Shown one piece after another: positions 1 through 64,000 of a stretch of 64,000 nucleotides of DNA. The stretch is from Adineta ricciae (Eukaryota; Rotifera; Eurotatoria; Adinetida; Adinetidae). The first letter of the stretch is position 1. Every line of letters starts with the position of its first letter. Position numbers and translations under genes: made by a program. A model generated the notes under the pieces. The model did not search any database. It was not told the origin of the DNA and was given only the letters and a program-made list of their open reading frames with translations. The stretch is taken from assembly GCA_905250025.1 (NCBI GenBank), contig CAJNOJ010000023.1:186001-250000 (forward strand), written 5' to 3'.

Positions 1-1
1 G

Positions 2-508
2 ATTCGTTTTCAACATGGTCTACCGGTATGGCTACTCAACTCAGGTACTGACCTCAAACGAACGTCACGCTTTTCATTAATCATTGCTGAACACGGTTCG
101 GGTTTTCCGATTTGGGAAGATACTATCAATGGCTTTAGTGATGTTAAACAAGCTCGCGCCCAGCATATCACGTTTCGTTTATCGGATCAGAAGACACTTG
201 CTGTACTTCGCTTTCATGACTTAACAGCATCCAAAGATTTCTATTCGTATTATAAATCAATTCGATGTGACACTCGTTATGAACATCTCTTTTCAACGGA
301 AGCCTTGAATAAACATCATCGTAGTTCGTCATGTGGCTCTCTCCTACGCAAGCGTCGAAAGAATCACAAGTCAATTAACAAATCTTCCATTTCGAATCCA
401 TGTCAATTTCAACACATAACCTGTTTACAAGTCAAAGATCGTGTTCGTTTAATAACACTTGATCAATGTTTGATACCATGTCACAATTATTCGAATGAAC
501 AGATCTAA
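2..508 (+). CDS. 3' end of an unrecognised gene (partial, C-terminal 168 residues)
   Basis: An open frame runs from the left edge to a TAA at 506-508 with no internal stop. The translation begins IRFQHGLPVWLLNSGTD and contains alternating hydrophobic and polar stretches such as FSLIIAEHGSGFPIWEDTI, a beta-strand pattern compatible with a PH/EVH1-like fold. The last 60 residues are basic and Ser-rich (LLRKRRKNHKS), which suggests a disordered or nuclear/cytoskeletal tail. I do not recognise the family. The coding claim rests on the long uninterrupted frame, ordinary codon use and the AATAAA-like signal just after the stop (near 518). The 5' part lies outside the window, so domain order and start are unknown. 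Confidence 0.6.
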   Translation: MRFQHGLPVWLLNSGTDLKRTSRFSLIIAEHGSGFPIWEDTINGFSDVKQARAQHITFRLSDQKTLAVLRFHDLTASKDFYSYYKSIRCDTRYEHLFSTEALNKHHRSSSCGSLLRKRRKNHKSINKSSISNPCQFQHITCLQVKDRVRLITLDQCLIPCHNYSNEQI

Positions 509-1903
509 AGAGAGAACAATAAACATAAAGAAAGAACAGAAATCAAACGGACTCAAAAAGTAAAAGAGACAGATGATAAGAACATTTTATTGGTTAATTT
601 TATTGTTGTTTTCTTTCTTTGATCATATAAATATGGACAGTATGAAGTGGAAAGATAAGTAGTTGATTGAACTTAGAACAATAATAAAAGCGAAACGAAA
701 CGAAAGTTTAGAGATTAACTATGCACGATAGTTGTCTTAGTAGAGAGACCTTGTATGTACGATATTGATTGATTGGGAGTACGGATTCAGTGTGGAGGAA
801 GGCGAAACCTGTTGTATCGTGTTCGACAAGTTTTAAACAAAAGATAAAATTAAAAAACGCTTTCTCCTTTTTCTTGTAATCATGGTCACAAGGATATTAT
901 GTAATGATGTTTCCTTCAAAGTATTGATTATTATCGAGCATATCCTTTTGTATGCATATCTGCTGACAAAAGGATAGACAGCAGTTATCAAGGCATTTTC
1001 TTTCTGTTGAATAAGTACTACGTGAGATGTAAAGATGAACATCAACGATAGCGTCTGTTGATTAACTTGAAAGGTTTAGATTCTGATAATGATTTATTGC
1101 ATAAAATAAAACCGACTTATATTTGCTTGCCTGTATCTCTTGATCAATTCTTCGAGAGTATAATGTAAAGCTGATCTGAACTACCGACGGTTCAAGTTCT
1201 CATTTATAGAAAAAAGATTCATATTATTCGTAGTCACTTTGTCGAGAGAACGGCATTCGTATTTAGGACACATCAATGGAACAGAAACACATTTATTTTG
1301 ACTCATTGGTGTCATGCGCCAGATGTCCGACACATAAAATAAGATGTCTAACGCGATAATTAGAGGAGGAGATGATCTCAAAGAAGCGGCTAACACCTTT
1401 GCCTTCTTAGAGTAGCTACTGGAGTATGAACATAAACACTCGCACGTTATGAATTTCACGTGTCTACACATTTGATAAGTATAATATTGATGATCACTTA
1501 GCAAAATTCTTATGATATGATCGATTAGAAGTATTCGATTCTTTCCTTTCAACTCATTTTTGATAATGTATCAATATGCATGTGAGGGAAAATACCCAAT
1601 TTGTTTTCTCGCCTTCTTCACTTTTATTTTCTTCTTTGCCACGCTTAATGATAATTCATTCTTTCTTTTCTTCTACAACTATATATGTATATATCTAAGC
1701 TGGAATTTATACCCAAAAAGTCGTGAAGAATATTTTTCATTCGCTATTTCACGACGTGACTTTCACTTTTGTTTTTCTCTTCTCTTCAGAATAGATCATT
1801 TGCTTATTATACATCAGTCGGCGACACATTGATTATACGGACAGGAAAACACTAGTTTTTGAATTTACACAAGTAAAAATCTCATTTTATCATATTGAGC
1901 AAC
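509..1903. other. Intergenic, 1.4 kb
   Basis: Holds the 3' UTR of the left-edge gene and the promoter and 5' UTR of the Argonaute gene. Short frames on both strands have no recognisable protein features and no convincing splice pattern. No repeat or RNA gene was recognised. Confidence 0.5.
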
Positions 1904-4900
1904 ATGTCGGCGTGGGGAAAGAGACAAGGTAAACTAAACTTGTACCGTTGCCATTTCTAAATTTTCCATCGAATAGCTCGGGTTGACACTAAACCAATCG
2001 CAGATACTGCAACTGCAAACAACAGCACGACGAATGGTTCAGCAGCTCCAAAAAAATCTGCTTGGGGTGCTCCACCAGGAGCTGCTCCTGCTGTCACGGC
2101 TCCCGCCGAACGCTCATCAAGTGCATTCCCTACACCACGTGAAGCGATGGAAAAGCTTTCATTAGAACCTTCTACTGCACAAACGCACGTACGTTCTCAA
2201 AGTGCTCGTCCAACAAATCGACGTTCTCACCTACAATCTGCTGTTCCTGAATCAGCTGTCCTGACTCCCGTCCGTCGACCGGATGCAGGTGGCAAAGTTG
2301 GCAAAGTCATCGATGTTTACACAAATCATTTTCCGGTTCATGTTGATGATGCTATTATAAACCAATATGATATTGAGATTTTTATGATCGGCCGTGATGG
2401 AAGACCCCGATTAGCCCGTAAAGATGAACGTTGGGAAACCGTTCAGCGTATTGCTAAACGTGAAAAGAATTTTCCAATCATCTGGTACGACGAAGGTAAA
2501 ACGATTTACACCCGGGAGTTGCTAACGGATTTTACTAAACCATTGCAAATCAAATTTTCAATTAACAACGAGGAAAAAACTTTCCAATTTCAAGTGCTCA
2601 ATCTTGTCCGACAAGAGAAAATTCGGGACATGTTTGACTTCATTGAAAAGAAAACCTCCGTTCGGCCACGAGATTCCATTCGAATCCTCGAGACACTTTT
2701 CAAACAACGAGCAAGAAACGATCTCATTAGTTTCCGAAATCAATTTTATGATCGAAAACAAAAACTCGACGATCTCGGTAAGTACGAACTTGTGTATGCG
2801 ATACGAAAAGCATATCGAAAATATGTAGGCGACGGTCGTGGTATGGCAAATGGATTCTATCAAGCATTGTTCCTTACTCAAGGTGGTCCAACATTGAATA
2901 TCAATCTTGCGTTCACTTGTTTCTACATGCCTTTAAATTTCATTGAATTCGCCACGAAATATCTTCGCAAAGATATCACTAAAGGTTTAACAGAGCTCGA
3001 ATTACAAGGTTTTCGACGTATTGTTCGCAACTTGTTGAGTATGTTAGGTAGAAAACGCTTCGTGATTAGCTAGACGTATTTTGTTCTAGTTGAAACTCTT
3101 CATACTGGTCGCGATATCCGTTATCGTCTTCGCGGTTTCGGTTTGCCAGCCAATCAAATAATGTTCGTACGCGGCGGAAATGATGATGCTGGCGAGGCAT
3201 CCTTAGGTGAAAAGATCAGTGTAGCAGATTTCTTTGCTGAAAAATATCAAAGATTGAAGTACCCACATTTACCATGCATCGATGGAATGAGTGGTAATCA
3301 AAAACGAGCGAATTGGTTACCGATGGAAGTTGTTAAAGTAAGTTACGTGCGACAAAGCAGATACTGATGAAACTGATCTTCTCCTAGCTTGTACCATGGG
3401 AACGTTCGTTAAAACCATTGGACAGTGTTCAGCGGGCATTGGTGACGAAGAAATCTGTAATTAAACCTGAGCAACGTTATGATCAAATCATGAATGTTGT
3501 AAATAATCGTCAATTTGATACGGATCCATATTTAAAAGAATTGAATATTAAAGTCAATTCAAAAGAAATGCTTCAAATCAAAGCACGGATTTTACCACCA
3601 CCTGAAGTGAAATATCGTGGTCAAGGTTCTTCGGAAGTCGCCGAGCGCGTCAATTTCGGTAAATGGACTATTCGTAATCGATTCTACACAACACGTGATG
3701 TCAATAAGTGGGGCATGCTTTACTTTGGCTCCAAACCGACCGATGATGTGATTCAAACACTAAAAGATTTTGAAACTCGTCTACCACCTGTAACTGTCAA
3801 CTCTCAACTAAACAAGAAGTTTACCAGCTTTTTTTTTGTTCTTTAGTTATTACAACGCTACGGCATCACGATTAAATCTAAGCCAATAACTATCGCTAAA
3901 CCAGCAACAAAGGAAGAAATCGAAAAGACAATCAATAATGCTAGTAAAGATGGTTGGCAGTTGACTATGGTAGTTTTGAATAACACAAGTGATAATGTTT
4001 ATGATTATATTAAACAATGTGGTAATCAACGATATGGTCTAGTAACACAGTGTGTTAGTTATCAATCATTGGAACGAAATATCGGCAAACTTGATATGTG
4101 TAAGAGTTAGAAATTGATCTATAGAAAAAATGGAATTTGATCGAAGACTTTATTTTTAGACGTGCAAAATTTAAGCCAGAAGATCAATGCGAAAATGGGC
4201 TGTATCAATGGAGTTGTTAACCTCAAAGCGGCATTGAGTCGACCATCGAACGAAGATCTTTTTATGTTTTTTGGTGCCGATGTCACGCATACAACTTGTT
4301 CAGCTGAACGTCCATCAATTGCAGCTGTTGTTGGATCACGCGATCCAACCAATTCACTCTATGCAGCTCGTCTTTGTGAACGTATGTCCATTGAAATGAG
4401 AAGCTATTGATGGACGTCATTTTTTTTCTTTTAGAATACCCGAAATTGGGTCGTTGTTCGATGGAAATCATTAAGGATTTGGATAAGATGGTTATTGATC
4501 TTCTTCAACTATTTGCTAAATCATGCGGCAATCGGCTACCCAACAAGATCGTCTTCTATCGTGATGGTGTCGATGATGGTCAATATCAAAAAGTTCTTGA
4601 CAATGAAGTTGCGAAAATCAAACACGCATTTCGAAGTAAAGAAATCTTCTCGAAAGAGAAATAAACAAGATAAGTGATTTTCTTTCTTTTTCAGCAATCT
4701 ATGTCAATCGACAACCACCGAAACTAACGTTTATTATTGTTAAGAAACGACACAATACGCGATTCTTTGCCTACGACGGACAAATGACGAAAAATGTCGA
4801 AGCAGGAACAATTATTGATCAACATGTCACGCATCCATCGCAGTTCGACTTTTATTTATGTTCACAGGCAGCACTGTAAGTTTGTTTGAACAAAGAAATG

Positions 4901-5306
4901 GTCATTCTACTTGCTCATTGTAGTATGGGTACATCTCGTCCAGCGCTCTATCATGTCCTTCATGATGAAATCGGTTTTACTAGCGATGAAGTTGAACAAT
5001 TAACCTACTGGGTAAAATCCTTTCATATTTGTTGGACAAACATGCATTAATTTCACTACTATGTAGCTTTGCCATACGGATGCTCGTTGTTCGAAAGCAG
5101 TTTCAATTCCAGCACCGGTTCACTACGCGCATTTGGCTGCTTACGCATCTCGCACATTTGACTTCGATGATAATGTCGATCAAAATAGTGGTACTGGTGA
5201 TGACGATGGCTTCGTTGAAAACGTCGAGAATGTCTCTATCGACGATATTAAAACAAAACTTATGGTACTCGATCCAAAGATCGCTAATAATATGTGGTTT
5301 GTATAA
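1904..5306 (+). CDS. Argonaute protein (AGO clade), ten exons
   Basis: Exons 1904-1928, 1977-3038, 3090-3337, 3388-3789, 3847-4099, 4160-4381, 4435-4635, 4695-4875, 4924-5011 and 5067-5306 join in frame to 973 residues; every junction is GT-AG. The product is a small-RNA-guided RNA-silencing protein. It has a low-complexity Ala/Thr/Pro N-terminus, N and PAZ regions, a MID domain with the 5'-phosphate pocket pattern (Y..K, QCV, then two Lys in LSQKINAKMG) and a PIWI domain. All four slicer residues are visible: Asp in FFGADVTH, Glu in SMEIIKDL, Asp in FYRDGVDD and His in VHYAHLAAY. Motifs such as LCHTDARCSKAVSIPAP place it with AGO rather than PIWI. Odd points are an acidic insert (DDNVDQNSGTGDDDG) before the C-terminus and an ending NMWFV in place of the usual MYFA. 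The start is the ATG of a nine-residue first exon (MSAWGKRQ). Confidence 0.93.
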
Positions 5307-5807
5307 ATCTAAGGATCTTTATGTTACTTTTTTCTTTCTCTCGCATGTGTGTGTTGATGGAGATTGTTGTTATGAGCATTATCTAATTTAGAGATCTACT
5401 TTTTTTTCTTTCTAGTTTCTCATACGCATAGCATTTGTTAGATGCAAGTTTTTTTTCCTCATCATATCTATTCCTTCATTATGTGTGATATTGAGAAAAG
5501 AAATCAGTTATGAAATATTCTGGGTTTTTCTTTTCCTTTATTTCACTAGTGTTATGATTTTTTTGCATTGAAAAAAAGAATAAAGTACATAGTTATTTAC
5601 AGTCGTAGCAGACTGAAAACTCGGTACTTCCCAATTCAAGTCATACCGAACTTCCTACAAATCTTTGTGTTACAAGCTTATTCTAATTGTATAGTATGTA
5701 TTTATTACGCGGGGTTTTGTAACAAGAAAAAGCTGGTAAAAATCAACATGGTATTTAGCCTGCATGAATTGTTGTTGAAAACTATGCTATGTTCGAAGAA
5801 AATAAGA
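5307..5807. other. Intergenic between converging genes
   Basis: The 3' UTRs of Argonaute (+) and the GPCR (-) converge here. T-rich tracts and AATAAA-type signals occur (for example near 5580). No further gene seen. Confidence 0.5.
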
Positions 5808-6785
5808 CTATGCTTTCACTTCTGCTATCGTAGCATGATTTAAGTCAGGTCGTCTGTAACTTAATGTTATTGTTGGTCCAACAGTGGCCGCTTGCGTGAC
5901 TTTGTTATGTCGAACAGCGAGCTTAGTATAGAGGATGGTCTTGACATCTTTGTTGACAAAGAATATGGCTGCGCACTCGATGGCGGTTGCTGATGCAATG
6001 AATAAAATCGATATCGAATAGAAAGGCCAAGGAATTGAGCCGAATTTATTGACAATCATGCTTGCAGTATATGGAGTTCCACCGATGATGATGATACATA
6101 AAACTCGAAGAATGTTTTGGTACACTTTCAGGTCTCGTTGGTTCTTTTTTCTAGTATTAATATTCGATTGGATGTGATGGACACGCGTTGTATGTCGCAA
6201 AATAAGAACGTATAAAATAATAACTGTGTTCATAGGAATAAAGAATACAACAGACATTGTTGAGAATGATGTGTGAAAAACTTTACTTGACATAAGGCAC
6301 ATTCGAGACTCGTCTTCGTACTGAAATGCTGTTGATGAAATCAACACTGCACATCCGATAAATATGCCCACTATCCAACTGAGACCGACCATGATTGCGT
6401 TGGCGCCATAGGTTAAGAGTTGCCTATGCTGGTGAAGAACAATGATAAAATATCGCGAAATAGCATGAACGGTATACGAGAGCATTTTAATAATGCAAAT
6501 AACTAGAAAGAAACATCCACGAAATCGACACCACGTCGAGAACGGATTGTTAGCGTCTTGTTCGTTATTTTGAAACAGCGATGGAACTTGAATTAATAGG
6601 GAAATAACGAAAAGAATGTAACATATGCATGAGTTCACCGTAAGAAAATTTGATACGGATTTGCAGCGTGAACGCCAATTACAGATAATGATAATTGTAA
6701 TTGTTGACGAAAAGAAGAATGCAATCAGAAGGGTAATTATGAAGGCGATGCCAACAGCATAGTAGAAGATATCTCGAGTACTCAT
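5808..6785 (-). CDS. Rhodopsin-like 7TM receptor (lineage-specific GPCR, paralogue of 21608-22546)
   Basis: A single-exon frame of 325 residues with seven hydrophobic segments. TM1 starts about residue 8. A TM3 cysteine lies in TWCRFRG, and the extracellular loop 2 Cys partner sits in ESRMC. The DRY position after TM3 reads ISRYF, and TM6/TM7 lack the classic CWxP and NPxxY but share GGTPY with its paralogue. The short extracellular N-terminus (about 7 residues) argues for a small-molecule or peptide ligand bound among the helices; ligand and G-protein are unknown. The start is supported by the matching N-terminus of the paralogue (MNDREVFYL against MSTRDIFYY). It is placed in the broad class A fold because of TM layout and the disulphide. 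Confidence 0.82.
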   Translation of the reverse strand: MSTRDIFYYAVGIAFIITLLIAFFFSSTITIIIICNWRSRCKSVSNFLTVNSCICYILFVISLLIQVPSLFQNNEQDANNPFSTWCRFRGCFFLVICIIKMLSYTVHAISRYFIIVLHQHRQLLTYGANAIMVGLSWIVGIFIGCAVLISSTAFQYEDESRMCLMSSKVFHTSFSTMSVVFFIPMNTVIILYVLILRHTTRVHHIQSNINTRKKNQRDLKVYQNILRVLCIIIIGGTPYTASMIVNKFGSIPWPFYSISILFIASATAIECAAIFFVNKDVKTILYTKLAVRHNKVTQAATVGPTITLSYRRPDLNHATIAEVKA

Positions 6786-8296
6786 TTTGCTCTAAAATTT
6801 CATAATGCGTCAAATAGAATATCGATCACAAAAAACAACTTTCGTCGATTTTTCTTGAGCCTCTTGGCAAAGAAAGTTAAAATCTACTTTGGGAAAAATT
6901 TTGAAAAAAAGTCTATTTCACATTAATAATGGCAAGGCGTATATTACATTAGTCTCTGTCTGAAAGTGCCGGAAATAATGAATTTCAAGTACTTTCATGA
7001 GTTGATTTTCCCAGCATGCAGTACTCGATGATGAGATAAATAATTCTGGAATACGAGTAGACGTTGGATACATACAATCAACACTAAGTGCAAGGAGTAG
7101 AGTTCGCAGTTGCGAAGTACCTTCACGACTCATTTGAGATGCTTCAAGTCGGGTTCGGCTAACGTAGATCTATCAGTGAAAGAGACTGTCAAACTTAGCA
7201 TCTATAAGAGCCGGCGAGCGAGCTTCTGAAGGTACTTTTTCTCTTTTGACTCACAATACTTGAAAAATAAGAATTCGGAGACATGATCAGGAAATACAGT
7301 TGTTCTAAATACCTGCTTTGCGTGAACAAATTTGAAAAGATGATGTTTTTATGTAGCTCACGATCTACGACGTCAGTCTAGTGAAACTCTAGTTGAAATA
7401 ATGAGATGTGCCGATGCGAAATGAAAGTAGATAAATGCATTCTATGACAAACAGCGGATCTCTTCAGTACTCATTACACTCTCAAAAATGGATCTTTAAA
7501 GATTGAATGAGCTCAGCATTAATTATATTATTTTGAAGCGACGAAGCTTAACTCGGTAGAAATTGAAGCATGAAAATGGAATGGCAGATACCATTGTTTT
7601 TTTAAATAGTCTAATCGCGTAAGTGATTTAACGTCACAGAAATAAATGTCAATCCAAAAGTACGCTTCCTGTCCATATCAAGACAAATTAAGGACATTGG
7701 ACGAAGCGTTTTTTGTACTTTCGATACATGATGTTTAGACACTAATCATCGTGGATGGCACATAAATTTCATTGTTATAATCTTTCGGTATTTTATAGAA
7801 TAATTTACGCTATGCAACATAATGAGTAAAAAGATTATATTACTCTAAACAATGGTGCTTTTCTCAGATATCTGTCATATCGATAGAACATGTTCGCTAA
7901 AATTCACTTTTCTGTTTACTATATCAAGCAAATTGAACGATATATTTGAGATGAGCAGAAAACGTCACATTAGATCGACTACCTCCATCCGAAGAGGACT
8001 TTCTCACAGGTTATCTTTGAACTGTCTCAAACCTATTCGGTGGAATTGTTTCAATTATATACACAGACTTAACTTTAGAGTAAGTCGCTGTTAGAGAAAC
8101 AAAATCATCCTTGGTGACTATTTGCAAAATAATATACTATTTTAATGATAGGTACTTATATAAAGCAATGAAGTTCGCCGCTGATTGGCATAGAAAAATT
8201 TTGCAACGATGAACGTGGTTCAAATAGTCTGTGGTTGACACTCAGAAAAGAATTTTATTGAAACGAAATCGAAAAAAGATAGACCAGTATATGTTC
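6786..8296. other. Intergenic, 1.5 kb
   Basis: Promoter side of the GPCR (-) and 3' side of the secreted-protein gene (-). A 71-codon minus frame (6918-7133) and an 80-codon plus frame (7852-8094) show no domain, signal or splice context and are treated as chance. No repeat family recognised. Confidence 0.45.
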
Positions 8297-9062
8297 TCAA
8301 TAATGGCCGGTGGTAATTTCATAGGATCCTACTTGTATTGAGTATGTGTCATTGCTTGAATTTCTCATTTGATTATTCAAAGAAAACTGAGCAACGAAAT
8401 TCCAATAAGCTGGCATCAGCGTCCGTCCATTGATCAGACTGAAAGTGTATACAATTTCTGTACCAGTATCGTTGATCACATTTGTCATAGATCCTAGCGT
8501 GGTGTCATAAGATCTTGGATTATACAAACCTGATGCCTCCTGTACCGTGATGGTAATAGTTAAATTAGACAAGACTACTGAGTTTTGAAATGAAACAACT
8601 TCTTCTTGAAAATACTGACCACCTGTTGTTGACGCGGAAACATAATTGAAGAATGAAGAAAGCGATATTGTCGACGCTATTGTTGATGCGATTGCATTCA
8701 GCTGAAAAACATCTTTATTTGTTTGTTAATCTGGAGTACTTCGTACAAAGATTTCCTCTCACCGTTGATGATGAATTAATAAAACAAACTATCGAATTGA
8801 TCTTCACACGCATATTTGATATTGATACATCACTTGTAAGTATATAACATGAATTCGTCGATTGATCATATTGAAAACCACGTGATGCATTCAATGCAGT
8901 ACTTGAACATCGACAAAATCCAAATGTTGCATTATTGTAAAGGACAGTACTCCTTGGGAGAATCACATCGGCATTCGGATAACAATATAGACGAATACTA
9001 ATACTAGATGATATAAGACAAAATGCAAATATGACAAAACCGCTGGTAAAGTAAAACATCAT
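8297..9062 (-). CDS. Secreted orphan protein, two exons
   Basis: Exon 1 is 9062-8763 and exon 2 is 8701-8297, joined by an intron with donor GTGAG and acceptor TTTTTCAG, giving 234 residues. The N-terminus (MMFYFTSGFVIFAFCLISSS) is a signal peptide with a hydrophobic core. The mature part has cysteines in LYCYPNAD, FGFCRCSS, NSCYILT and VCFINSS plus several N-glycosylation sequons (YNNATF, LNASRG, MRNSSN, NDTYS). The second half is Thr/Ser-rich and beta-strand-like. It has no C-terminal membrane anchor. I recognise no family. It lies tail-away from the 7TM gene at 9526, transcribed in the opposite direction with a 463-bp shared upstream region, so the two could share a promoter. Confidence 0.72.
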
Positions 9063-9525
9063 TAAACTGTTGAGTTAGAAACTGAACTCGAGTTTTTAAA
9101 GCGTACATTGAGCATGACATTTCCAGAATTTTTCTTTCATCGCGATTGACATGCAATGTGCCTTTCTTTTGATGAATATTGAATATGCTTTTCGACAAAA
9201 ACTTCCCACTGTAGACGTTTTTGAGTATGAATACAATTCAACTTTTCCGCTGCTTAACTTTGATATTGACTATTTAATCTAATGTACATAAGATTGACGA
9301 CGTAATTGTAGGAAGAACCTTTGAGAGAAAAAAAAGCTGCGCATAAACATTCGATTAGAATAAATAGTTAGATCCTCAAATAAATATTTTTCGATTGAAT
9401 GCATTTCACTTGAAAGTATACTGCAGAGAAGAAAAACATTGATTGTGATATATTATTCTATCACCGAAGTATATAAATACAGAATCGATTGAAACAGATC
9501 GAAGAATACTATTTTGACTTGAAAA
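9063..9525. promoter_or_regulatory. Divergent upstream region shared by 8297-9062 (-) and 9526-10662 (+)
   Basis: 463 bp between two diverging start codons. It includes an AT-rich stretch with a TATA-like tataaata near 9471, about 55 bp before the plus-strand ATG. No other motif is clear. Confidence 0.35.
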
Positions 9526-10662
9526 ATGCTTCATTTAAATACAAATGATTCTAAAATCATAGATCATTGTCTATTCGGTTTCTGTTTGTATTCAAAAGAA
9601 TACTTTCTCAATCAATATTACACAATTCGTTCAAATGCTTTCACTCTTCCATTCATCGGAGCAATTTATTATGATCTGCCATCGTTGCAGTATGTATATA
9701 TGTCCATACTTATCGTTCTAATTCTCATTGGTTTACTAAACAACATTGTTTCTCTAATGACATTTCTTCAAGATCGAATTCGTTACACTATCAGCGGAAC
9801 TTATCTTATTATGTATTCAATATGTAGTCTCATCTTGATGCTCGTGCTTTTTACTAATATTGCCGTTGTTGTGTATTACGATGAGTATTTCCTACGATTA
9901 TGGGCATGTCATGGCTACCCGTATTTATCATTAACAATGGTTTATACAGGTATATTGATTAGTACTGCTATTGCAATCGAAAATGTACTGGTGGAAAGCT
10001 TCAAATCTGAAAAATATCGTTCACGAAAAAGTGCGATTTGCAGTATGATTGGCTTTCTTTTCGTCGCTTCTATATCCAATCTCGATAAAATCTTTGCACG
10101 GTATCTAATTGCTGATCGATCAGGTGAATTGTATTGTGTACATGAACGACAGTTGTTTAAATCTTGGTCGACACTGTTATTTTGCGTTTATATACTTCTA
10201 CCTTGTTTAGTCCATGTTATATGCATTTTATACGTGCTTTCCATCAAAGTCAAGCTAAATTGGATACATAAAATTGTTCGGTATCAGCATCATCTTGTTC
10301 CATCACTTGTAATGGTTTTATGCTTGTGTCTCAACGGGTTTTATCGATATTCATCGAATTTCTCTTTACAGACTTCATCGAATTATCTCATTCGTTTCCA
10401 TTTTGCTTTTCTTCTATTTATTTACATTCCACAAATGTTGACATTTATGACTTATGTAACAACCAATGATTTTTATATCAAAGAATTCTATCAAATATGG
10501 TTCTATCGACGATTATGCTGTTGTTTTTATAATCGAAAACGTCACGTGCAAGAGTTTGAAGTCATACACAAATTATGGCAGCGCCGAACGTCGTTAGAAA
10601 CAATAAAAACCATATCAAACCTTGATGACACATGTAATGAAAGTGAATTTTATCGGAAATAA
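9526..10662 (+). CDS. 7TM receptor of a second lineage-specific type
   Basis: A single-exon frame of 378 residues with seven hydrophobic segments beginning at about residue 58 (VYMSILIVLILIGLLNN). The TM3 cysteine (WACHGYPYL) and the ECL2 cysteine (ELYCVHE) form the usual GPCR pair. TM2 carries TISGTYLIMYSICSL, and after TM3 AIAIENV replaces the DRY region. The C-terminal tail is basic with a Cys run (RRLCCCFYNRKR) that could be palmitoylated. The 57-residue N-terminus has a first hydrophobic patch but no clear cleavage site. It is clearly different from the two SRYF-type receptors in this window. Ligand unknown. An upstream exon adding an ectodomain is possible but none was seen. Confidence 0.78.
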   Translation: MLHLNTNDSKIIDHCLFGFCLYSKEYFLNQYYTIRSNAFTLPFIGAIYYDLPSLQYVYMSILIVLILIGLLNNIVSLMTFLQDRIRYTISGTYLIMYSICSLILMLVLFTNIAVVVYYDEYFLRLWACHGYPYLSLTMVYTGILISTAIAIENVLVESFKSEKYRSRKSAICSMIGFLFVASISNLDKIFARYLIADRSGELYCVHERQLFKSWSTLLFCVYILLPCLVHVICILYVLSIKVKLNWIHKIVRYQHHLVPSLVMVLCLCLNGFYRYSSNFSLQTSSNYLIRFHFAFLLFIYIPQMLTFMTYVTTNDFYIKEFYQIWFYRRLCCCFYNRKRHVQEFEVIHKLWQRRTSLETIKTISNLDDTCNESEFYRK

Positions 10663-11188
10663 TCAGAATGAACCATTCAATTCGTTATGCAGCTTTATTG
10701 TCGATCTAGGAAACATGTTTATCAAATTACAAGGGATTTCATTTCATTCTCTCGCTACATAACCATGAACTGAATGATCTTTTCAAATGAATGTCAGGAC
10801 AAATAAGAGAAAGACGCATTATATGAATTGAGAACATTTTACTTCCTCACCCTAAGAGCTGCTCTAATTGTCATGTTAAATATTTAATTAAGGATCAGTC
10901 CAGAACTACTTGCTTTTCTTTTTATCAGTCGTTTGGTAGAAATAAAATCTTAACCAAACAAACGAGTCAGAGATTCTACTATTACAATATACCATTTGAT
11001 GTATTTATGAAAGAAATTATTGGTATCGCTAATCAAGAACTGTTAACCAAGAAATACAATCATCTATTTTTCGGAAGGATGTCCTAAATGATCACAGTGG
11101 ACGGAAAACCGTTTACTAAACTAAGAGGATTAAGAGTAGACAGAGATATTTACGTAAAAAAACACGACTGTTCATCGTCTGATACCAT
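10663..11188. other. Intergenic between converging genes
   Basis: 3' UTRs of the 7TM gene (+) and the SLC17 gene (-). No further feature recognised. Confidence 0.5.
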
Positions 11189-12972
11189 TTAAATTGTTTC
11201 ATTCATTGGCACCGTTTCTTCTTCGCTCAATGCTTCATCTTGTTTCGCAATAGTAGTAGCCGCTTGCATCTTAGCCCATTTTCGTGGAATAGCTGAACCA
11301 AATAGAAGATAAACGATACCACCGATTACATAAACACTACCGAATATAATATATAAAATTCTCCATTGTGCTAACACCGGCTGTTTAACAATTTTGCCGG
11401 CAATTATGTTGCCAATAAAACCAGCGAGGGATGCAAATGTATTTGCAATACCGAAGATAACACCTGAGTAAGCTGGAACAATATCTGCGAAATTAACGAT
11501 GTAACCGCTGCCATAGCCGAGACCTTGAAGAGTATGTTAAGTTATGTACGTGAATAGACAGATGGAAAAGCGAAATCTTACCAGAACTAGCCAAGAATAC
11601 AAGTGTAGTAATAATGCCTAATAGTTTTTGTGTGTGATCACAAAAATAGAATGATAACATGCAGAGAGCTGGCAGAAATGATGTTAGAGAATTGAACAGT
11701 TTTCTGGCACTTGTTAAACTTAGAGTTTTCGCGCGAACGAGATGATCGGTTGCAATACCTGAAAAGTAGCAATTTTGTTAGACCAGCGATTTTTCATTGG
11801 TTAAGCCTCACCTGATGTTAAACTGCTTAACAATGTTAGAAAGAAGCCAAATGCTAAGATATAACCAGCGAGCTGTGCTGGCAGTCCCAAAAGTTGAGTG
11901 AGAATTTTACCGAAATTGGTCAGGAAGAAAAATAAACCGAATAGATTAGCTATGTGCGTTACCATTAAAGCCATGAGAGGTTTTGACGTAACGATATTTT
12001 TCCATGGAATCGATGCTAAGGACATAGTTCGTTTCTTTCCTGTACTGCCAGTGAGACTGCATATATAATCACGTTCGTGAGCGCTAATTGTTTTATGGTG
12101 ATTCGGGGCGTCAGCTGTTAACCAAATCCACAAAACGAGCCAAGTGAAGCCGAGAAAAGCAGACATAGAAAACAAGTACATCCATCCGGAATTCAAATAT
12201 CGGCAGAGCAAACCACCAGTTAACATGGTAATAGATGTGCCAAGATGAGTACCACAGAATCCGATCGATGCCAACGTACTTCTTTCTTGTGGTACTGCCC
12301 ATAAGGACCATAAGGCAACTGTGGCGGGAAAAAGGACACCATGCGCGAGGCCAATGATAAAGCGGAGAATAAAAATAAGGATAACATGTGTATTTGGCAT
12401 GGTATACATTATGGTCAAAGCCATGGTAGCTAATGAGCTGGTACCAAGAGAAGTTGCATAGACCCATTTAGCGCCTAGAACTGTTGCTAACCAACCACCT
12501 AATGGTAAAGGTGAAGAGATAAGAGACTAAGTACAATCGAAAAGAAAGCATCTATATAGTCACCTGGCACTTGTGTAAATATGTATCCGGCCCAATAACC
12601 ACCTAGAAGATCTTGTTGTTGTTCTTCATTCCAAAAGAATTGTTTTTTCTCGAAAAGGCCATTTATCATCTGGGTGTTACCAGATTGTTTTCCTTTTGAT
12701 GAATCATCAATATTATTCGATACACGGTCTGGAAGATTTCCTTTCGTATCAACCAGTTGTACCCGATGATTACTTGGAACGGTACGATTAACCATGCATA
12801 CGATGGCAATTGGCAAATTCACACGCTGCGAGTATTGGACAACAAAAGCGAAGAAAACGAGTAACGCCAAGGTGAAACGCGTTGACGGAACAAAACGCGG
12901 CGGAGTTTGGCCATCAACATAACCTGCTGTTCTTTCTGTAACCATCTTCAAATAACAAACTAAAAACTTCAA
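11189..12972 (-). CDS. SLC17-family anion transporter (MFS), four exons
   Basis: Exons 12972-12564, 12498-11812, 11758-11582 and 11523-11189 join in frame to 535 residues; an internal Met at 12945 (MVTERTAG) is an alternative start. About twelve membrane segments are predicted. Family hallmarks are TM1 QYSQRVNLPIAIVCMVN, a glycosylatable first luminal loop, TM2 FTQVPGGWLA across the first splice junction and the TM4 RFIIGLAHGVLFPA motif. Known members carry phosphate, glutamate, urate or sialic acid in synaptic vesicle, lysosomal or plasma membranes; the substrate here cannot be read from sequence. The TM4 motif has His where many relatives have Glu (GxxEG). The C-terminus is short and acidic (ALSEEETVPMNETI). 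It starts 737 bp from, and diverges from, BiP. Confidence 0.9.
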
Positions 12973-13709
12973 AAATATCTTTTCATTGCATCTACATATC
13001 TACAGAACGTTATCTGAATACAGACATACACACGCACAATGTATGATTCTTAAATGCCATAAAGATGGAAATATAACGTGTTATTATATTCTCTCTTTCT
13101 TTTCTACTTTCTTCTATTCATCATGACCCTATGTGTTCTTTCCTCTTTTTTTCTCTATGACATCCTTGTCTTTTCCCGAGCAAAAAAAAAAAGAACAGGA
13201 ATCGATGACATTGTTCGACACCAGGATTACTAAAAATATATCGATTATATGCTACTAGTAAGAATGAAAATGTAGACTCTGCAAGTTTTTTCTTCAGTTT
13301 GTCTTTTTTTTCTTTTATTCTCGATTGTTTTACTCGCCAAATATATTCACGAGAGGACGTAGCGTATTCTATTCAAACATTAACAGCCTTCAAACTAACA
13401 TATGTCGCTATTTCAACACTGAAATTCCATTTTGTAAGATGATTGAGCAATAAACTGAGACACTTCTCGGCAGTATTTATTTCAAAAACGTGATTTTACA
13501 TTTTTCAAGTGCAAATTGTTTGATACGCTACCACGTTGCTTGACGTCACTAACCATGTTTTGCTGGGCCAATCAAATGCAGACAACATATTCGTCCATCA
13601 TACAAGAGAGAGAATACGTACGTATTGCTGCAGTATTCGCTAGCTCACATAAATACTGCGGCTTTTCTTCGTTATTGTCATTCGATAACAAATCGTAGAT
13701 CCGTTAAAT
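12973..13709. promoter_or_regulatory. Divergent promoter region, SLC17 (-) and BiP (+), with ER-stress-like motifs
   Basis: Upstream of BiP there is CCACG at 13531-13535, a palindromic TGACGTCA at 13541-13548 and CCAAT at 13568-13572, then a TATA-like CATAAATA at 13648-13655 about 55 bp before the ATG. These are the half-elements bound by NF-Y, ATF6 and XBP1 in animal ER-stress promoters, but the spacing is not the canonical CCAAT-N9-CCACG. The rest is pyrimidine-rich. Confidence 0.4.
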
Positions 13710-15975
<2,266 letters not shown>

Positions 15976-16709
15976 AGCGAGCAATTAGTTTCAATAACGC
16001 TAGAAAAGAATGTCAGATTTGTCCATATTTATCGTTGAATATCATTTTGCTCATTTCGTGCGTTAATATTTTTATGAAAAGTCACCAAGCACGAATACTT
16101 GCGCGTTGATTTTCTTGTTTGTTTCTTATTTTTATTGTTCTTAATGTGTGACACTGTTTTCTCCCGAAATATATGCATGGATACAAAAACCAAATACTTC
16201 CGTTCGTTCATCAACAGATCGTCAAAAGACAGCGGCGTTCTTTTTTTTCAGAACTTTGAATTTCAGATAGATATATTTATTCAATTATTTGAAGAACGAA
16301 AAAATGAAGAAATACAAAATATAAAATATAGACGACAATAGATATATAGACAACCATTGAATATACACATTCTCAATATAAATTGTGTATACGAGTATAA
16401 GCATATACACCAGACAACAAGAGAAAGAGAGAGAGAGAGAAAAATAGACTTGTGCGCGTATTTTCTACTACCTCTAGTGAACAAAAGTAATGCCAAACAA
16501 GCAAAAATTGCACGAAAAAAAAACAAATAAACCAAAAGAGGCAGCAGCGATGGCGGCGGCAGCGAAAAGAAAAATGACTAGAAGACGAAGATAGGTAATA
16601 GAATAAAATTAACTCGACAGATAATGGCACGCACAAAGACAAAAACAACAGTTAAATGACTAGAATTTCATAAAGAGAAAGAGAAACGAATTATGCGTTA
16701 GGCAATGTT
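15976..16709. other. Intergenic between converging genes, with a GA-rich simple repeat
   Basis: Converging 3' UTRs of BiP (+) and PKC (-). A GAGAGA run sits at 16421-16440 and long A-rich tracts follow. Short frames here are low-complexity shadows. Confidence 0.5.
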
Positions 16710-19700
16710 TTACATATCGGTTTGATCTGTTGTCGAACGATTCATACTAGATGATTTATTATTTATCATTGATTTCGCTTGAGCATTTGTCGTTGACGAA
16801 GAATTCGATGATGGCATGGAATTTAATTGAACTGGTGCTGTGGCTGAGTTATGTTTTGTTTCCATATGTGGAATCGGCGTATGATCTGTTTTGACAACCG
16901 TTATAGTAGATGATACGGTTTCATTTGTTGCGGATTGATGCGATAAGATAGGTGTCATCGGTAACGGTTGTTTTAAGTTAATGGCTAAATCATCTCGTAA
17001 TGCGCGTCGACCATCATTAGCATCATCTTTCGGCATTTCACCACGTTCTAAGCAACGCCAATCAGGATTTTGATATGAAAATTCTTTGAATTCATCTTGA
17101 TTTATTGCTTTGACAATGACAGATTCGATCGGTGTAAATGCGACTGGCATGTTGGTAAAATCTTTATCAAAATTACTTGTATCGCGTGGATTAACCTGAA
17201 AATAAACGTAGAATAGAAGATAGAAAAGATGAAAGTTGATATCACTTACCACTTTTGGTTTGAATGGCGGTTTGATTTGACGTCGTTCTAAAGCTTCCCA
17301 ATCAATTTTACCAACAAAAAATGCATGACGTTTAATTGCGTCTTCACCACCTTGTGCAGCAACGCAACCAAGACGTTTAGCTGGATTTTTCGTCATAAAC
17401 TAAAACGTACACGATATTCAGTTTTCCATAAGATCATACAAAAAAGAATCTTTGTTTCCTTACAGATTTAAGAATATGTACAGCTTCTTTTGATAACCAA
17501 ACAGGATATAGAACTTCATCGCGTAGAATCGATTCAAATAAACTATCTTCATCATCTGCTTCGAACGGTGGTTGACCGGCCATCATTTCATACATCAATA
17601 CTCCTAATGCCCACCAATCAACGGAAAATGAATAATCTAACTCTTGAAGGATTTCAGGCGCAATATAATCTAGAAATGTACACATTCAACGTGAACAGTT
17701 CGTCGAAGACATCATTCCTAAGGACGTACCAGGTGTACCACAAAAAGTTGATGTCAGTTTGCCATCGAATATACCTTCTTTACACATACCAAAGCTGAAA
17801 TCAACGATAGAGAACGGTTTATGTACATTCACGAAATTCGTTAACAGGCGTTCAACGACACTCTGATCAATATTCTCTCGTGTTCACAGGAACGCGATAG
17901 GGAAAGGCTTATTCTCATGAACAAATATTACAACCTATCACTCATTATAGGTCATCATATTTCAACATGAATTATCTTGACCTATAAAAATCAAATTGTC
18001 CTTTAATGATCAATGAAACAAGCATCTTTCGTTTGTTTCAACGAGTGTAGATATGCTATCAATTTGTTATTCTAAATATAGGACTTACTCGGCAATTTTA
18101 CAATGTCCTTCGGCATCAAGTAGAATGTTGTCGAGTTTGAGATCGCTAAATGAAGAAAACGATTGATATTTACATAAACATGTTCAAAAAGGTGAATGAC
18201 TCTCTTACCGATAGATAACACCATGTCGATGTAAGAACATTAATGCTAATGTCACTTCTGACGCATAGAAACGTGCGCGAACTTCATCAAATTTACGCGA
18301 ACGTTGAATTTGAAACATTAAATCTCCACCATTCACATATTCCATAATTAAAAATAAGCGCTCCTACAAAACGAAAACGCAAGTGCATCGGAAAGCAGCA
18401 TTGACATAATTTACCTTCGTTTGGAAACTACAGTACAATCCGGTTAAGAATGGATGTCGTGCGGCTAAGGCTAAGATTCGTCGTTCAGTCATTGTACATT
18501 CGACATCATCATTTTGAATAATTGCATCTTTATTGAGCACTTTTATAGCAAAAACTTCACCAGATGCTTTGTGTTCACCTAACATTACCTTAAATGCAAG
18601 GAAAAAAACAATCAAATTAATTATTTATGACTTTCATGTGCAAAGAAGGTTATTTTACTTTTCCAAACGATCCTTTTCCTAACATTTTCATGAAATTAAA
18701 GTCGTCAATAGAATAGTGATGTTTTCGTTTGGTCGCGATATCTTCGAACGATGCCGGCGGAGGTGTTGCATGTTTTGTTGTTGTTGATGAAGCTTGATTA
18801 GCAGATGATGCTAAAAAAAGAAGCTCTCGGATTTCATCGACATTCTTCAGTAATCCAATACATACTATCTACTTCACTTGGTGGATTTGTCTAAATGGAG
18901 GTTGATAGGGGGAAAAAAGCGAAAGAATTTTATGTAGATATATGAAATCGAGTACAGAATCAGCTCGTTACCATCTTTTGTGGTTCAGTGTTGATATTGA
19001 GATCGGCGAGAACTGACGCAAGTTTCTTCTTGTCTAAACCACAATCATTGGCGACATTGCGCGTACAACGTTTATGGACATTCAATTTGCATTCTAAATG
19101 TATATAAAAGATATTTTCAAAAAAAGCAGAGTTCAGCACCAGAACAATCGTTGAAGGAAAAGAAACTACATTGTCTTCCGATCTCGTTACGGCCTATGAC
19201 AAGTCTTGACCAGAAATAACATACCTCGACATTGCATTCCTTGATTCCACGCTCCCCATAAGAGTGATCCACAATGATCACAAAAAGTAAATAATCGATA
19301 TGTATGTGCAACAAATCGATGTGGAACGTTAATTTTAAAACGTTTTTCACGGTACTAGAACAGGCACACAAGAGAATTCCTCGATAGTCAAAGAAGTAAT
19401 ATATTCTACTTCAAAACATGTTCGAATTCCTGGACAAGTTGTCACTACCGATGCCTTACAACGTTTATGTATCACACATGTACACACTAAAAAAGAAACA
19501 GAAACAAATAAGTTTCAGTCATTCTCGAGAAAATCTCGACATGCGCCGCACACAACGGTCTCTCTTCGTTGATCAACCGTATTCCACAAAACAAGCACAA
19601 GTGATTCACTTGAAGAATACAATAGTGATCGGGAAGCAACATCCATTCTTACCTTGACATTGATAACCTTGTGTACGAAAGATACCCCTGGAAAAAGGTG

Positions 19701-20393
19701 TGTTAGTTAGTTCATCTCAACTTTCAGACGATATGTCTCTCCTACGATGATTCCCTTGTCTGTTATTCAATAGAAATCTTACCAGATAAATTCAGAACAT
19801 ATTGAGCAGAATGTTGGTTGACGAAAAAACGTGGCCATAAATTTATGTCCATTGATCTCATACACACGACGCACGACAGCGAAACGTCGTTGGGCAAAAG
19901 CTCGTTTGTTTTGTTTAAAATGTCGTTCATTACTGACAGCTAGAAAGCAACAGAAGTCAGTTGAAAATCCAACGCAGCTCATGTCAAACTTACAATCAGT
20001 AAATTGTCCTTGTAGTTCGATTGCGATATGAATTCGTCCAGCTGGTTCGAGATCGACCCAAATGTCACTCTTCTTATCATGAATTTTCTCAAATTTCACC
20101 GTGCAATCGGCAACGAACTCATCCGGCGGTAAAGCAGCATCATGAAAAATCGTGAAATGTAACTGTTGACCGCTATGTACATCTCGGATAAACTCTTCAT
20201 TGAACACGGGCGACGTCGTCTTCTCTTTTGTATGAGTACGACCTAATGGCAGATCATCGATATCAATCGAGATATATGGACTAAGGAAAGCAGTCGAAGG
20301 ATTTGCAGGAAAATAACGCGTTGAATGTTGTGTTGCACGGAGATCGTCAGCTTCGATGAGTTTTAAAATCATTTTACCATTGAAAACAACCAT
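16710..20393 (-). CDS. Novel-type protein kinase C (epsilon/eta-like), fifteen exons
   Basis: Exons 20393-19994, 19939-19783, 19687-19653, 19486-19410, 19354-19225, 19093-18972, 18890-18866, 18810-18659, 18588-18415, 18363-18209, 18145-18089, 17794-17730, 17669-17464, 17399-17250 and 17195-16710 join in frame to 796 residues. Order: N-terminal C2-like domain (1-130), a basic pseudosubstrate with Ala at the acceptor site ([11 protein letters not shown]), C1A and C1B with complete zinc ligands, a linker, and an AGC kinase ([25 protein letters not shown], activation loop [10 protein letters not shown]). Turn motif FTPIES and hydrophobic motif FKEFSY follow. C2-first order means Ca-independent, diacylglycerol-regulated PKC. 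About 95 extra Ser/Thr/Asn-rich residues follow the hydrophobic motif, where most PKCs end. Two exons are only 35 and 25 nt. Confidence 0.94.
17946..17986. repeat. Short inverted repeat inside the longest PKC intron
   Basis: ATAGGTCA and its complement TGACCTAT face each other across about 23 bp in the 294-nt intron 17795-18088, which is five times longer than its neighbours. It may be a hairpin or a remnant of a small insertion; nothing else supports a mobile element. Confidence 0.35.
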
Positions 20394-21607
20394 GCTTGCC
20401 TTTTCATGAGCTTTTGAAATAGTTAAGAGACTAAGAACATTTTTCAGCTGTTATTGACAAGAGAAAAAAAAATAAACGGCAAGAATGCAAGGAAAACAGA
20501 ATATTGGCAGCCATTTTATTTTACTCATGGAAATACTCAAGACACGATGGTAAATGACTCTTCCGGTTGTGACTTCAAAAGATTTTTTAGGAAATTATGT
20601 CGTGAAAAGTTAAAATTTTCTATAGAAAATTATTATTCTATCGATACATTTTCGTAGATCATCGATTTCGAATAATCGGCATAGATGTCGCTAGTTTGTT
20701 GTTAATTAAACATGGTGTGAATATACATATTAATATCGCCATTCAAACGATAATATTTTGAACCAATGTCTTTTTCGTGTAGTACATCGAAAATGGTATC
20801 AAGAGTATCATTCGTATATAAGAAGAGAAGACATATCGAAAGATAGAATTTATTTACCTACATTATAATGAAAGTCTAGCATTTTGTACTATTTCTGGTT
20901 GCTATTAACAGGAAGGAAACAACATGTTTTAATTTGTCGTAATAAATAGGTTTACACCTATAATTTTTAAAATATAGACACTAGAATTTCAGTTCAATAA
21001 TTGACATGTATGAGCAAGAAAGTCATTTACTCAGTTCAATCATCGCTTCGCAACTCTTTTTTGGTTTAATATTAGAATCATCCTCCATTCTTATCTGAAT
21101 AACTAAGAATAGTCCCTAACGATAGCATTTCCTTCTCGTATGGATCACTTAGCCGAGATCATGTTTCTCTATGAACATATTCGTTCGATTGTCAATCTCA
21201 AACATAACGCGAAAATTTTGCATACAGTGCCAAGCCTTAGTTACACTCTCCTTCATAGGAATGTGTAAGTACCAGCCGACAAATGAAAGAGGATATTCTA
21301 TTTTTAAAACTATGAAAACAAAATTTTCTGCGTTTGTTGAAATCTCGCGTAAACTAAGGGACATTGCATAGTTGAAGTGTTTCTTTTCTTACCAAGTATA
21401 GTTTGTGCACAAGAAGTGCTGTAAATTCACCAAAGTACTTTCTTTCTTATTTCACTCAAGAGCACGTCTTCACAATAGTCTCTTTAAAATTAAACGACTT
21501 TTCCGCATCGGTAAATGTAACAAGCATAAAACGTTTATTTTCTGCAAATAAAACTAACATATCTGAAAGCCATGGTTTTACTGCGGTCAACCAAATCGCA
21601 TGATGAA
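20394..21607. other. Intergenic between diverging genes, 1.2 kb
   Basis: 5' regions of PKC (-) and the second SRYF-type GPCR (+). Only short chance frames; no RNA gene or repeat recognised. Confidence 0.5.
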
Positions 21608-22546
21608 ATGAACGATAGAGAAGTGTTCTATTTAATTATAAAGATCATGCTTATTCTACTCACATTACTTGGCATTATCTTTTCGGCAACAGTTATTTTA
21701 ACAATAGTTTTACATTGGAGAGCGCATTGTCGATCAGTTGTCAACCTTTTGATCTGTAATTCCTGCTTGACTCTCCTTTTTCTTGGATTAACAGTCATTT
21801 TTCAAGTATCTCATATGAACAAGTACGAGGAAAATACAATTTTCTGCCGATTTCGCGCTGCTCTTTACCTTAGTGCATGTATGTGTGCGTCTTTATCATA
21901 CCTCATTCAAGCAATTTCACGTTACTTCATAACGATTCTCTACAAATACAGATTTCTCGCGACATTCCGTACGAATATAATCTTAATTCTACTTATCTGG
22001 GTATACAGTTTCATCTTACCAGCTCTGGTTTTTATTTCACCGAGTGCTTATCAGCATGAGTCGGAATCTCGAATGTGTGTTCTAACAACTAAATTGTTTT
22101 ACACATCATTTCTTGTTGTTACTCTCGTATTCATTGTACCTATCAGTATCATTATTACTCTCTATTTTGTCATACTTCGTCAATCAACAGGGCAAAGTCG
22201 CACGTATTTCAGTCAACTCGCTACACCGCGAATGAAACGAACTTTAAAAGTCTTTCGGAATGTCATGATTTCAGTGATTGTTCTTGCTATTGGTGGCACA
22301 CCCTACGTTTTCTGTGTTATCATGAACACATTCATCGAAATACCCTGGCAATTGTATTCAACAGCATTCTTATTTATATCGCTTTCTGCCACATTGAACT
22401 CATTAGCACTTTTCTTCATTAATCGACAGATTCGACTGTTGGTTTACAAAAACCTTCACTTTCAGCAGACTGAATATGAAGATACAACTACAGACGACGA
22501 CCAAGCCATGCCACAAACGATACGAATGCCACCGACAATCATATGA
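21608..22546 (+). CDS. Rhodopsin-like 7TM receptor (paralogue of 5808-6785)
   Basis: The coding frame is open from 21572, but the start at 21608 (MNDREVFYL) aligns with the first residue of the paralogue at 6785 and is chosen, giving 312 residues. Seven hydrophobic segments; TM3 cysteine in IFCRFRA and ECL2 cysteine in ESRMC. AISRYF takes the DRY place, GGTPY lies in TM6, and FFINRQI replaces NPxxY in TM7. The cytoplasmic tail is short and acidic (EDTTTDDDQ). The two receptors share long identical motifs and are clearly duplicates, but lie about 15 kb apart in opposite orientation with unrelated genes between. Ligand unknown. An AATAAA signal follows near 22599. Confidence 0.82.
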   Translation: MNDREVFYLIIKIMLILLTLLGIIFSATVILTIVLHWRAHCRSVVNLLICNSCLTLLFLGLTVIFQVSHMNKYEENTIFCRFRAALYLSACMCASLSYLIQAISRYFITILYKYRFLATFRTNIILILLIWVYSFILPALVFISPSAYQHESESRMCVLTTKLFYTSFLVVTLVFIVPISIIITLYFVILRQSTGQSRTYFSQLATPRMKRTLKVFRNVMISVIVLAIGGTPYVFCVIMNTFIEIPWQLYSTAFLFISLSATLNSLALFFINRQIRLLVYKNLHFQQTEYEDTTTDDDQAMPQTIRMPPTII

Positions 22547-22951
22547 TCATATACTGCCATTGTCTTTCTATGTACTATTTCTAAATGTTTTCAATTCAAA
22601 TAAAATCCGAATGGGATATAACGTCATTTGAACTTTGTAAATAATTATCTCTCATTGATGTACAAATAGAATGTAGACATGACAGTTCGATACTTTGAAT
22701 TACATCACAATTGAATGTGTTAATGCGCATTATGTCATATGTATTATCGAGTAGCAATTACCGATTGAAATCAAACGAACATTTTGCACAATCTATTCTT
22801 CTTCTATACCCATATAAACACTAATAAGCAAATCGGACACATCTCTCGGTAAAGCAAAGTAGGTTCTATTTCTAAAATATTTAAACAATAGGTTTATTGA
22901 TTTGCAAAAGAGATAAATAGTCTACAAAGTGTGCTGAAACGTAATGATATT
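22547..22951. other. Intergenic between converging genes
   Basis: 3' UTRs of the GPCR (+) and the EF-hand gene (-); nothing else seen. Confidence 0.5.
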
Positions 22952-23670
22952 CTAACCCATTAGAAGTTCTCGAACGTAGCCACATTTGACAAACTCACAG
23001 AATTCTATAATGAATAGCTGTTTTCAGAAAAGTTTGTTTGGAAAGAAATGCTTTCATTACCTTGAAATGAAATATGGTTATTTCGATGCGCAAATGTTTG
23101 TCGAAGTGTTTCGTAGAGATAGAAATTCCTTTCTAAATCATTTTGGTTACGATTGAATGCTTTGAGTAGTTTCAAAAGCGAGTGAAATTCTTCTTGATCA
23201 ACAGTACCATTCGACTTTTGATCAAACAATCGGTCGTAAGTTGAACGCAATATGAAGTCGTTAATGTCCGCGGCATTATGAGCAAAGACAGGAGCGATTA
23301 AATCAGTAAATTGCTCGAATTTCATATTTAGTAATTCTGAAAAGGGTCCACACTCTGTTATGGGTGTGTTTTAGACAAGAAAATCATACTTTTCGAATGA
23401 ATGTGCTTTTGGGCTTCGAGAAATTGTTTTTCGGTCATTCGCAGGCGAAAACTTTGACATGGATTAGCTTGAAACCAACAAAACTCCACTAGAACAAAGA
23501 AGTGGACGATTACGTTTCGACGTTCAACGGTATCCGTTCGAGAACAAACCTTCAACAACCCGTTTACCAATCGTTTTTACATATTTCGAATACTTATTGA
23601 TCAATTCAGCATTGAACAACGGTGTTGTTTGCCGCAATTGTTGTTGTTCAGCAAGTACTTCTAAGCTCAT
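22952..23670 (-). CDS. EF-hand protein, four exons
   Basis: Exons 23670-23568, 23488-23390, 23336-23061 and 23004-22952 join in frame to 176 residues, all GT-AG. One clear EF-hand loop is DQKSNGTVDQEE with flanking helices (STYDRLF and FHSLLKLL). A second, degenerate one is near the C-terminus (HRNNHISFQEFCEF), where the glutamate-containing end is conserved but the first acidic ligand is not. The N-terminus is Gln-rich (VLAEQQQLRQTT). No myristoylation glycine and no membrane segment, so probably a cytosolic Ca sensor or adaptor. I cannot place it in a named EF-hand family. Confidence 0.75.
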
Positions 23671-24625
23671 ATTTTCTTCCAATAACAATCTTCACGTATT
23701 GCCTTCCCTTGCACACCTACTTCACTCGATCAATCTACAACACAAAAAGAAACGTTAAATACTCACATCAATGTGTCATACGATTATGAAGAAAGAGAGA
23801 AAACGGTAAATGTCAAAAAGCTTAAACAATATACGGATAGAATGCTTATACTGAAATAAGTCTATCAAAACAAGAGATCATATTTTCACTCATTGAAAAT
23901 AGAAACATCCAGTTCACGATACTTTATGACGATAAATACATGTTCAGATTGATTCGTTGACTCTTCTAGTTCAGTAGCCTTTGTCCACAAGCAAAAAATG
24001 GTGACTTTCTTTCTCTCTCTCTCTAGCTTAATTGCCCAAACGTTTAGTTACATGTCGAATGTTCGCACTCATGAATGTGTATTGTATTCAAATAGTCGAA
24101 ATACAAAATCAATCAATATTCCTTTGTTAATAAGAAAAAAAAGTAATTGAAAAAAAATTGGCTGTCTGAACGGTTAGTCAGATGACGAATGCAATTTTTC
24201 TTTTTCTCTACTAGTCCCTCTTTGTATGTCGGCGTACGTTCAAATTCCTAGTCAACGTCCCTATCGAATAGAATAGCTTGAAACGATTATTTGCTCTTAT
24301 GAATTAATTCGTAAAACTAACAAACGCATCGTTTGCAATCGAGTTGTTTTGCATTTATTTCGTAACAGAACACTTGAGAGATGTCAATACAACATATTAC
24401 GATCACAGAATTGAAGAACTGTCTCATCATGCATCGTTGAGTTCGAACGAATATTTTGTCTTTGATCTTTGATGAGTAAGAAATCAAATGAACGAATTTT
24501 ATTCTGATTTTTCTTTGTTGTTGAATATCCTCATACAAACAACAACAAGAACAACAACACATAAGCAGAGGAAAGAAAACAAAGTAAAGAAAAACTAACA
24601 CATATATAAAGACAAATGTATGTTT
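23671..24625. other. Intergenic, about 1 kb
   Basis: 5' side of the EF-hand gene and 3' UTR of RNPS1, with a CT-repeat at about 24010-24026. The 94-codon Cys-rich minus frame at 24317-24601 is within the presumed RNPS1 3' UTR and has no support. Confidence 0.45.
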
Positions 24626-25738
24626 TTATTTGGATTCACTTGAACTCGATCGTGAATATCGACGTTCTTTTTTCTTTGGTGACTCCGCTGCACTTCCACC
24701 TGCACCAGTACGTCGACCAGATGTCGGAGGTGATTGGCCACGTCGATAATTTCTTGATCGGGGTGAGTAACCACCGCCTCGCCGATCATTGTATCTTCCA
24801 CGATCACGGTCACGATCTCGATCACCTCGTCTTGGCGGTGGATAATGACGTGATGGGGGTAATGGAGAACGTCGACGTCTTCCATGATAGGGTGATCGTT
24901 CTCGACGATTTCGATCCGAAGATAAATGTGGTGGTTGTCCATGAACAAGAGCGCAAACAATTTCTTTCCCATCAATTTGTCCGCCTTCCATATATTTACA
25001 TGCTTGTTCAGCACCATTTGCAGTCACATATTCGATATGTGCATAGCCACGATGAAGATGCGGATGGATCCGATGGAACGGNGGTGATCGTTCTCGACGA
25101 CTTCGATCCGAAGATAAATGTGGTGGTTGTCCATGAACAAGAGCGCAAACAATTTCTTTCCCATCAATTTGTCCGCCTTCCATATATTTACATGCTTGTT
25201 CAGCACCATTTGCAGTCACATATTCGATATGTGCATAGCCACGATGAAGATGCGGATGGATCCGATGAAACGGTAAATCAATCTCTTTGATTTCTCCGAA
25301 TGTTCCAAAGATTTCAGCCAGATGGTCTTTGTTTACATTGGTAGACAACTTACCAATGTAAATCTTGGTGGCTTCTTTTTCTTGTCGACGTGACGATGGA
25401 CTAGCACTACGACGTGTTTGATTGTTCGACTGAGCATTTCGCTTATCATCAGTTAGATCGCGTTCAACCGACGATTTCTTAACAGTTGCCTTATTATTGC
25501 TAGGTTTAGCTGAGCCGTGATCTTTCTTCTTTTCGGGTGATGACGCAGCTGACGATGAACGGCTACTGGATGATGACGAATTTGAAGATGACGATGAAGT
25601 TGAGCGACTCGACGCTGACGAAGAACTAGTCGAACCTGATGAACTAGAACCACTGGAACTGGAACGCGATGCGCGTTTACGTTTTATTTTTGATGGGGAT
25701 TCTCGTGAGTTTTTGACTGTATCCGTTTCAACTGTCAT
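24626..25738 (-). CDS. RNPS1: RNPS1, SR-related exon-junction/splicing factor (assembly-damaged)
   Basis: A single coding exon. Order: Lys/Arg N-terminus, a long poly-Ser stretch (about residues 28-70), a linker, an RRM (TKIYIGKLSTNVNKDHLAE with RNP2, then RGYAHIEYV as RNP1) and a C-terminal Arg/Ser/Pro/Asp-Arg-rich tail (RDRDRDRGRYNDRR). RNPS1 couples the exon-junction complex to splicing and mRNA surveillance in the nucleus. As written the second half of the RRM occurs twice, at 25083-25273 and 24891-25081, separated by one N at 25082. The copies differ by about two bases, one changing Ser to Asn after SSDR. Removing one copy gives a normal RRM of about 306 residues total. An acceptor-like TTCTAG just before the ATG suggests a 5' UTR intron. 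Confidence 0.9.
   Translation of the reverse strand: MTVETDTVKNSRESPSKIKRKRASRSSSSGSSSSGSTSSSSASSRSTSSSSSNSSSSSSRSSSAASSPEKKKDHGSAKPSNNKATVKKSSVERDLTDDKRNAQSNNQTRRSASPSSRRQEKEATKIYIGKLSTNVNKDHLAEIFGTFGEIKEIDLPFHRIHPHLHRGYAHIEYVTANGAEQACKYMEGGQIDGKEIVCALVHGQPPHLSSDRSRRERSXPFHRIHPHLHRGYAHIEYVTANGAEQACKYMEGGQIDGKEIVCALVHGQPPHLSSDRNRRERSPYHGRRRRSPLPPSRHYPPPRRGDRDRDRDRGRYNDRRGGGYSPRSRNYRRGQSPPTSGRRTGAGGSAAESPKKKERRYSRSSSSESK
24891..25273. repeat. 191-bp direct duplication across a single N (likely assembly overlap)
   Basis: 24891-25081 and 25083-25273 are identical except for about two substitutions and abut the only ambiguous base seen, at 25082. This is what unmerged contig ends from two alleles would give. 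Confidence 0.85.
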
Positions 25739-26437
25739 TCTTGCTAGAAGAATTCAAATCATCAGTTTTAGAATGAACGGAATATTTCTCGTTACCTTTT
25801 CAATTGATTGAAACGTGAACAATTATCTGAAACGATAGATGAAGAATAGCGCGATAAAAACAATTTTCGATCAATGATGAATTCAGTATTTACGAAATTT
25901 CAGTCTCGGATAGTCGAGAACGGGAGAGAGAGAGTATCAATTATATGTCTTATGGCAACAGCCATCTTTGTCTTAATGAAGGTTTTGAATGACCAATCAA
26001 ATAAAGAATGAAATCCTCTTCACAACGAGCTTTGCAAAAAAAACAACGTCGCTCGAAACTGGAAGGAAATAATTCACAAATAAATTATAATTACATATGA
26101 ACAATACCGTGTCTATAGATGTCGCCAGTGAGCAGATGTTATCGTGTGATAACTTTCGTGCAGATGAATGATGATTATTGTGATACGACTGAATGATCGG
26201 AAAAACATGACGGTTCATCTTCATTTTTATTATGAAAAAAAAAAACAAATATAAATTAGCGATCATGTATTACCTGAACTATATTCATTGATACTTTTAC
26301 ATACAGCATTACCTTCAAAATGATGATTAATTTATTAACTATCCGGTGTAAGAAAATAATAAAATAGTGTTTTTAGGGGATTAGCAAGATATTATGGAGA
26401 ATTATTCAATTGTCATGGCGCATACGATTCGCTTGTT
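25739..26437. other. Intergenic, 0.7 kb
   Basis: 5' region of RNPS1 and 3' UTR of the first Rel-array gene. A GAGAGAGAGA run lies near 25924-25934. No gene recognised. Confidence 0.45.
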
Positions 26438-27932
26438 TTAATTCGATTTTCGTTTTAACGAACGCGTAGTTGGAGAATCAGTGCTCGTCTCATCGTCACT
26501 GGCACTATCTTCACTATCCTGCTTTGGCTGAGTTTGGAAGTGGTGGCCGCACCGTGGGCAAGCATGCTCAATACGCTTGACCGGCTTACGTTTGGAATTT
26601 CGTGTGTGAACCTCTACAAAACAAGATCATATGAGTATTCGTGGTAAAATTTTATGTTTATGTTTAACATACCATGTAGAATAGAGGAGAAAACGGTTGT
26701 GTCCCATTCCGGAATACGAGTTTTGCCATCGGCAGCTATCGAACAATACGTAAACGCTAGTTGAGATTTCTCCAGTTGGTATGTTTGAATTAATTCTTTA
26801 GGATTTAATGGAGCATATCCTTGAACATTTGTGCTGATTGCGGGATCAATGGCGTTGCGATACGGTTCAAATGGTACCAACGGTTGAAGGTGTTTTAGAT
26901 GATCTTGCTTAGCTTTTATCAAGACCAAATATAGTCTGAAACGAATATATACGTGTAAGTTCTTTTCTAAGAAACTACAAGGAATTTACTTACTTCATTA
27001 TTCCATTTTTGACCTCTTTAATTTTCAGCTGAAGGGGATTGACGTCCGGTACGTTCACATTATCGTTATCTTCTTGAAATTTGTATGGCATCCTGTATCG
27101 CCGACCATATTTATCAACGACTGTCAGCCAATCAACTTGAATGTAACCTTGAAGCCCATCGGCAATCTATAATTTGAATTGAAAAGGTTTAGAGAATATA
27201 TCTTATTATCCTCTTACTTCAAGTGCTACAAAATGGTTGTTTAATTCATCCGCTACGTATCTTGGTTTTCGCTTCCTCCCGTATAGGGAGAAATAATCAC
27301 TTTTATACCGCAGACGAAAACGATCTTCTAGTTTGTGAACAATGGCTATTTTGCGAGACGAGATGTTTGCACCATGTATTTTTTCAAAATCGATCGTTGG
27401 TGGAACGACAGCTGGGTTCTCATTAGATTGATTTTCGTACTCGCCTGATTTAAAAAGTAACAAAATCAACGTTACTATCTTTTTGGAGATCATAAAATCG
27501 ATTACTTACTATTTTTTAAGCCGTAGATATTGCTCAACGACGCATTGGTATCGCTCAGATAACGATAGATGTCTAGAAAGTTAAAAGTAAACTTTTATCA
27601 AAAGGATGCGACTTGGTTTTAAATGAACTACTTTGATGATTGGCCACAACGACATTTGTATGTAATACTGGTAGCTCAGTAGGTTTTTCATGTGGATCTG
27701 TAGAAATACAGTTGAATGGACGTTCCAAATAATAGCCTACTTTATATTGTACCGTACCTGTATATGCGTCTAGAAAATCTAGTTCTTCCTTCTCGTCAAG
27801 ATCGCTAAAAGGAGGTTTGTCGACTCGTTCACCACGATATTGTTCTGAAAGTGGCTGAAGACTGTCTACGATATCTTCACCAAATGGGTAGTCGTGTAGA
27901 AAATCAAGGATCTCAGAATTTAGATTGTACAT
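26438..27932 (-). CDS. Rel/NF-kB-like gene 1: RHD-N only, CPxC tail
   Basis: Seven exons, about 380 residues. An acidic N-terminus (EELDFLDAYT) leads to the Rel N-terminal domain: recognition loop DRFRLRYKSDY (27300-27340), strand PRYVADELNNHFVALE, YIQVDWLTVV, LYLVLIKAKQDHL and the last strand KSQLAFTYCSIAADG. After ETTVF-type linker residues (WDTTVFSSIL) the IPT domain is absent. Instead a final exon (about 26613-26438) encodes a basic patch SKRKPVKRIEH, a zinc-knuckle-like CPRCGHHF, an acidic Ser-rich run and SLKRKSN. It should bind kappaB-like DNA in the nucleus but lacks the usual dimerisation module. The Cys-Glu of the canonical RYxCE loop is Ser-Asp here. Family assignment is by comparison with the complete array members. 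Confidence 0.75.
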
Positions 27933-28829
27933 GAGTCGACTGTTTCACTCGGCTTATTTGTCAATAGTAAGGCCGGCGGCTTACAGATGACGTACGGATA
28001 CGGAGAACACCACTTGAGGGGCTTACTTTGAATATGTATCTATGCCTAGCTTTGTGAGTATTTATAAGTAGGAAGAGCCAAAATACGTCACCTGGGTTTT
28101 TCCATGCATGATTTTAAAGGAAGAAAAAGGAAAGAAAAACAAAACGAAACGTAACCATGACGTCAGTAAAAGTGTGCAAGACTTTGAAATATCATACAAA
28201 ATATAAACTTTAGTGAGAGAAAATGAGATTGATATCTGGTATGAATAATGATAATCTGATTTCATGATGATACAATGTCTGATTAGTTTTTTTATGCAGT
28301 AATAACTGTGTTGAGATGTTATTTTTTCCATTATAAAACGGAAAAAGTACAAGTACTGAAAATGTTCGTGCGTTTCTATAGAAACTGGAATATGTAGATG
28401 GATATCAAGATTTATTTACAACGAAGAATAATTGCGTTTTCTACTATAGAGAATTCCATATCAAATATATAATGAGGGACTATGATGCACCGCCTTTGTA
28501 GGCAATGATTTCATCGTATGATGTAATAACTGTCTTCTGATGTAATTCAGAGTCACCCACCCACCCCGCACTCTTTTTTCGAGTCGAAATAAACCGTTTG
28601 AAAGATTTAAGATTTTCTTTGCTATATAAGTGGGTACATGAAAAGTTCAATTTATACAAATTCGATTAAACAAAGAAACACAAGTAAATATGTTTATGAA
28701 ACAGAATATAAAAGCCAGTAAAACGGTGACGGTTGTTTTTTTTTATCGTCTAAAGCGAAGGTAAACGTACATGTTGGATATAACCAGCATAGAAAGAGCA
28801 AATTTTTACTTGTTTTTTTTTACGATGAA
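27933..28829. other. Intergenic between array genes 1 and 2
   Basis: About 0.9 kb. No coding or repeat feature recognised; the 96-codon minus frame (28062-28352) has no Rel or other similarity. Confidence 0.45.
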
Positions 28830-30246
28830 TTATTTTTTTCGTTTCTTCGCTGCCTTTCCATGACTAATGTCATCTATTGGTTCATTTGTTGGTTCAAACG
28901 AATGTGAACATTTTGGACAAGTAACTGTCGTTTTTTTTGAACTGTCACATGATTGTTCTGCAAACAAAATCAAAGACACGAGAAAGTCACGAGAAATTCG
29001 TTCATTTAGTTCTTACCGGTCATAATTGTGGAATAAACAGTTGTTTCCCAATTAGGTGTACACGGTTTCCCGCTTGGATCGGGCAAACAGAGTGTGAATG
29101 CTAACTGAGATTTGTCCAACTGAAGGCACCGAATCAAGTTTTTCGGCGACATTGGGGTAAATTCTATAAAACTTTCCGATCCTTCCCTCGGTGGAAACAA
29201 CTGCAATTGATTGAGGCCTTTCAATTCGTCTTGTTTTGACTTTATCAATACCAGTTGTAACCTAAATTGAAAATATCAGTCATAAACACCAAGATTCAAA
29301 TGAAAGAACTTTACATCATATGACCTGATTGATCGGTTTCGATAGGAATATATACCGGGTTACAATATTGCCGTCCATTGTGTTTGTCCTCGGTTTGAAA
29401 TAGGTAGGACATTAAGCAGCGTGTGTTATTACTGTGCCCGATTGTAACCCAGTCGGCACGTATGAAACCTTCTGTACCGGGGGTAATCTGAGAACAAAAA
29501 TATATGGAATACGTAGTGCAAAATAAAGTTTTAATTAATAAATATTACCTCTAATAACACATAGTGGTTGCCAAGTGCATCAGTGACATATCGTGGGAAA
29601 CGATTTTTGCCATTTTGAGGATTATAATCGCTTTTATATCGGGCTTTATAGTCTTCCTCCAGAGGATGAACAATTCTCAGTTTAGGAGTGAAATCTTTTG
29701 GTTTATGCAAAGCTTCAGTCGTAACTGATTTGGAAAGTAGAACAGGTCTGGACGGTAGCGGTTCTTGATCCACTAAATAAACAAGAGTGGTTATGGCATA
29801 CATTTCATATACGTAAGATGAATATCACTCTTACCAGTAGGTCGCTCGTGCCAGAGTGTGGCTCGATCATCAATAACTTGTTGGGTGATGTATTCATCAG
29901 TGTTATCTGTATGAAACAACGAGCAGTCAGTAATAAGATCGTGCTCATATCTAGAGTCGTTACTTTTTGATTGAACACCTTCTGGGAAATATTGATCCCA
30001 TTCGCTTCTGTCGTCATCTTCAATTGATATTCCTATAAGAGGACAAACGAATAATCAATTGTGAGGTGTAACGGTTCGAACATCTTATGTCTTACCTAGC
30101 TGCTTGTTTTTTTTGTTTATGTCGTTATTGAGTATATCGAGAGGATTAGGCGTTGAACGAAACGCGTCTGATGTCCCAATCAAATTTCGAATAGTGTCAT
30201 CAAGTGGACACGAACGGAAAAGTTCTTCCACTGATGATGGCTCCAT
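28830..30246 (-). CDS. Rel/NF-kB-like gene 2: RHD-N only, CPxC tail
   Basis: About seven exons, roughly 355 residues. The start ATG at 30246 opens MEPSSVEELFRSCPLDD. The recognition loop reads EDYKARYKSDY (around 29630), then PRYVTDALGNHYVLLE, FIRADWVTIG, LQLVLIKSKQDEL and KSQLAFTLCLPDPSG with the linker ETTVYSTIMTG. The last exon has no IPT: it encodes KKTTVTCPKCSHSFEP, a CPxC knuckle, and ends in a strong basic nuclear signal AAKKRKK just before TAA at 28830-28832. The layout matches gene 1, but the order of knuckle and basic patch is reversed, which suggests independent drift after duplication. Confidence 0.75.
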
Positions 30247-31038
30247 TGTTGGATTAGCCGTAGAAAGAAAATGTTTTAATCTGGAGTGTATATTCGATTA
30301 CACGTATATATAATCACAATTATTATTGCAGAGAAAGCAAAAAATTTATGCTTGGTTTTTTCCTATCTATTCTTACTATACGACATAGTTTACCGGTGAG
30401 TCATGTAAAGAAAAAAGAAAAACGATTAGCGAAAACACTTGTCCAAATGAGATGTGTTTCAGTAGCTGATTTCCAAATTGATATAATGGATAATGTGAAT
30501 ATATCAAGTGGGATATCTTCCAACGAAAAAAATAACTTACTTATCGAAACAATGGACTTCGAGAGTATATGATATAAAACTCTAGTCACCTTTTTACACT
30601 CCAATACGATTTCGAAATACTCGCTTATTCGTTGAAAGCAAAAATTTTTTTCCGAGAATCAGTGCGCCATTCGAGGCAATGAAATTTTTGATACCAATAT
30701 GACTCATCATATTGACTCTGTAATAATATCACGAACATGACGTGTGGGTTCGCGTAGACAACTTATATACCTAACTTCATTCATAAGTCTTCTGTTTTCA
30801 TGTTTGACTTAGATTATGGTGACATCGAAGGTAGATTTAAGAATAATCTATTTTGTACTGTTTTTTTGATAATTAATTGTGAGTAATATGAAGAAAAATA
30901 TTGAAGAGAGAATTCGAACAGATATAGGACAGTGACAACGATAGAAAAATGAAGTTCATTGATTATTGAATGTGCATTTGTACGTGGAAAAGCAACACAA
31001 ACATCATCGACATGAACCAATAGTTAGACTTGTAATTT
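30247..31038. other. Intergenic between array genes 2 and 3
   Basis: About 0.8 kb, AT-rich. No gene or repeat recognised. Confidence 0.45.
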
Positions 31039-32975
31039 TTACGTTGTTTTTCTCTTTTTGGCCATGCAACGGGCCTTCGATCGCTAGAAAGAATTGAAAA
31101 AGATTATTTTGAAAGCAATAGAATAAATTTTGTTTGACAATACTTCTGTAGTAGTGCGCGATGAATGACCCACAGGCGCTTTTCGTTTCCTTTCTGTCTT
31201 TACGGCAGGAACATCGTTGGGATTGAAACAATGCTTACAATTTGGGCAACTGATGCTTTTTACTTGGTCCTTTGCCGCCTGCTCTAAAAATCGAACAGAT
31301 TTGTGTCCATACGTTTAATATGACTACTAATCTATACTTGGCTTGGTACTTGCTGAGGCTGGTGTTTTTGCTGCGGTTTCAGTAATCATCGAGGAGATAA
31401 CCGTTGTTTCAGGATGAATATCGTACAAACCATTGGGTAGTTTCGTACATAAAGTGAAAGCTATATGGGATTTGTCCAGTTGATATTTAGTAATTAATTC
31501 TTTCGCTGATAATTTCTCGTTGCTGATCAGATCTAAAATCAGGTGAAATACATTTTTTGCATGAAAGTCAACCACAGACTTACTTCCGACAGTAACAGTC
31601 GTATCCGAGAACGGTTTTAATGGTTGGGCGTCATAAAGTTGATCTAACTTTGACTTGATCAAAACAAGCTGAAGTCTAGATAAAAAGAGAGAACCATAAC
31701 AGTTATGCGGTTGTCCATACGCACAGCCAATGTGTTTACTTCATGGAATTACTATTATTGATTGTTTGAACAGGTAAATAGATAGGATTCTGGTCAGGCA
31801 CTTTCATATCGTTGTGATTCGTTTGAAATTTATATGGACTGTAATAATGTTCGTGGTTACCCACTGCTGTTGTGATCAAAGCAATACGGACATATTCTGT
31901 TTTTAAATCACGGTTATATTCATGCGGCATCTGAAATAAAAACGAGAATGATGCAGAAACAGTAACACTTGACACTATTCTTCGCATACAATTAATGTAA
32001 CATAATGATTTTCGTGGTCGTCAGTGACGTAACGTGGTCGCCGGACAATACCATTTTGCGGGAAATAGTCACTTTTATATCGTGGTCGATAGGTTGATTC
32101 CAGTGGATGAAGAAGTTTTAACGGATTTGATGCTAAATCTGTCACTGCGACCGAATTTGATAATGAGATGGCTTGACCCAGTGACGCGTTTGTTGCTAAT
32201 AAAAAAGAAAAGCTTCATATGATTTAGTTAATTTTCCTTGTCGAACGAACATTTTTCGACAGTTGAACGAGGAATAGGTAACACTGAGTTACTTGTTTTG
32301 ATAATCGTCGAACATTCGTCTGTACTTTGTATTGCTGAAACAAACAGCTCAGAATGAGAAAATGATTTTCTGCGTAGCGAAGTTTTACTTTTGGTCATAT
32401 CATTTGATTCTGTCGCACTGAATATATCGGTGCTATTTTCCAAACATCTCGACAAGAAAGGACTAGCTGCTGTTAAAAACAAAAAGACTGTTTATAAATT
32501 AGCCCGTAATAGTGTACTCACATGAATATTCTTCGCCATCGGAATCTAAGAGGTCGAGCAAATCTTCGAATGCATCAGGTCCTAATGCAAAATCTACATC
32601 TAGAAATATACCACACGCATGATTATGAAGCTTTTCCCTTCTACGATGTGTTCGCCAACCTGTGTGCGAGATGTTCTGAAATGACTCATTGATGTCATTT
32701 TCACATAGATCCAGCCAACCTGCACGAAAAGAGAATAATTTACCATAAAAACGATTTCGAATGAGTTACGAATTTCTGCACTTGGCAATGATGGTTGAAC
32801 CGGGCCTTGGATAGAAGAGAAATCGTAATTTATCAATAGAATCAGTTTGCATACATACAGTTTGAAACAAGAGTACTCAAGCCATCTATTGTCTGACCAT
32901 CAGTCTTGGCGTCTGAAATAGATTCTTCAAGGACATCTTGCAAAATGGACACTCACACTTACTAGACTCGGCCAT
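31039..32975 (-). CDS. Rel/NF-kB-like gene 3: RHD-N only, CPxC tail, extended N-terminus
   Basis: About eleven short exons. The start MAES at 32975 is followed by spliced small exons encoding acidic, hydrophobic motifs (ALGPDAFEDLLDLLDSDGEE, around 32530-32600) and a Ser-rich exon (32482-32235). The Rel loop is STYRPRYKSDY (around 32075), then PRYVTDDHENHYVTL, TEYVRIALITTA, LQLVLIKSKLDQL and KSHIAFTLCTKLPNG with linker ETTVISSMI. The tail has no IPT: ISCPNCKHCFNP (CPxC), then TERKRKAP and, after one more intron, AKKRKTT. One N-terminal exon appears to use the donor GTTCGT. Acidic N-terminus plus nuclear tail suggests an activator, which is inference. Confidence 0.72.
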
Positions 32976-33657
32976 AAGTCTTCTTTTCTTCTAGGAATAA
33001 TATCTTCAATTAAAACATGCTGTACACCACGGTAAGTGGTGTCGGTCGAAGCAAAATAATCTATAAATATGATAAAATCTTCACTTATGCATAAACGTTG
33101 TTGCGCACCAAAATCAAATAGCAACCATATCCCATCCTACCATGTGATGCATTCGAATTTCGCGTTTAGATAAAAAGAGAACAGCCCTCACCCTCAAAAA
33201 CTCTTTCGCGTCCTGAAGTATACACTGAAAAATACCGTCAAGAAAGCATGTTATTTTTTTTCTTTTCTTGTCGGATTTTTCCGGCCTATACGCCTATATG
33301 TGTCTGTCGTTATTCGGATTTGTTCTCTTTTCCTCTATGGTTCTTTACTTTTTTGTTATTTTTTTCCTTGCATGAATATCATGTGACGTCATTGGGACAG
33401 AAAGAGAAAAAAATTCCGATTGCAAATCGAAAGACACAGAAAATGAGCATATCTGAAAGAGAAAAATAAATACTTTTATTTGACTGAAAAATAAAAAAAA
33501 GACGCTTGAATCGTCATGAATAGTCATGATTAGGAAGGTATTTATGTAAATGAAGACTAGTAAATACTCAAATAGTAAGAAAACAACACCATGTGTTTGT
33601 TAGTTATTTAAAAAAACAAAATGATCCATGTGTTTTCAACACCATGAAGAATGTATA
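32976..33657. other. Intergenic between array genes 3 and 4
   Basis: 0.7 kb, T-rich in its middle. Promoter of gene 3 and 3' UTR of gene 4; nothing else recognised. Confidence 0.45.
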
Positions 33658-35455
33658 TTAGCGCGGATAAGGCCCTTCCGCAAGGATAGATAATGGACTA
33701 TCCATGCACGGTCCTTGGACTTGTTTTGATATACCACTCGTTGTACGAGTTACCTAAAATGAGCCGATTTTAGTACGATACAAACTATTCATGTCTGTAG
33801 TGCGGAATTGTTTTTTCTCTGACAATTTCGGTAAAACATCAGCTTAAAAATTTTAGATATGGAATAAAGAGTACCGATAATTTGGCTTTTTTAGCTGGCC
33901 TAATCATTGACGTATCCATTGTATCGGCTGGCGAACTTTTTCGTTTGACACCTTTTGTTGCTGTTTTTTCTAAAAGAAATGAGATACACATACACACAGC
34001 TGGACGTACGCATTATTGTTGATTGATACTCACGCTCATTAATAAGATCGGTTTCACATGTCACTGGCAAACTACAAATGCAGTTCCCCTGTTTCACTGC
34101 TAGTTGAAAGACAATTTTGTAGCAATGTAGGTCGTAATCGGACGAAAATTGCTTCCCTTTAGCCACTTTACTCATACGATCTTCATTGGGTACGGTATCT
34201 AAAACCAGTAGTCCACAAAAGCAACGGCACAAGATTTAAGATGGACATACATTGCTTAATATGCCGATCGGATGCTGATGTATCAAACGATGCTAATGCG
34301 AAGGTATATTCATCGAATTTTTTGCACGTAATCGATGAGCGTGGAAATCTGAGTAAGAAATATCGAAGTTCTTCGATTTAGTATCGTGAAAAGTCTCGTT
34401 GGACTTACGATTTCTCGCATGAATTAATATCCGATTTCGTTAATGGAACAAACACACTCCCATAATCCAAATCAATAGCATCATCCGTGTGGTATTTGAT
34501 ACTATTGACATGTACGAATGTTTGATTGTCCGGATTATTTGTCGAAGTTACCATCGTCATAATGACACCGAATGTTCCGTTTATTAATGACGTAACAGTT
34601 GATAAATCCAAAAACTATCGAATGAAAATATTTACAAAAAACGTGATTTCCTGCTAAGTGTGATTATGACTAACTTGAATCGTCATGGGATGTTTTCTCG
34701 AATTAGGCAGAAATCGTTTCCCATCACTTTGATAACGTACACGATGAGCAGGGTGAGGGTGTTCTTTAACGACCATGGCAACATTAGACAATATAGCGTC
34801 ATTCGTAATAGTTTCAAAATATGCCGGTTCCAGTGCTTCGTTTACCGTATCAGAATACGTGATCTTGTATGACACAAAACACGCTGGTCATCATGAAACG
34901 ATAAACGACTTACGATTTCTTCACGTAGATCATAGTCGAGGTTTTGACATAATTCATCTTCTACCAGATGTTGATCATTTATAATGTTATCATTCTCCGT
35001 CAATACATCTATGATACTATCCAAAAATCAGTGCGAAATACATGAAAATAACTTTACTAGATGTGGCATTCGATGGGGTTGATAATAGTAGTAAATCTTT
35101 ATCTATATGGCAAAGAAAATGTTAGAAGAAAAAGTGGAAACTCAAGACCTACGTTGAGATACATCCAGTGAACTATGTTCATCAGGAATATTCAACACTG
35201 TGTCCGATAACCATGATAGATCTACGCTTCTATCGTTCCAGAAGTCAGCGAAGTTTATTATGCTCTCTCTATTATCTTTAAAGACAGTTGATATATTTTC
35301 TTCTTGAGACGAATCATTTAAATACAATGAAAAATCATCATCAAGACTATTTGTTTGCAAAACTAGAATTTATCAAAGAGAGAAACTTAAACTGTCCTTG
35401 GCTTGATTATTTCGAATTCACTCTTCAACATACATTCATCATTTTCCCACAGCAT
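33658..35455 (-). CDS. Rel/NF-kB-like gene 4: divergent RHD-N, basic tail
   Basis: About ten exons, near 400 residues. Exon 1 (MLWENDE) ends at a GTATG donor and joins FLQTNSLDDDFSLYLND. Further acidic exons precede the Rel loop PAHRVRYQSDGKRFLP (around 34720) and HPMTIQ. The next exon gives VIMTMVTSTNNPDNQTFVHV and VFVPLTKSDI, equivalent to the HPYEL-to-FPV strand region of complete members. DLHCYKIVFQLAVKQGN is the last Rel strand. No IPT and no CxxC; the tail has two basic patches (VKRKSS, PAKKAKLS) and ends at TAA 33658-33660. More diverged than genes 1-3; assignment relies on shared exon layout. Confidence 0.65.
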
Positions 35456-35976
35456 CGTAGCTTTGTCGTACAGGAAAACCGGTAAATAGATTTCTTTACT
35501 CAGTATGATGTTTAAAGGTGAAAGATACAGTCGGAAAAAATCGGATATATATTTGCCTGCATTTTACATTTTTACCCAGTGTGGACGAAAAAAAATAATG
35601 ACACATGACGGCCTTTGTCGATATGAGTCAAAGTGAAAAGAACTCATTGGTGGTAAGAAGAAACGATAAGAGAACAGCATTGAGGTAAGGATAGATGACG
35701 ACAGAGTACTCAAACAGTACTTGATTAAACTATACTATTTTCATGGGAAATTTTTTCCCATAATGGGAAAATTGATAACGTACGAATTGAATGTCATGAG
35801 TAAATTGAAAGTTTTATTTCTTATTTAAAGATTAAGAACAAAAAATAGAAGAATTAAAAATATTTTGCGGATGAGGGCCTTAGCAAGAATTTAGTCGTTT
35901 TAACCTCATTCATAGCTGATCCCATGGATCTTTAGCTCTTGTTAAATAAAAAGTCAAATTGGAAAGAAAGAGAAAA
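35456..35976. other. Intergenic between array genes 4 and 5
   Basis: 0.5 kb, no feature recognised. Confidence 0.45.
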
Positions 35977-37616
35977 TTATTTGTCCGTGACAACGTGCGT
36001 TTGACAATATACACCGGTTGAATGCCAACGATTGCGTTGTTTCACCATCAATTCGCATACAATACGATATTCGTTTGTATGAAATTCGCGGTCAAACCGT
36101 TTGGCCCTTTTCATTTTCGACAGATTCGCGTCATCTGGAATCGTGTCTAGAGAGAAATAAATAAAATCGACTTATAACAATCACAAGCGTTAGTGAACCT
36201 ACATGGAAAAATATGGTCGACGTTCATTAAAGGGTCGAAGGGAGTTAAGCCGTAAATGTAGTCATTGCGCAATGTCTTAATCACAGAAAAATGTCGAAAT
36301 CTAAATTAAAGTAGAAGGTCAGTTATGTTTGACATTATACATGATTTTCTTTTACATCTTTCTGCGATGGAGAATATCATCTGCTGTCAATGGAATACGG
36401 AACGAATGGAGTCCATTTTCTATAGCACCTTGACCTCTGTATGAAATTTCATGTTGATGCACAAAAACTCGTCGTTGAGGATTGTTCTGAGTCGTAACAA
36501 TTGTGCATTGAATCCAAAAGGATTGATAGACTTCTTTTAAACAGCCGGTCAAATTCGGTAACTAAAAAAGAAAACGAAGGAAAAAGTTAGAAATATAACT
36601 TATTCGTAAGGATTTCTAACCCCGATCGTCATTGGATGCGTTCGTGATTCTTCTAGGTAGCGAATATTGTCTGAACGGTAGCGAAAACGGTGGTGCGCGT
36701 TCGGTTGACGGGCCATGTGCATGAGCGGCTGACCGTTACGTTGCATGGCGTCCATCGTCGTTTGAAGAATAGCCTCCTCAGAAACTTCGTTCATAGCATT
36801 CTGCAACTGCAACAAAAATGTATCAATACTTTCTAGATCAGAAAGTCTGCCGTCAATTAACTTACGAAGTTAGCGATGGAAGCTATTGCTTGATTCGCAG
36901 TCGGATCGCTTTGTACCGGGATAGTACCGTTATTATTATGCTCCACTTCTTGTGTATCTAGATGAAACAAATTTATCATCAAATTCAACTCATATAGCGA
37001 ACAAACCCGATGCTGGATCTTGCAAAATTTCATTGAAATCTTCGTAGGACATCGGCTCTTCTAAACATGAAGAGTAACAATGCATATCGTGTCAAAAATA
37101 TTTAAAGAGCTTTGTGAATAATCAACTATGTCAGTGATACCAACTTCAGTTTCAGGAAACTCTTTCATTAGAAAGAACATACCCAAAAGCTCCGCTATTG
37201 ATTGGCACTCTGATAACGTTGTTCCAGACGTATCTAAATACAATCATTGACGAATCGAAGTTTCTCCACAAAGAAATATTTACCAACTGTGTCTTGATAC
37301 TCAGTCTGCGCCTCTGGTATCGTGGCGTACATATCATTTGGTAACAGTGGTGATGTATCCAGTTGTTCATGCCCTAAACATATTCAATTTTGTTATTATA
37401 AATCTTTTCAGATACTGTTATCGACCTGCGCCAAATGATAATTGTTCAATTGCGCTGTTACCATTGGTAAAAGGTAAGAGAGCTTCATCCAAGTCTATCA
37501 GACTTGGATCACTTGTTGGTTCGTTGTTTGGAGCTAGTTTGGAAAGAAAATATGCGAAATATTCGAAAACATCACAATGAATGGCTCAGCTTACAACTCG
37601 ATGAATCCGAATTCAT
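35977..37616 (-). CDS. Rel/NF-kB-like gene 5: divergent RHD-N, no tail
   Basis: About nine exons, near 370 residues. Exon 1 MNSDSS at 37616 joins PSLIDLDEALLPF and several acidic exons. The Rel loop is AHHRFRYRSDNIRYLE (around 36680) followed by HPMTIGV, then SFWIQCTIVTTQNNPQ, FRIPLTADDIL and FHTNEYRIVCELMVKQRN. The protein stops soon after (VVTDK, TAA at 35977-35979), so it has neither IPT nor the basic or CPxC tail. The arginines of the loop (HRFRYR) are well kept, so DNA contact is plausible; nuclear entry would depend on an internal patch (KMKRAKRF). Confidence 0.65.
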
Positions 37617-38164
37617 ACTGCTTGGATATGAATGAGTATTTTATGTGAAATCTATAATACGAAGTGAACTCATATCAGTTTAGCTCTTAAATAATACGCG
37701 AAATCCCAATACGCAAAGCTTGTATAAACTGCATTCTGTTTGCCCAAATGCTTCAGGTAGGAAGTAGAAAATTTTAACGAAAGAAATATTTTTCAATTCT
37801 TCTGTAGAGAGGATTGGTGGAATAGATGTCTCTTTGTTTTTCTATTATAAAACATAATTATGCAATAAATGTAACTGACGACGAAATCGTCTTAATCTCG
37901 AAAACAATCTGTGCGACATCAGAAGTGACAAATTACAGAAAGATTTTCTTTTAAAAAATATCGCAATCTGAAACATCTTCTTGTGAAACAAAACAATAAA
38001 ATGGAAAGAGTACTCTCGTCTAGTATGATAAAAAAAAACAAGCATTTATTGGCGAATTGCTCATAGCAACAAAGCATTGTTAAACCATTAAGTTATAATA
38101 GGATTTTAGATCGGTTTCGAATTCTCTAGAATAACAAACGATTTAACCAGTGAAATTGAACAAA
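37617..38164. other. Intergenic between array genes 5 and 6
   Basis: 0.55 kb, AT-rich; nothing recognised. Confidence 0.45.
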
Positions 38165-39667
38165 TTAACTTGCTACTTGTTTCTTTGATGATTTTCGGTG
38201 ATGTACTTGATCTTCGTCGTCGTCTACCATTACCGAGCGCTTCGACGCTTTGTTTGAACTACGTTGCCCGTTTTCTAGGATAGCAGCGATACTCGACATA
38301 ATCTACTCATTTGAATGACTTACTCTCTTCCATTAGATCTGTGACACAAACTATGTTAGTCGTATGCCATGTGTTATCATATTTGATGAGCAACTGGCAA
38401 GCAATTTGGCTCGATTTGAGGTGATACTCATCCCGAAACGCTTTCGCTGTGGCCACGACGCTCTTTTTACTTGTGTTTTTATCTAATAAACAAAAATTAA
38501 ATTCTATATATATATTTAAGATGTAGATTACAAGTCTCCAATTGATTATTTCCGAAAATGGGAACAAATGGTTTCAGTTCGAATGTATAGGCATCAAGCT
38601 TTGACTTAATGATTGAGATACGAGCCAATCTGAATTTAAAAGGAAAACATAAACGAGAGAAAACGTAGACATTTTCGTACTCTTTCACTCTTGACTGAAT
38701 ATCTGATGCGGTTAACGGTACACGAACAAATCCGTGATCGTATTCCGACGAATTATCATCATGGTATTCCAGTTTATCTGGGTGAATATAGACTTTGCCC
38801 TTTGGGTTATTGTCTGATGTTATTAAAACCAACTGTAACCAGAATGATTGATTCGAACCTAGTTGACACGTTTCCAAATTGGGCAACTATGAAAAATAGA
38901 ATAAACAAAGATAAATGCAAACTAGTATGATGAGTCTAGCATTACTTTGATTGCCATTGGTTTTGATCGGGAATTTTCAATTTGCCGTTTGCCATCACTT
39001 TGATATCGTCGACGAATATCCTTGGGTGGTTGGATTTGTACGAACATTATTCGATCAGAAATTGTTCGATCGATATTTTCCAGAACACTTTTGTTTAATT
39101 CTTCTTTGATCCATTCTTTTGTTGCATCGAATGACTTTAAAGTCAAATCTGTTTCTATCACTTCTGAATTAAACTCATTACTATGCAGCAATCGATTCAC
39201 ATTATTTTCGATATCTGAGAGAAGATTATTTTAGTTCATTGAAAACTGTATGAGTATTGAACAGACCTGCAGAAATTGAGAGACTTTCTTGACTATCGAC
39301 AGAATCTATTTTCGAAGAAGAAAAAGAAATGATATGCCTAAGAATAGAACATAGCTCTACCTTCATTTAATAATGAAAATTCATCGATCGGTAACGGCAA
39401 TGTCGAGCAATCATTTTCAAAGACATCTGTTACGTAGAAAGAACGTTGAACGTAATAAATTGGTGTTAATTATATATGAAGACATTTACTTGAACTGAAT
39501 GAAAGTCGTGTTGTAGGAAACAGAGGTATATTCAGAAATTCTTCAACAGTTATCTGACTGATACGAGATTCGTCATTGTACAAATGATCTTCATCTAAGT
39601 AAAGGATTTATTAGATATTAAGGAAAAAGTATGGATTAAATATACCATCAAATGGTTGACAATTCAT
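38165..39667 (-). CDS. Rel/NF-kB-like gene 6: divergent RHD-N, basic tail
   Basis: About nine exons. Exon 1 (MNCQPFD, ATG at 39667) joins acidic small exons (VEEFLNIPLF). The Rel loop is PKDIRRRYQSDGKRQ (around 39010) with KPMAIKV, then SFWLQLVLITSDNNPKGKV, a HPDKL equivalent of HPYEL, FVRVPLTASDI and SSQIACQLLIKYDN. The last exon encodes SSNKASKRSVMVDDDED and HRKSSKKQVAS, a basic and acidic tail, with no IPT, ankyrin or CxxC. Genes 4, 5 and 6 resemble each other more than genes 1-3 do and form a second subgroup of short members. Confidence 0.65.
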
Positions 39668-40841
39668 ATCGCAGCAATTCTTGATTAAATTATGCGGTGA
39701 ACAGTGTGAAAATTGTTGATATGTTCTAATATGTCTCCAGATGAGAAATTTTGAAACATGGCCGTACGGTTGGGTTTTTTAAACAGTAAGGAAGCAAAGA
39801 GATCTGATTGGTAAATAGCAATCTTATACGCTTTTGCCAGAAGGTTGAGTATAGGTGTCTCGTTGATCTAACCTACGAAGTGCTCAGAGATTTTATCATG
39901 TAGGTATACATCATATGACAACATAATGTATTTGTCTGTTTTTCAAATAAAAAAGAAGCAAGCGGTCAAATTTTTCCAGTTGGAAAAGCCAATCTGAGGA
40001 AAAACTATTTTTAGTTCGAAACATCCAGCGATGAATCATATATTTAGCCTGCTCGTCATCGCTGTATATAGCAATTCTGAAAGATTGATTCATGAAAGTT
40101 TCGAATCACTTTTCGTTCTCGTTATGATCATCCATAATCAAATTCAAACTTAACGAAAGTATTCAAAGTGGCTCGTATTGGTGAAATAACCACAAGCAAA
40201 TATTTGACGAAGTGCACAATCGTCGATAAATGGATCTTGTTTTCCACATGGAACAGACATCAATAAAAATATCCTTTCATTTCAATTTTTGTCCTTAAAC
40301 TTCATCCTTATAATCTCTTTTTTCTTTCTTTCTCTTCACACTTACAAAACACTCCAGACGGTCTGCTAATATTTTACAGTGAGGCAAAACAATCAACATC
40401 ATAACAACTCATGATAAGTCCAGACAACTTGCACTTACTATAAAACAAGTGACATCACGTATTTATTGTTTTCAAGCGCGCCGTCATAACAAATAAATAA
40501 CTTTTGCGTCTAATATTGCCGGCATATAGTAATATCAAATTCAAAATATCGTTCCGTCTCAGTACTTCAATTCGAATTGGCGATATCTTCTTAATTCGTC
40601 TGTGTGATCTCCAGGTTAGTGATCCGTGAGAAAGAAAGAAACATCGATGACTTTCACAAGATTCATTGTGACACATGTTTGATATTCAAGGTCATTCTCA
40701 AGGGGAGACACTTGTTTGCTCTGGAGATAAAGAAAGGATTTTTATAAACTTGAGTATTTATTTCATTCAAAAAACGTATTAAAATAGAAAAATATACACA
40801 TCGTTGACTATGAAGTGTCCAAAGAGTTGTCAGTTGAGGGC
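39668..40841. other. Intergenic between array genes 6 and 7
   Basis: 1.2 kb. Three short minus frames have no Rel, ankyrin or splice support. No repeat recognised. Confidence 0.45.
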
Positions 40842-42994
40842 TTATGATGATAATAAACTGATACATTGTTCATTGTTGTGATATGCGGCGACTTGCTTTG
40901 GTGTTTGGTGTTCGGCATTGATTTGTTCCAGGAGAGACTTTTTTGTGTCAGGTTGCAATTTTTTTAGAACAAATTCAATTGTGTTCGCTGCAGTAGCATC
41001 AGCCGTTCGAGCAATGTTATGAAATATGTTATTACCTAATTTATCAGTTTGCTTGACAAGTTCTGGACGTTTGTGTAGGATTCGTTTGATCAGTTCGATC
41101 TGATTAAATTTTGCTGCGACTAGCAGTGGTGCTTCTCCTTGTAAATTTGTTTGTTCGAGAAAACCATTCGTGTTTTCGATCAGGTCGAACAGTACTTGTG
41201 GATTCCTTTGTTTCATATGATTTGCCAATACGGAAAATGGATCTTCTGATTCAGTTAATGTCCATAGTTCTCTGATCAGAGTTGAATTTTCATGATCTTT
41301 ATTTGTTTGATTGGATGGTATTTCAAGAAATGGATCATCATCATCATCATCATCTGTGTTCTCTTCAAAATCGCCATGTGGCCGTTTTCGAGTGGTGGAG
41401 GGTGTTATATTGGAAGACGCTAGATCGAAATCACACATGAGACATTTTGATACTAAAAATAGCGAAGAACGCACATAGAAATAGTTTACAATAAAGAAGC
41501 ACGAACATGATATATACGTAAAGTGAACTCGATTGATTTCAACGTCATTGATATTGATAACAATCGGAATCGTCAGTGTTGGTTTGTCTCTTGTTAATCG
41601 TTCTGGACATGGTGGCGTTAAAAACGCGATTGTTTTTTCATCAACAAACTCTCGCTGAACTAATGCTCGTTGATCAATGGCAGGATGTTCGAATCGAATG
41701 TGTAATCCTAAATGAATGCAAAACTATAATCCCATTACGCTCAATTCTTGTTTGCAAATTCTTGAATCTTGAAAACAAAAAAGAAATAACATGCGCGCTC
41801 GAGACGATGCCCTCCTATCATCTTTTTATAGCAAAGACTGCGTCGGATACAAATTCTCTATTTGAGTTATTTCACCTGAAAAACTGATTCATCCAGCATG
41901 ATGCAGCATCTTCAAGTACAAGGTCTGTCTAGTGTAAAAAATGCTGTTGTACTCTCTATATTTTACTTGTTTATGTCAGTTAGATAAGATATATGACATG
42001 GTAGACAGCTATATGGCTCGAAGACAACACTCCAGCTCGGTATATATCTGCGACCTCATAGTCGAACGAGTGATCGAATTGAAAACTAAAAAAACGTGAA
42101 AATTCGGCAGATTACTCACTCTTTCTTCTGTCAAGTTGTGGAATGAACATCAATATTTCATCGCCGCCTTGACAATCACCTTTTTGTGGTGAATATCGAA
42201 AACAGGCATCGTTATCATTCGTCGATATTTTCGTACCAGTTATTACGTGTGAATAAACAGTTGAGATATTGTATGTTACTGGAAAGGCAGTAGGACATTC
42301 AGGTTCAAAAGCAGCTAAAGAAAAAAACAGGCGTGACTGTGATAATTGATAATATTCGATAATTTTCTTTGCATCCATGCAGTAGTTTGCATCCAATGTA
42401 TGGAAGTTTTCTATGGAATAGTGAGATAAGAAGGAAATTGTATTGACTTGAAAGTCTTTTACCAGAATTGTGAATTCTCAGTGCTCCATGTTCCACTATT
42501 TCATGATGAGTCAGCTTTTGTATACAAAATTGAAAACTGAGAAAAAGTCCGATCATTTATCTCTTTCATTCTAAATTCTACCTTTTTCGACCAGTTTGGA
42601 ATTCTCCGTCTGATAGTGGAAAATACAATGAGTTTGTTGCTTTATCAGAAATGATAGCAGGATCGTCCGAAGCGATCTTGTAAGGATGTACGCATACATT
42701 ATGCACCTGTTCACTAGGAACAGTAACAAGTCCGACACGAATGAAGTATTTTAATGATCTTTTTTGAAGCCATTCGTGCGGAATCTGTAAGATACGTTCG
42801 ATACAAGAAAAATGCTTTTCTTTTTAAACGCTGTTTACCTCAATTGTTGGATAAACCAAACCATTTGTATTTACTTCGCCATGGATAAAACGTTGGGCTC
42901 GGTTTTGTCGAGGATTGGTTTCACGTTTGTATCGTTCGCGATAGAATGGTCGAGGTTGTAACAAGATCCGAAGTGATGGCATGGCTTTAGCCAT
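40842..42994 (-). CDS. NF-kB p100/p105-like gene 7: RHD-N, IPT, ankyrin
   Basis: About six coding exons, roughly 540 residues. The frame opens almost directly at the Rel loop: RPFYRERYKRETN (42900-42960), then VYPTIE, YFIRVGLVTV with VHPYKI, NSLYFPLSDGEF and FQFCIQKLTHHEIVEHGAL, the counterpart of the conserved Rel strand before the linker. QSRLFFSLAAFEP and GDCQGGDEILMFIP lead into the IPT (LHIRFEHPAIDQRALVQREF to VHFTYIS, 41713-41531). A CLMCDFD motif and TRKRPHGDFEE basic patch follow, an Asp run, then about four ankyrin repeats (GEAPLLVAAKFNQIELIKRI; LGNNIFHNIAR) to TAA 40842-40844. It lacks the acidic N-terminus of its neighbours; a 5' exon may be missing. The intron at about 42114-41714 is unusually long (400 nt). 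Confidence 0.83.
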
Positions 42995-44532
42995 TTGGAA
43001 GAATATTTTCTAAATGAAGTTATACGCGTCGCAAGTCAAATGAGATATATATCAAAGTAGTTGTTGTTTATGAACTCACTTTCTTCCTGATATGAGACAA
43101 TTGGTTTTTTCTTCTAAGTTTCGAAAGTAAAAAGCGCAAAATGAAAGGTAAAAACCGGTCGATGAGTATTTATTCTCATGTATTTGTTTTTTCCTTCCTT
43201 TTCTTTCACTCAAGTAATAGCAGTGAGAAAAACAATGATATTTGAAGGAAAATTTTTATCAAAACTCATTCATCAATATTCATATTGGATTTGTGCACAA
43301 AATTCATACAGATAAATGATCCCATATGAAATTCGATGTTTATATGAAATTCATCCGTAAGCCTTGACTTACTTTTTACAACTCTGCACTTTTTCGAATG
43401 ACACAGTTATAAGATAAAACTGTCTGTCCGCCAGTCAACATAGTTCTTTTTCTCTCTTCTTATACTGACTACGTAATACGATGAGAGGCAAAATGATCTT
43501 CCATTCTAAATTTTTACTCATAAAAAAAACTTTCGAAAACACATGACTCATGGTTGAACATACAAGGAAAAATCCTTTCAATACACAATTTCCGTAATCT
43601 ATCAACATCGCGTCATTTCTCTATAATTTCCATCGAAGAATTTCTATGCAATCACGCATTTCTTTCACCAATTTTTTCCCGAGACCATCTCTTACCAGTA
43701 TAACGCCATATGGAACCCTATATTACAGTGCTAAGGATGTTAAATGGCTTTCTCATGGTACAGAAATCATGTATTATTGATCTTCTGTTGACACTCAGGA
43801 ACATTGAACAGTGTATAACTAAAATATGTACCTAAACAACAGTCTTATACTTTTTAGCACGTTGAACGAATTCTATTTCAAAAGTCACTAATTAACAAAA
43901 CGATTGATAGCAGAGCTAATCTAATTATTTTCTCATTATGATATATCTTCCCTAGTACCACAAATGCGACACTGTCTGAACACGTATTTGCTTACGCAAT
44001 AGTGATTGCTACTTACTTTGACGTACAATCGACAGTGTGTGTATGTCTGAGGTGCTATTTCGTTCCCCGAAAATTTATACTCGCTGTCAAGGTGCACATT
44101 CATGTAAATATTCGTCGAATTATTACGACATATTTTTGTCTGCCTTTTTTGTTTGTTCATGTTAAATTAATAGTAACCAATTCACTTCTAAACGTCTTAC
44201 ATGTGCACCAGACGTTTTTCGGCGATTTTATTCTAGACTCCGCCTTCAAGGTCGCTCTCTACTTTTTATCATATTCATTTGTTTGTGAAGTATGTTCAAT
44301 GCTCTTGGCTTATATGCCATTGGATTCAAGTGATTTGTTGTGAGTTTATGGATCAAGTTTGATTCACTGCAGAGTATATCAGTTTTGCTGGTGTCTGGAT
44401 TAAGACCATTGTTTAGTTTTTGAACGATTTCGTATTTCGATTCTTCGAAAAATTCTTTTGCACAGTTGTTATTTCAACACAAAATGAGGAGAAGGCATCG
44501 AGAAATACTTTTTCACAGTAGATGAGACCGCT
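42995..44532. other. Intergenic, 1.5 kb, inside the Rel array
   Basis: AT-rich. Short frames on both strands (43936-44343) lack features. The 5' UTR of gene 7 probably lies at the left end. Confidence 0.45.
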
Positions 44533-44943
44533 TCAGTACGACAAACCTTTTTTTCTCGGCTTTAAAATTTTTCTTAACTTATTCACAAAACAATGGTAAG
44601 TATGATCATATGTCTGTTTAATCATGTCTGGAGCGAGACTACGCACAGTTTCTTTTGCTTTTCGCTTATCTTTCATTGAAAACATGTAATTGCAATAAGT
44701 GGCACTGGATTCTCTTCGAATGCACACTCGATGAAATAATAGATTCGCAGCACCCTTATATAGATGACGGTGCGTACATATTTTCAAATGGACTTGGAAG
44801 CGAAAGTTGTCTTCTGTAAATTTTTTCATTTGTAGATGAACGTGTTTCATTTAGTTTAGCAGATACATCTTACTCGAGGCGCCGTTGTTCGTATTATTCC
44901 GGAGATGACGGCCGGATGTTGAAGTTGAATTTGAGCGATTCAT
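44533..44943 (-). CDS. Small orphan gene inside the Rel array, two exons
   Basis: Exon 1 is 44943-44874 (MNRSNSTSTSGRHLRNN) and exon 2 is 44813-44533; a GTAAG donor and TTTACAG acceptor join them in frame to 116 residues. The product is very basic, with several Cys and His (HLKICTHRHLYKG, RVCIRRES, HTYHCFVNKL) and a C-terminal RKILKPRKKGLSY. It shows no signal peptide or membrane segment, and no Rel or ankyrin similarity. A nucleic-acid-binding role is possible from composition only. Canonical splice signals and a 117-codon frame make it likelier than chance, but there is no family support. Confidence 0.5.
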
Positions 44944-45245
44944 AGCTCGCACTATCGCCCAAACCAAGAACTAAATATCCATGGTTAGCAAAAGGCAAAT
45001 AATGGCGCTCCAACAACCATTGTTCAAAAGATTGGCCCTGAGAAAACTAAAGATCGAAATAGTTTTTTCGTTCAAATTCTCCGTATTCAATCGGGTAAAG
45101 TCTAGTGAATCTTTTAGAACGAAATTTATACGTTTCCTGATTTTTCTTTTACCGATCTTCAAAACATGTGTGATTATGCAAATACACCACAGGGAGTACA
45201 ATAAAGTAAAAATAACAATGATATGAACTCTTATTAAACAGGTTT
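44944..45245. other. Short gap before array gene 8
   Basis: 302 bp of 5' region of the orphan gene and 3' UTR of gene 8; nothing else seen. Confidence 0.45.
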
Positions 45246-47936
45246 TTAATTACGAGATAATAATTCAAAACAGCATGTGTTTTCATGTAATTCTGCTGTT
45301 CTCGCTGGAGTCTCACCATTTTTATTCATTTGCATCAATAGATTCGTCTTCACTTCTTCAGACATGATATTAAAGAGATTCTTAATTGTTTCAGCACCCG
45401 CATCATCCTTCACACTTCCGACTTTGTGCAACAAGTTATTACCGTCATTGTCCACTCTTTCAATCACATCTTTTCGCATCTTCACCAACATCTCAATCAC
45501 TTTCCATGCATTACATCGACCTCCGACTAACAGCACGTTTTCCCCACTTTCGTTTCTTCTCTCCAGTATGTCGTTTTCTTCGCGCATACTAGCCACTTGT
45601 TCAATGATCGTCAGCGCCAACGAAATGTGTCCTCGTTCGATAGCAACATGCAGTGGTGGTGGACTATCTACACATTTCGACAACAACACGCGAGTTCGAC
45701 GAAACAGTCGAGAAGGATCGTTGGTTTGAACAAACTGGACTAGTGCTTCTTGTAGTTGATCGAGATATTTGTCGAGTTTAGCAGCATGATCTAGACATAG
45801 AACGTCGAAAAGAAATAGACACGATGCTCGATGAGCGACATACCATCTCGTGCCGCTGCTGTAGTTACTTTAGTCGTTGTTGTTTTTGTAGCTGCTGTAG
45901 TTGTCGTTGTTGCTGTAGCACTTGGCATTGATTCCGACGATGATGATGATGATGATGACGACGATGATGACGATGCTTCGCTGTCCTTCTATTCATACAC
46001 ACAAAACGTACAATCGAACGGTGTCAATCATATCCATGCAACACCCTACCCGTTCAAGTCCCATCCTTGCTATTCCCGATGTCAGATCACCCACGAACTT
46101 AACATCGTCCAACTCTTCTCGTCCACGCTGTCGTTTGTTACTTGCCGTGTTTCCTTGATTGACGAATGTAGTTTGACTACAAGCTGGGCACAGGCTCAAT
46201 GTCATGCTGATGGCTAAAGACACACGAAGAAGAACAATGGAGAACACAAGGTGAGCATGAGAGAGTGTCGTTTGCTGAGAGACATACGTGGTACATAGGT
46301 GAAATTGACCAAGGCTATGACTACATTGTTTTCTCTGATAGTCATTGGAAAATTACGAGGCTGGTCAGTGAATGGCAGTGGACATTGTGGTGCCATGAAT
46401 GAAAAGACTCTTTTGTCAATGTGTGTGACATTGTTAAGTACCACTAATGGATGTGGTGTGAAATCAAAGGTAATGGTATAGTCTAAAATGGGCAAATGTT
46501 TTCAGTGAGAAGGAGAGAAGTGAAGTTTGGCGAGTACTTTTCTGTCTGTTGGGTTGTTGTGGTAAGATGATAACGATTTCTTCGTTTCCTCTCCAATCAA
46601 CTTTTTGTGGTATACATTTAATAAGGGGTGATGCGCGTGTATCATTGAATTGCCGCGCTGGTGATCCTGACAAAAAGAATCAAATCTAGTAACAATAAAT
46701 TGTATTAATAATACTAACTTGAGCCACTTGTAGTCGTGTCAATCATAGATGTAGAGAAAATAAGGGTTTCCCATTGAAAAACGGGCACTGATATGGCATC
46801 AGTCCGATGAGCGATCATGAATGCAAGTTTGGACGCTCCCAGCTGGTAAAATTCGATGGTTTGCTTTACATTTTGTATGGTCTCATCATGCGACTGACAC
46901 GATGGTTCGAAGCCTAGGAAAGCATTTGAGAAGTCTGTGAGGATATGAAGTGTTGTTATTACTATTACCAAATGGTATGAGAGCACCATGTGCTTTCAAT
47001 TCCTCTTGTTTTTTCTTCGTGACAATCAGTCGAAAACTGAAATAGTAGGTAGCTTCGGTCAATATTGAACTGAACAGATGTGGTACTAAACTATTACCTT
47101 TTTTCGCCTGTTAACATTTCCTTTTCATTCACAGGAAAGTAAAGAGAATTATTTTGAGATGGATCTTGAAAAACATCACCATCCACCGCAGTAAGTTCAT
47201 ATGGATGAATATAATAATTACTTCCTGTTCCACTCCTTTCGGTGACAAGAGTCACTCGAATATACAGTCTTTGCCATGGATTCCAAGAACGCCATTGCTT
47301 AGGAATCTATTAGTTATAGATTAGAAAGAAAAAAATCTTTACAACATTGTTGATTCAGCAAAACAAGAGTAGTAGATTAATGTAGAGTTATCGAATTTTG
47401 TGAAAATATAGGCTTTTGAACACATGTGCATACCTTAATAGTCGGATATTGATACGGGCTTTTTTCTGGGTCAGTACGTATAAAACGATTCGCTGGACTG
47501 TTCTCGCATTTATAACGTCCGCGGTACTCTTCGTTCGGTTGTGCTATTATTTCGAGGGGTTCGCTCTGCTGCAGCTCAGAATAAAGTGACAAAGGCGAAT
47601 TATTGAGGGGGTCGTTCGTTCCAGTAGATTCGTAAGCGATCACACCTTCACTGGTAGATCCTGATAAGTTTGAAGAATTGGGACTGTTTGCTCCGGTCAA
47701 TTCACCAGAACTAAGGATTTCAGTAAGAGCTGCAAAATCTGTGTAGAAAAAAAAGGTCGGCCGTTACGTTGCATTTTTAAATCAATCTATACCTATTTGC
47801 GATAATTCCGTTATTACGAACTCCGGTGGATTGGGATTGGGGCTCCAAGGTTCATCTACCATAGATAAATATCCAATCATACAACAAATTGCTTCTCTAT
47901 GAATGTACACATACCTAAATCGGTAAAGGCGCTCAT
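45246..47936 (-). CDS. NF-kB p100/p105-like gene 8: RHD-N, IPT, ankyrin (canonical loop)
   Basis: About eleven exons, near 680 residues, start MSAFTDL at 47936. Rel loop EEYRGRYKCENS (47530 region) keeps the canonical Arg, Tyr, Cys and Glu. Then YQYPTIK, LYIRVTLVTERS, IHPYEL, NSLYFPVNEKEM and FRLIVTKKKQEEL. SKLAFMIAHRTD and the linker region lead to VDWRGNEEIVIILPQQ and the IPT (NYTITFDFTPHPLVVLNN to LVNFTYVP, 46485-46280). After it come LCPACSQTT (CxxC), SNKRQRGREE (nuclear signal), a Ser-rich run coded by TCATCG repeats (45935-45972), and ankyrin repeats (PPPLHVAIERGHISLALTII; GENVLLVGGRCNAWKVIEML; GNNLLHKVGS) to the end. Processing to a p50-like form is conceivable but not shown. Confidence 0.88.
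45374..46622. repeat. Near-identical block shared with 52101-53500 (copy in gene 8)
   Basis: From AAGAGATT..TTAATTG on the left to TACATTTAAT on the right, exons and introns match the copy in gene 10 with only scattered substitutions and a length change in the repeat tract. Sequence on both sides is diverged. Confidence 0.85.
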
Positions 47937-48829
47937 TCTTTTTTGTATAAAGATCCGACAAGGTCGTAATAGTTACTGAATAAAGATAAGCGACGCTATT
48001 GGCGAGTGTATATATAGCGAGTATGCTATCGATAGGCGCAGAATGTAAGACGTATCTTGGTAGCCTATGACACATAAAACATTTCCCTGTAACTGGGAGG
48101 AAGAAAACAAGCGTAAGACATGTAGGAAAAAAATGGCAAAATACTATTTTCTGCCAACAAGATAAGAACACTACCAACCGAAAAAAGAACGTCTGACAAG
48201 CATACGGAACAACCTAAATATGCATGCATCGTTTCAAGATGACTCTAGTTTAGAATAATATTATTTTCTTATGAACTTATGTTGTTTTCGACATGACGTG
48301 TCAACATCTAAGATTTTGTACGGAACTCTCGTAATAACTGATGTTTTTCGTCGATATAAGTTTCATATCAAATCTGTGTTTCGCATGTTAATCGAGGAGT
48401 TATGGGTTCTGAAAATTCAATATCTAATGACTCTCCTCATAAAACATTGACGACTTGAGAAGACAGAACTTATGCTTTACTATTGTCGGACGAAACTATT
48501 TACATATCGAGGTTTAATCCAGACAACGAAGGTACGCGACGTATTGTATTTCTTCCCTTTATGTTTTTACTTTTTCAATTAGTTAGGAGTCAAGTTCTTC
48601 ATGACATATAATATTGCTTTCGTTTTCTCGATTAAAATACCAATCTAAATGTTATATTGTTGTTTCATTGTATATAGTCATGATGCGTACAAAGAAAAAA
48701 AAGTTGCACAAAGAAAAAGTCGGTATTTTCCTGGTTAAAAGATATTAACTACAAAACTGATAAAAATAAGTCTTTTCCAACAGAAGCGAAAAGATCGTTT
48801 GACGTAATTCGTTGCAAACGTCGAATAAT
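47937..48829. other. Intergenic between array genes 8 and 9
   Basis: 0.9 kb; no gene or repeat recognised. Confidence 0.45.
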
Positions 48830-51756
48830 TCAATCATCCTCGTCATCGGATGATGGACTCGAGTCTTCGGATATTTGGTGTGGAGGATTGATCTTTCGTA
48901 AATATGTCGTAATATCATCGCGATGGAGTGATTGAGCTAATTCAATTGGTGTCATAGCCAGGTTACTGTGATTTAGCAGCTGACCTAACTTGCCATCTTC
49001 GATCAAATACTCAACCATATCTAAATCACCATAGCGAACAGCAAGATGTAGAAGATTGTCACCGATGTGATTTTGAACTTCATGGATGCTTGTGTTGGAA
49101 TATTGAAGGATTTTTTTCGTTACTAAGAGATTATTTTTTGCGACACTCAATTGCAATGGAGTTCGAGATTCATGATTTCGATGATCGAATGTTTCCTGAA
49201 TAGGAAAGGATTTTTCCAAAAGATAATCAATCATTGAATCAAGTATCTCAACAGATGTTGTATAACATGCCATGATATGAAAAATATTGTTCTGCATATT
49301 GTCTGTTTCTTTCATTAACGCTTGTGCTCCTGTTTTGTGCAATAAACTTTTAACTATTTCAATACGATTGAGTCGAAGAGCATGTAAAAGTGTATTTTCG
49401 CCCAACGACTCATTTTTTAGTTGAAGAATTTCGATGGAAGCTGCAGGAATAAATTTGGATAGAACATCACAATGGTTTCTGCTGATCGCATCGTGCATAG
49501 TTTGAGGATGCTTTCGAATAAACGAACGACCAATACGAAGTAATGAAGTATAATCGTTTTCCAAAAATAAGCTCTCGAAACTAGTGAACAACGCTTTAAT
49601 TATTTCATCAGAGGAATCTTTGTTTTTTCCACCAGTTTGCTTGGACGACGATGGCTCCGGTATCTATCAGAAGTAGGTAGTCCTCAGTGTGTTAAAACAG
49701 AATGTAACTTACGGGTTTAGCGGATGCTTCTGGCAACTTCTGGGAATCGTTAGCAGTAGACACCACAATATCATACTCATACGCTCCATGGTCAAATACC
49801 TGAGAAGCCATACGTTTACTTGGTACGTTTGGTATTTCATTGCTTTGGCTATTCATAGTATGTAGGTGACAATTCGAACATTGAGTGGCTAAAATAATAA
49901 TTGAAATCGTGAGTATTCAGTGCGGTGAAAAATGTCATTTAGTTACATGTTGGTAGGTAAAAATATGTTAGTGTGTCTACATCACGACTACTCTGCCGAA
50001 GTATAACATTCACCTGAACAGCTTGATCAAATTCGTAAGGAAATTTCGGTGTTTTAAAAGAAACAATTCGATCCGTGATAGTTAAGTTGTCAATTTCATG
50101 CGACCAATGTTGATTCAGAGAATTAAATTCGAAGACTACTTTTAATTCTAGATAAAATACCGAAAAGTGATTATAGAAAATCCAAATCGAGCCTGTTCCA
50201 CTTACGGCCATATTTTCTCACTTCAAGTTTCTTACTCGTCAGAATAATTATCATGTCTTCGCTATTCGTGTTGACAGTGTATCGCGGTGCATACTTATAC
50301 ACACGACAGGATGGTTCAGGAGAAGTCGTGCTCTGTTCATCCACTGATTGACTATCATTTTCAGGTTCTCCTGATCCCGAGTCGCCTTCTATCATAGGTT
50401 CCGAAAATGCAGTGGTTTGCGGATATGGAGTCATATAAATATCATCAGAATTAACTGTCTTTTGAACGATTGTAAACGCTAATTGACTCTGACCAAGGCT
50501 ATATTCTTTCTTCAATTGTTTTGCAGTAGTGGATGCATTCGCGCCGGTATCATTTTGCAAATTTGAACCTAAGTTTCAGCAGGAAACAAATCTTACTCTA
50601 TTTTGTTTCATTAAATTATCATATTCGCTCACCAACGCCATCGAATACTTGTAGACATCCATAGTTTTTCAATTCGCCTTCTCGTTCTTTCACGATTCGA
50701 ATTGTCGGAAAACTAAAACATCGATGGAGCTAACAACGAAAAGAACTATTGTATCTCCTATACCTTTTAGTGCCAGTCCTATAATCTTCTTCTTGGAGAG
50801 GAAAATAAATTGAATTAGTCTCCTCGTTATACAGTTGATTATTTGTTGTATTTTCAACTCTATAAGGATGAATATAACGCAGGCACGTTCTATCGTTGAC
50901 CACTGTAACGAGACACACACGAACATAATACCCTCCATTGGGATCAAGATATTGTTGTGGAATCTAATGAAAGAATGTTGAGATTCAGTTCACTAATGCA
51001 TTAAATGAAACATACACGAATGGCTGGTCCCGTGTAACTGGAGTTTTTCGTGCGATTTTTTAATACACCCTGCCGTTGATCGTTTTTGCTATAGTCACTT
51101 CTGTAGCGTAATTTTGTTCCATAATATGGCTGAGCAATAATTTCTATTTGATCAGGGAATGTCTGCATATCCGATGGCAAAGCAACAGCTTGATACACAG
51201 CTAAATGGAAAGGAAGTTTTATTACGATGAATTTATCCATCGTACATACGATTTGTCACTTCCTGTTGCTGTATATTCGAGTTGTTATCTGGAGAAAAGC
51301 CTGATGGAGTCTGTGCAGAGGTTGGATTATTCAATTCAGACATTATCGAATTAATATCGATATCTGGCAGGAATTCTAAAAAAAGCCGATGCGAGAAATT
51401 TCATTGTTGCAGATTTCTAACCGTTGTTCACATTTAAATTGAGATCTCCTGTAAAATATTAATGGATTTCATAAAACCTTTTATTTTAATTCGCTTGATA
51501 CGGATCTCACCTGTTAGATTGTCAATATCGAGCAATAGAGTTGGAGAATTGAGAAGAGTGTCATAGACTATAATGAGAAAAGAAAAGCAAATACAACATG
51601 TATTTATACATCACCCTGGTCATTACGTGTATCATCATTGCTTTGGTTGTTCAACTGTGACATGAGAAGAATTAACTCAATGTAATCTGCAAGAGAAAAA
51701 GTCTCTGAATAATTCTGCACACAGCTCTTTCGAGAATTTCGGCAAAGATTTATCAT
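48830..51756 (-). CDS. NF-kB p100/p105-like gene 9: RHD-N, IPT, long ankyrin domain
   Basis: About fourteen exons, near 800 residues. The frame is open back to ATG 51756; Met at 51663 (MSQLNN) is an alternative start. Acidic small exons (LLLDIDNLTGDL, EFLPDIDINSI) precede the Rel loop YGTKLRYRSDYSK (51100 region). Then YYVRVCLVTVV, IHPYRV, NSIYFPLQEEDY and FPTIRIVKEREGEL follow. GQSQLAFTIVQ, a long Asp/Ser linker and NSEDMIIILTSKK lead to the IPT (LKVVFEFNSLNQHWSHEID, 50150-49940). Next are TQCSNCHLH (CxxC), PSKRMAS, and a C-terminal exon (49600-48830) with about five ankyrin repeats (ENTLLHALRLNRIEIVKSLL; RTPLQLSVAKNN; GDNLLHLAVRYGDLDMVEYL). It ends in an acidic, phosphorylatable tail (SEDSSPSSDDEDD), as in IkB proteins. 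Confidence 0.86.
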
Positions 51757-51934
51757 ATATGTACATTGCTTCTTTGCTCAAAACCGGGAAAAAATTCGAT
51801 GAAAAATGTCATAGTGAGTCACTGAAAAAACATGTTTCTCTATAGGTTTGAAAATATCGAATCATTTTATTTGCAAGAAAATGAAGATAGTACAAAACAC
51901 TACTTAGTAACTATTACACAAAGATACAATTATA

Positions 51935-54900
51935 TTACGAACAGGCTGGTTGTTCGTTTACTTCGTTAGATTTAATTGATTCATTTAATAAAATTGCGCA
52001 CCGAATGTTGCCTTGCGATTGCGCAATTTCCGCTGCACTTTGATTCATTTTATTCCTTGCATTTAAAAGCCGCGTTTTAACGTCACTGGGTAAAATTTCC
52101 AAGAGATTTTTAATTGTTTCAGCACCCGCATCATCCTTCACACTTCCAACTTTGTGCAACAAGTTATTACCGCCATTGTCCACTCTTTCAATCACATCTT
52201 TTCGCATCTTCACCAACATCTCAATCACTTTCCATGCATTACATCGACCTCCGACTAACAGCACGTTTTCCCCACTTTCGTTTCTTCTCTCCAGTATGTC
52301 GTTTTCTTCGCGCATACTAGCCACTTGTTCAATGATCGTCAGCGCCAACGAAATGTGTCCTCGTTCGATAGCAACATGCAGTGGTGGTGGACTATCTACA
52401 CATTTCGACAACAACACGCGAGTTCGACGAAACAGTCGAGAAGGATCGTTGGTTTGAACAAATTGGACTAGTGCTTCTTGTAGTTGATCGAGATATTTAT
52501 CGAGTTTAGCAGCATGATCTAGACATAGAACGTCGAAAAGAAATAGACACGATGCTCGATCAACGACATACCATCTCGTGCCGCTGCTGTAGTTACTTTA
52601 ATCGTTGTTGTTTTTGTAGCTGTTGTTGTTGCTGTAGCCGCTGTAGCTGTTGTAGCTGTTGCTGTAGCTGTTGTTGTTGCTGTAGCTGCTGTAGCTGCTG
52701 TAGCTGTTGTTGTTGCTGTAGCCGCTGTAGCTGCTGTTGTTGTTACTGTAGCCGCTGTAGCTGCTGTAGCTGTTGTTGTTGCTGTAGCCGCTGTAGCTGC
52801 TGTAGCTATTGTTGTTGCTGTAGCACTTGGTATTGATTCCGACGATGATGATGCTTCGCTGTCCTTCTATTCATACACACAAAACATACAATCAAACGGT
52901 GTCAATCATTTCCATGCAACACCCTACCTGTTCAAGTCCCATCCTTGCTATTCCCGATGTCAGAGCATTCACGAACTTAACATCGTCCACATCTTCTCGT
53001 CCACGCTGTCGTTTGTTACTTGCCGTGTTTCCTTGATTGACGAATGTAGTTTGACTACAAGCTGGACACAGGCTCAACATCATGCTGATGGCTAAAGACA
53101 CACGAAGAAGAACAATGGAGAACACAAGGTGAGCATGAGAGAGTGTCGTTTGCTGAGAGACATACGTGGTACATAGGTGAAATTGACCAAGGCTATGACT
53201 ACATTGTTTTCTCTGATAGTCATTGGAAAATTACGAGGCTGGTCAGTGAATGGCAATGGACATTGTGGTGCCATGAATGAAAAGACTCTTTTGTCAATGT
53301 GTGTGATATTGTTAAGTACCACTAATGGATGTGGTGTGAAATCAAAGGTAATGGTATAGTCTAAAATGGGCAAATGTTTTCGGTGAGAAGGAGAAAAGTG
53401 AAGTTTGGCGAGTACTTTTCTGTCTGTTGGGTTGTTGTGGTAAGATGATAACGATTTCTTCGTTTCCTCTCCAATCAACTTTTTGTGGTATACATTTAAT
53501 TTGTGTCAGCAATGTTTGCTGAATATAGTTGGTTGTTGTTTCTGGAAAAGATCAAAAGTAGTTGGTACAATCTTTTAAATGTATACGAACGTCGATCTCC
53601 CGTTTCGACATCAGTCATAGTATCTGATAGGACCGCTGTTTGCATGATCGGATGTGGTAGAGAATGTTGATTGAATCGTTCGGCAATGACAAACATAAGC
53701 TGACAGTCCCACAGTTGGTATGCAGTAATAGTTTGTTTTGGTTTTTGGGAGTATATGACTTGTTGATTATCTAGCTGATCTAAATTATATAGATATGTGC
53801 CAACACAGACGAGTTAAAGCGTGGACAGAAGATCAGAAAATCTCATGCCATCGGGTGGGAAATCCCTTCTGGGTGATCCCCGTGAAAGCAAATGGGATAT
53901 TGTGAGTCAACTCTTTTGTATCCCATTGTTCGTTATACGTGTCTATTTGTAGAGCAGCAAGAGAAAAGGCCGATGATTGTATTTCATTTGGATAGTTTTA
54001 CATTTTAGAAGTCAGATGGCTAAAAAGTATGACAACAAAAAAAAAGCTTGGCTCATATTTGACACATGGTGCGCAGTGAAATGTGAAAGATAAAGTAATC
54101 GAGTCTACTGTTATATAAGACATTTGACGATTTTCATCTAATCAAATCTGTTTAGTCTTCTATACGGACTCAATCTACTCTTTTCTTACCTGTTCCATAG
54201 ATCCGTAACATTCCATACTCTTTTAAATCACTTTGAATCATTTTCGTTCGGCTGATTAAAAATCTAGATAAACAAGTGCATCGTACAACAAGCTACCATG
54301 AATTGCTAGTCACATACCGTTTTTGGCAACTAGCAAATTCTTCTGGATGAATACGAAAATACAGCGAATTATTCTTTTCTTCGTAATCTTTAATGAGACC
54401 AATTTCATCCGCATCAATTCGGTATGGATGTACACAATGATACTGTCTAGTATCCGTTTTGACTGTCACTGGTGTAACTTGAATATACAACTCACGTGTC
54501 GGATCACACCATTTCCGTGAAAACTATTCAGACGAACATTTCATGTGTGAAGAGGGCTCAATGAGAGGCCGGGTGTCGCATACCTGAACAGTTGGATATT
54601 CGAAACCGTTTTTATTTCCAGTTCGAATGAAACGATGAGCTCGATTTCTGTTTGAATCTGTTTCGCAATGATACCGCTCACGGTAACGTGATTTGGGCTG
54701 TGCGATTATTCGAAGTTTGTCGTCATCAGCTCCATCTAGCTGATTGGATGGTGTATTGTTGTCAGAAAGAGGCATTTCTTGAGAATTATACGAAGGTACG
54801 GTATCTAAACTATCTGGTTGAGGATAAGTATCTCCAAGATAATTTTGCAGAAAGTCCTCATCATTCAAAAGAAACTGAGACTCCAAAAATGGTGCAATGT

Positions 54901-55236
54901 CTGTTGGTGATGGATCTTGTAATGGAGAATTTGAATTACTACCATTACTTGTACGAATACCAGGAGGAGTTGGTGTTGAACCTAGACAAGAAAATATTCT
55001 TACGGAAAATCCGACATGTGATATACTTGTGCATACTCGGTGAGGCTAAACAGAGAAATTAAATCATGAAAAATAATTAACTAAGTTTGTGAGTTGTAAC
55101 TTACTCAGAAGCTGATTGATTGCTTCTGTTGACGGTGAAGGAAGTACATCATTGAAGTCTAAAGGCGAGAAAATAACGAATAGCTTAAGAAGGATGTTAG
55201 GAAGTGAAATTTACTGTAGTCGCCGAAGCTAAACAT
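51935..55236 (-). CDS. NF-kB p100/p105-like gene 10: RHD-N, IPT, Ala/Thr repeat, ankyrin (canonical loop)
   Basis: About eleven exons, near 770 residues, start MFSFGDY at 55236. An acidic N-terminus (FLLNDEDFLQNYLGD) leads to the Rel loop SRYRERYHCETD (54650 region), canonical in Arg, Tyr, Cys and Glu. FEYPTVQ, LYIQVTPVTVKTD, HPYRID, NSLYFRIHPEEF and FLISRTKMIQSDL follow. From VDWRGNEEIVIIL through the IPT, LCPACSQTT, SNKRQRGRED and the ankyrin repeats it is nearly identical to gene 8. It differs by a long Ala/Thr-rich run from tandem GCT-ACA-GCA-ACA units (52602-52824). The final 60 residues (LPSDVKTRLLNARN onward) diverge again. The junction near 53590 needs the weak donor GTTCGT. The intron at about 53786-54190 is longer than its neighbours. 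Confidence 0.86.
52101..53500. repeat. Near-identical block shared with 45374-46622 (copy in gene 10)
   Basis: Covers the last part of the Rel region, IPT, CxxC/basic segment and most ankyrin repeats with their introns. It is about 150 bp longer than the partner because of the expanded repeat at 52602-52824. Confidence 0.85.
52602..52824. repeat. Coding minisatellite, GCTACA/GCAACAACA units
   Basis: Read on the minus strand it encodes about 75 Ala and Thr residues in gene 10. On the plus strand the same DNA gives a Cys/Ser-rich frame, which is a shadow. Gene 8 has only a few units at the same place. Confidence 0.85.
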
Positions 55237-56837
55237 TGATGTGAGGAATTTACAGTCCTTTGTAAAGTGAAATACTATAATACAGAATATTTTATTAATG
55301 ATTTTAAGTAAATTCAAGCTTTGACAAGATAAACACGGTCAGTAGATAGTTATAATGTGATAAAAGTACTGTATGATGTCGATAGAAGGAAAGCAAAAGA
55401 GAAAAACAGCGTCTAGATGGTGAAAATAGTCGAAAGAACGAAGAAAAACAGAACGAACAGACAAAATGCTATTTTGGTCGACATAAATACATCATGGATC
55501 ATGTATGAAGATAGAAAAACATGGTCCTGTTAGGAACAGGTATTCTCTATAACTTTATAAAGACGATGAATCTACGATAAAAACGCAAATGCCTATGTAT
55601 GTTGGTCATCGTGTGGTATTTTGGTTGAAATGTTTCGAATGAAAAGAACATGCTTACCTGTTTTATACAGTCGATTTGTCAACAATTATTAGTCACACTA
55701 TATTTTGACAGAAAAGATCCCAAGTATTAGTCACTATGCAGATTTCAATTTATTTACATTCGTTCGTCTCGATTTTCGACGTCTATGATTCATTCTGCCC
55801 AAACTTATATCAACACATGTCTATACTACTCATTGAAAAGTAAATGTAATAGGACACTAGTTCCGTTACTGTATTATACTGACTCACATCAGCCTGGCAT
55901 ATGTTTATATATGGGAGACATGGTATAGTCGTGGGTAATTCCCTTATCCTTGTCCCCGAGAGTCAAAGATTGCCTCTAGAACATGACTGATAGGATTATT
56001 TTATGAAAACTCAAGATGAGCTGTTAATCACGATATCAAGAAATCATTTTCACGTGAAATATCTTTCAGACATTTTTCATAAATAACATAGTGACATCTC
56101 GAATAAAATGATTGGTACCAACGAAAAGAATAGTTTATTAGCGTTCACTCCATTCTTATAGCCGTGACATGCCGTATCATATAGTGCATCTCACCTGTTT
56201 TTTTCGAGAAATTCATTTTCAAGTGTAACTATTCAGAAAATGAACCTAAGTCATATTCAACAGGAGAATATGCGTCTATGAATGTTCTCTTTCAACTGCA
56301 TACTTGACATTAGTCTGAGTGGGAAAAATAATATATTTTTATTCCCACCTGTAATACTGATAACAGGTTTTTTTTTATAGAAACATAATGTATCGAGAGA
56401 AAAACGACGTAAAACTCAATTGTACCCTGTATTTCCTGTGTACTAAGTAGAGTATCAAGTACGAATCGAGAAGAATTCTGCGTACACGTTCGTTTACTTA
56501 CCTTTTCGGATTGATTTATCGATCGCACTTAGCGAAGAAAAGTAACAATTGTAATATGTAGTTTGATGGAACTTGACGATGTTTTTGGTTACATAAATCT
56601 ACCTGAAGAACAAAATAAACGGATGCTTTGAGATATAAACGAGACAAGAGCAAACATATAAATCAGTGTAACTTTACTCAAAAATAAACATACCAATGCG
56701 TTTTGAGTAAACAGTTATAATCAAAAACAAATAGGAAAATCAAGATGATCAAGTGCAATGAAAAATGGAAAAGTCTTAGGAAACACACACACACATCTGT
56801 TCGACTAGTCACATCACAGAATGTTAATAATACGGCT
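55237..56837. other. Intergenic, 1.6 kb
   Basis: Right border of the Rel array: promoter of gene 10 and 3' UTR of PEX19. A short ACACACAC run is near 56785. No gene recognised. Confidence 0.45.
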
Positions 56838-57707
56838 TTACATCAGACAACAGTCGGCATCGCTCGGTCCGGTTTTATTGGCATCTGGTAAACTTTCATC
56901 GAAGAGATTTTGTTCACCACCAAAACCTGGTAAACCTGGAAAAAACGCAAGTTCTTTCGGTGGATCGCCAAACGTTTGCAACTGTTGAAATTTTTGTAAA
57001 ACACGTTGAATCTGTTGACCTCCGCTAGATGTACCCTCGTATTCACGACATATTTCTTTAACACATTGATGTTGTTTGGTATATCGCTGAAATTCTTCAT
57101 CAGTTAGACTTTCTTTATTCTTAATCAACCATTCTTCGTAAGATTCATCAACAGCTTGACATGCAGGTAACATGACATCTTTTGATAAAATACTTGACAT
57201 AAACAAGTTTAATTGTTCGACATGTGGTTCATTAGTTGCCGATGCCGAAGCTGAATTTGTTGTGTTCGACGCGGCTGTTGGATCTGGTTGATCAGCGAGT
57301 TTTTCCAGCGCTTTTTCAATATCTTCATCTTTAATTTGTTGTAATAGATCAGCATGTTTACCCAATTGAGAAAATAAGTTGAATATACCGGCACTATCAG
57401 CGTCAGTTTCATTCGTCGCTTCTCCTAGGCCAAATGGAAAATTCGAGAGAAAATTCGGCAAGGACTCGAGTTCATTGAGGAATTTTTCATCATTGAAACA
57501 CATCGCTTCGAATGTCGTTTGTAAGGGATCTGATGGGGGTGGGGCAGTTTCAGATGAGCTTACAACGGACTCTTTCTTTACTGCTGACGGTGATGTTGAA
57601 GTTGCTGATGTCTCTTTAAAATCTGTTAAAGCATCATCTAACAGATTGTCAAGTGCTTTCGGGTCATCATTCGATGCTGTTGATGTTGGTAACGGTAAAT
57701 CCGACAT
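56838..57707 (-). CDS. PEX19: Peroxisomal membrane protein import receptor PEX19
   Basis: 289 residues. The start at 57707 (MSDLPLPTSTAS) is chosen over an upstream frame that reads through a TAA/ATT repeat. The acidic, disordered N-terminal half contains the PEX3-binding type helix (KALDNLLDDALTDF). The middle FEAMCFNDEKFLNELE and the helical C-terminal domain (FMSSILSKDVMLPACQAVDESYEEWL, written here as two joined pieces FMSSILSKDVM and LPACQAVDESYEEWL) bind membrane-targeting signals of peroxisomal membrane proteins. The protein ends in CCLM, a CaaX farnesylation box, as in animal PEX19. It acts in the cytosol, ferrying clients to PEX3 at the peroxisome. Length fits the family (about 300). 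Confidence 0.94.
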   Translation of the reverse strand: MSDLPLPTSTASNDDPKALDNLLDDALTDFKETSATSTSPSAVKKESVVSSSETAPPPSDPLQTTFEAMCFNDEKFLNELESLPNFLSNFPFGLGEATNETDADSAGIFNLFSQLGKHADLLQQIKDEDIEKALEKLADQPDPTAASNTTNSASASATNEPHVEQLNLFMSSILSKDVMLPACQAVDESYEEWLIKNKESLTDEEFQRYTKQHQCVKEICREYEGTSSGGQQIQRVLQKFQQLQTFGDPPKELAFFPGLPGFGGEQNLFDESLPDANKTGPSDADCCLM

Positions 57708-58160
57708 ATCTACAAAATCATACGTGTTTCTATCATTTTGCTTGTCAATTATTATTATCATTATTATTATTATTATCATAAACAAAGAAAAACATTATTG
57801 ACTGTTGTCTTTTGTCGATCAGGAGGAAAAAACAAGGCTGTCATTTGATTTCTTTTGTACAGTAGAAAAAGAAAAAGAAAACGAAGAGATTCGTTAAACA
57901 CAGATGAGTGGTGCTGGGGAATAAAAGCATAAATCATCGTTTTGTGTTGTTTCGTGTGAAAGACAGACAAACAAAACACAAAAAACTGTCTGATTATTTC
58001 CAAATGAAGCACATTTAATTAAATAAAACATGTACAGAAAAGAGAAAACAATATTTTGAGAAGACACCGGCGCAGGAGTGGGCAAATTAAAAAAAACGAA
58101 GCGAAAGAGATAAATTGATACGTAGGCGAATGCCATTCAATGAGAATAATGAAAAATAAA
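57708..58160. other. Gap between PEX19 and FHOD with an ATT repeat
   Basis: A trinucleotide ATT/ATC repeat occupies 57748-57778, just upstream of PEX19. The rest is PEX19 5' region and FHOD 3' UTR. Confidence 0.55.
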
Positions 58161-61100
58161 TTAGTTTTGTCCAGCACCAAGTACTTCAGCACGTTCTTCT
58201 TCATTTAAACCAAGATGTAGTGTCCGGCGTACTATAATCAACAAAGGAAACTCAATGATCTGATTCTACAAATATCGAAGAAGAATAACAGAACATACGC
58301 GAACGTCGTTGAGCACCATATCGTGCGGTTTTACGCTGTTTAAGAGCATCTCTCGATGCGGTTAGCGTTGCATTTTTAACAAGATCATCAAGCAGTTCAT
58401 CACTTGTATCAAATGCATCAGTTTCATTCGGGTTAGCCGATTGTTTTACACTTAATGTCGATGGAGATTGTACAGCAGGTTTTTTCAATGGATTACCTAA
58501 ATAGACAAAAGTATTGACCGTATACACACATGAAAATAGTTCTGTGCATTGTTAGTAACAATTTAGGAATTGACCTTGTATATAGATTACACTATCTTTA
58601 CACATGGAAGCATACATCTTATTTATGTTTCCGACCTTGACTTTGTTTGTATAAACTTCAAGCTTCATTGTCTGATAAACACAATCTCAAGAGCAAGCGT
58701 AAATGTTAGTTTCAATCCTGGTCGGATGTAAATTTCTAGGTTTAGTCTAGGAAGATTAGATGCTCAACAACAATAATAAACATCAATTCGAGGTTATTTA
58801 TATTTCATTTGTCTTCTTAACATACGTACCAGTAGCTTTTTCTCGTAATCGATGGCCAGGCATCATTGTTTCTTGTCTCGACGCACTGTTGACTGCAGCT
58901 GCTAAGCCACCTGCTACACTCGGTTGATTTCCTTGTGGCTTCGTTCCCGTCGATGGTCGACGAGCTGATAGATCGTTGTTCATGCGATTATTGGTGGGAT
59001 TGGTCTTCTCGGCAGCACGTTGATAAATAAATTCAGCTTCGTCATCTGTTCGAGAATCATTAGGTATAGCATGTTTGAGTAAACCACTCTTCTCTGGAAT
59101 AATCTATTGAAAAAAGAAACAAGTCAAACATCGAATGATCCTCAGATGCGACCTACTTCTGTGATCAATTTGCCACTTGTTTTATTTCGTTCAGCTCGTG
59201 TTTGTTTCTTTTGTTTTTGCGTAGTTATACGATCACGTGTTGTGCGATATTCAAGTGCAAATTCACTGAGTATTTTACAAAATGGTGTTATTTTTGTATT
59301 TGGAATCAATCCGCGAGGATAACCGAGCCAAACGAGAAACTTTTGGAAACGATTTATGACACGACGATGGATAAGTTTCAGTAGACAGATGCGTTCGGCA
59401 CAATCAGTCAAGAATTCCGCCATTCTACATTGAAAAATAGCAGATTTAGATAACTTATCAATCGAATCTATTTCGAAAAATAAGCAAGAATTATTTTTTT
59501 CATTGTGAAGCAATATTCCACCGATCGAAGTGTGTCGTTATGATTGTCAAAGAGAAAAGCATGTGAATCAATGTATATACATACGTGACATATAATATTT
59601 TACCATGTACTTCTCTGAAAATGGGTTTTTCTTACTATTAATATATATTTTTATAAGAATTCGATGTTTCTATATGTCAATCGACTGTCGAAGTTCGATT
59701 CAAACTACTGATATTGCCTACGTACTTTGTTTTCACTTGTGGTGTTTCATGTTTACTGATTGCTCGTAGATGATCGAACGCAGCTCGACAATCGTTTTCG
59801 ACTTTAGTTAATTTTTGTTCAAGTTCATCAAAATCCACCTGAAAGCAATGATTTCGAAAATAAAAGGAAAGTTTCGCCATGACAAAATTTACTTTTGAAC
59901 ATCGCGTGATTTGTCCCATGTCAGAATAGAGATCACTTGTTTCTGGATATCTTTCACAAACGATATTGCAGACATGATAGAGTAACGAATGTTTGTGAGT
60001 GGTGTCTTTCACTTCGACAACTTTGGAAAGATAATCAAGTTGAAAACCAAACGACTGTAAAATTAATATAATGAGAAACGAAACTTCTTTGTGAGAATGA
60101 TTTACTTCGGTGCCATTGAGATAATTGCCAACAGCAAGAAGAACCTCCAATATACGTCGAAGTGTAACATTTTCCTTCAGACTTTTGATTCCAACTTTCA
60201 AATCCATCAATGGTTCAGCAATTTCCTGCAAAATATCGTATGGTGAATGCTGCAATCTCAATTCATTTCTGTTTATTCGAACGAACCAGTTCAACGTTAT
60301 CAAAATCGAGTTTAAACAGCCAGAGTTTAAGTCGAGCTTCGAGTTCAACGATAGATGCGAGTGTTAGTAGAAATTGTTCAGCATTGCCTAGTGGAATATC
60401 TGTATTAGCCATTTGAGCTTCGATGATTTGATTCTTCTCTTCTTCAGTTGGAAGCATTGTCAATATTTTCTGAGCGAAACAAGAAGATCGTTAATGAACA
60501 GAAATCATCGATATTGTTTTCGTGTAAACTTACTTCAATGCCCTCTTTGTTAATAACACTGCTGTCCATTTTTAGAATAGCAGCTTTGATTGTTCGTGGT
60601 GTGGGTAATACGGTTAAACCAATATTGATTGCATTTGAACGTTTTGTATCCAGCACGGTAATTTCTTTTTTCACATCGTTACCTTTCTACAGATTGGGAA
60701 AAACAAAAGAGGAAGTATAGACTAATGTGTCACAAATCTTGTGAACAGATGTATGTCCCGAAGAAGTACAAGAAGGGCGTACACATCAACACAAGGAAAA
60801 TAACAGATTTATAATTATAAACATATGTACTGTGTGAAAGCAGGACCCAGTGTTAGTTATTTATATCGATAGATAGATATACTAAGAAAGAAAGTAAGGC
60901 TATTCCTAAGAGATAATGGAGTTCTTTAGAGTATAGGGCACAATATGAATTATATATAGAACATCAAACAATATTTGCGAAGTATTAATATCACATGACG
61001 AACATCAAGAAGTAGTAAAGTTGTCAACAGAGATATATATGGATAAAGAGTTGGCACTTACTGTTTCCTGTTCCGAAGAAAGAAAAATAGAAATTAGTCA

Positions 61101-64000
61101 TATGCAGTCGCTATAGATCTTTGTTTTTTTTTCCTTTTCGACAATGGCAAGAGTATTTCATAAGAAGTGCGATGATTACCTTAATTTTGACTTCAGTTTG
61201 TTTGACTTCGAATAATTGCGCTAATTTATCCGTATCTAATTTAATGTGAGTCATTGATGTCCATAGAGTATCATCACCAACCGATGGATTAGGTGTTGGG
61301 TTCGGAACTGTTTCACGCCAGTGTAAACGTATAGTTTTGACAGATTTATTGATTATTGGTGCCTTGGGTGGCGGTGGTGCTGGAGTGGCGCCGTTGCTCA
61401 TACCCATTGGTGGTGGTGGTGGTGGTGGTGCCATACCTCTGGGCATGAATGGAGGTGGAGGTGGTGGACCACCCATTGGAGGAGGTGGCGGCGGCGGCGG
61501 CGGTGGACCACCACCTCCCATCATCGGTGGAGGAGGCGGCGGCGGAGGTGGACCACCACCTCCCATCATTGGTGGTGGTGGAGGGAGAGGAGGACCTCCA
61601 CCGCTATTCATCATTGGCGGCGCAGGAGGAAAGCCTGGCCGAGCACCAATTGTAAAACCCATGATATTTGCATCATCTCGTTCATCTAATTCTTCAAAAT
61701 TGAGATCTTGAACAATTAGTTTTCGCGAGAGGACTCTGCCAACAATAGTTTCCCATTGAAGGTCATTATCAGTACGAGGTTTCGATAGTAGAGCGTCAGG
61801 CATTTGAGCAGACAAGCCAACACCAGGTATTCCAGGTATTGGAGGTTTTGTTGTTGCTTGCTGCAGACCTATTGAAATATCACATGTCGGATTACACATA
61901 AAAGTGCCTTTGCACGCAAAACTCACTATCTTTAGCACGTGTCACAGCACCCATAAGTTCTGATGATGGTGTTACTTTGGTGTCTTTGACTGCAACCGTT
62001 GGCTGAGCATTGATTGTTGATGCATCATTTCCAGTCATGGAAGACAAACTCATTTGTCGTGTTACTGCTTCGATGCCACTGCTGCTAGTCGAACTTTTCT
62101 GATGTGCTAATGGCGGTCGTGAAAATACTTTGGGTTCATTAGCATGGGGACTTTGTGGTGGCTGCTGTTGCTGAGAAGATGACGATGAAAGAGAAGGAGT
62201 CACATCAACAGGAGCTGGTGGACGCGTAAAGCGGCTGGACGGAACAGTATGACTATCACCAGTTGATGGTGGTGGCGGTTTAACTTCTATAATGGATTTC
62301 CATTCAAAGCAAACGATCAAGAAAATGGTTGTTTATTTACGTGGCTGCTGTTGACTTGATCGGTTTGTGTCAGTGGATGGCACTGCCTGAGCATCATTAG
62401 TTGTTGCTGCTGCTCCCCAACGATCGCGACCGGCACGTCCTGCTGCAGTAGCTTTTGGTACTTGAGCTTTAGCTGCGGCGGCTTCACGTTGTTGGGTCTC
62501 TGCTTCCCAACGATTTTGCATTCGGCGAATAGCGCTGCTATCTGGCGGTGGAGCTGCTACTTTTGGACTACGTAAAATAATGGACTTTCAACAAAACTGT
62601 GATTCTCGTATAACTTACGCTTCTGGTTCTTTCTTTTGAGGTGGTGGAGGTGCACCCAGTGAACTGCGTCGCATACTCTGTCGGTCATTTGTCGCACTTT
62701 TCACACGTGCTTTCCTTCTATGATAAATGCGTAATGTTCAAATGAAAAAGTGAGAACAAAGTAGCAGAAGCGATATCCGTACAACAAAAAAAACACACAA
62801 AAATTCTGTGCTAGGGGAAATGATAAGAGTGTGTTGTAGAAATAAAGCAAAGCATACTCATCACTATTATCTTCATCATCGAGTAGTATGGATACAGCAT
62901 CGCATCCATTCGATGAAACAGTCATCTCGTCATCGTCATCATAATCTGTTTGTAAGAGCACCATTGGGATTGAATTGAAATGCTTTTCGCGATGATTTCC
63001 GTTGCGATGATTGTCAATAATTAAACTGTCTTGTGAAGCGTCGTAGTAACCATTGGAATCACAATCAAAAGAAGAATACCGACGCGATGATGTTCGTTCG
63101 AAAGTTGACTTTGTGCGTGGTACACGTCTATTTAAAGCGATAAGCATGGGGCTTTCTGTGTAAGGAATACAAACATGCTGGATTCAAATGATCACAAATT
63201 CTGTGAAGCTGCTGTAGCACAGTTTAAGAAGGGAATGGCTGAACTGTTCATCTCAAGGCAAAAACTGACTTTGCAAAACGAAAGCTCTCAGAGGATTCCA
63301 TTTTATTTGAAGCTATCGCCATCATATTCGCATGCATGATAAATAAGCAAATAAATGTCAATGATCATACCGTATCGATTGAACAACTATTGCCTCGTCA
63401 TCACCATCTTCATGTCGAAGAGCAGCCTAGACAAAGATCCCCATTCTTGAAACTCGAAATCAAGCTGGTCGATACACTTACATCGTATATATTAAACTGT
63501 TCAACAAGATCGGGTTCTGCTGGTTTGCGATTAAGAAAAAATTGTGTACACCGTTGCATTCCTTGCTTTTCCAATGCATCTGTCATGTCATAAAATGTAT
63601 CTTGGTCGGGTATAGCCGATAGCACTGTATTAAACAATGTAATGATTAATAGAACAACTTCTGATGCTGAATTGTCCATTTCATTCAGAATCTTCATCGT
63701 ATTTGACCACAATAACCGTTTGGCTGCTCGGTCCACATGCGTTACAGCTGATAAGATCAGTAGCGCATTTGTTTCGGTGTATTCGGCGAAAACGATCAAA
63801 AGTTTTAAACTTGTTTTAACCACCAATCGAAACTAGAATGATAACAGAACATCAGATCAAACATCGTCTCATCTTTCATCTCGTACACTTGATTCAACTA
63901 ATGAATAAAGCCATTGAACGACTTCATTTTGATTCATCACAGCGTTCATTCCATCAACATAAAGCATCAATTGACCAAGAGCTGTAAAATGAAAATGAAA
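58161..64000 (-). CDS. FHOD: FHOD-type formin (5' end outside window)
   Basis: Seventeen exons found: 63981-63887, 63832-63482, 63426-63371, 63155-62858, 62717-62619, 62567-62341, 62286-61927, 61868-61180, 60686-60534, 60469-60287, 60225-60106, 60054-59893, 59838-59726, 59424-59157, 59103-58830, 58496-58299 and 58231-58161. All agree in phase except 63371/63155, where a 17-nt exon (63286-63270) would repair the frame. Order: end of the FH3/DID region ([26 protein letters not shown]), linker, proline-rich FH1 (61650-61380), FH2 actin-nucleating domain ([53 protein letters not shown]) and a C-terminal DAD ([11 protein letters not shown], then basic [14 protein letters not shown]). FHOD formins assemble actin in stress fibres and sarcomeres and are relieved by kinase phosphorylation near the DAD. 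The start lies beyond 64000. Confidence 0.93.

Follow-up and report, generated by a model that had tools for sequence, protein, structure and literature searches.

NF-kB proteins, regulators of immune and stress responses, are held to need their IPT domain to dimerise and to act, and the locus described here raises the question of what becomes of the Rel N-terminal DNA-binding part (RHD-N) when it is kept in gene after gene with no detectable IPT beside it. On the minus strand of the 64-kb window (the whole stretch of DNA that was analysed), splice-aware prediction gives ten spliced gene models, A to J, spanning 55236 to 26438. The outer ends of these models are those of the array in the original prediction, whose central claims of Rel-family identity, tandem expansion and two architectures are supported by the gene models together with profile and hhalign links. 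Computation establishes the presence of the ten genes, their homology with one another, their tandem order and the lack of a detectable IPT in E to J.

As the genes are spliced, a gene predictor was purpose-written, this being a home-made dynamic-programming, splice-aware program trained on the long ORFs of the window and run on both strands and then gene by gene; the region was also translated in six frames. Since the predictor admits only open frames with GT-AG introns and prefers introns of 90 bases or fewer, these features are not independent evidence; it does not impose the phases and positions of introns. Intron length is 45-75 bases in 67 of the 76 introns of the models. The models of A, B, D and H were refined with a bonus for frames homologous to the other copies, this guidance having shaped the third core block of A, the point at which the fourth core block of D begins, and the CxxC exons of B and H. 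No homology guidance went into the other five exons with a CxxC (those of A, C, D, I and J), and the unhinted model of H ends at 31327, lacking its CPNC exon.

All ten genes lie on the minus strand. Gene A (51935..55236, model of 768 aa) has an RHD-N, an IPT, a CPAC/basic exon, an Ala/Thr-rich linker and ankyrin repeats, and gene C (45246..47936, 658 aa) has the RHD-N, IPT, CPAC/basic exon and ankyrin. Gene B (48830..51663, 755 aa) follows the same order with a homology-hinted CSNC exon (Ank_2, 1.2e-12), as does gene D (40842..42994, 511 aa) with CLMC (Ank_4, 5.6e-5) and a tentative 5′ end. From gene models and profile searches, the remaining six have an RHD-N only: E (38106..39667, last exon tentative), F (35977..37616, the model stopping at the end of the RHD-N), G (33839..35455, with a tail exon that has short basic runs and no CxxC), H (31084..32975, with a homology-hinted CPNC/basic tail exon), I (28830..30246, with a CPKC/basic tail exon) and J (26438..27932, with a CPRC tail exon that has short basic runs). 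The predicted first exons of A, C, E, F and G are each 22 bases long and end in phase 1, and, should these predictions hold, such identical tiny start exons fit copies that descend from one ancestor. The predicted ATG of D comes shortly after a possible acceptor (42960-43010), so D may have upstream exons in the preceding 2.2 kb.

A profile of the ten RHD-Ns, run over the six frames of the window, recovered the core exons of all ten genes and no additional complete Rel gene; its best other matches, at E 0.44 (off-frame in I) and 0.56 (43972-44148), are at noise level. The neighbours are ordinary animal genes. An FHOD-type formin and PEX19 lie upstream of the array, likewise on the minus strand; downstream there are an RRM protein, which we take to resemble RNPS1, a PKC (kinase with C2 and C1 domains), an HSP70 whose start looks signal-like by eye, an MFS transporter, a rhodopsin-like GPCR and an Argonaute-type gene (1566-5306, plus strand; Piwi 1.7e-85, PAZ, ArgoN). 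The predicted protein of the RRM gene (24626-25738) holds a head-to-tail repeat of about 24 residues beside the only N of the window (near 25082), which probably reflects a minor flaw of the assembly. No Pfam match at E 0.01 was obtained for four ORFs lying between C and D.

With single sequences, the Pfam RHD cutoff of 27 bits is reached by none of the ten genes. The RHD-Ns of A (25.6 bits, 1.4e-5, profile positions 1-157 of 169) and C (26.1 bits, 9.7e-6) are matched below it, full-length models give RHD_DNA_bind in C only, and the RHD-N searched alone gives no RHD match in B, D or any of E to J. The original prediction, which had proposed this search, had named the lack of an RHD hit in its genes 1-6 (E to J here) as evidence against itself, and for single-sequence Pfam that is literally the outcome (0/6). 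It is outweighed by the profile-profile link of E-J to A-D and by their common gene structure, and not by any direct Pfam hit. Searched singly with phmmer against the PDB, gene C also gave no Rel match, with two FGF10 rows at E 0.85-0.86.

Profiles reach further. That of the ten RHD-Ns had 17 matches in the PDB up to E 10, all of them Rel or NFAT with p65 the best (2e-5), while a profile of E-J had six, namely five weak ones to p65 (E 0.06-0.38) and one to RuvC (1.5). A profile of A-D running through the IPT had no RHD-N chain among its matches up to E 10. In hhalign comparisons, each controlled with 60 column-shuffled profiles except where stated, A-D align with p50+p65 over 155 columns (probability 95, E 2e-8, score 57.4), all ten do so at E 3e-6 and E-J at E 0.0016, with no shuffle (0/60) reaching the score in any of the three. 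The link of E-J to A-D covers 187 columns (probability 99.6, E 1e-24, score 156; 0/60 shuffles), and both subgroups share in it, E-G at E 6e-11 to 6e-10 and H-J at E 1e-21 to 7e-20 depending on which profile is query and which template (0/60 shuffles for each). Against p50/p65, E-G alone are at chance (19/60 shuffles reach the score) and H-J alone nearly so (2/60), and a direct comparison of E-G with H-J, run without shuffles, found no match (probability 1.3). The Rel identity of E-J therefore depends on A-D, and the alignments argue for a chain of homology leading from p50/p65 to A-D and from A-D to E-J.

When NFATC2 was added to the reference, in runs without shuffles, the probability was 90 for A-D, 6 for E-J and 26 for E-G. 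A-D against NFATC2 gave a probability of 4 versus 95 for p50+p65, an uneven comparison with one NFAT sequence; A-D also carry ankyrin. In a tree with three references (p50, p65 and NFATC2) the ten group apart from these (99/100) and are not placed in Rel, NF-kB or NFAT; within the array the clades E-G (100/100) and H-J (100/98) are supported, the remaining seven inner branches lack support, and the branches are long.

The exon structure is common to the array. The RHD-N consists of four blocks, and the first two core introns agree in position and phase across the ten genes (phase 0 after block 1, phase 2 after block 2). The junction of blocks 3 and 4 is in phase 1 in seven genes, H, I and J lacking it. 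After block 4, A and C have a phase-1 intron, two IPT exons with a phase-1 intron between them, a further phase-1 intron and the CPAC/basic exon; in H, I and J, block 4 and its phase-1 intron lead directly to the exon that carries CPNC, CPKC or CPRC together with basic residues. Since phase-1 introns lie on both sides of the IPT exons of A and C, loss of both exons keeps the frame and gives the arrangement of H-J. In B and D a single exon holds block 4 and the first part of the IPT. A CxxC follows the RHD in 7/10 genes (A-D and H-J). A simple-pattern NLS scan places basic clusters in four tails (A, C, H and I) and, in D, one within the IPT region; inspection by eye adds shorter basic runs in the tails of D, G and J, with B weak. 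The N-termini of nine genes are acidic (12-25% Asp+Glu), D being left out of this figure because of its tentative 5′ end.

The signature motifs hold in part. An Arg-x-Arg-Tyr loop had been described for all ten genes; R-x-R-Y is present in eight, with K-x-R-Y in B and I, so that the array as a whole has [R/K]-x-R-Y with R-Y invariant (10/10). The motif given as HPYEL/HPxx appears as HPY in A-D only and as HPD in E, and the ETTVxS linker is exact in H and I only, the other genes having variants. Loop positions 6-7 are Cys-Glu in A and C, Arg-Glu in D and Ser-Asp in B and E-J (7/10). In the available text on Nematostella NF-kB, whether position 6 is Cys or Ser affects DNA binding and resistance to a thiol reagent, and several insect Relish proteins likewise have Ser there (PMC2751831).

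The IPT lies on the minus strand at 53166..53541 in A (two exons between phase-1 introns), 49947..50362 in B (its first part in the RHD-N exon), 46288..46666 in C (as exons) and 41507..42216 in D (across a 412-base intron), as located by the gene models and an IPT profile built from these four segments. In a search of the whole window this profile recovered the two parts of the IPT in each of A-D (E 5.5e-10 or lower), and its next best match (E 0.094) was on the plus strand below J. The only PDB match up to E 10 of an A-D profile running through the IPT was to the RelB dimerisation domain (E 0.09), and hhalign of the A-D IPT with p50+p65 gave a probability of 29 and E 6e-4 (0/60 shuffles). The presence of an IPT dimerisation domain in A-D is thus moderately supported. 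As E-J have no detectable IPT, they are filed as Rel-derived RHD-N proteins and not as complete NF-kB proteins.

It is unlikely that E-J are full RHDs whose IPT is too divergent for the profile or is spliced in alternatively from intergenic sequence. Such a view can draw on the profile having been built from only four sequences, on the tentative last exon of E and on a stop in F that overlaps a possible donor. Against it, the profile finds no IPT-like match in the exons of E-J and scores 6.0 bits at most in the gaps that separate the models E to J, compared with at least 36 bits for true parts, and I and J end in a short exon bearing the CxxC that comes after the IPT in A and C.

IPT and ankyrin together are confined to A-D, the four genes for which they had been predicted, as judged by the IPT profile and the ankyrin searches. 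Two architectures are therefore present as claimed, and the second differs by more than a missing ankyrin part, being an RHD-N without detectable IPT. Pfam ankyrin models score above cutoff in B and D. As a profile, the ankyrin exons of A-D have 144 PDB matches with an E of 0.001 or lower (best 1.6e-14), the best 60 of which include ankyrins and ankyrin-bearing channels and no I-kappaB or p100/p105. The predicted fold of the ankyrin exon of C is a helical stack (pLDDT 82.8) with 1303 PDB matches; the 50 listed are by title mostly designed ankyrin proteins, with no NF-kB or I-kappaB title among them. By eye, the linkers of A-D lack a glycine-rich stretch before the ankyrin. The linkers between CxxC and ankyrin in A (52572-52866) and C (45844-45988) hold low-complexity repeats of Ala/Thr or Ser/Ala/Thr, of unequal lengths, which stand where a glycine-rich region would be.

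The original prediction had proposed a lineage-specific expansion. Expansion in tandem is what is seen, and it is old: pS exceeds pN in 45/45 pairs of RHD-Ns, with pS at 0.66-0.87 and pN at 0.38-0.63 in a protein-guided alignment, which favours low pN. Synonymous sites in the RHD-N are near saturation, which argues for an old array, and a recent burst was rejected on the same ground.

A reading of E-J as pseudogenes, truncated or in decay after unequal crossing over within an NF-kB array, is quite unlikely. Their lack of IPT and ankyrin, the Pfam RHD score of 0/6 and the likely relic of another copy between G and H, a sign that copies die here, would all suit such an origin. However, all four core blocks with the same junction phases are kept in E-J (open frames and GT-AG ends count for little), pS exceeds pN in 15/15 pairs within this group, the R-Y of the loop is unchanged, and the alignment with A-D extends over 187 columns.

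The possible relic lies on the minus strand at 33354..33485, and resembles the second core block of an eleventh RHD-N. It scores 9.9 bits (E 0.071) against a profile of E-G, compared with a maximum of 6.1 bits in 100 first-order shuffles of the gap (0/100 reach its score), and gene F matches it in tblastn at E 0.015. As one of eleven stretches examined it is suggestive only; if real, it would mean both birth and death of copies.

A more recent event seems to have affected A and C. A tract of A in two blocks (52101..53500, minus strand) is 97.3% identical to a tract of C (45373..46622, minus strand), with 939/965 bases identical in exons (97.3%) and 236/243 in introns (97.1%), and the flanks have no significant similarity (best E 0.37). 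The RHD-Ns of the two genes are 37% identical. Identity of 97% that includes introns, beside RHD-Ns at 37%, points to ectopic gene conversion of the IPT-ankyrin half, and it is strongly indicated that recent gene conversion homogenised the dimerisation and ankyrin half of A and C.

The view that E-J belong to another family of Ig-fold regulators standing beside four NF-kB genes, to which the failure of E-G and H-J singly to reach p50/p65 clearly, or each other, lends some colour, is highly improbable given the link of E-J to A-D at E 1e-24, the separate links of E-G and H-J to A-D that none of 60 shuffles reached, intron phases that are the same as in A-D, and p65 as five of the six, albeit weak, PDB matches of the E-J profile (E 0.06-0.38).

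The locus is thus likely to derive from old local duplications of one p105/Relish-type NF-kB gene in an animal genome, with four copies keeping RHD-N, IPT and ankyrin and six keeping the RHD-N alone. A-D would then be p105/Relish-like, ankyrin-masked precursors that dimerise through the IPT and become nuclear after processing. With the same tail and different heads, A and C might answer the same signals and be able to pair while reading different sites. E-J may be constitutively nuclear, as suggested by the Rel loop, the acidic N-terminus, the basic runs in the tails of G-J and the lack of an ankyrin mask and IPT. On DNA they could occupy half-sites, either as monomers or by way of weak RHD-N contacts, and could modulate or compete with A-D. 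Nuclear residence, half-site binding and competition, and also the zinc bridging considered next, are what we infer from sequence features.

A further proposal, tentative and itself unlikely, is that E-J form a natural IPT-less Rel class in which a CPxC(x)H zinc hook in H-J pairs the RHD-Ns, zinc and redox state setting the choice of dimer. The lone CPxC(x)H knuckle of H-J comes after the RHD-N, at the place that the IPT occupies in A and C, and pairing could occur within the IPT-less class or with the same knuckle in A-D. The Ser-Asp for Cys-Glu at loop positions 6-7 would make DNA reading insensitive to oxidation.

In the p105/p100 and Relish precursors the order is that of A-D (RHD-N, IPT, basic tail, ankyrin), with the same recognition loop. 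A-D differ from these in their very low identity, the lack of a glycine-rich region, the extra CxxC after the IPT and their occurrence as four copies in tandem, two with a common converted tail. The sections available of a review accept one NF-kB configuration that also lacks the glycine-rich region, describe at least four configurations in unicellular holozoans, sponges, placozoans and cnidarians, all of which keep the RHD, and report R*RY as conserved in every identified ortholog (PMC13042239); B and I, with K-x-R-Y, differ from the latter. The IPT-less Rel proteins fit none of the four configurations in these sections. The 'RHD-only' NF-kB proteins (Nematostella, Hydra, Acanthoeca), reviewed there as nuclear and active (PMC13042239), are like E-J in having no ankyrin mask; however, according to the available part of PMC8677719 they keep the RHD including its dimerisation sequences, whereas E-J lack the IPT half.

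Choanoflagellates have 1-3 NF-kB genes, with lineage-specific duplication and divergent dimerisation behaviour in the portion consulted of PMC8677719. The array is alike in its lineage-specific duplication and differs in its ten tandem genes and loss of IPT. As excerpted, a survey of 2819 animals puts the number of proteins at about two for each family member in a species and includes proteins with multiple RHD parts, the word 'rotifer' being absent from its main text (PMC11432056). The accessible parts of PMC13042239, PMC8763368 (180 species) and PMC11432056 contain no natural Rel protein without the dimerisation half and no ten-gene tandem array, and among the matches listed in a search of open-licence titles and abstract openings no paper dealt with rotifer Rel/NF-kB genes or an IPT-less Rel protein. 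In the extracts available, one study detected no Toll-like receptor in four of the five species that it names from the Rotifera group, including Adineta vaga, and one in Epiphanes senta (PMC8609888). If the DNA is from a rotifer, the array would be a large NF-kB set without its usual receptor.

Six IPT-less RHD-N genes kept under constraint beside four complete ones would offer a test of the RHD-N alone as a working regulator. A precedent for E-J exists in the isolated RHD-Ns of NFATC1 (1a66, 178 aa) and Gambif1 (1bvo, 175 aa) as DNA binders, both entries presumably containing DNA. Those two are fragments of longer proteins, whereas E-J are natural genes.
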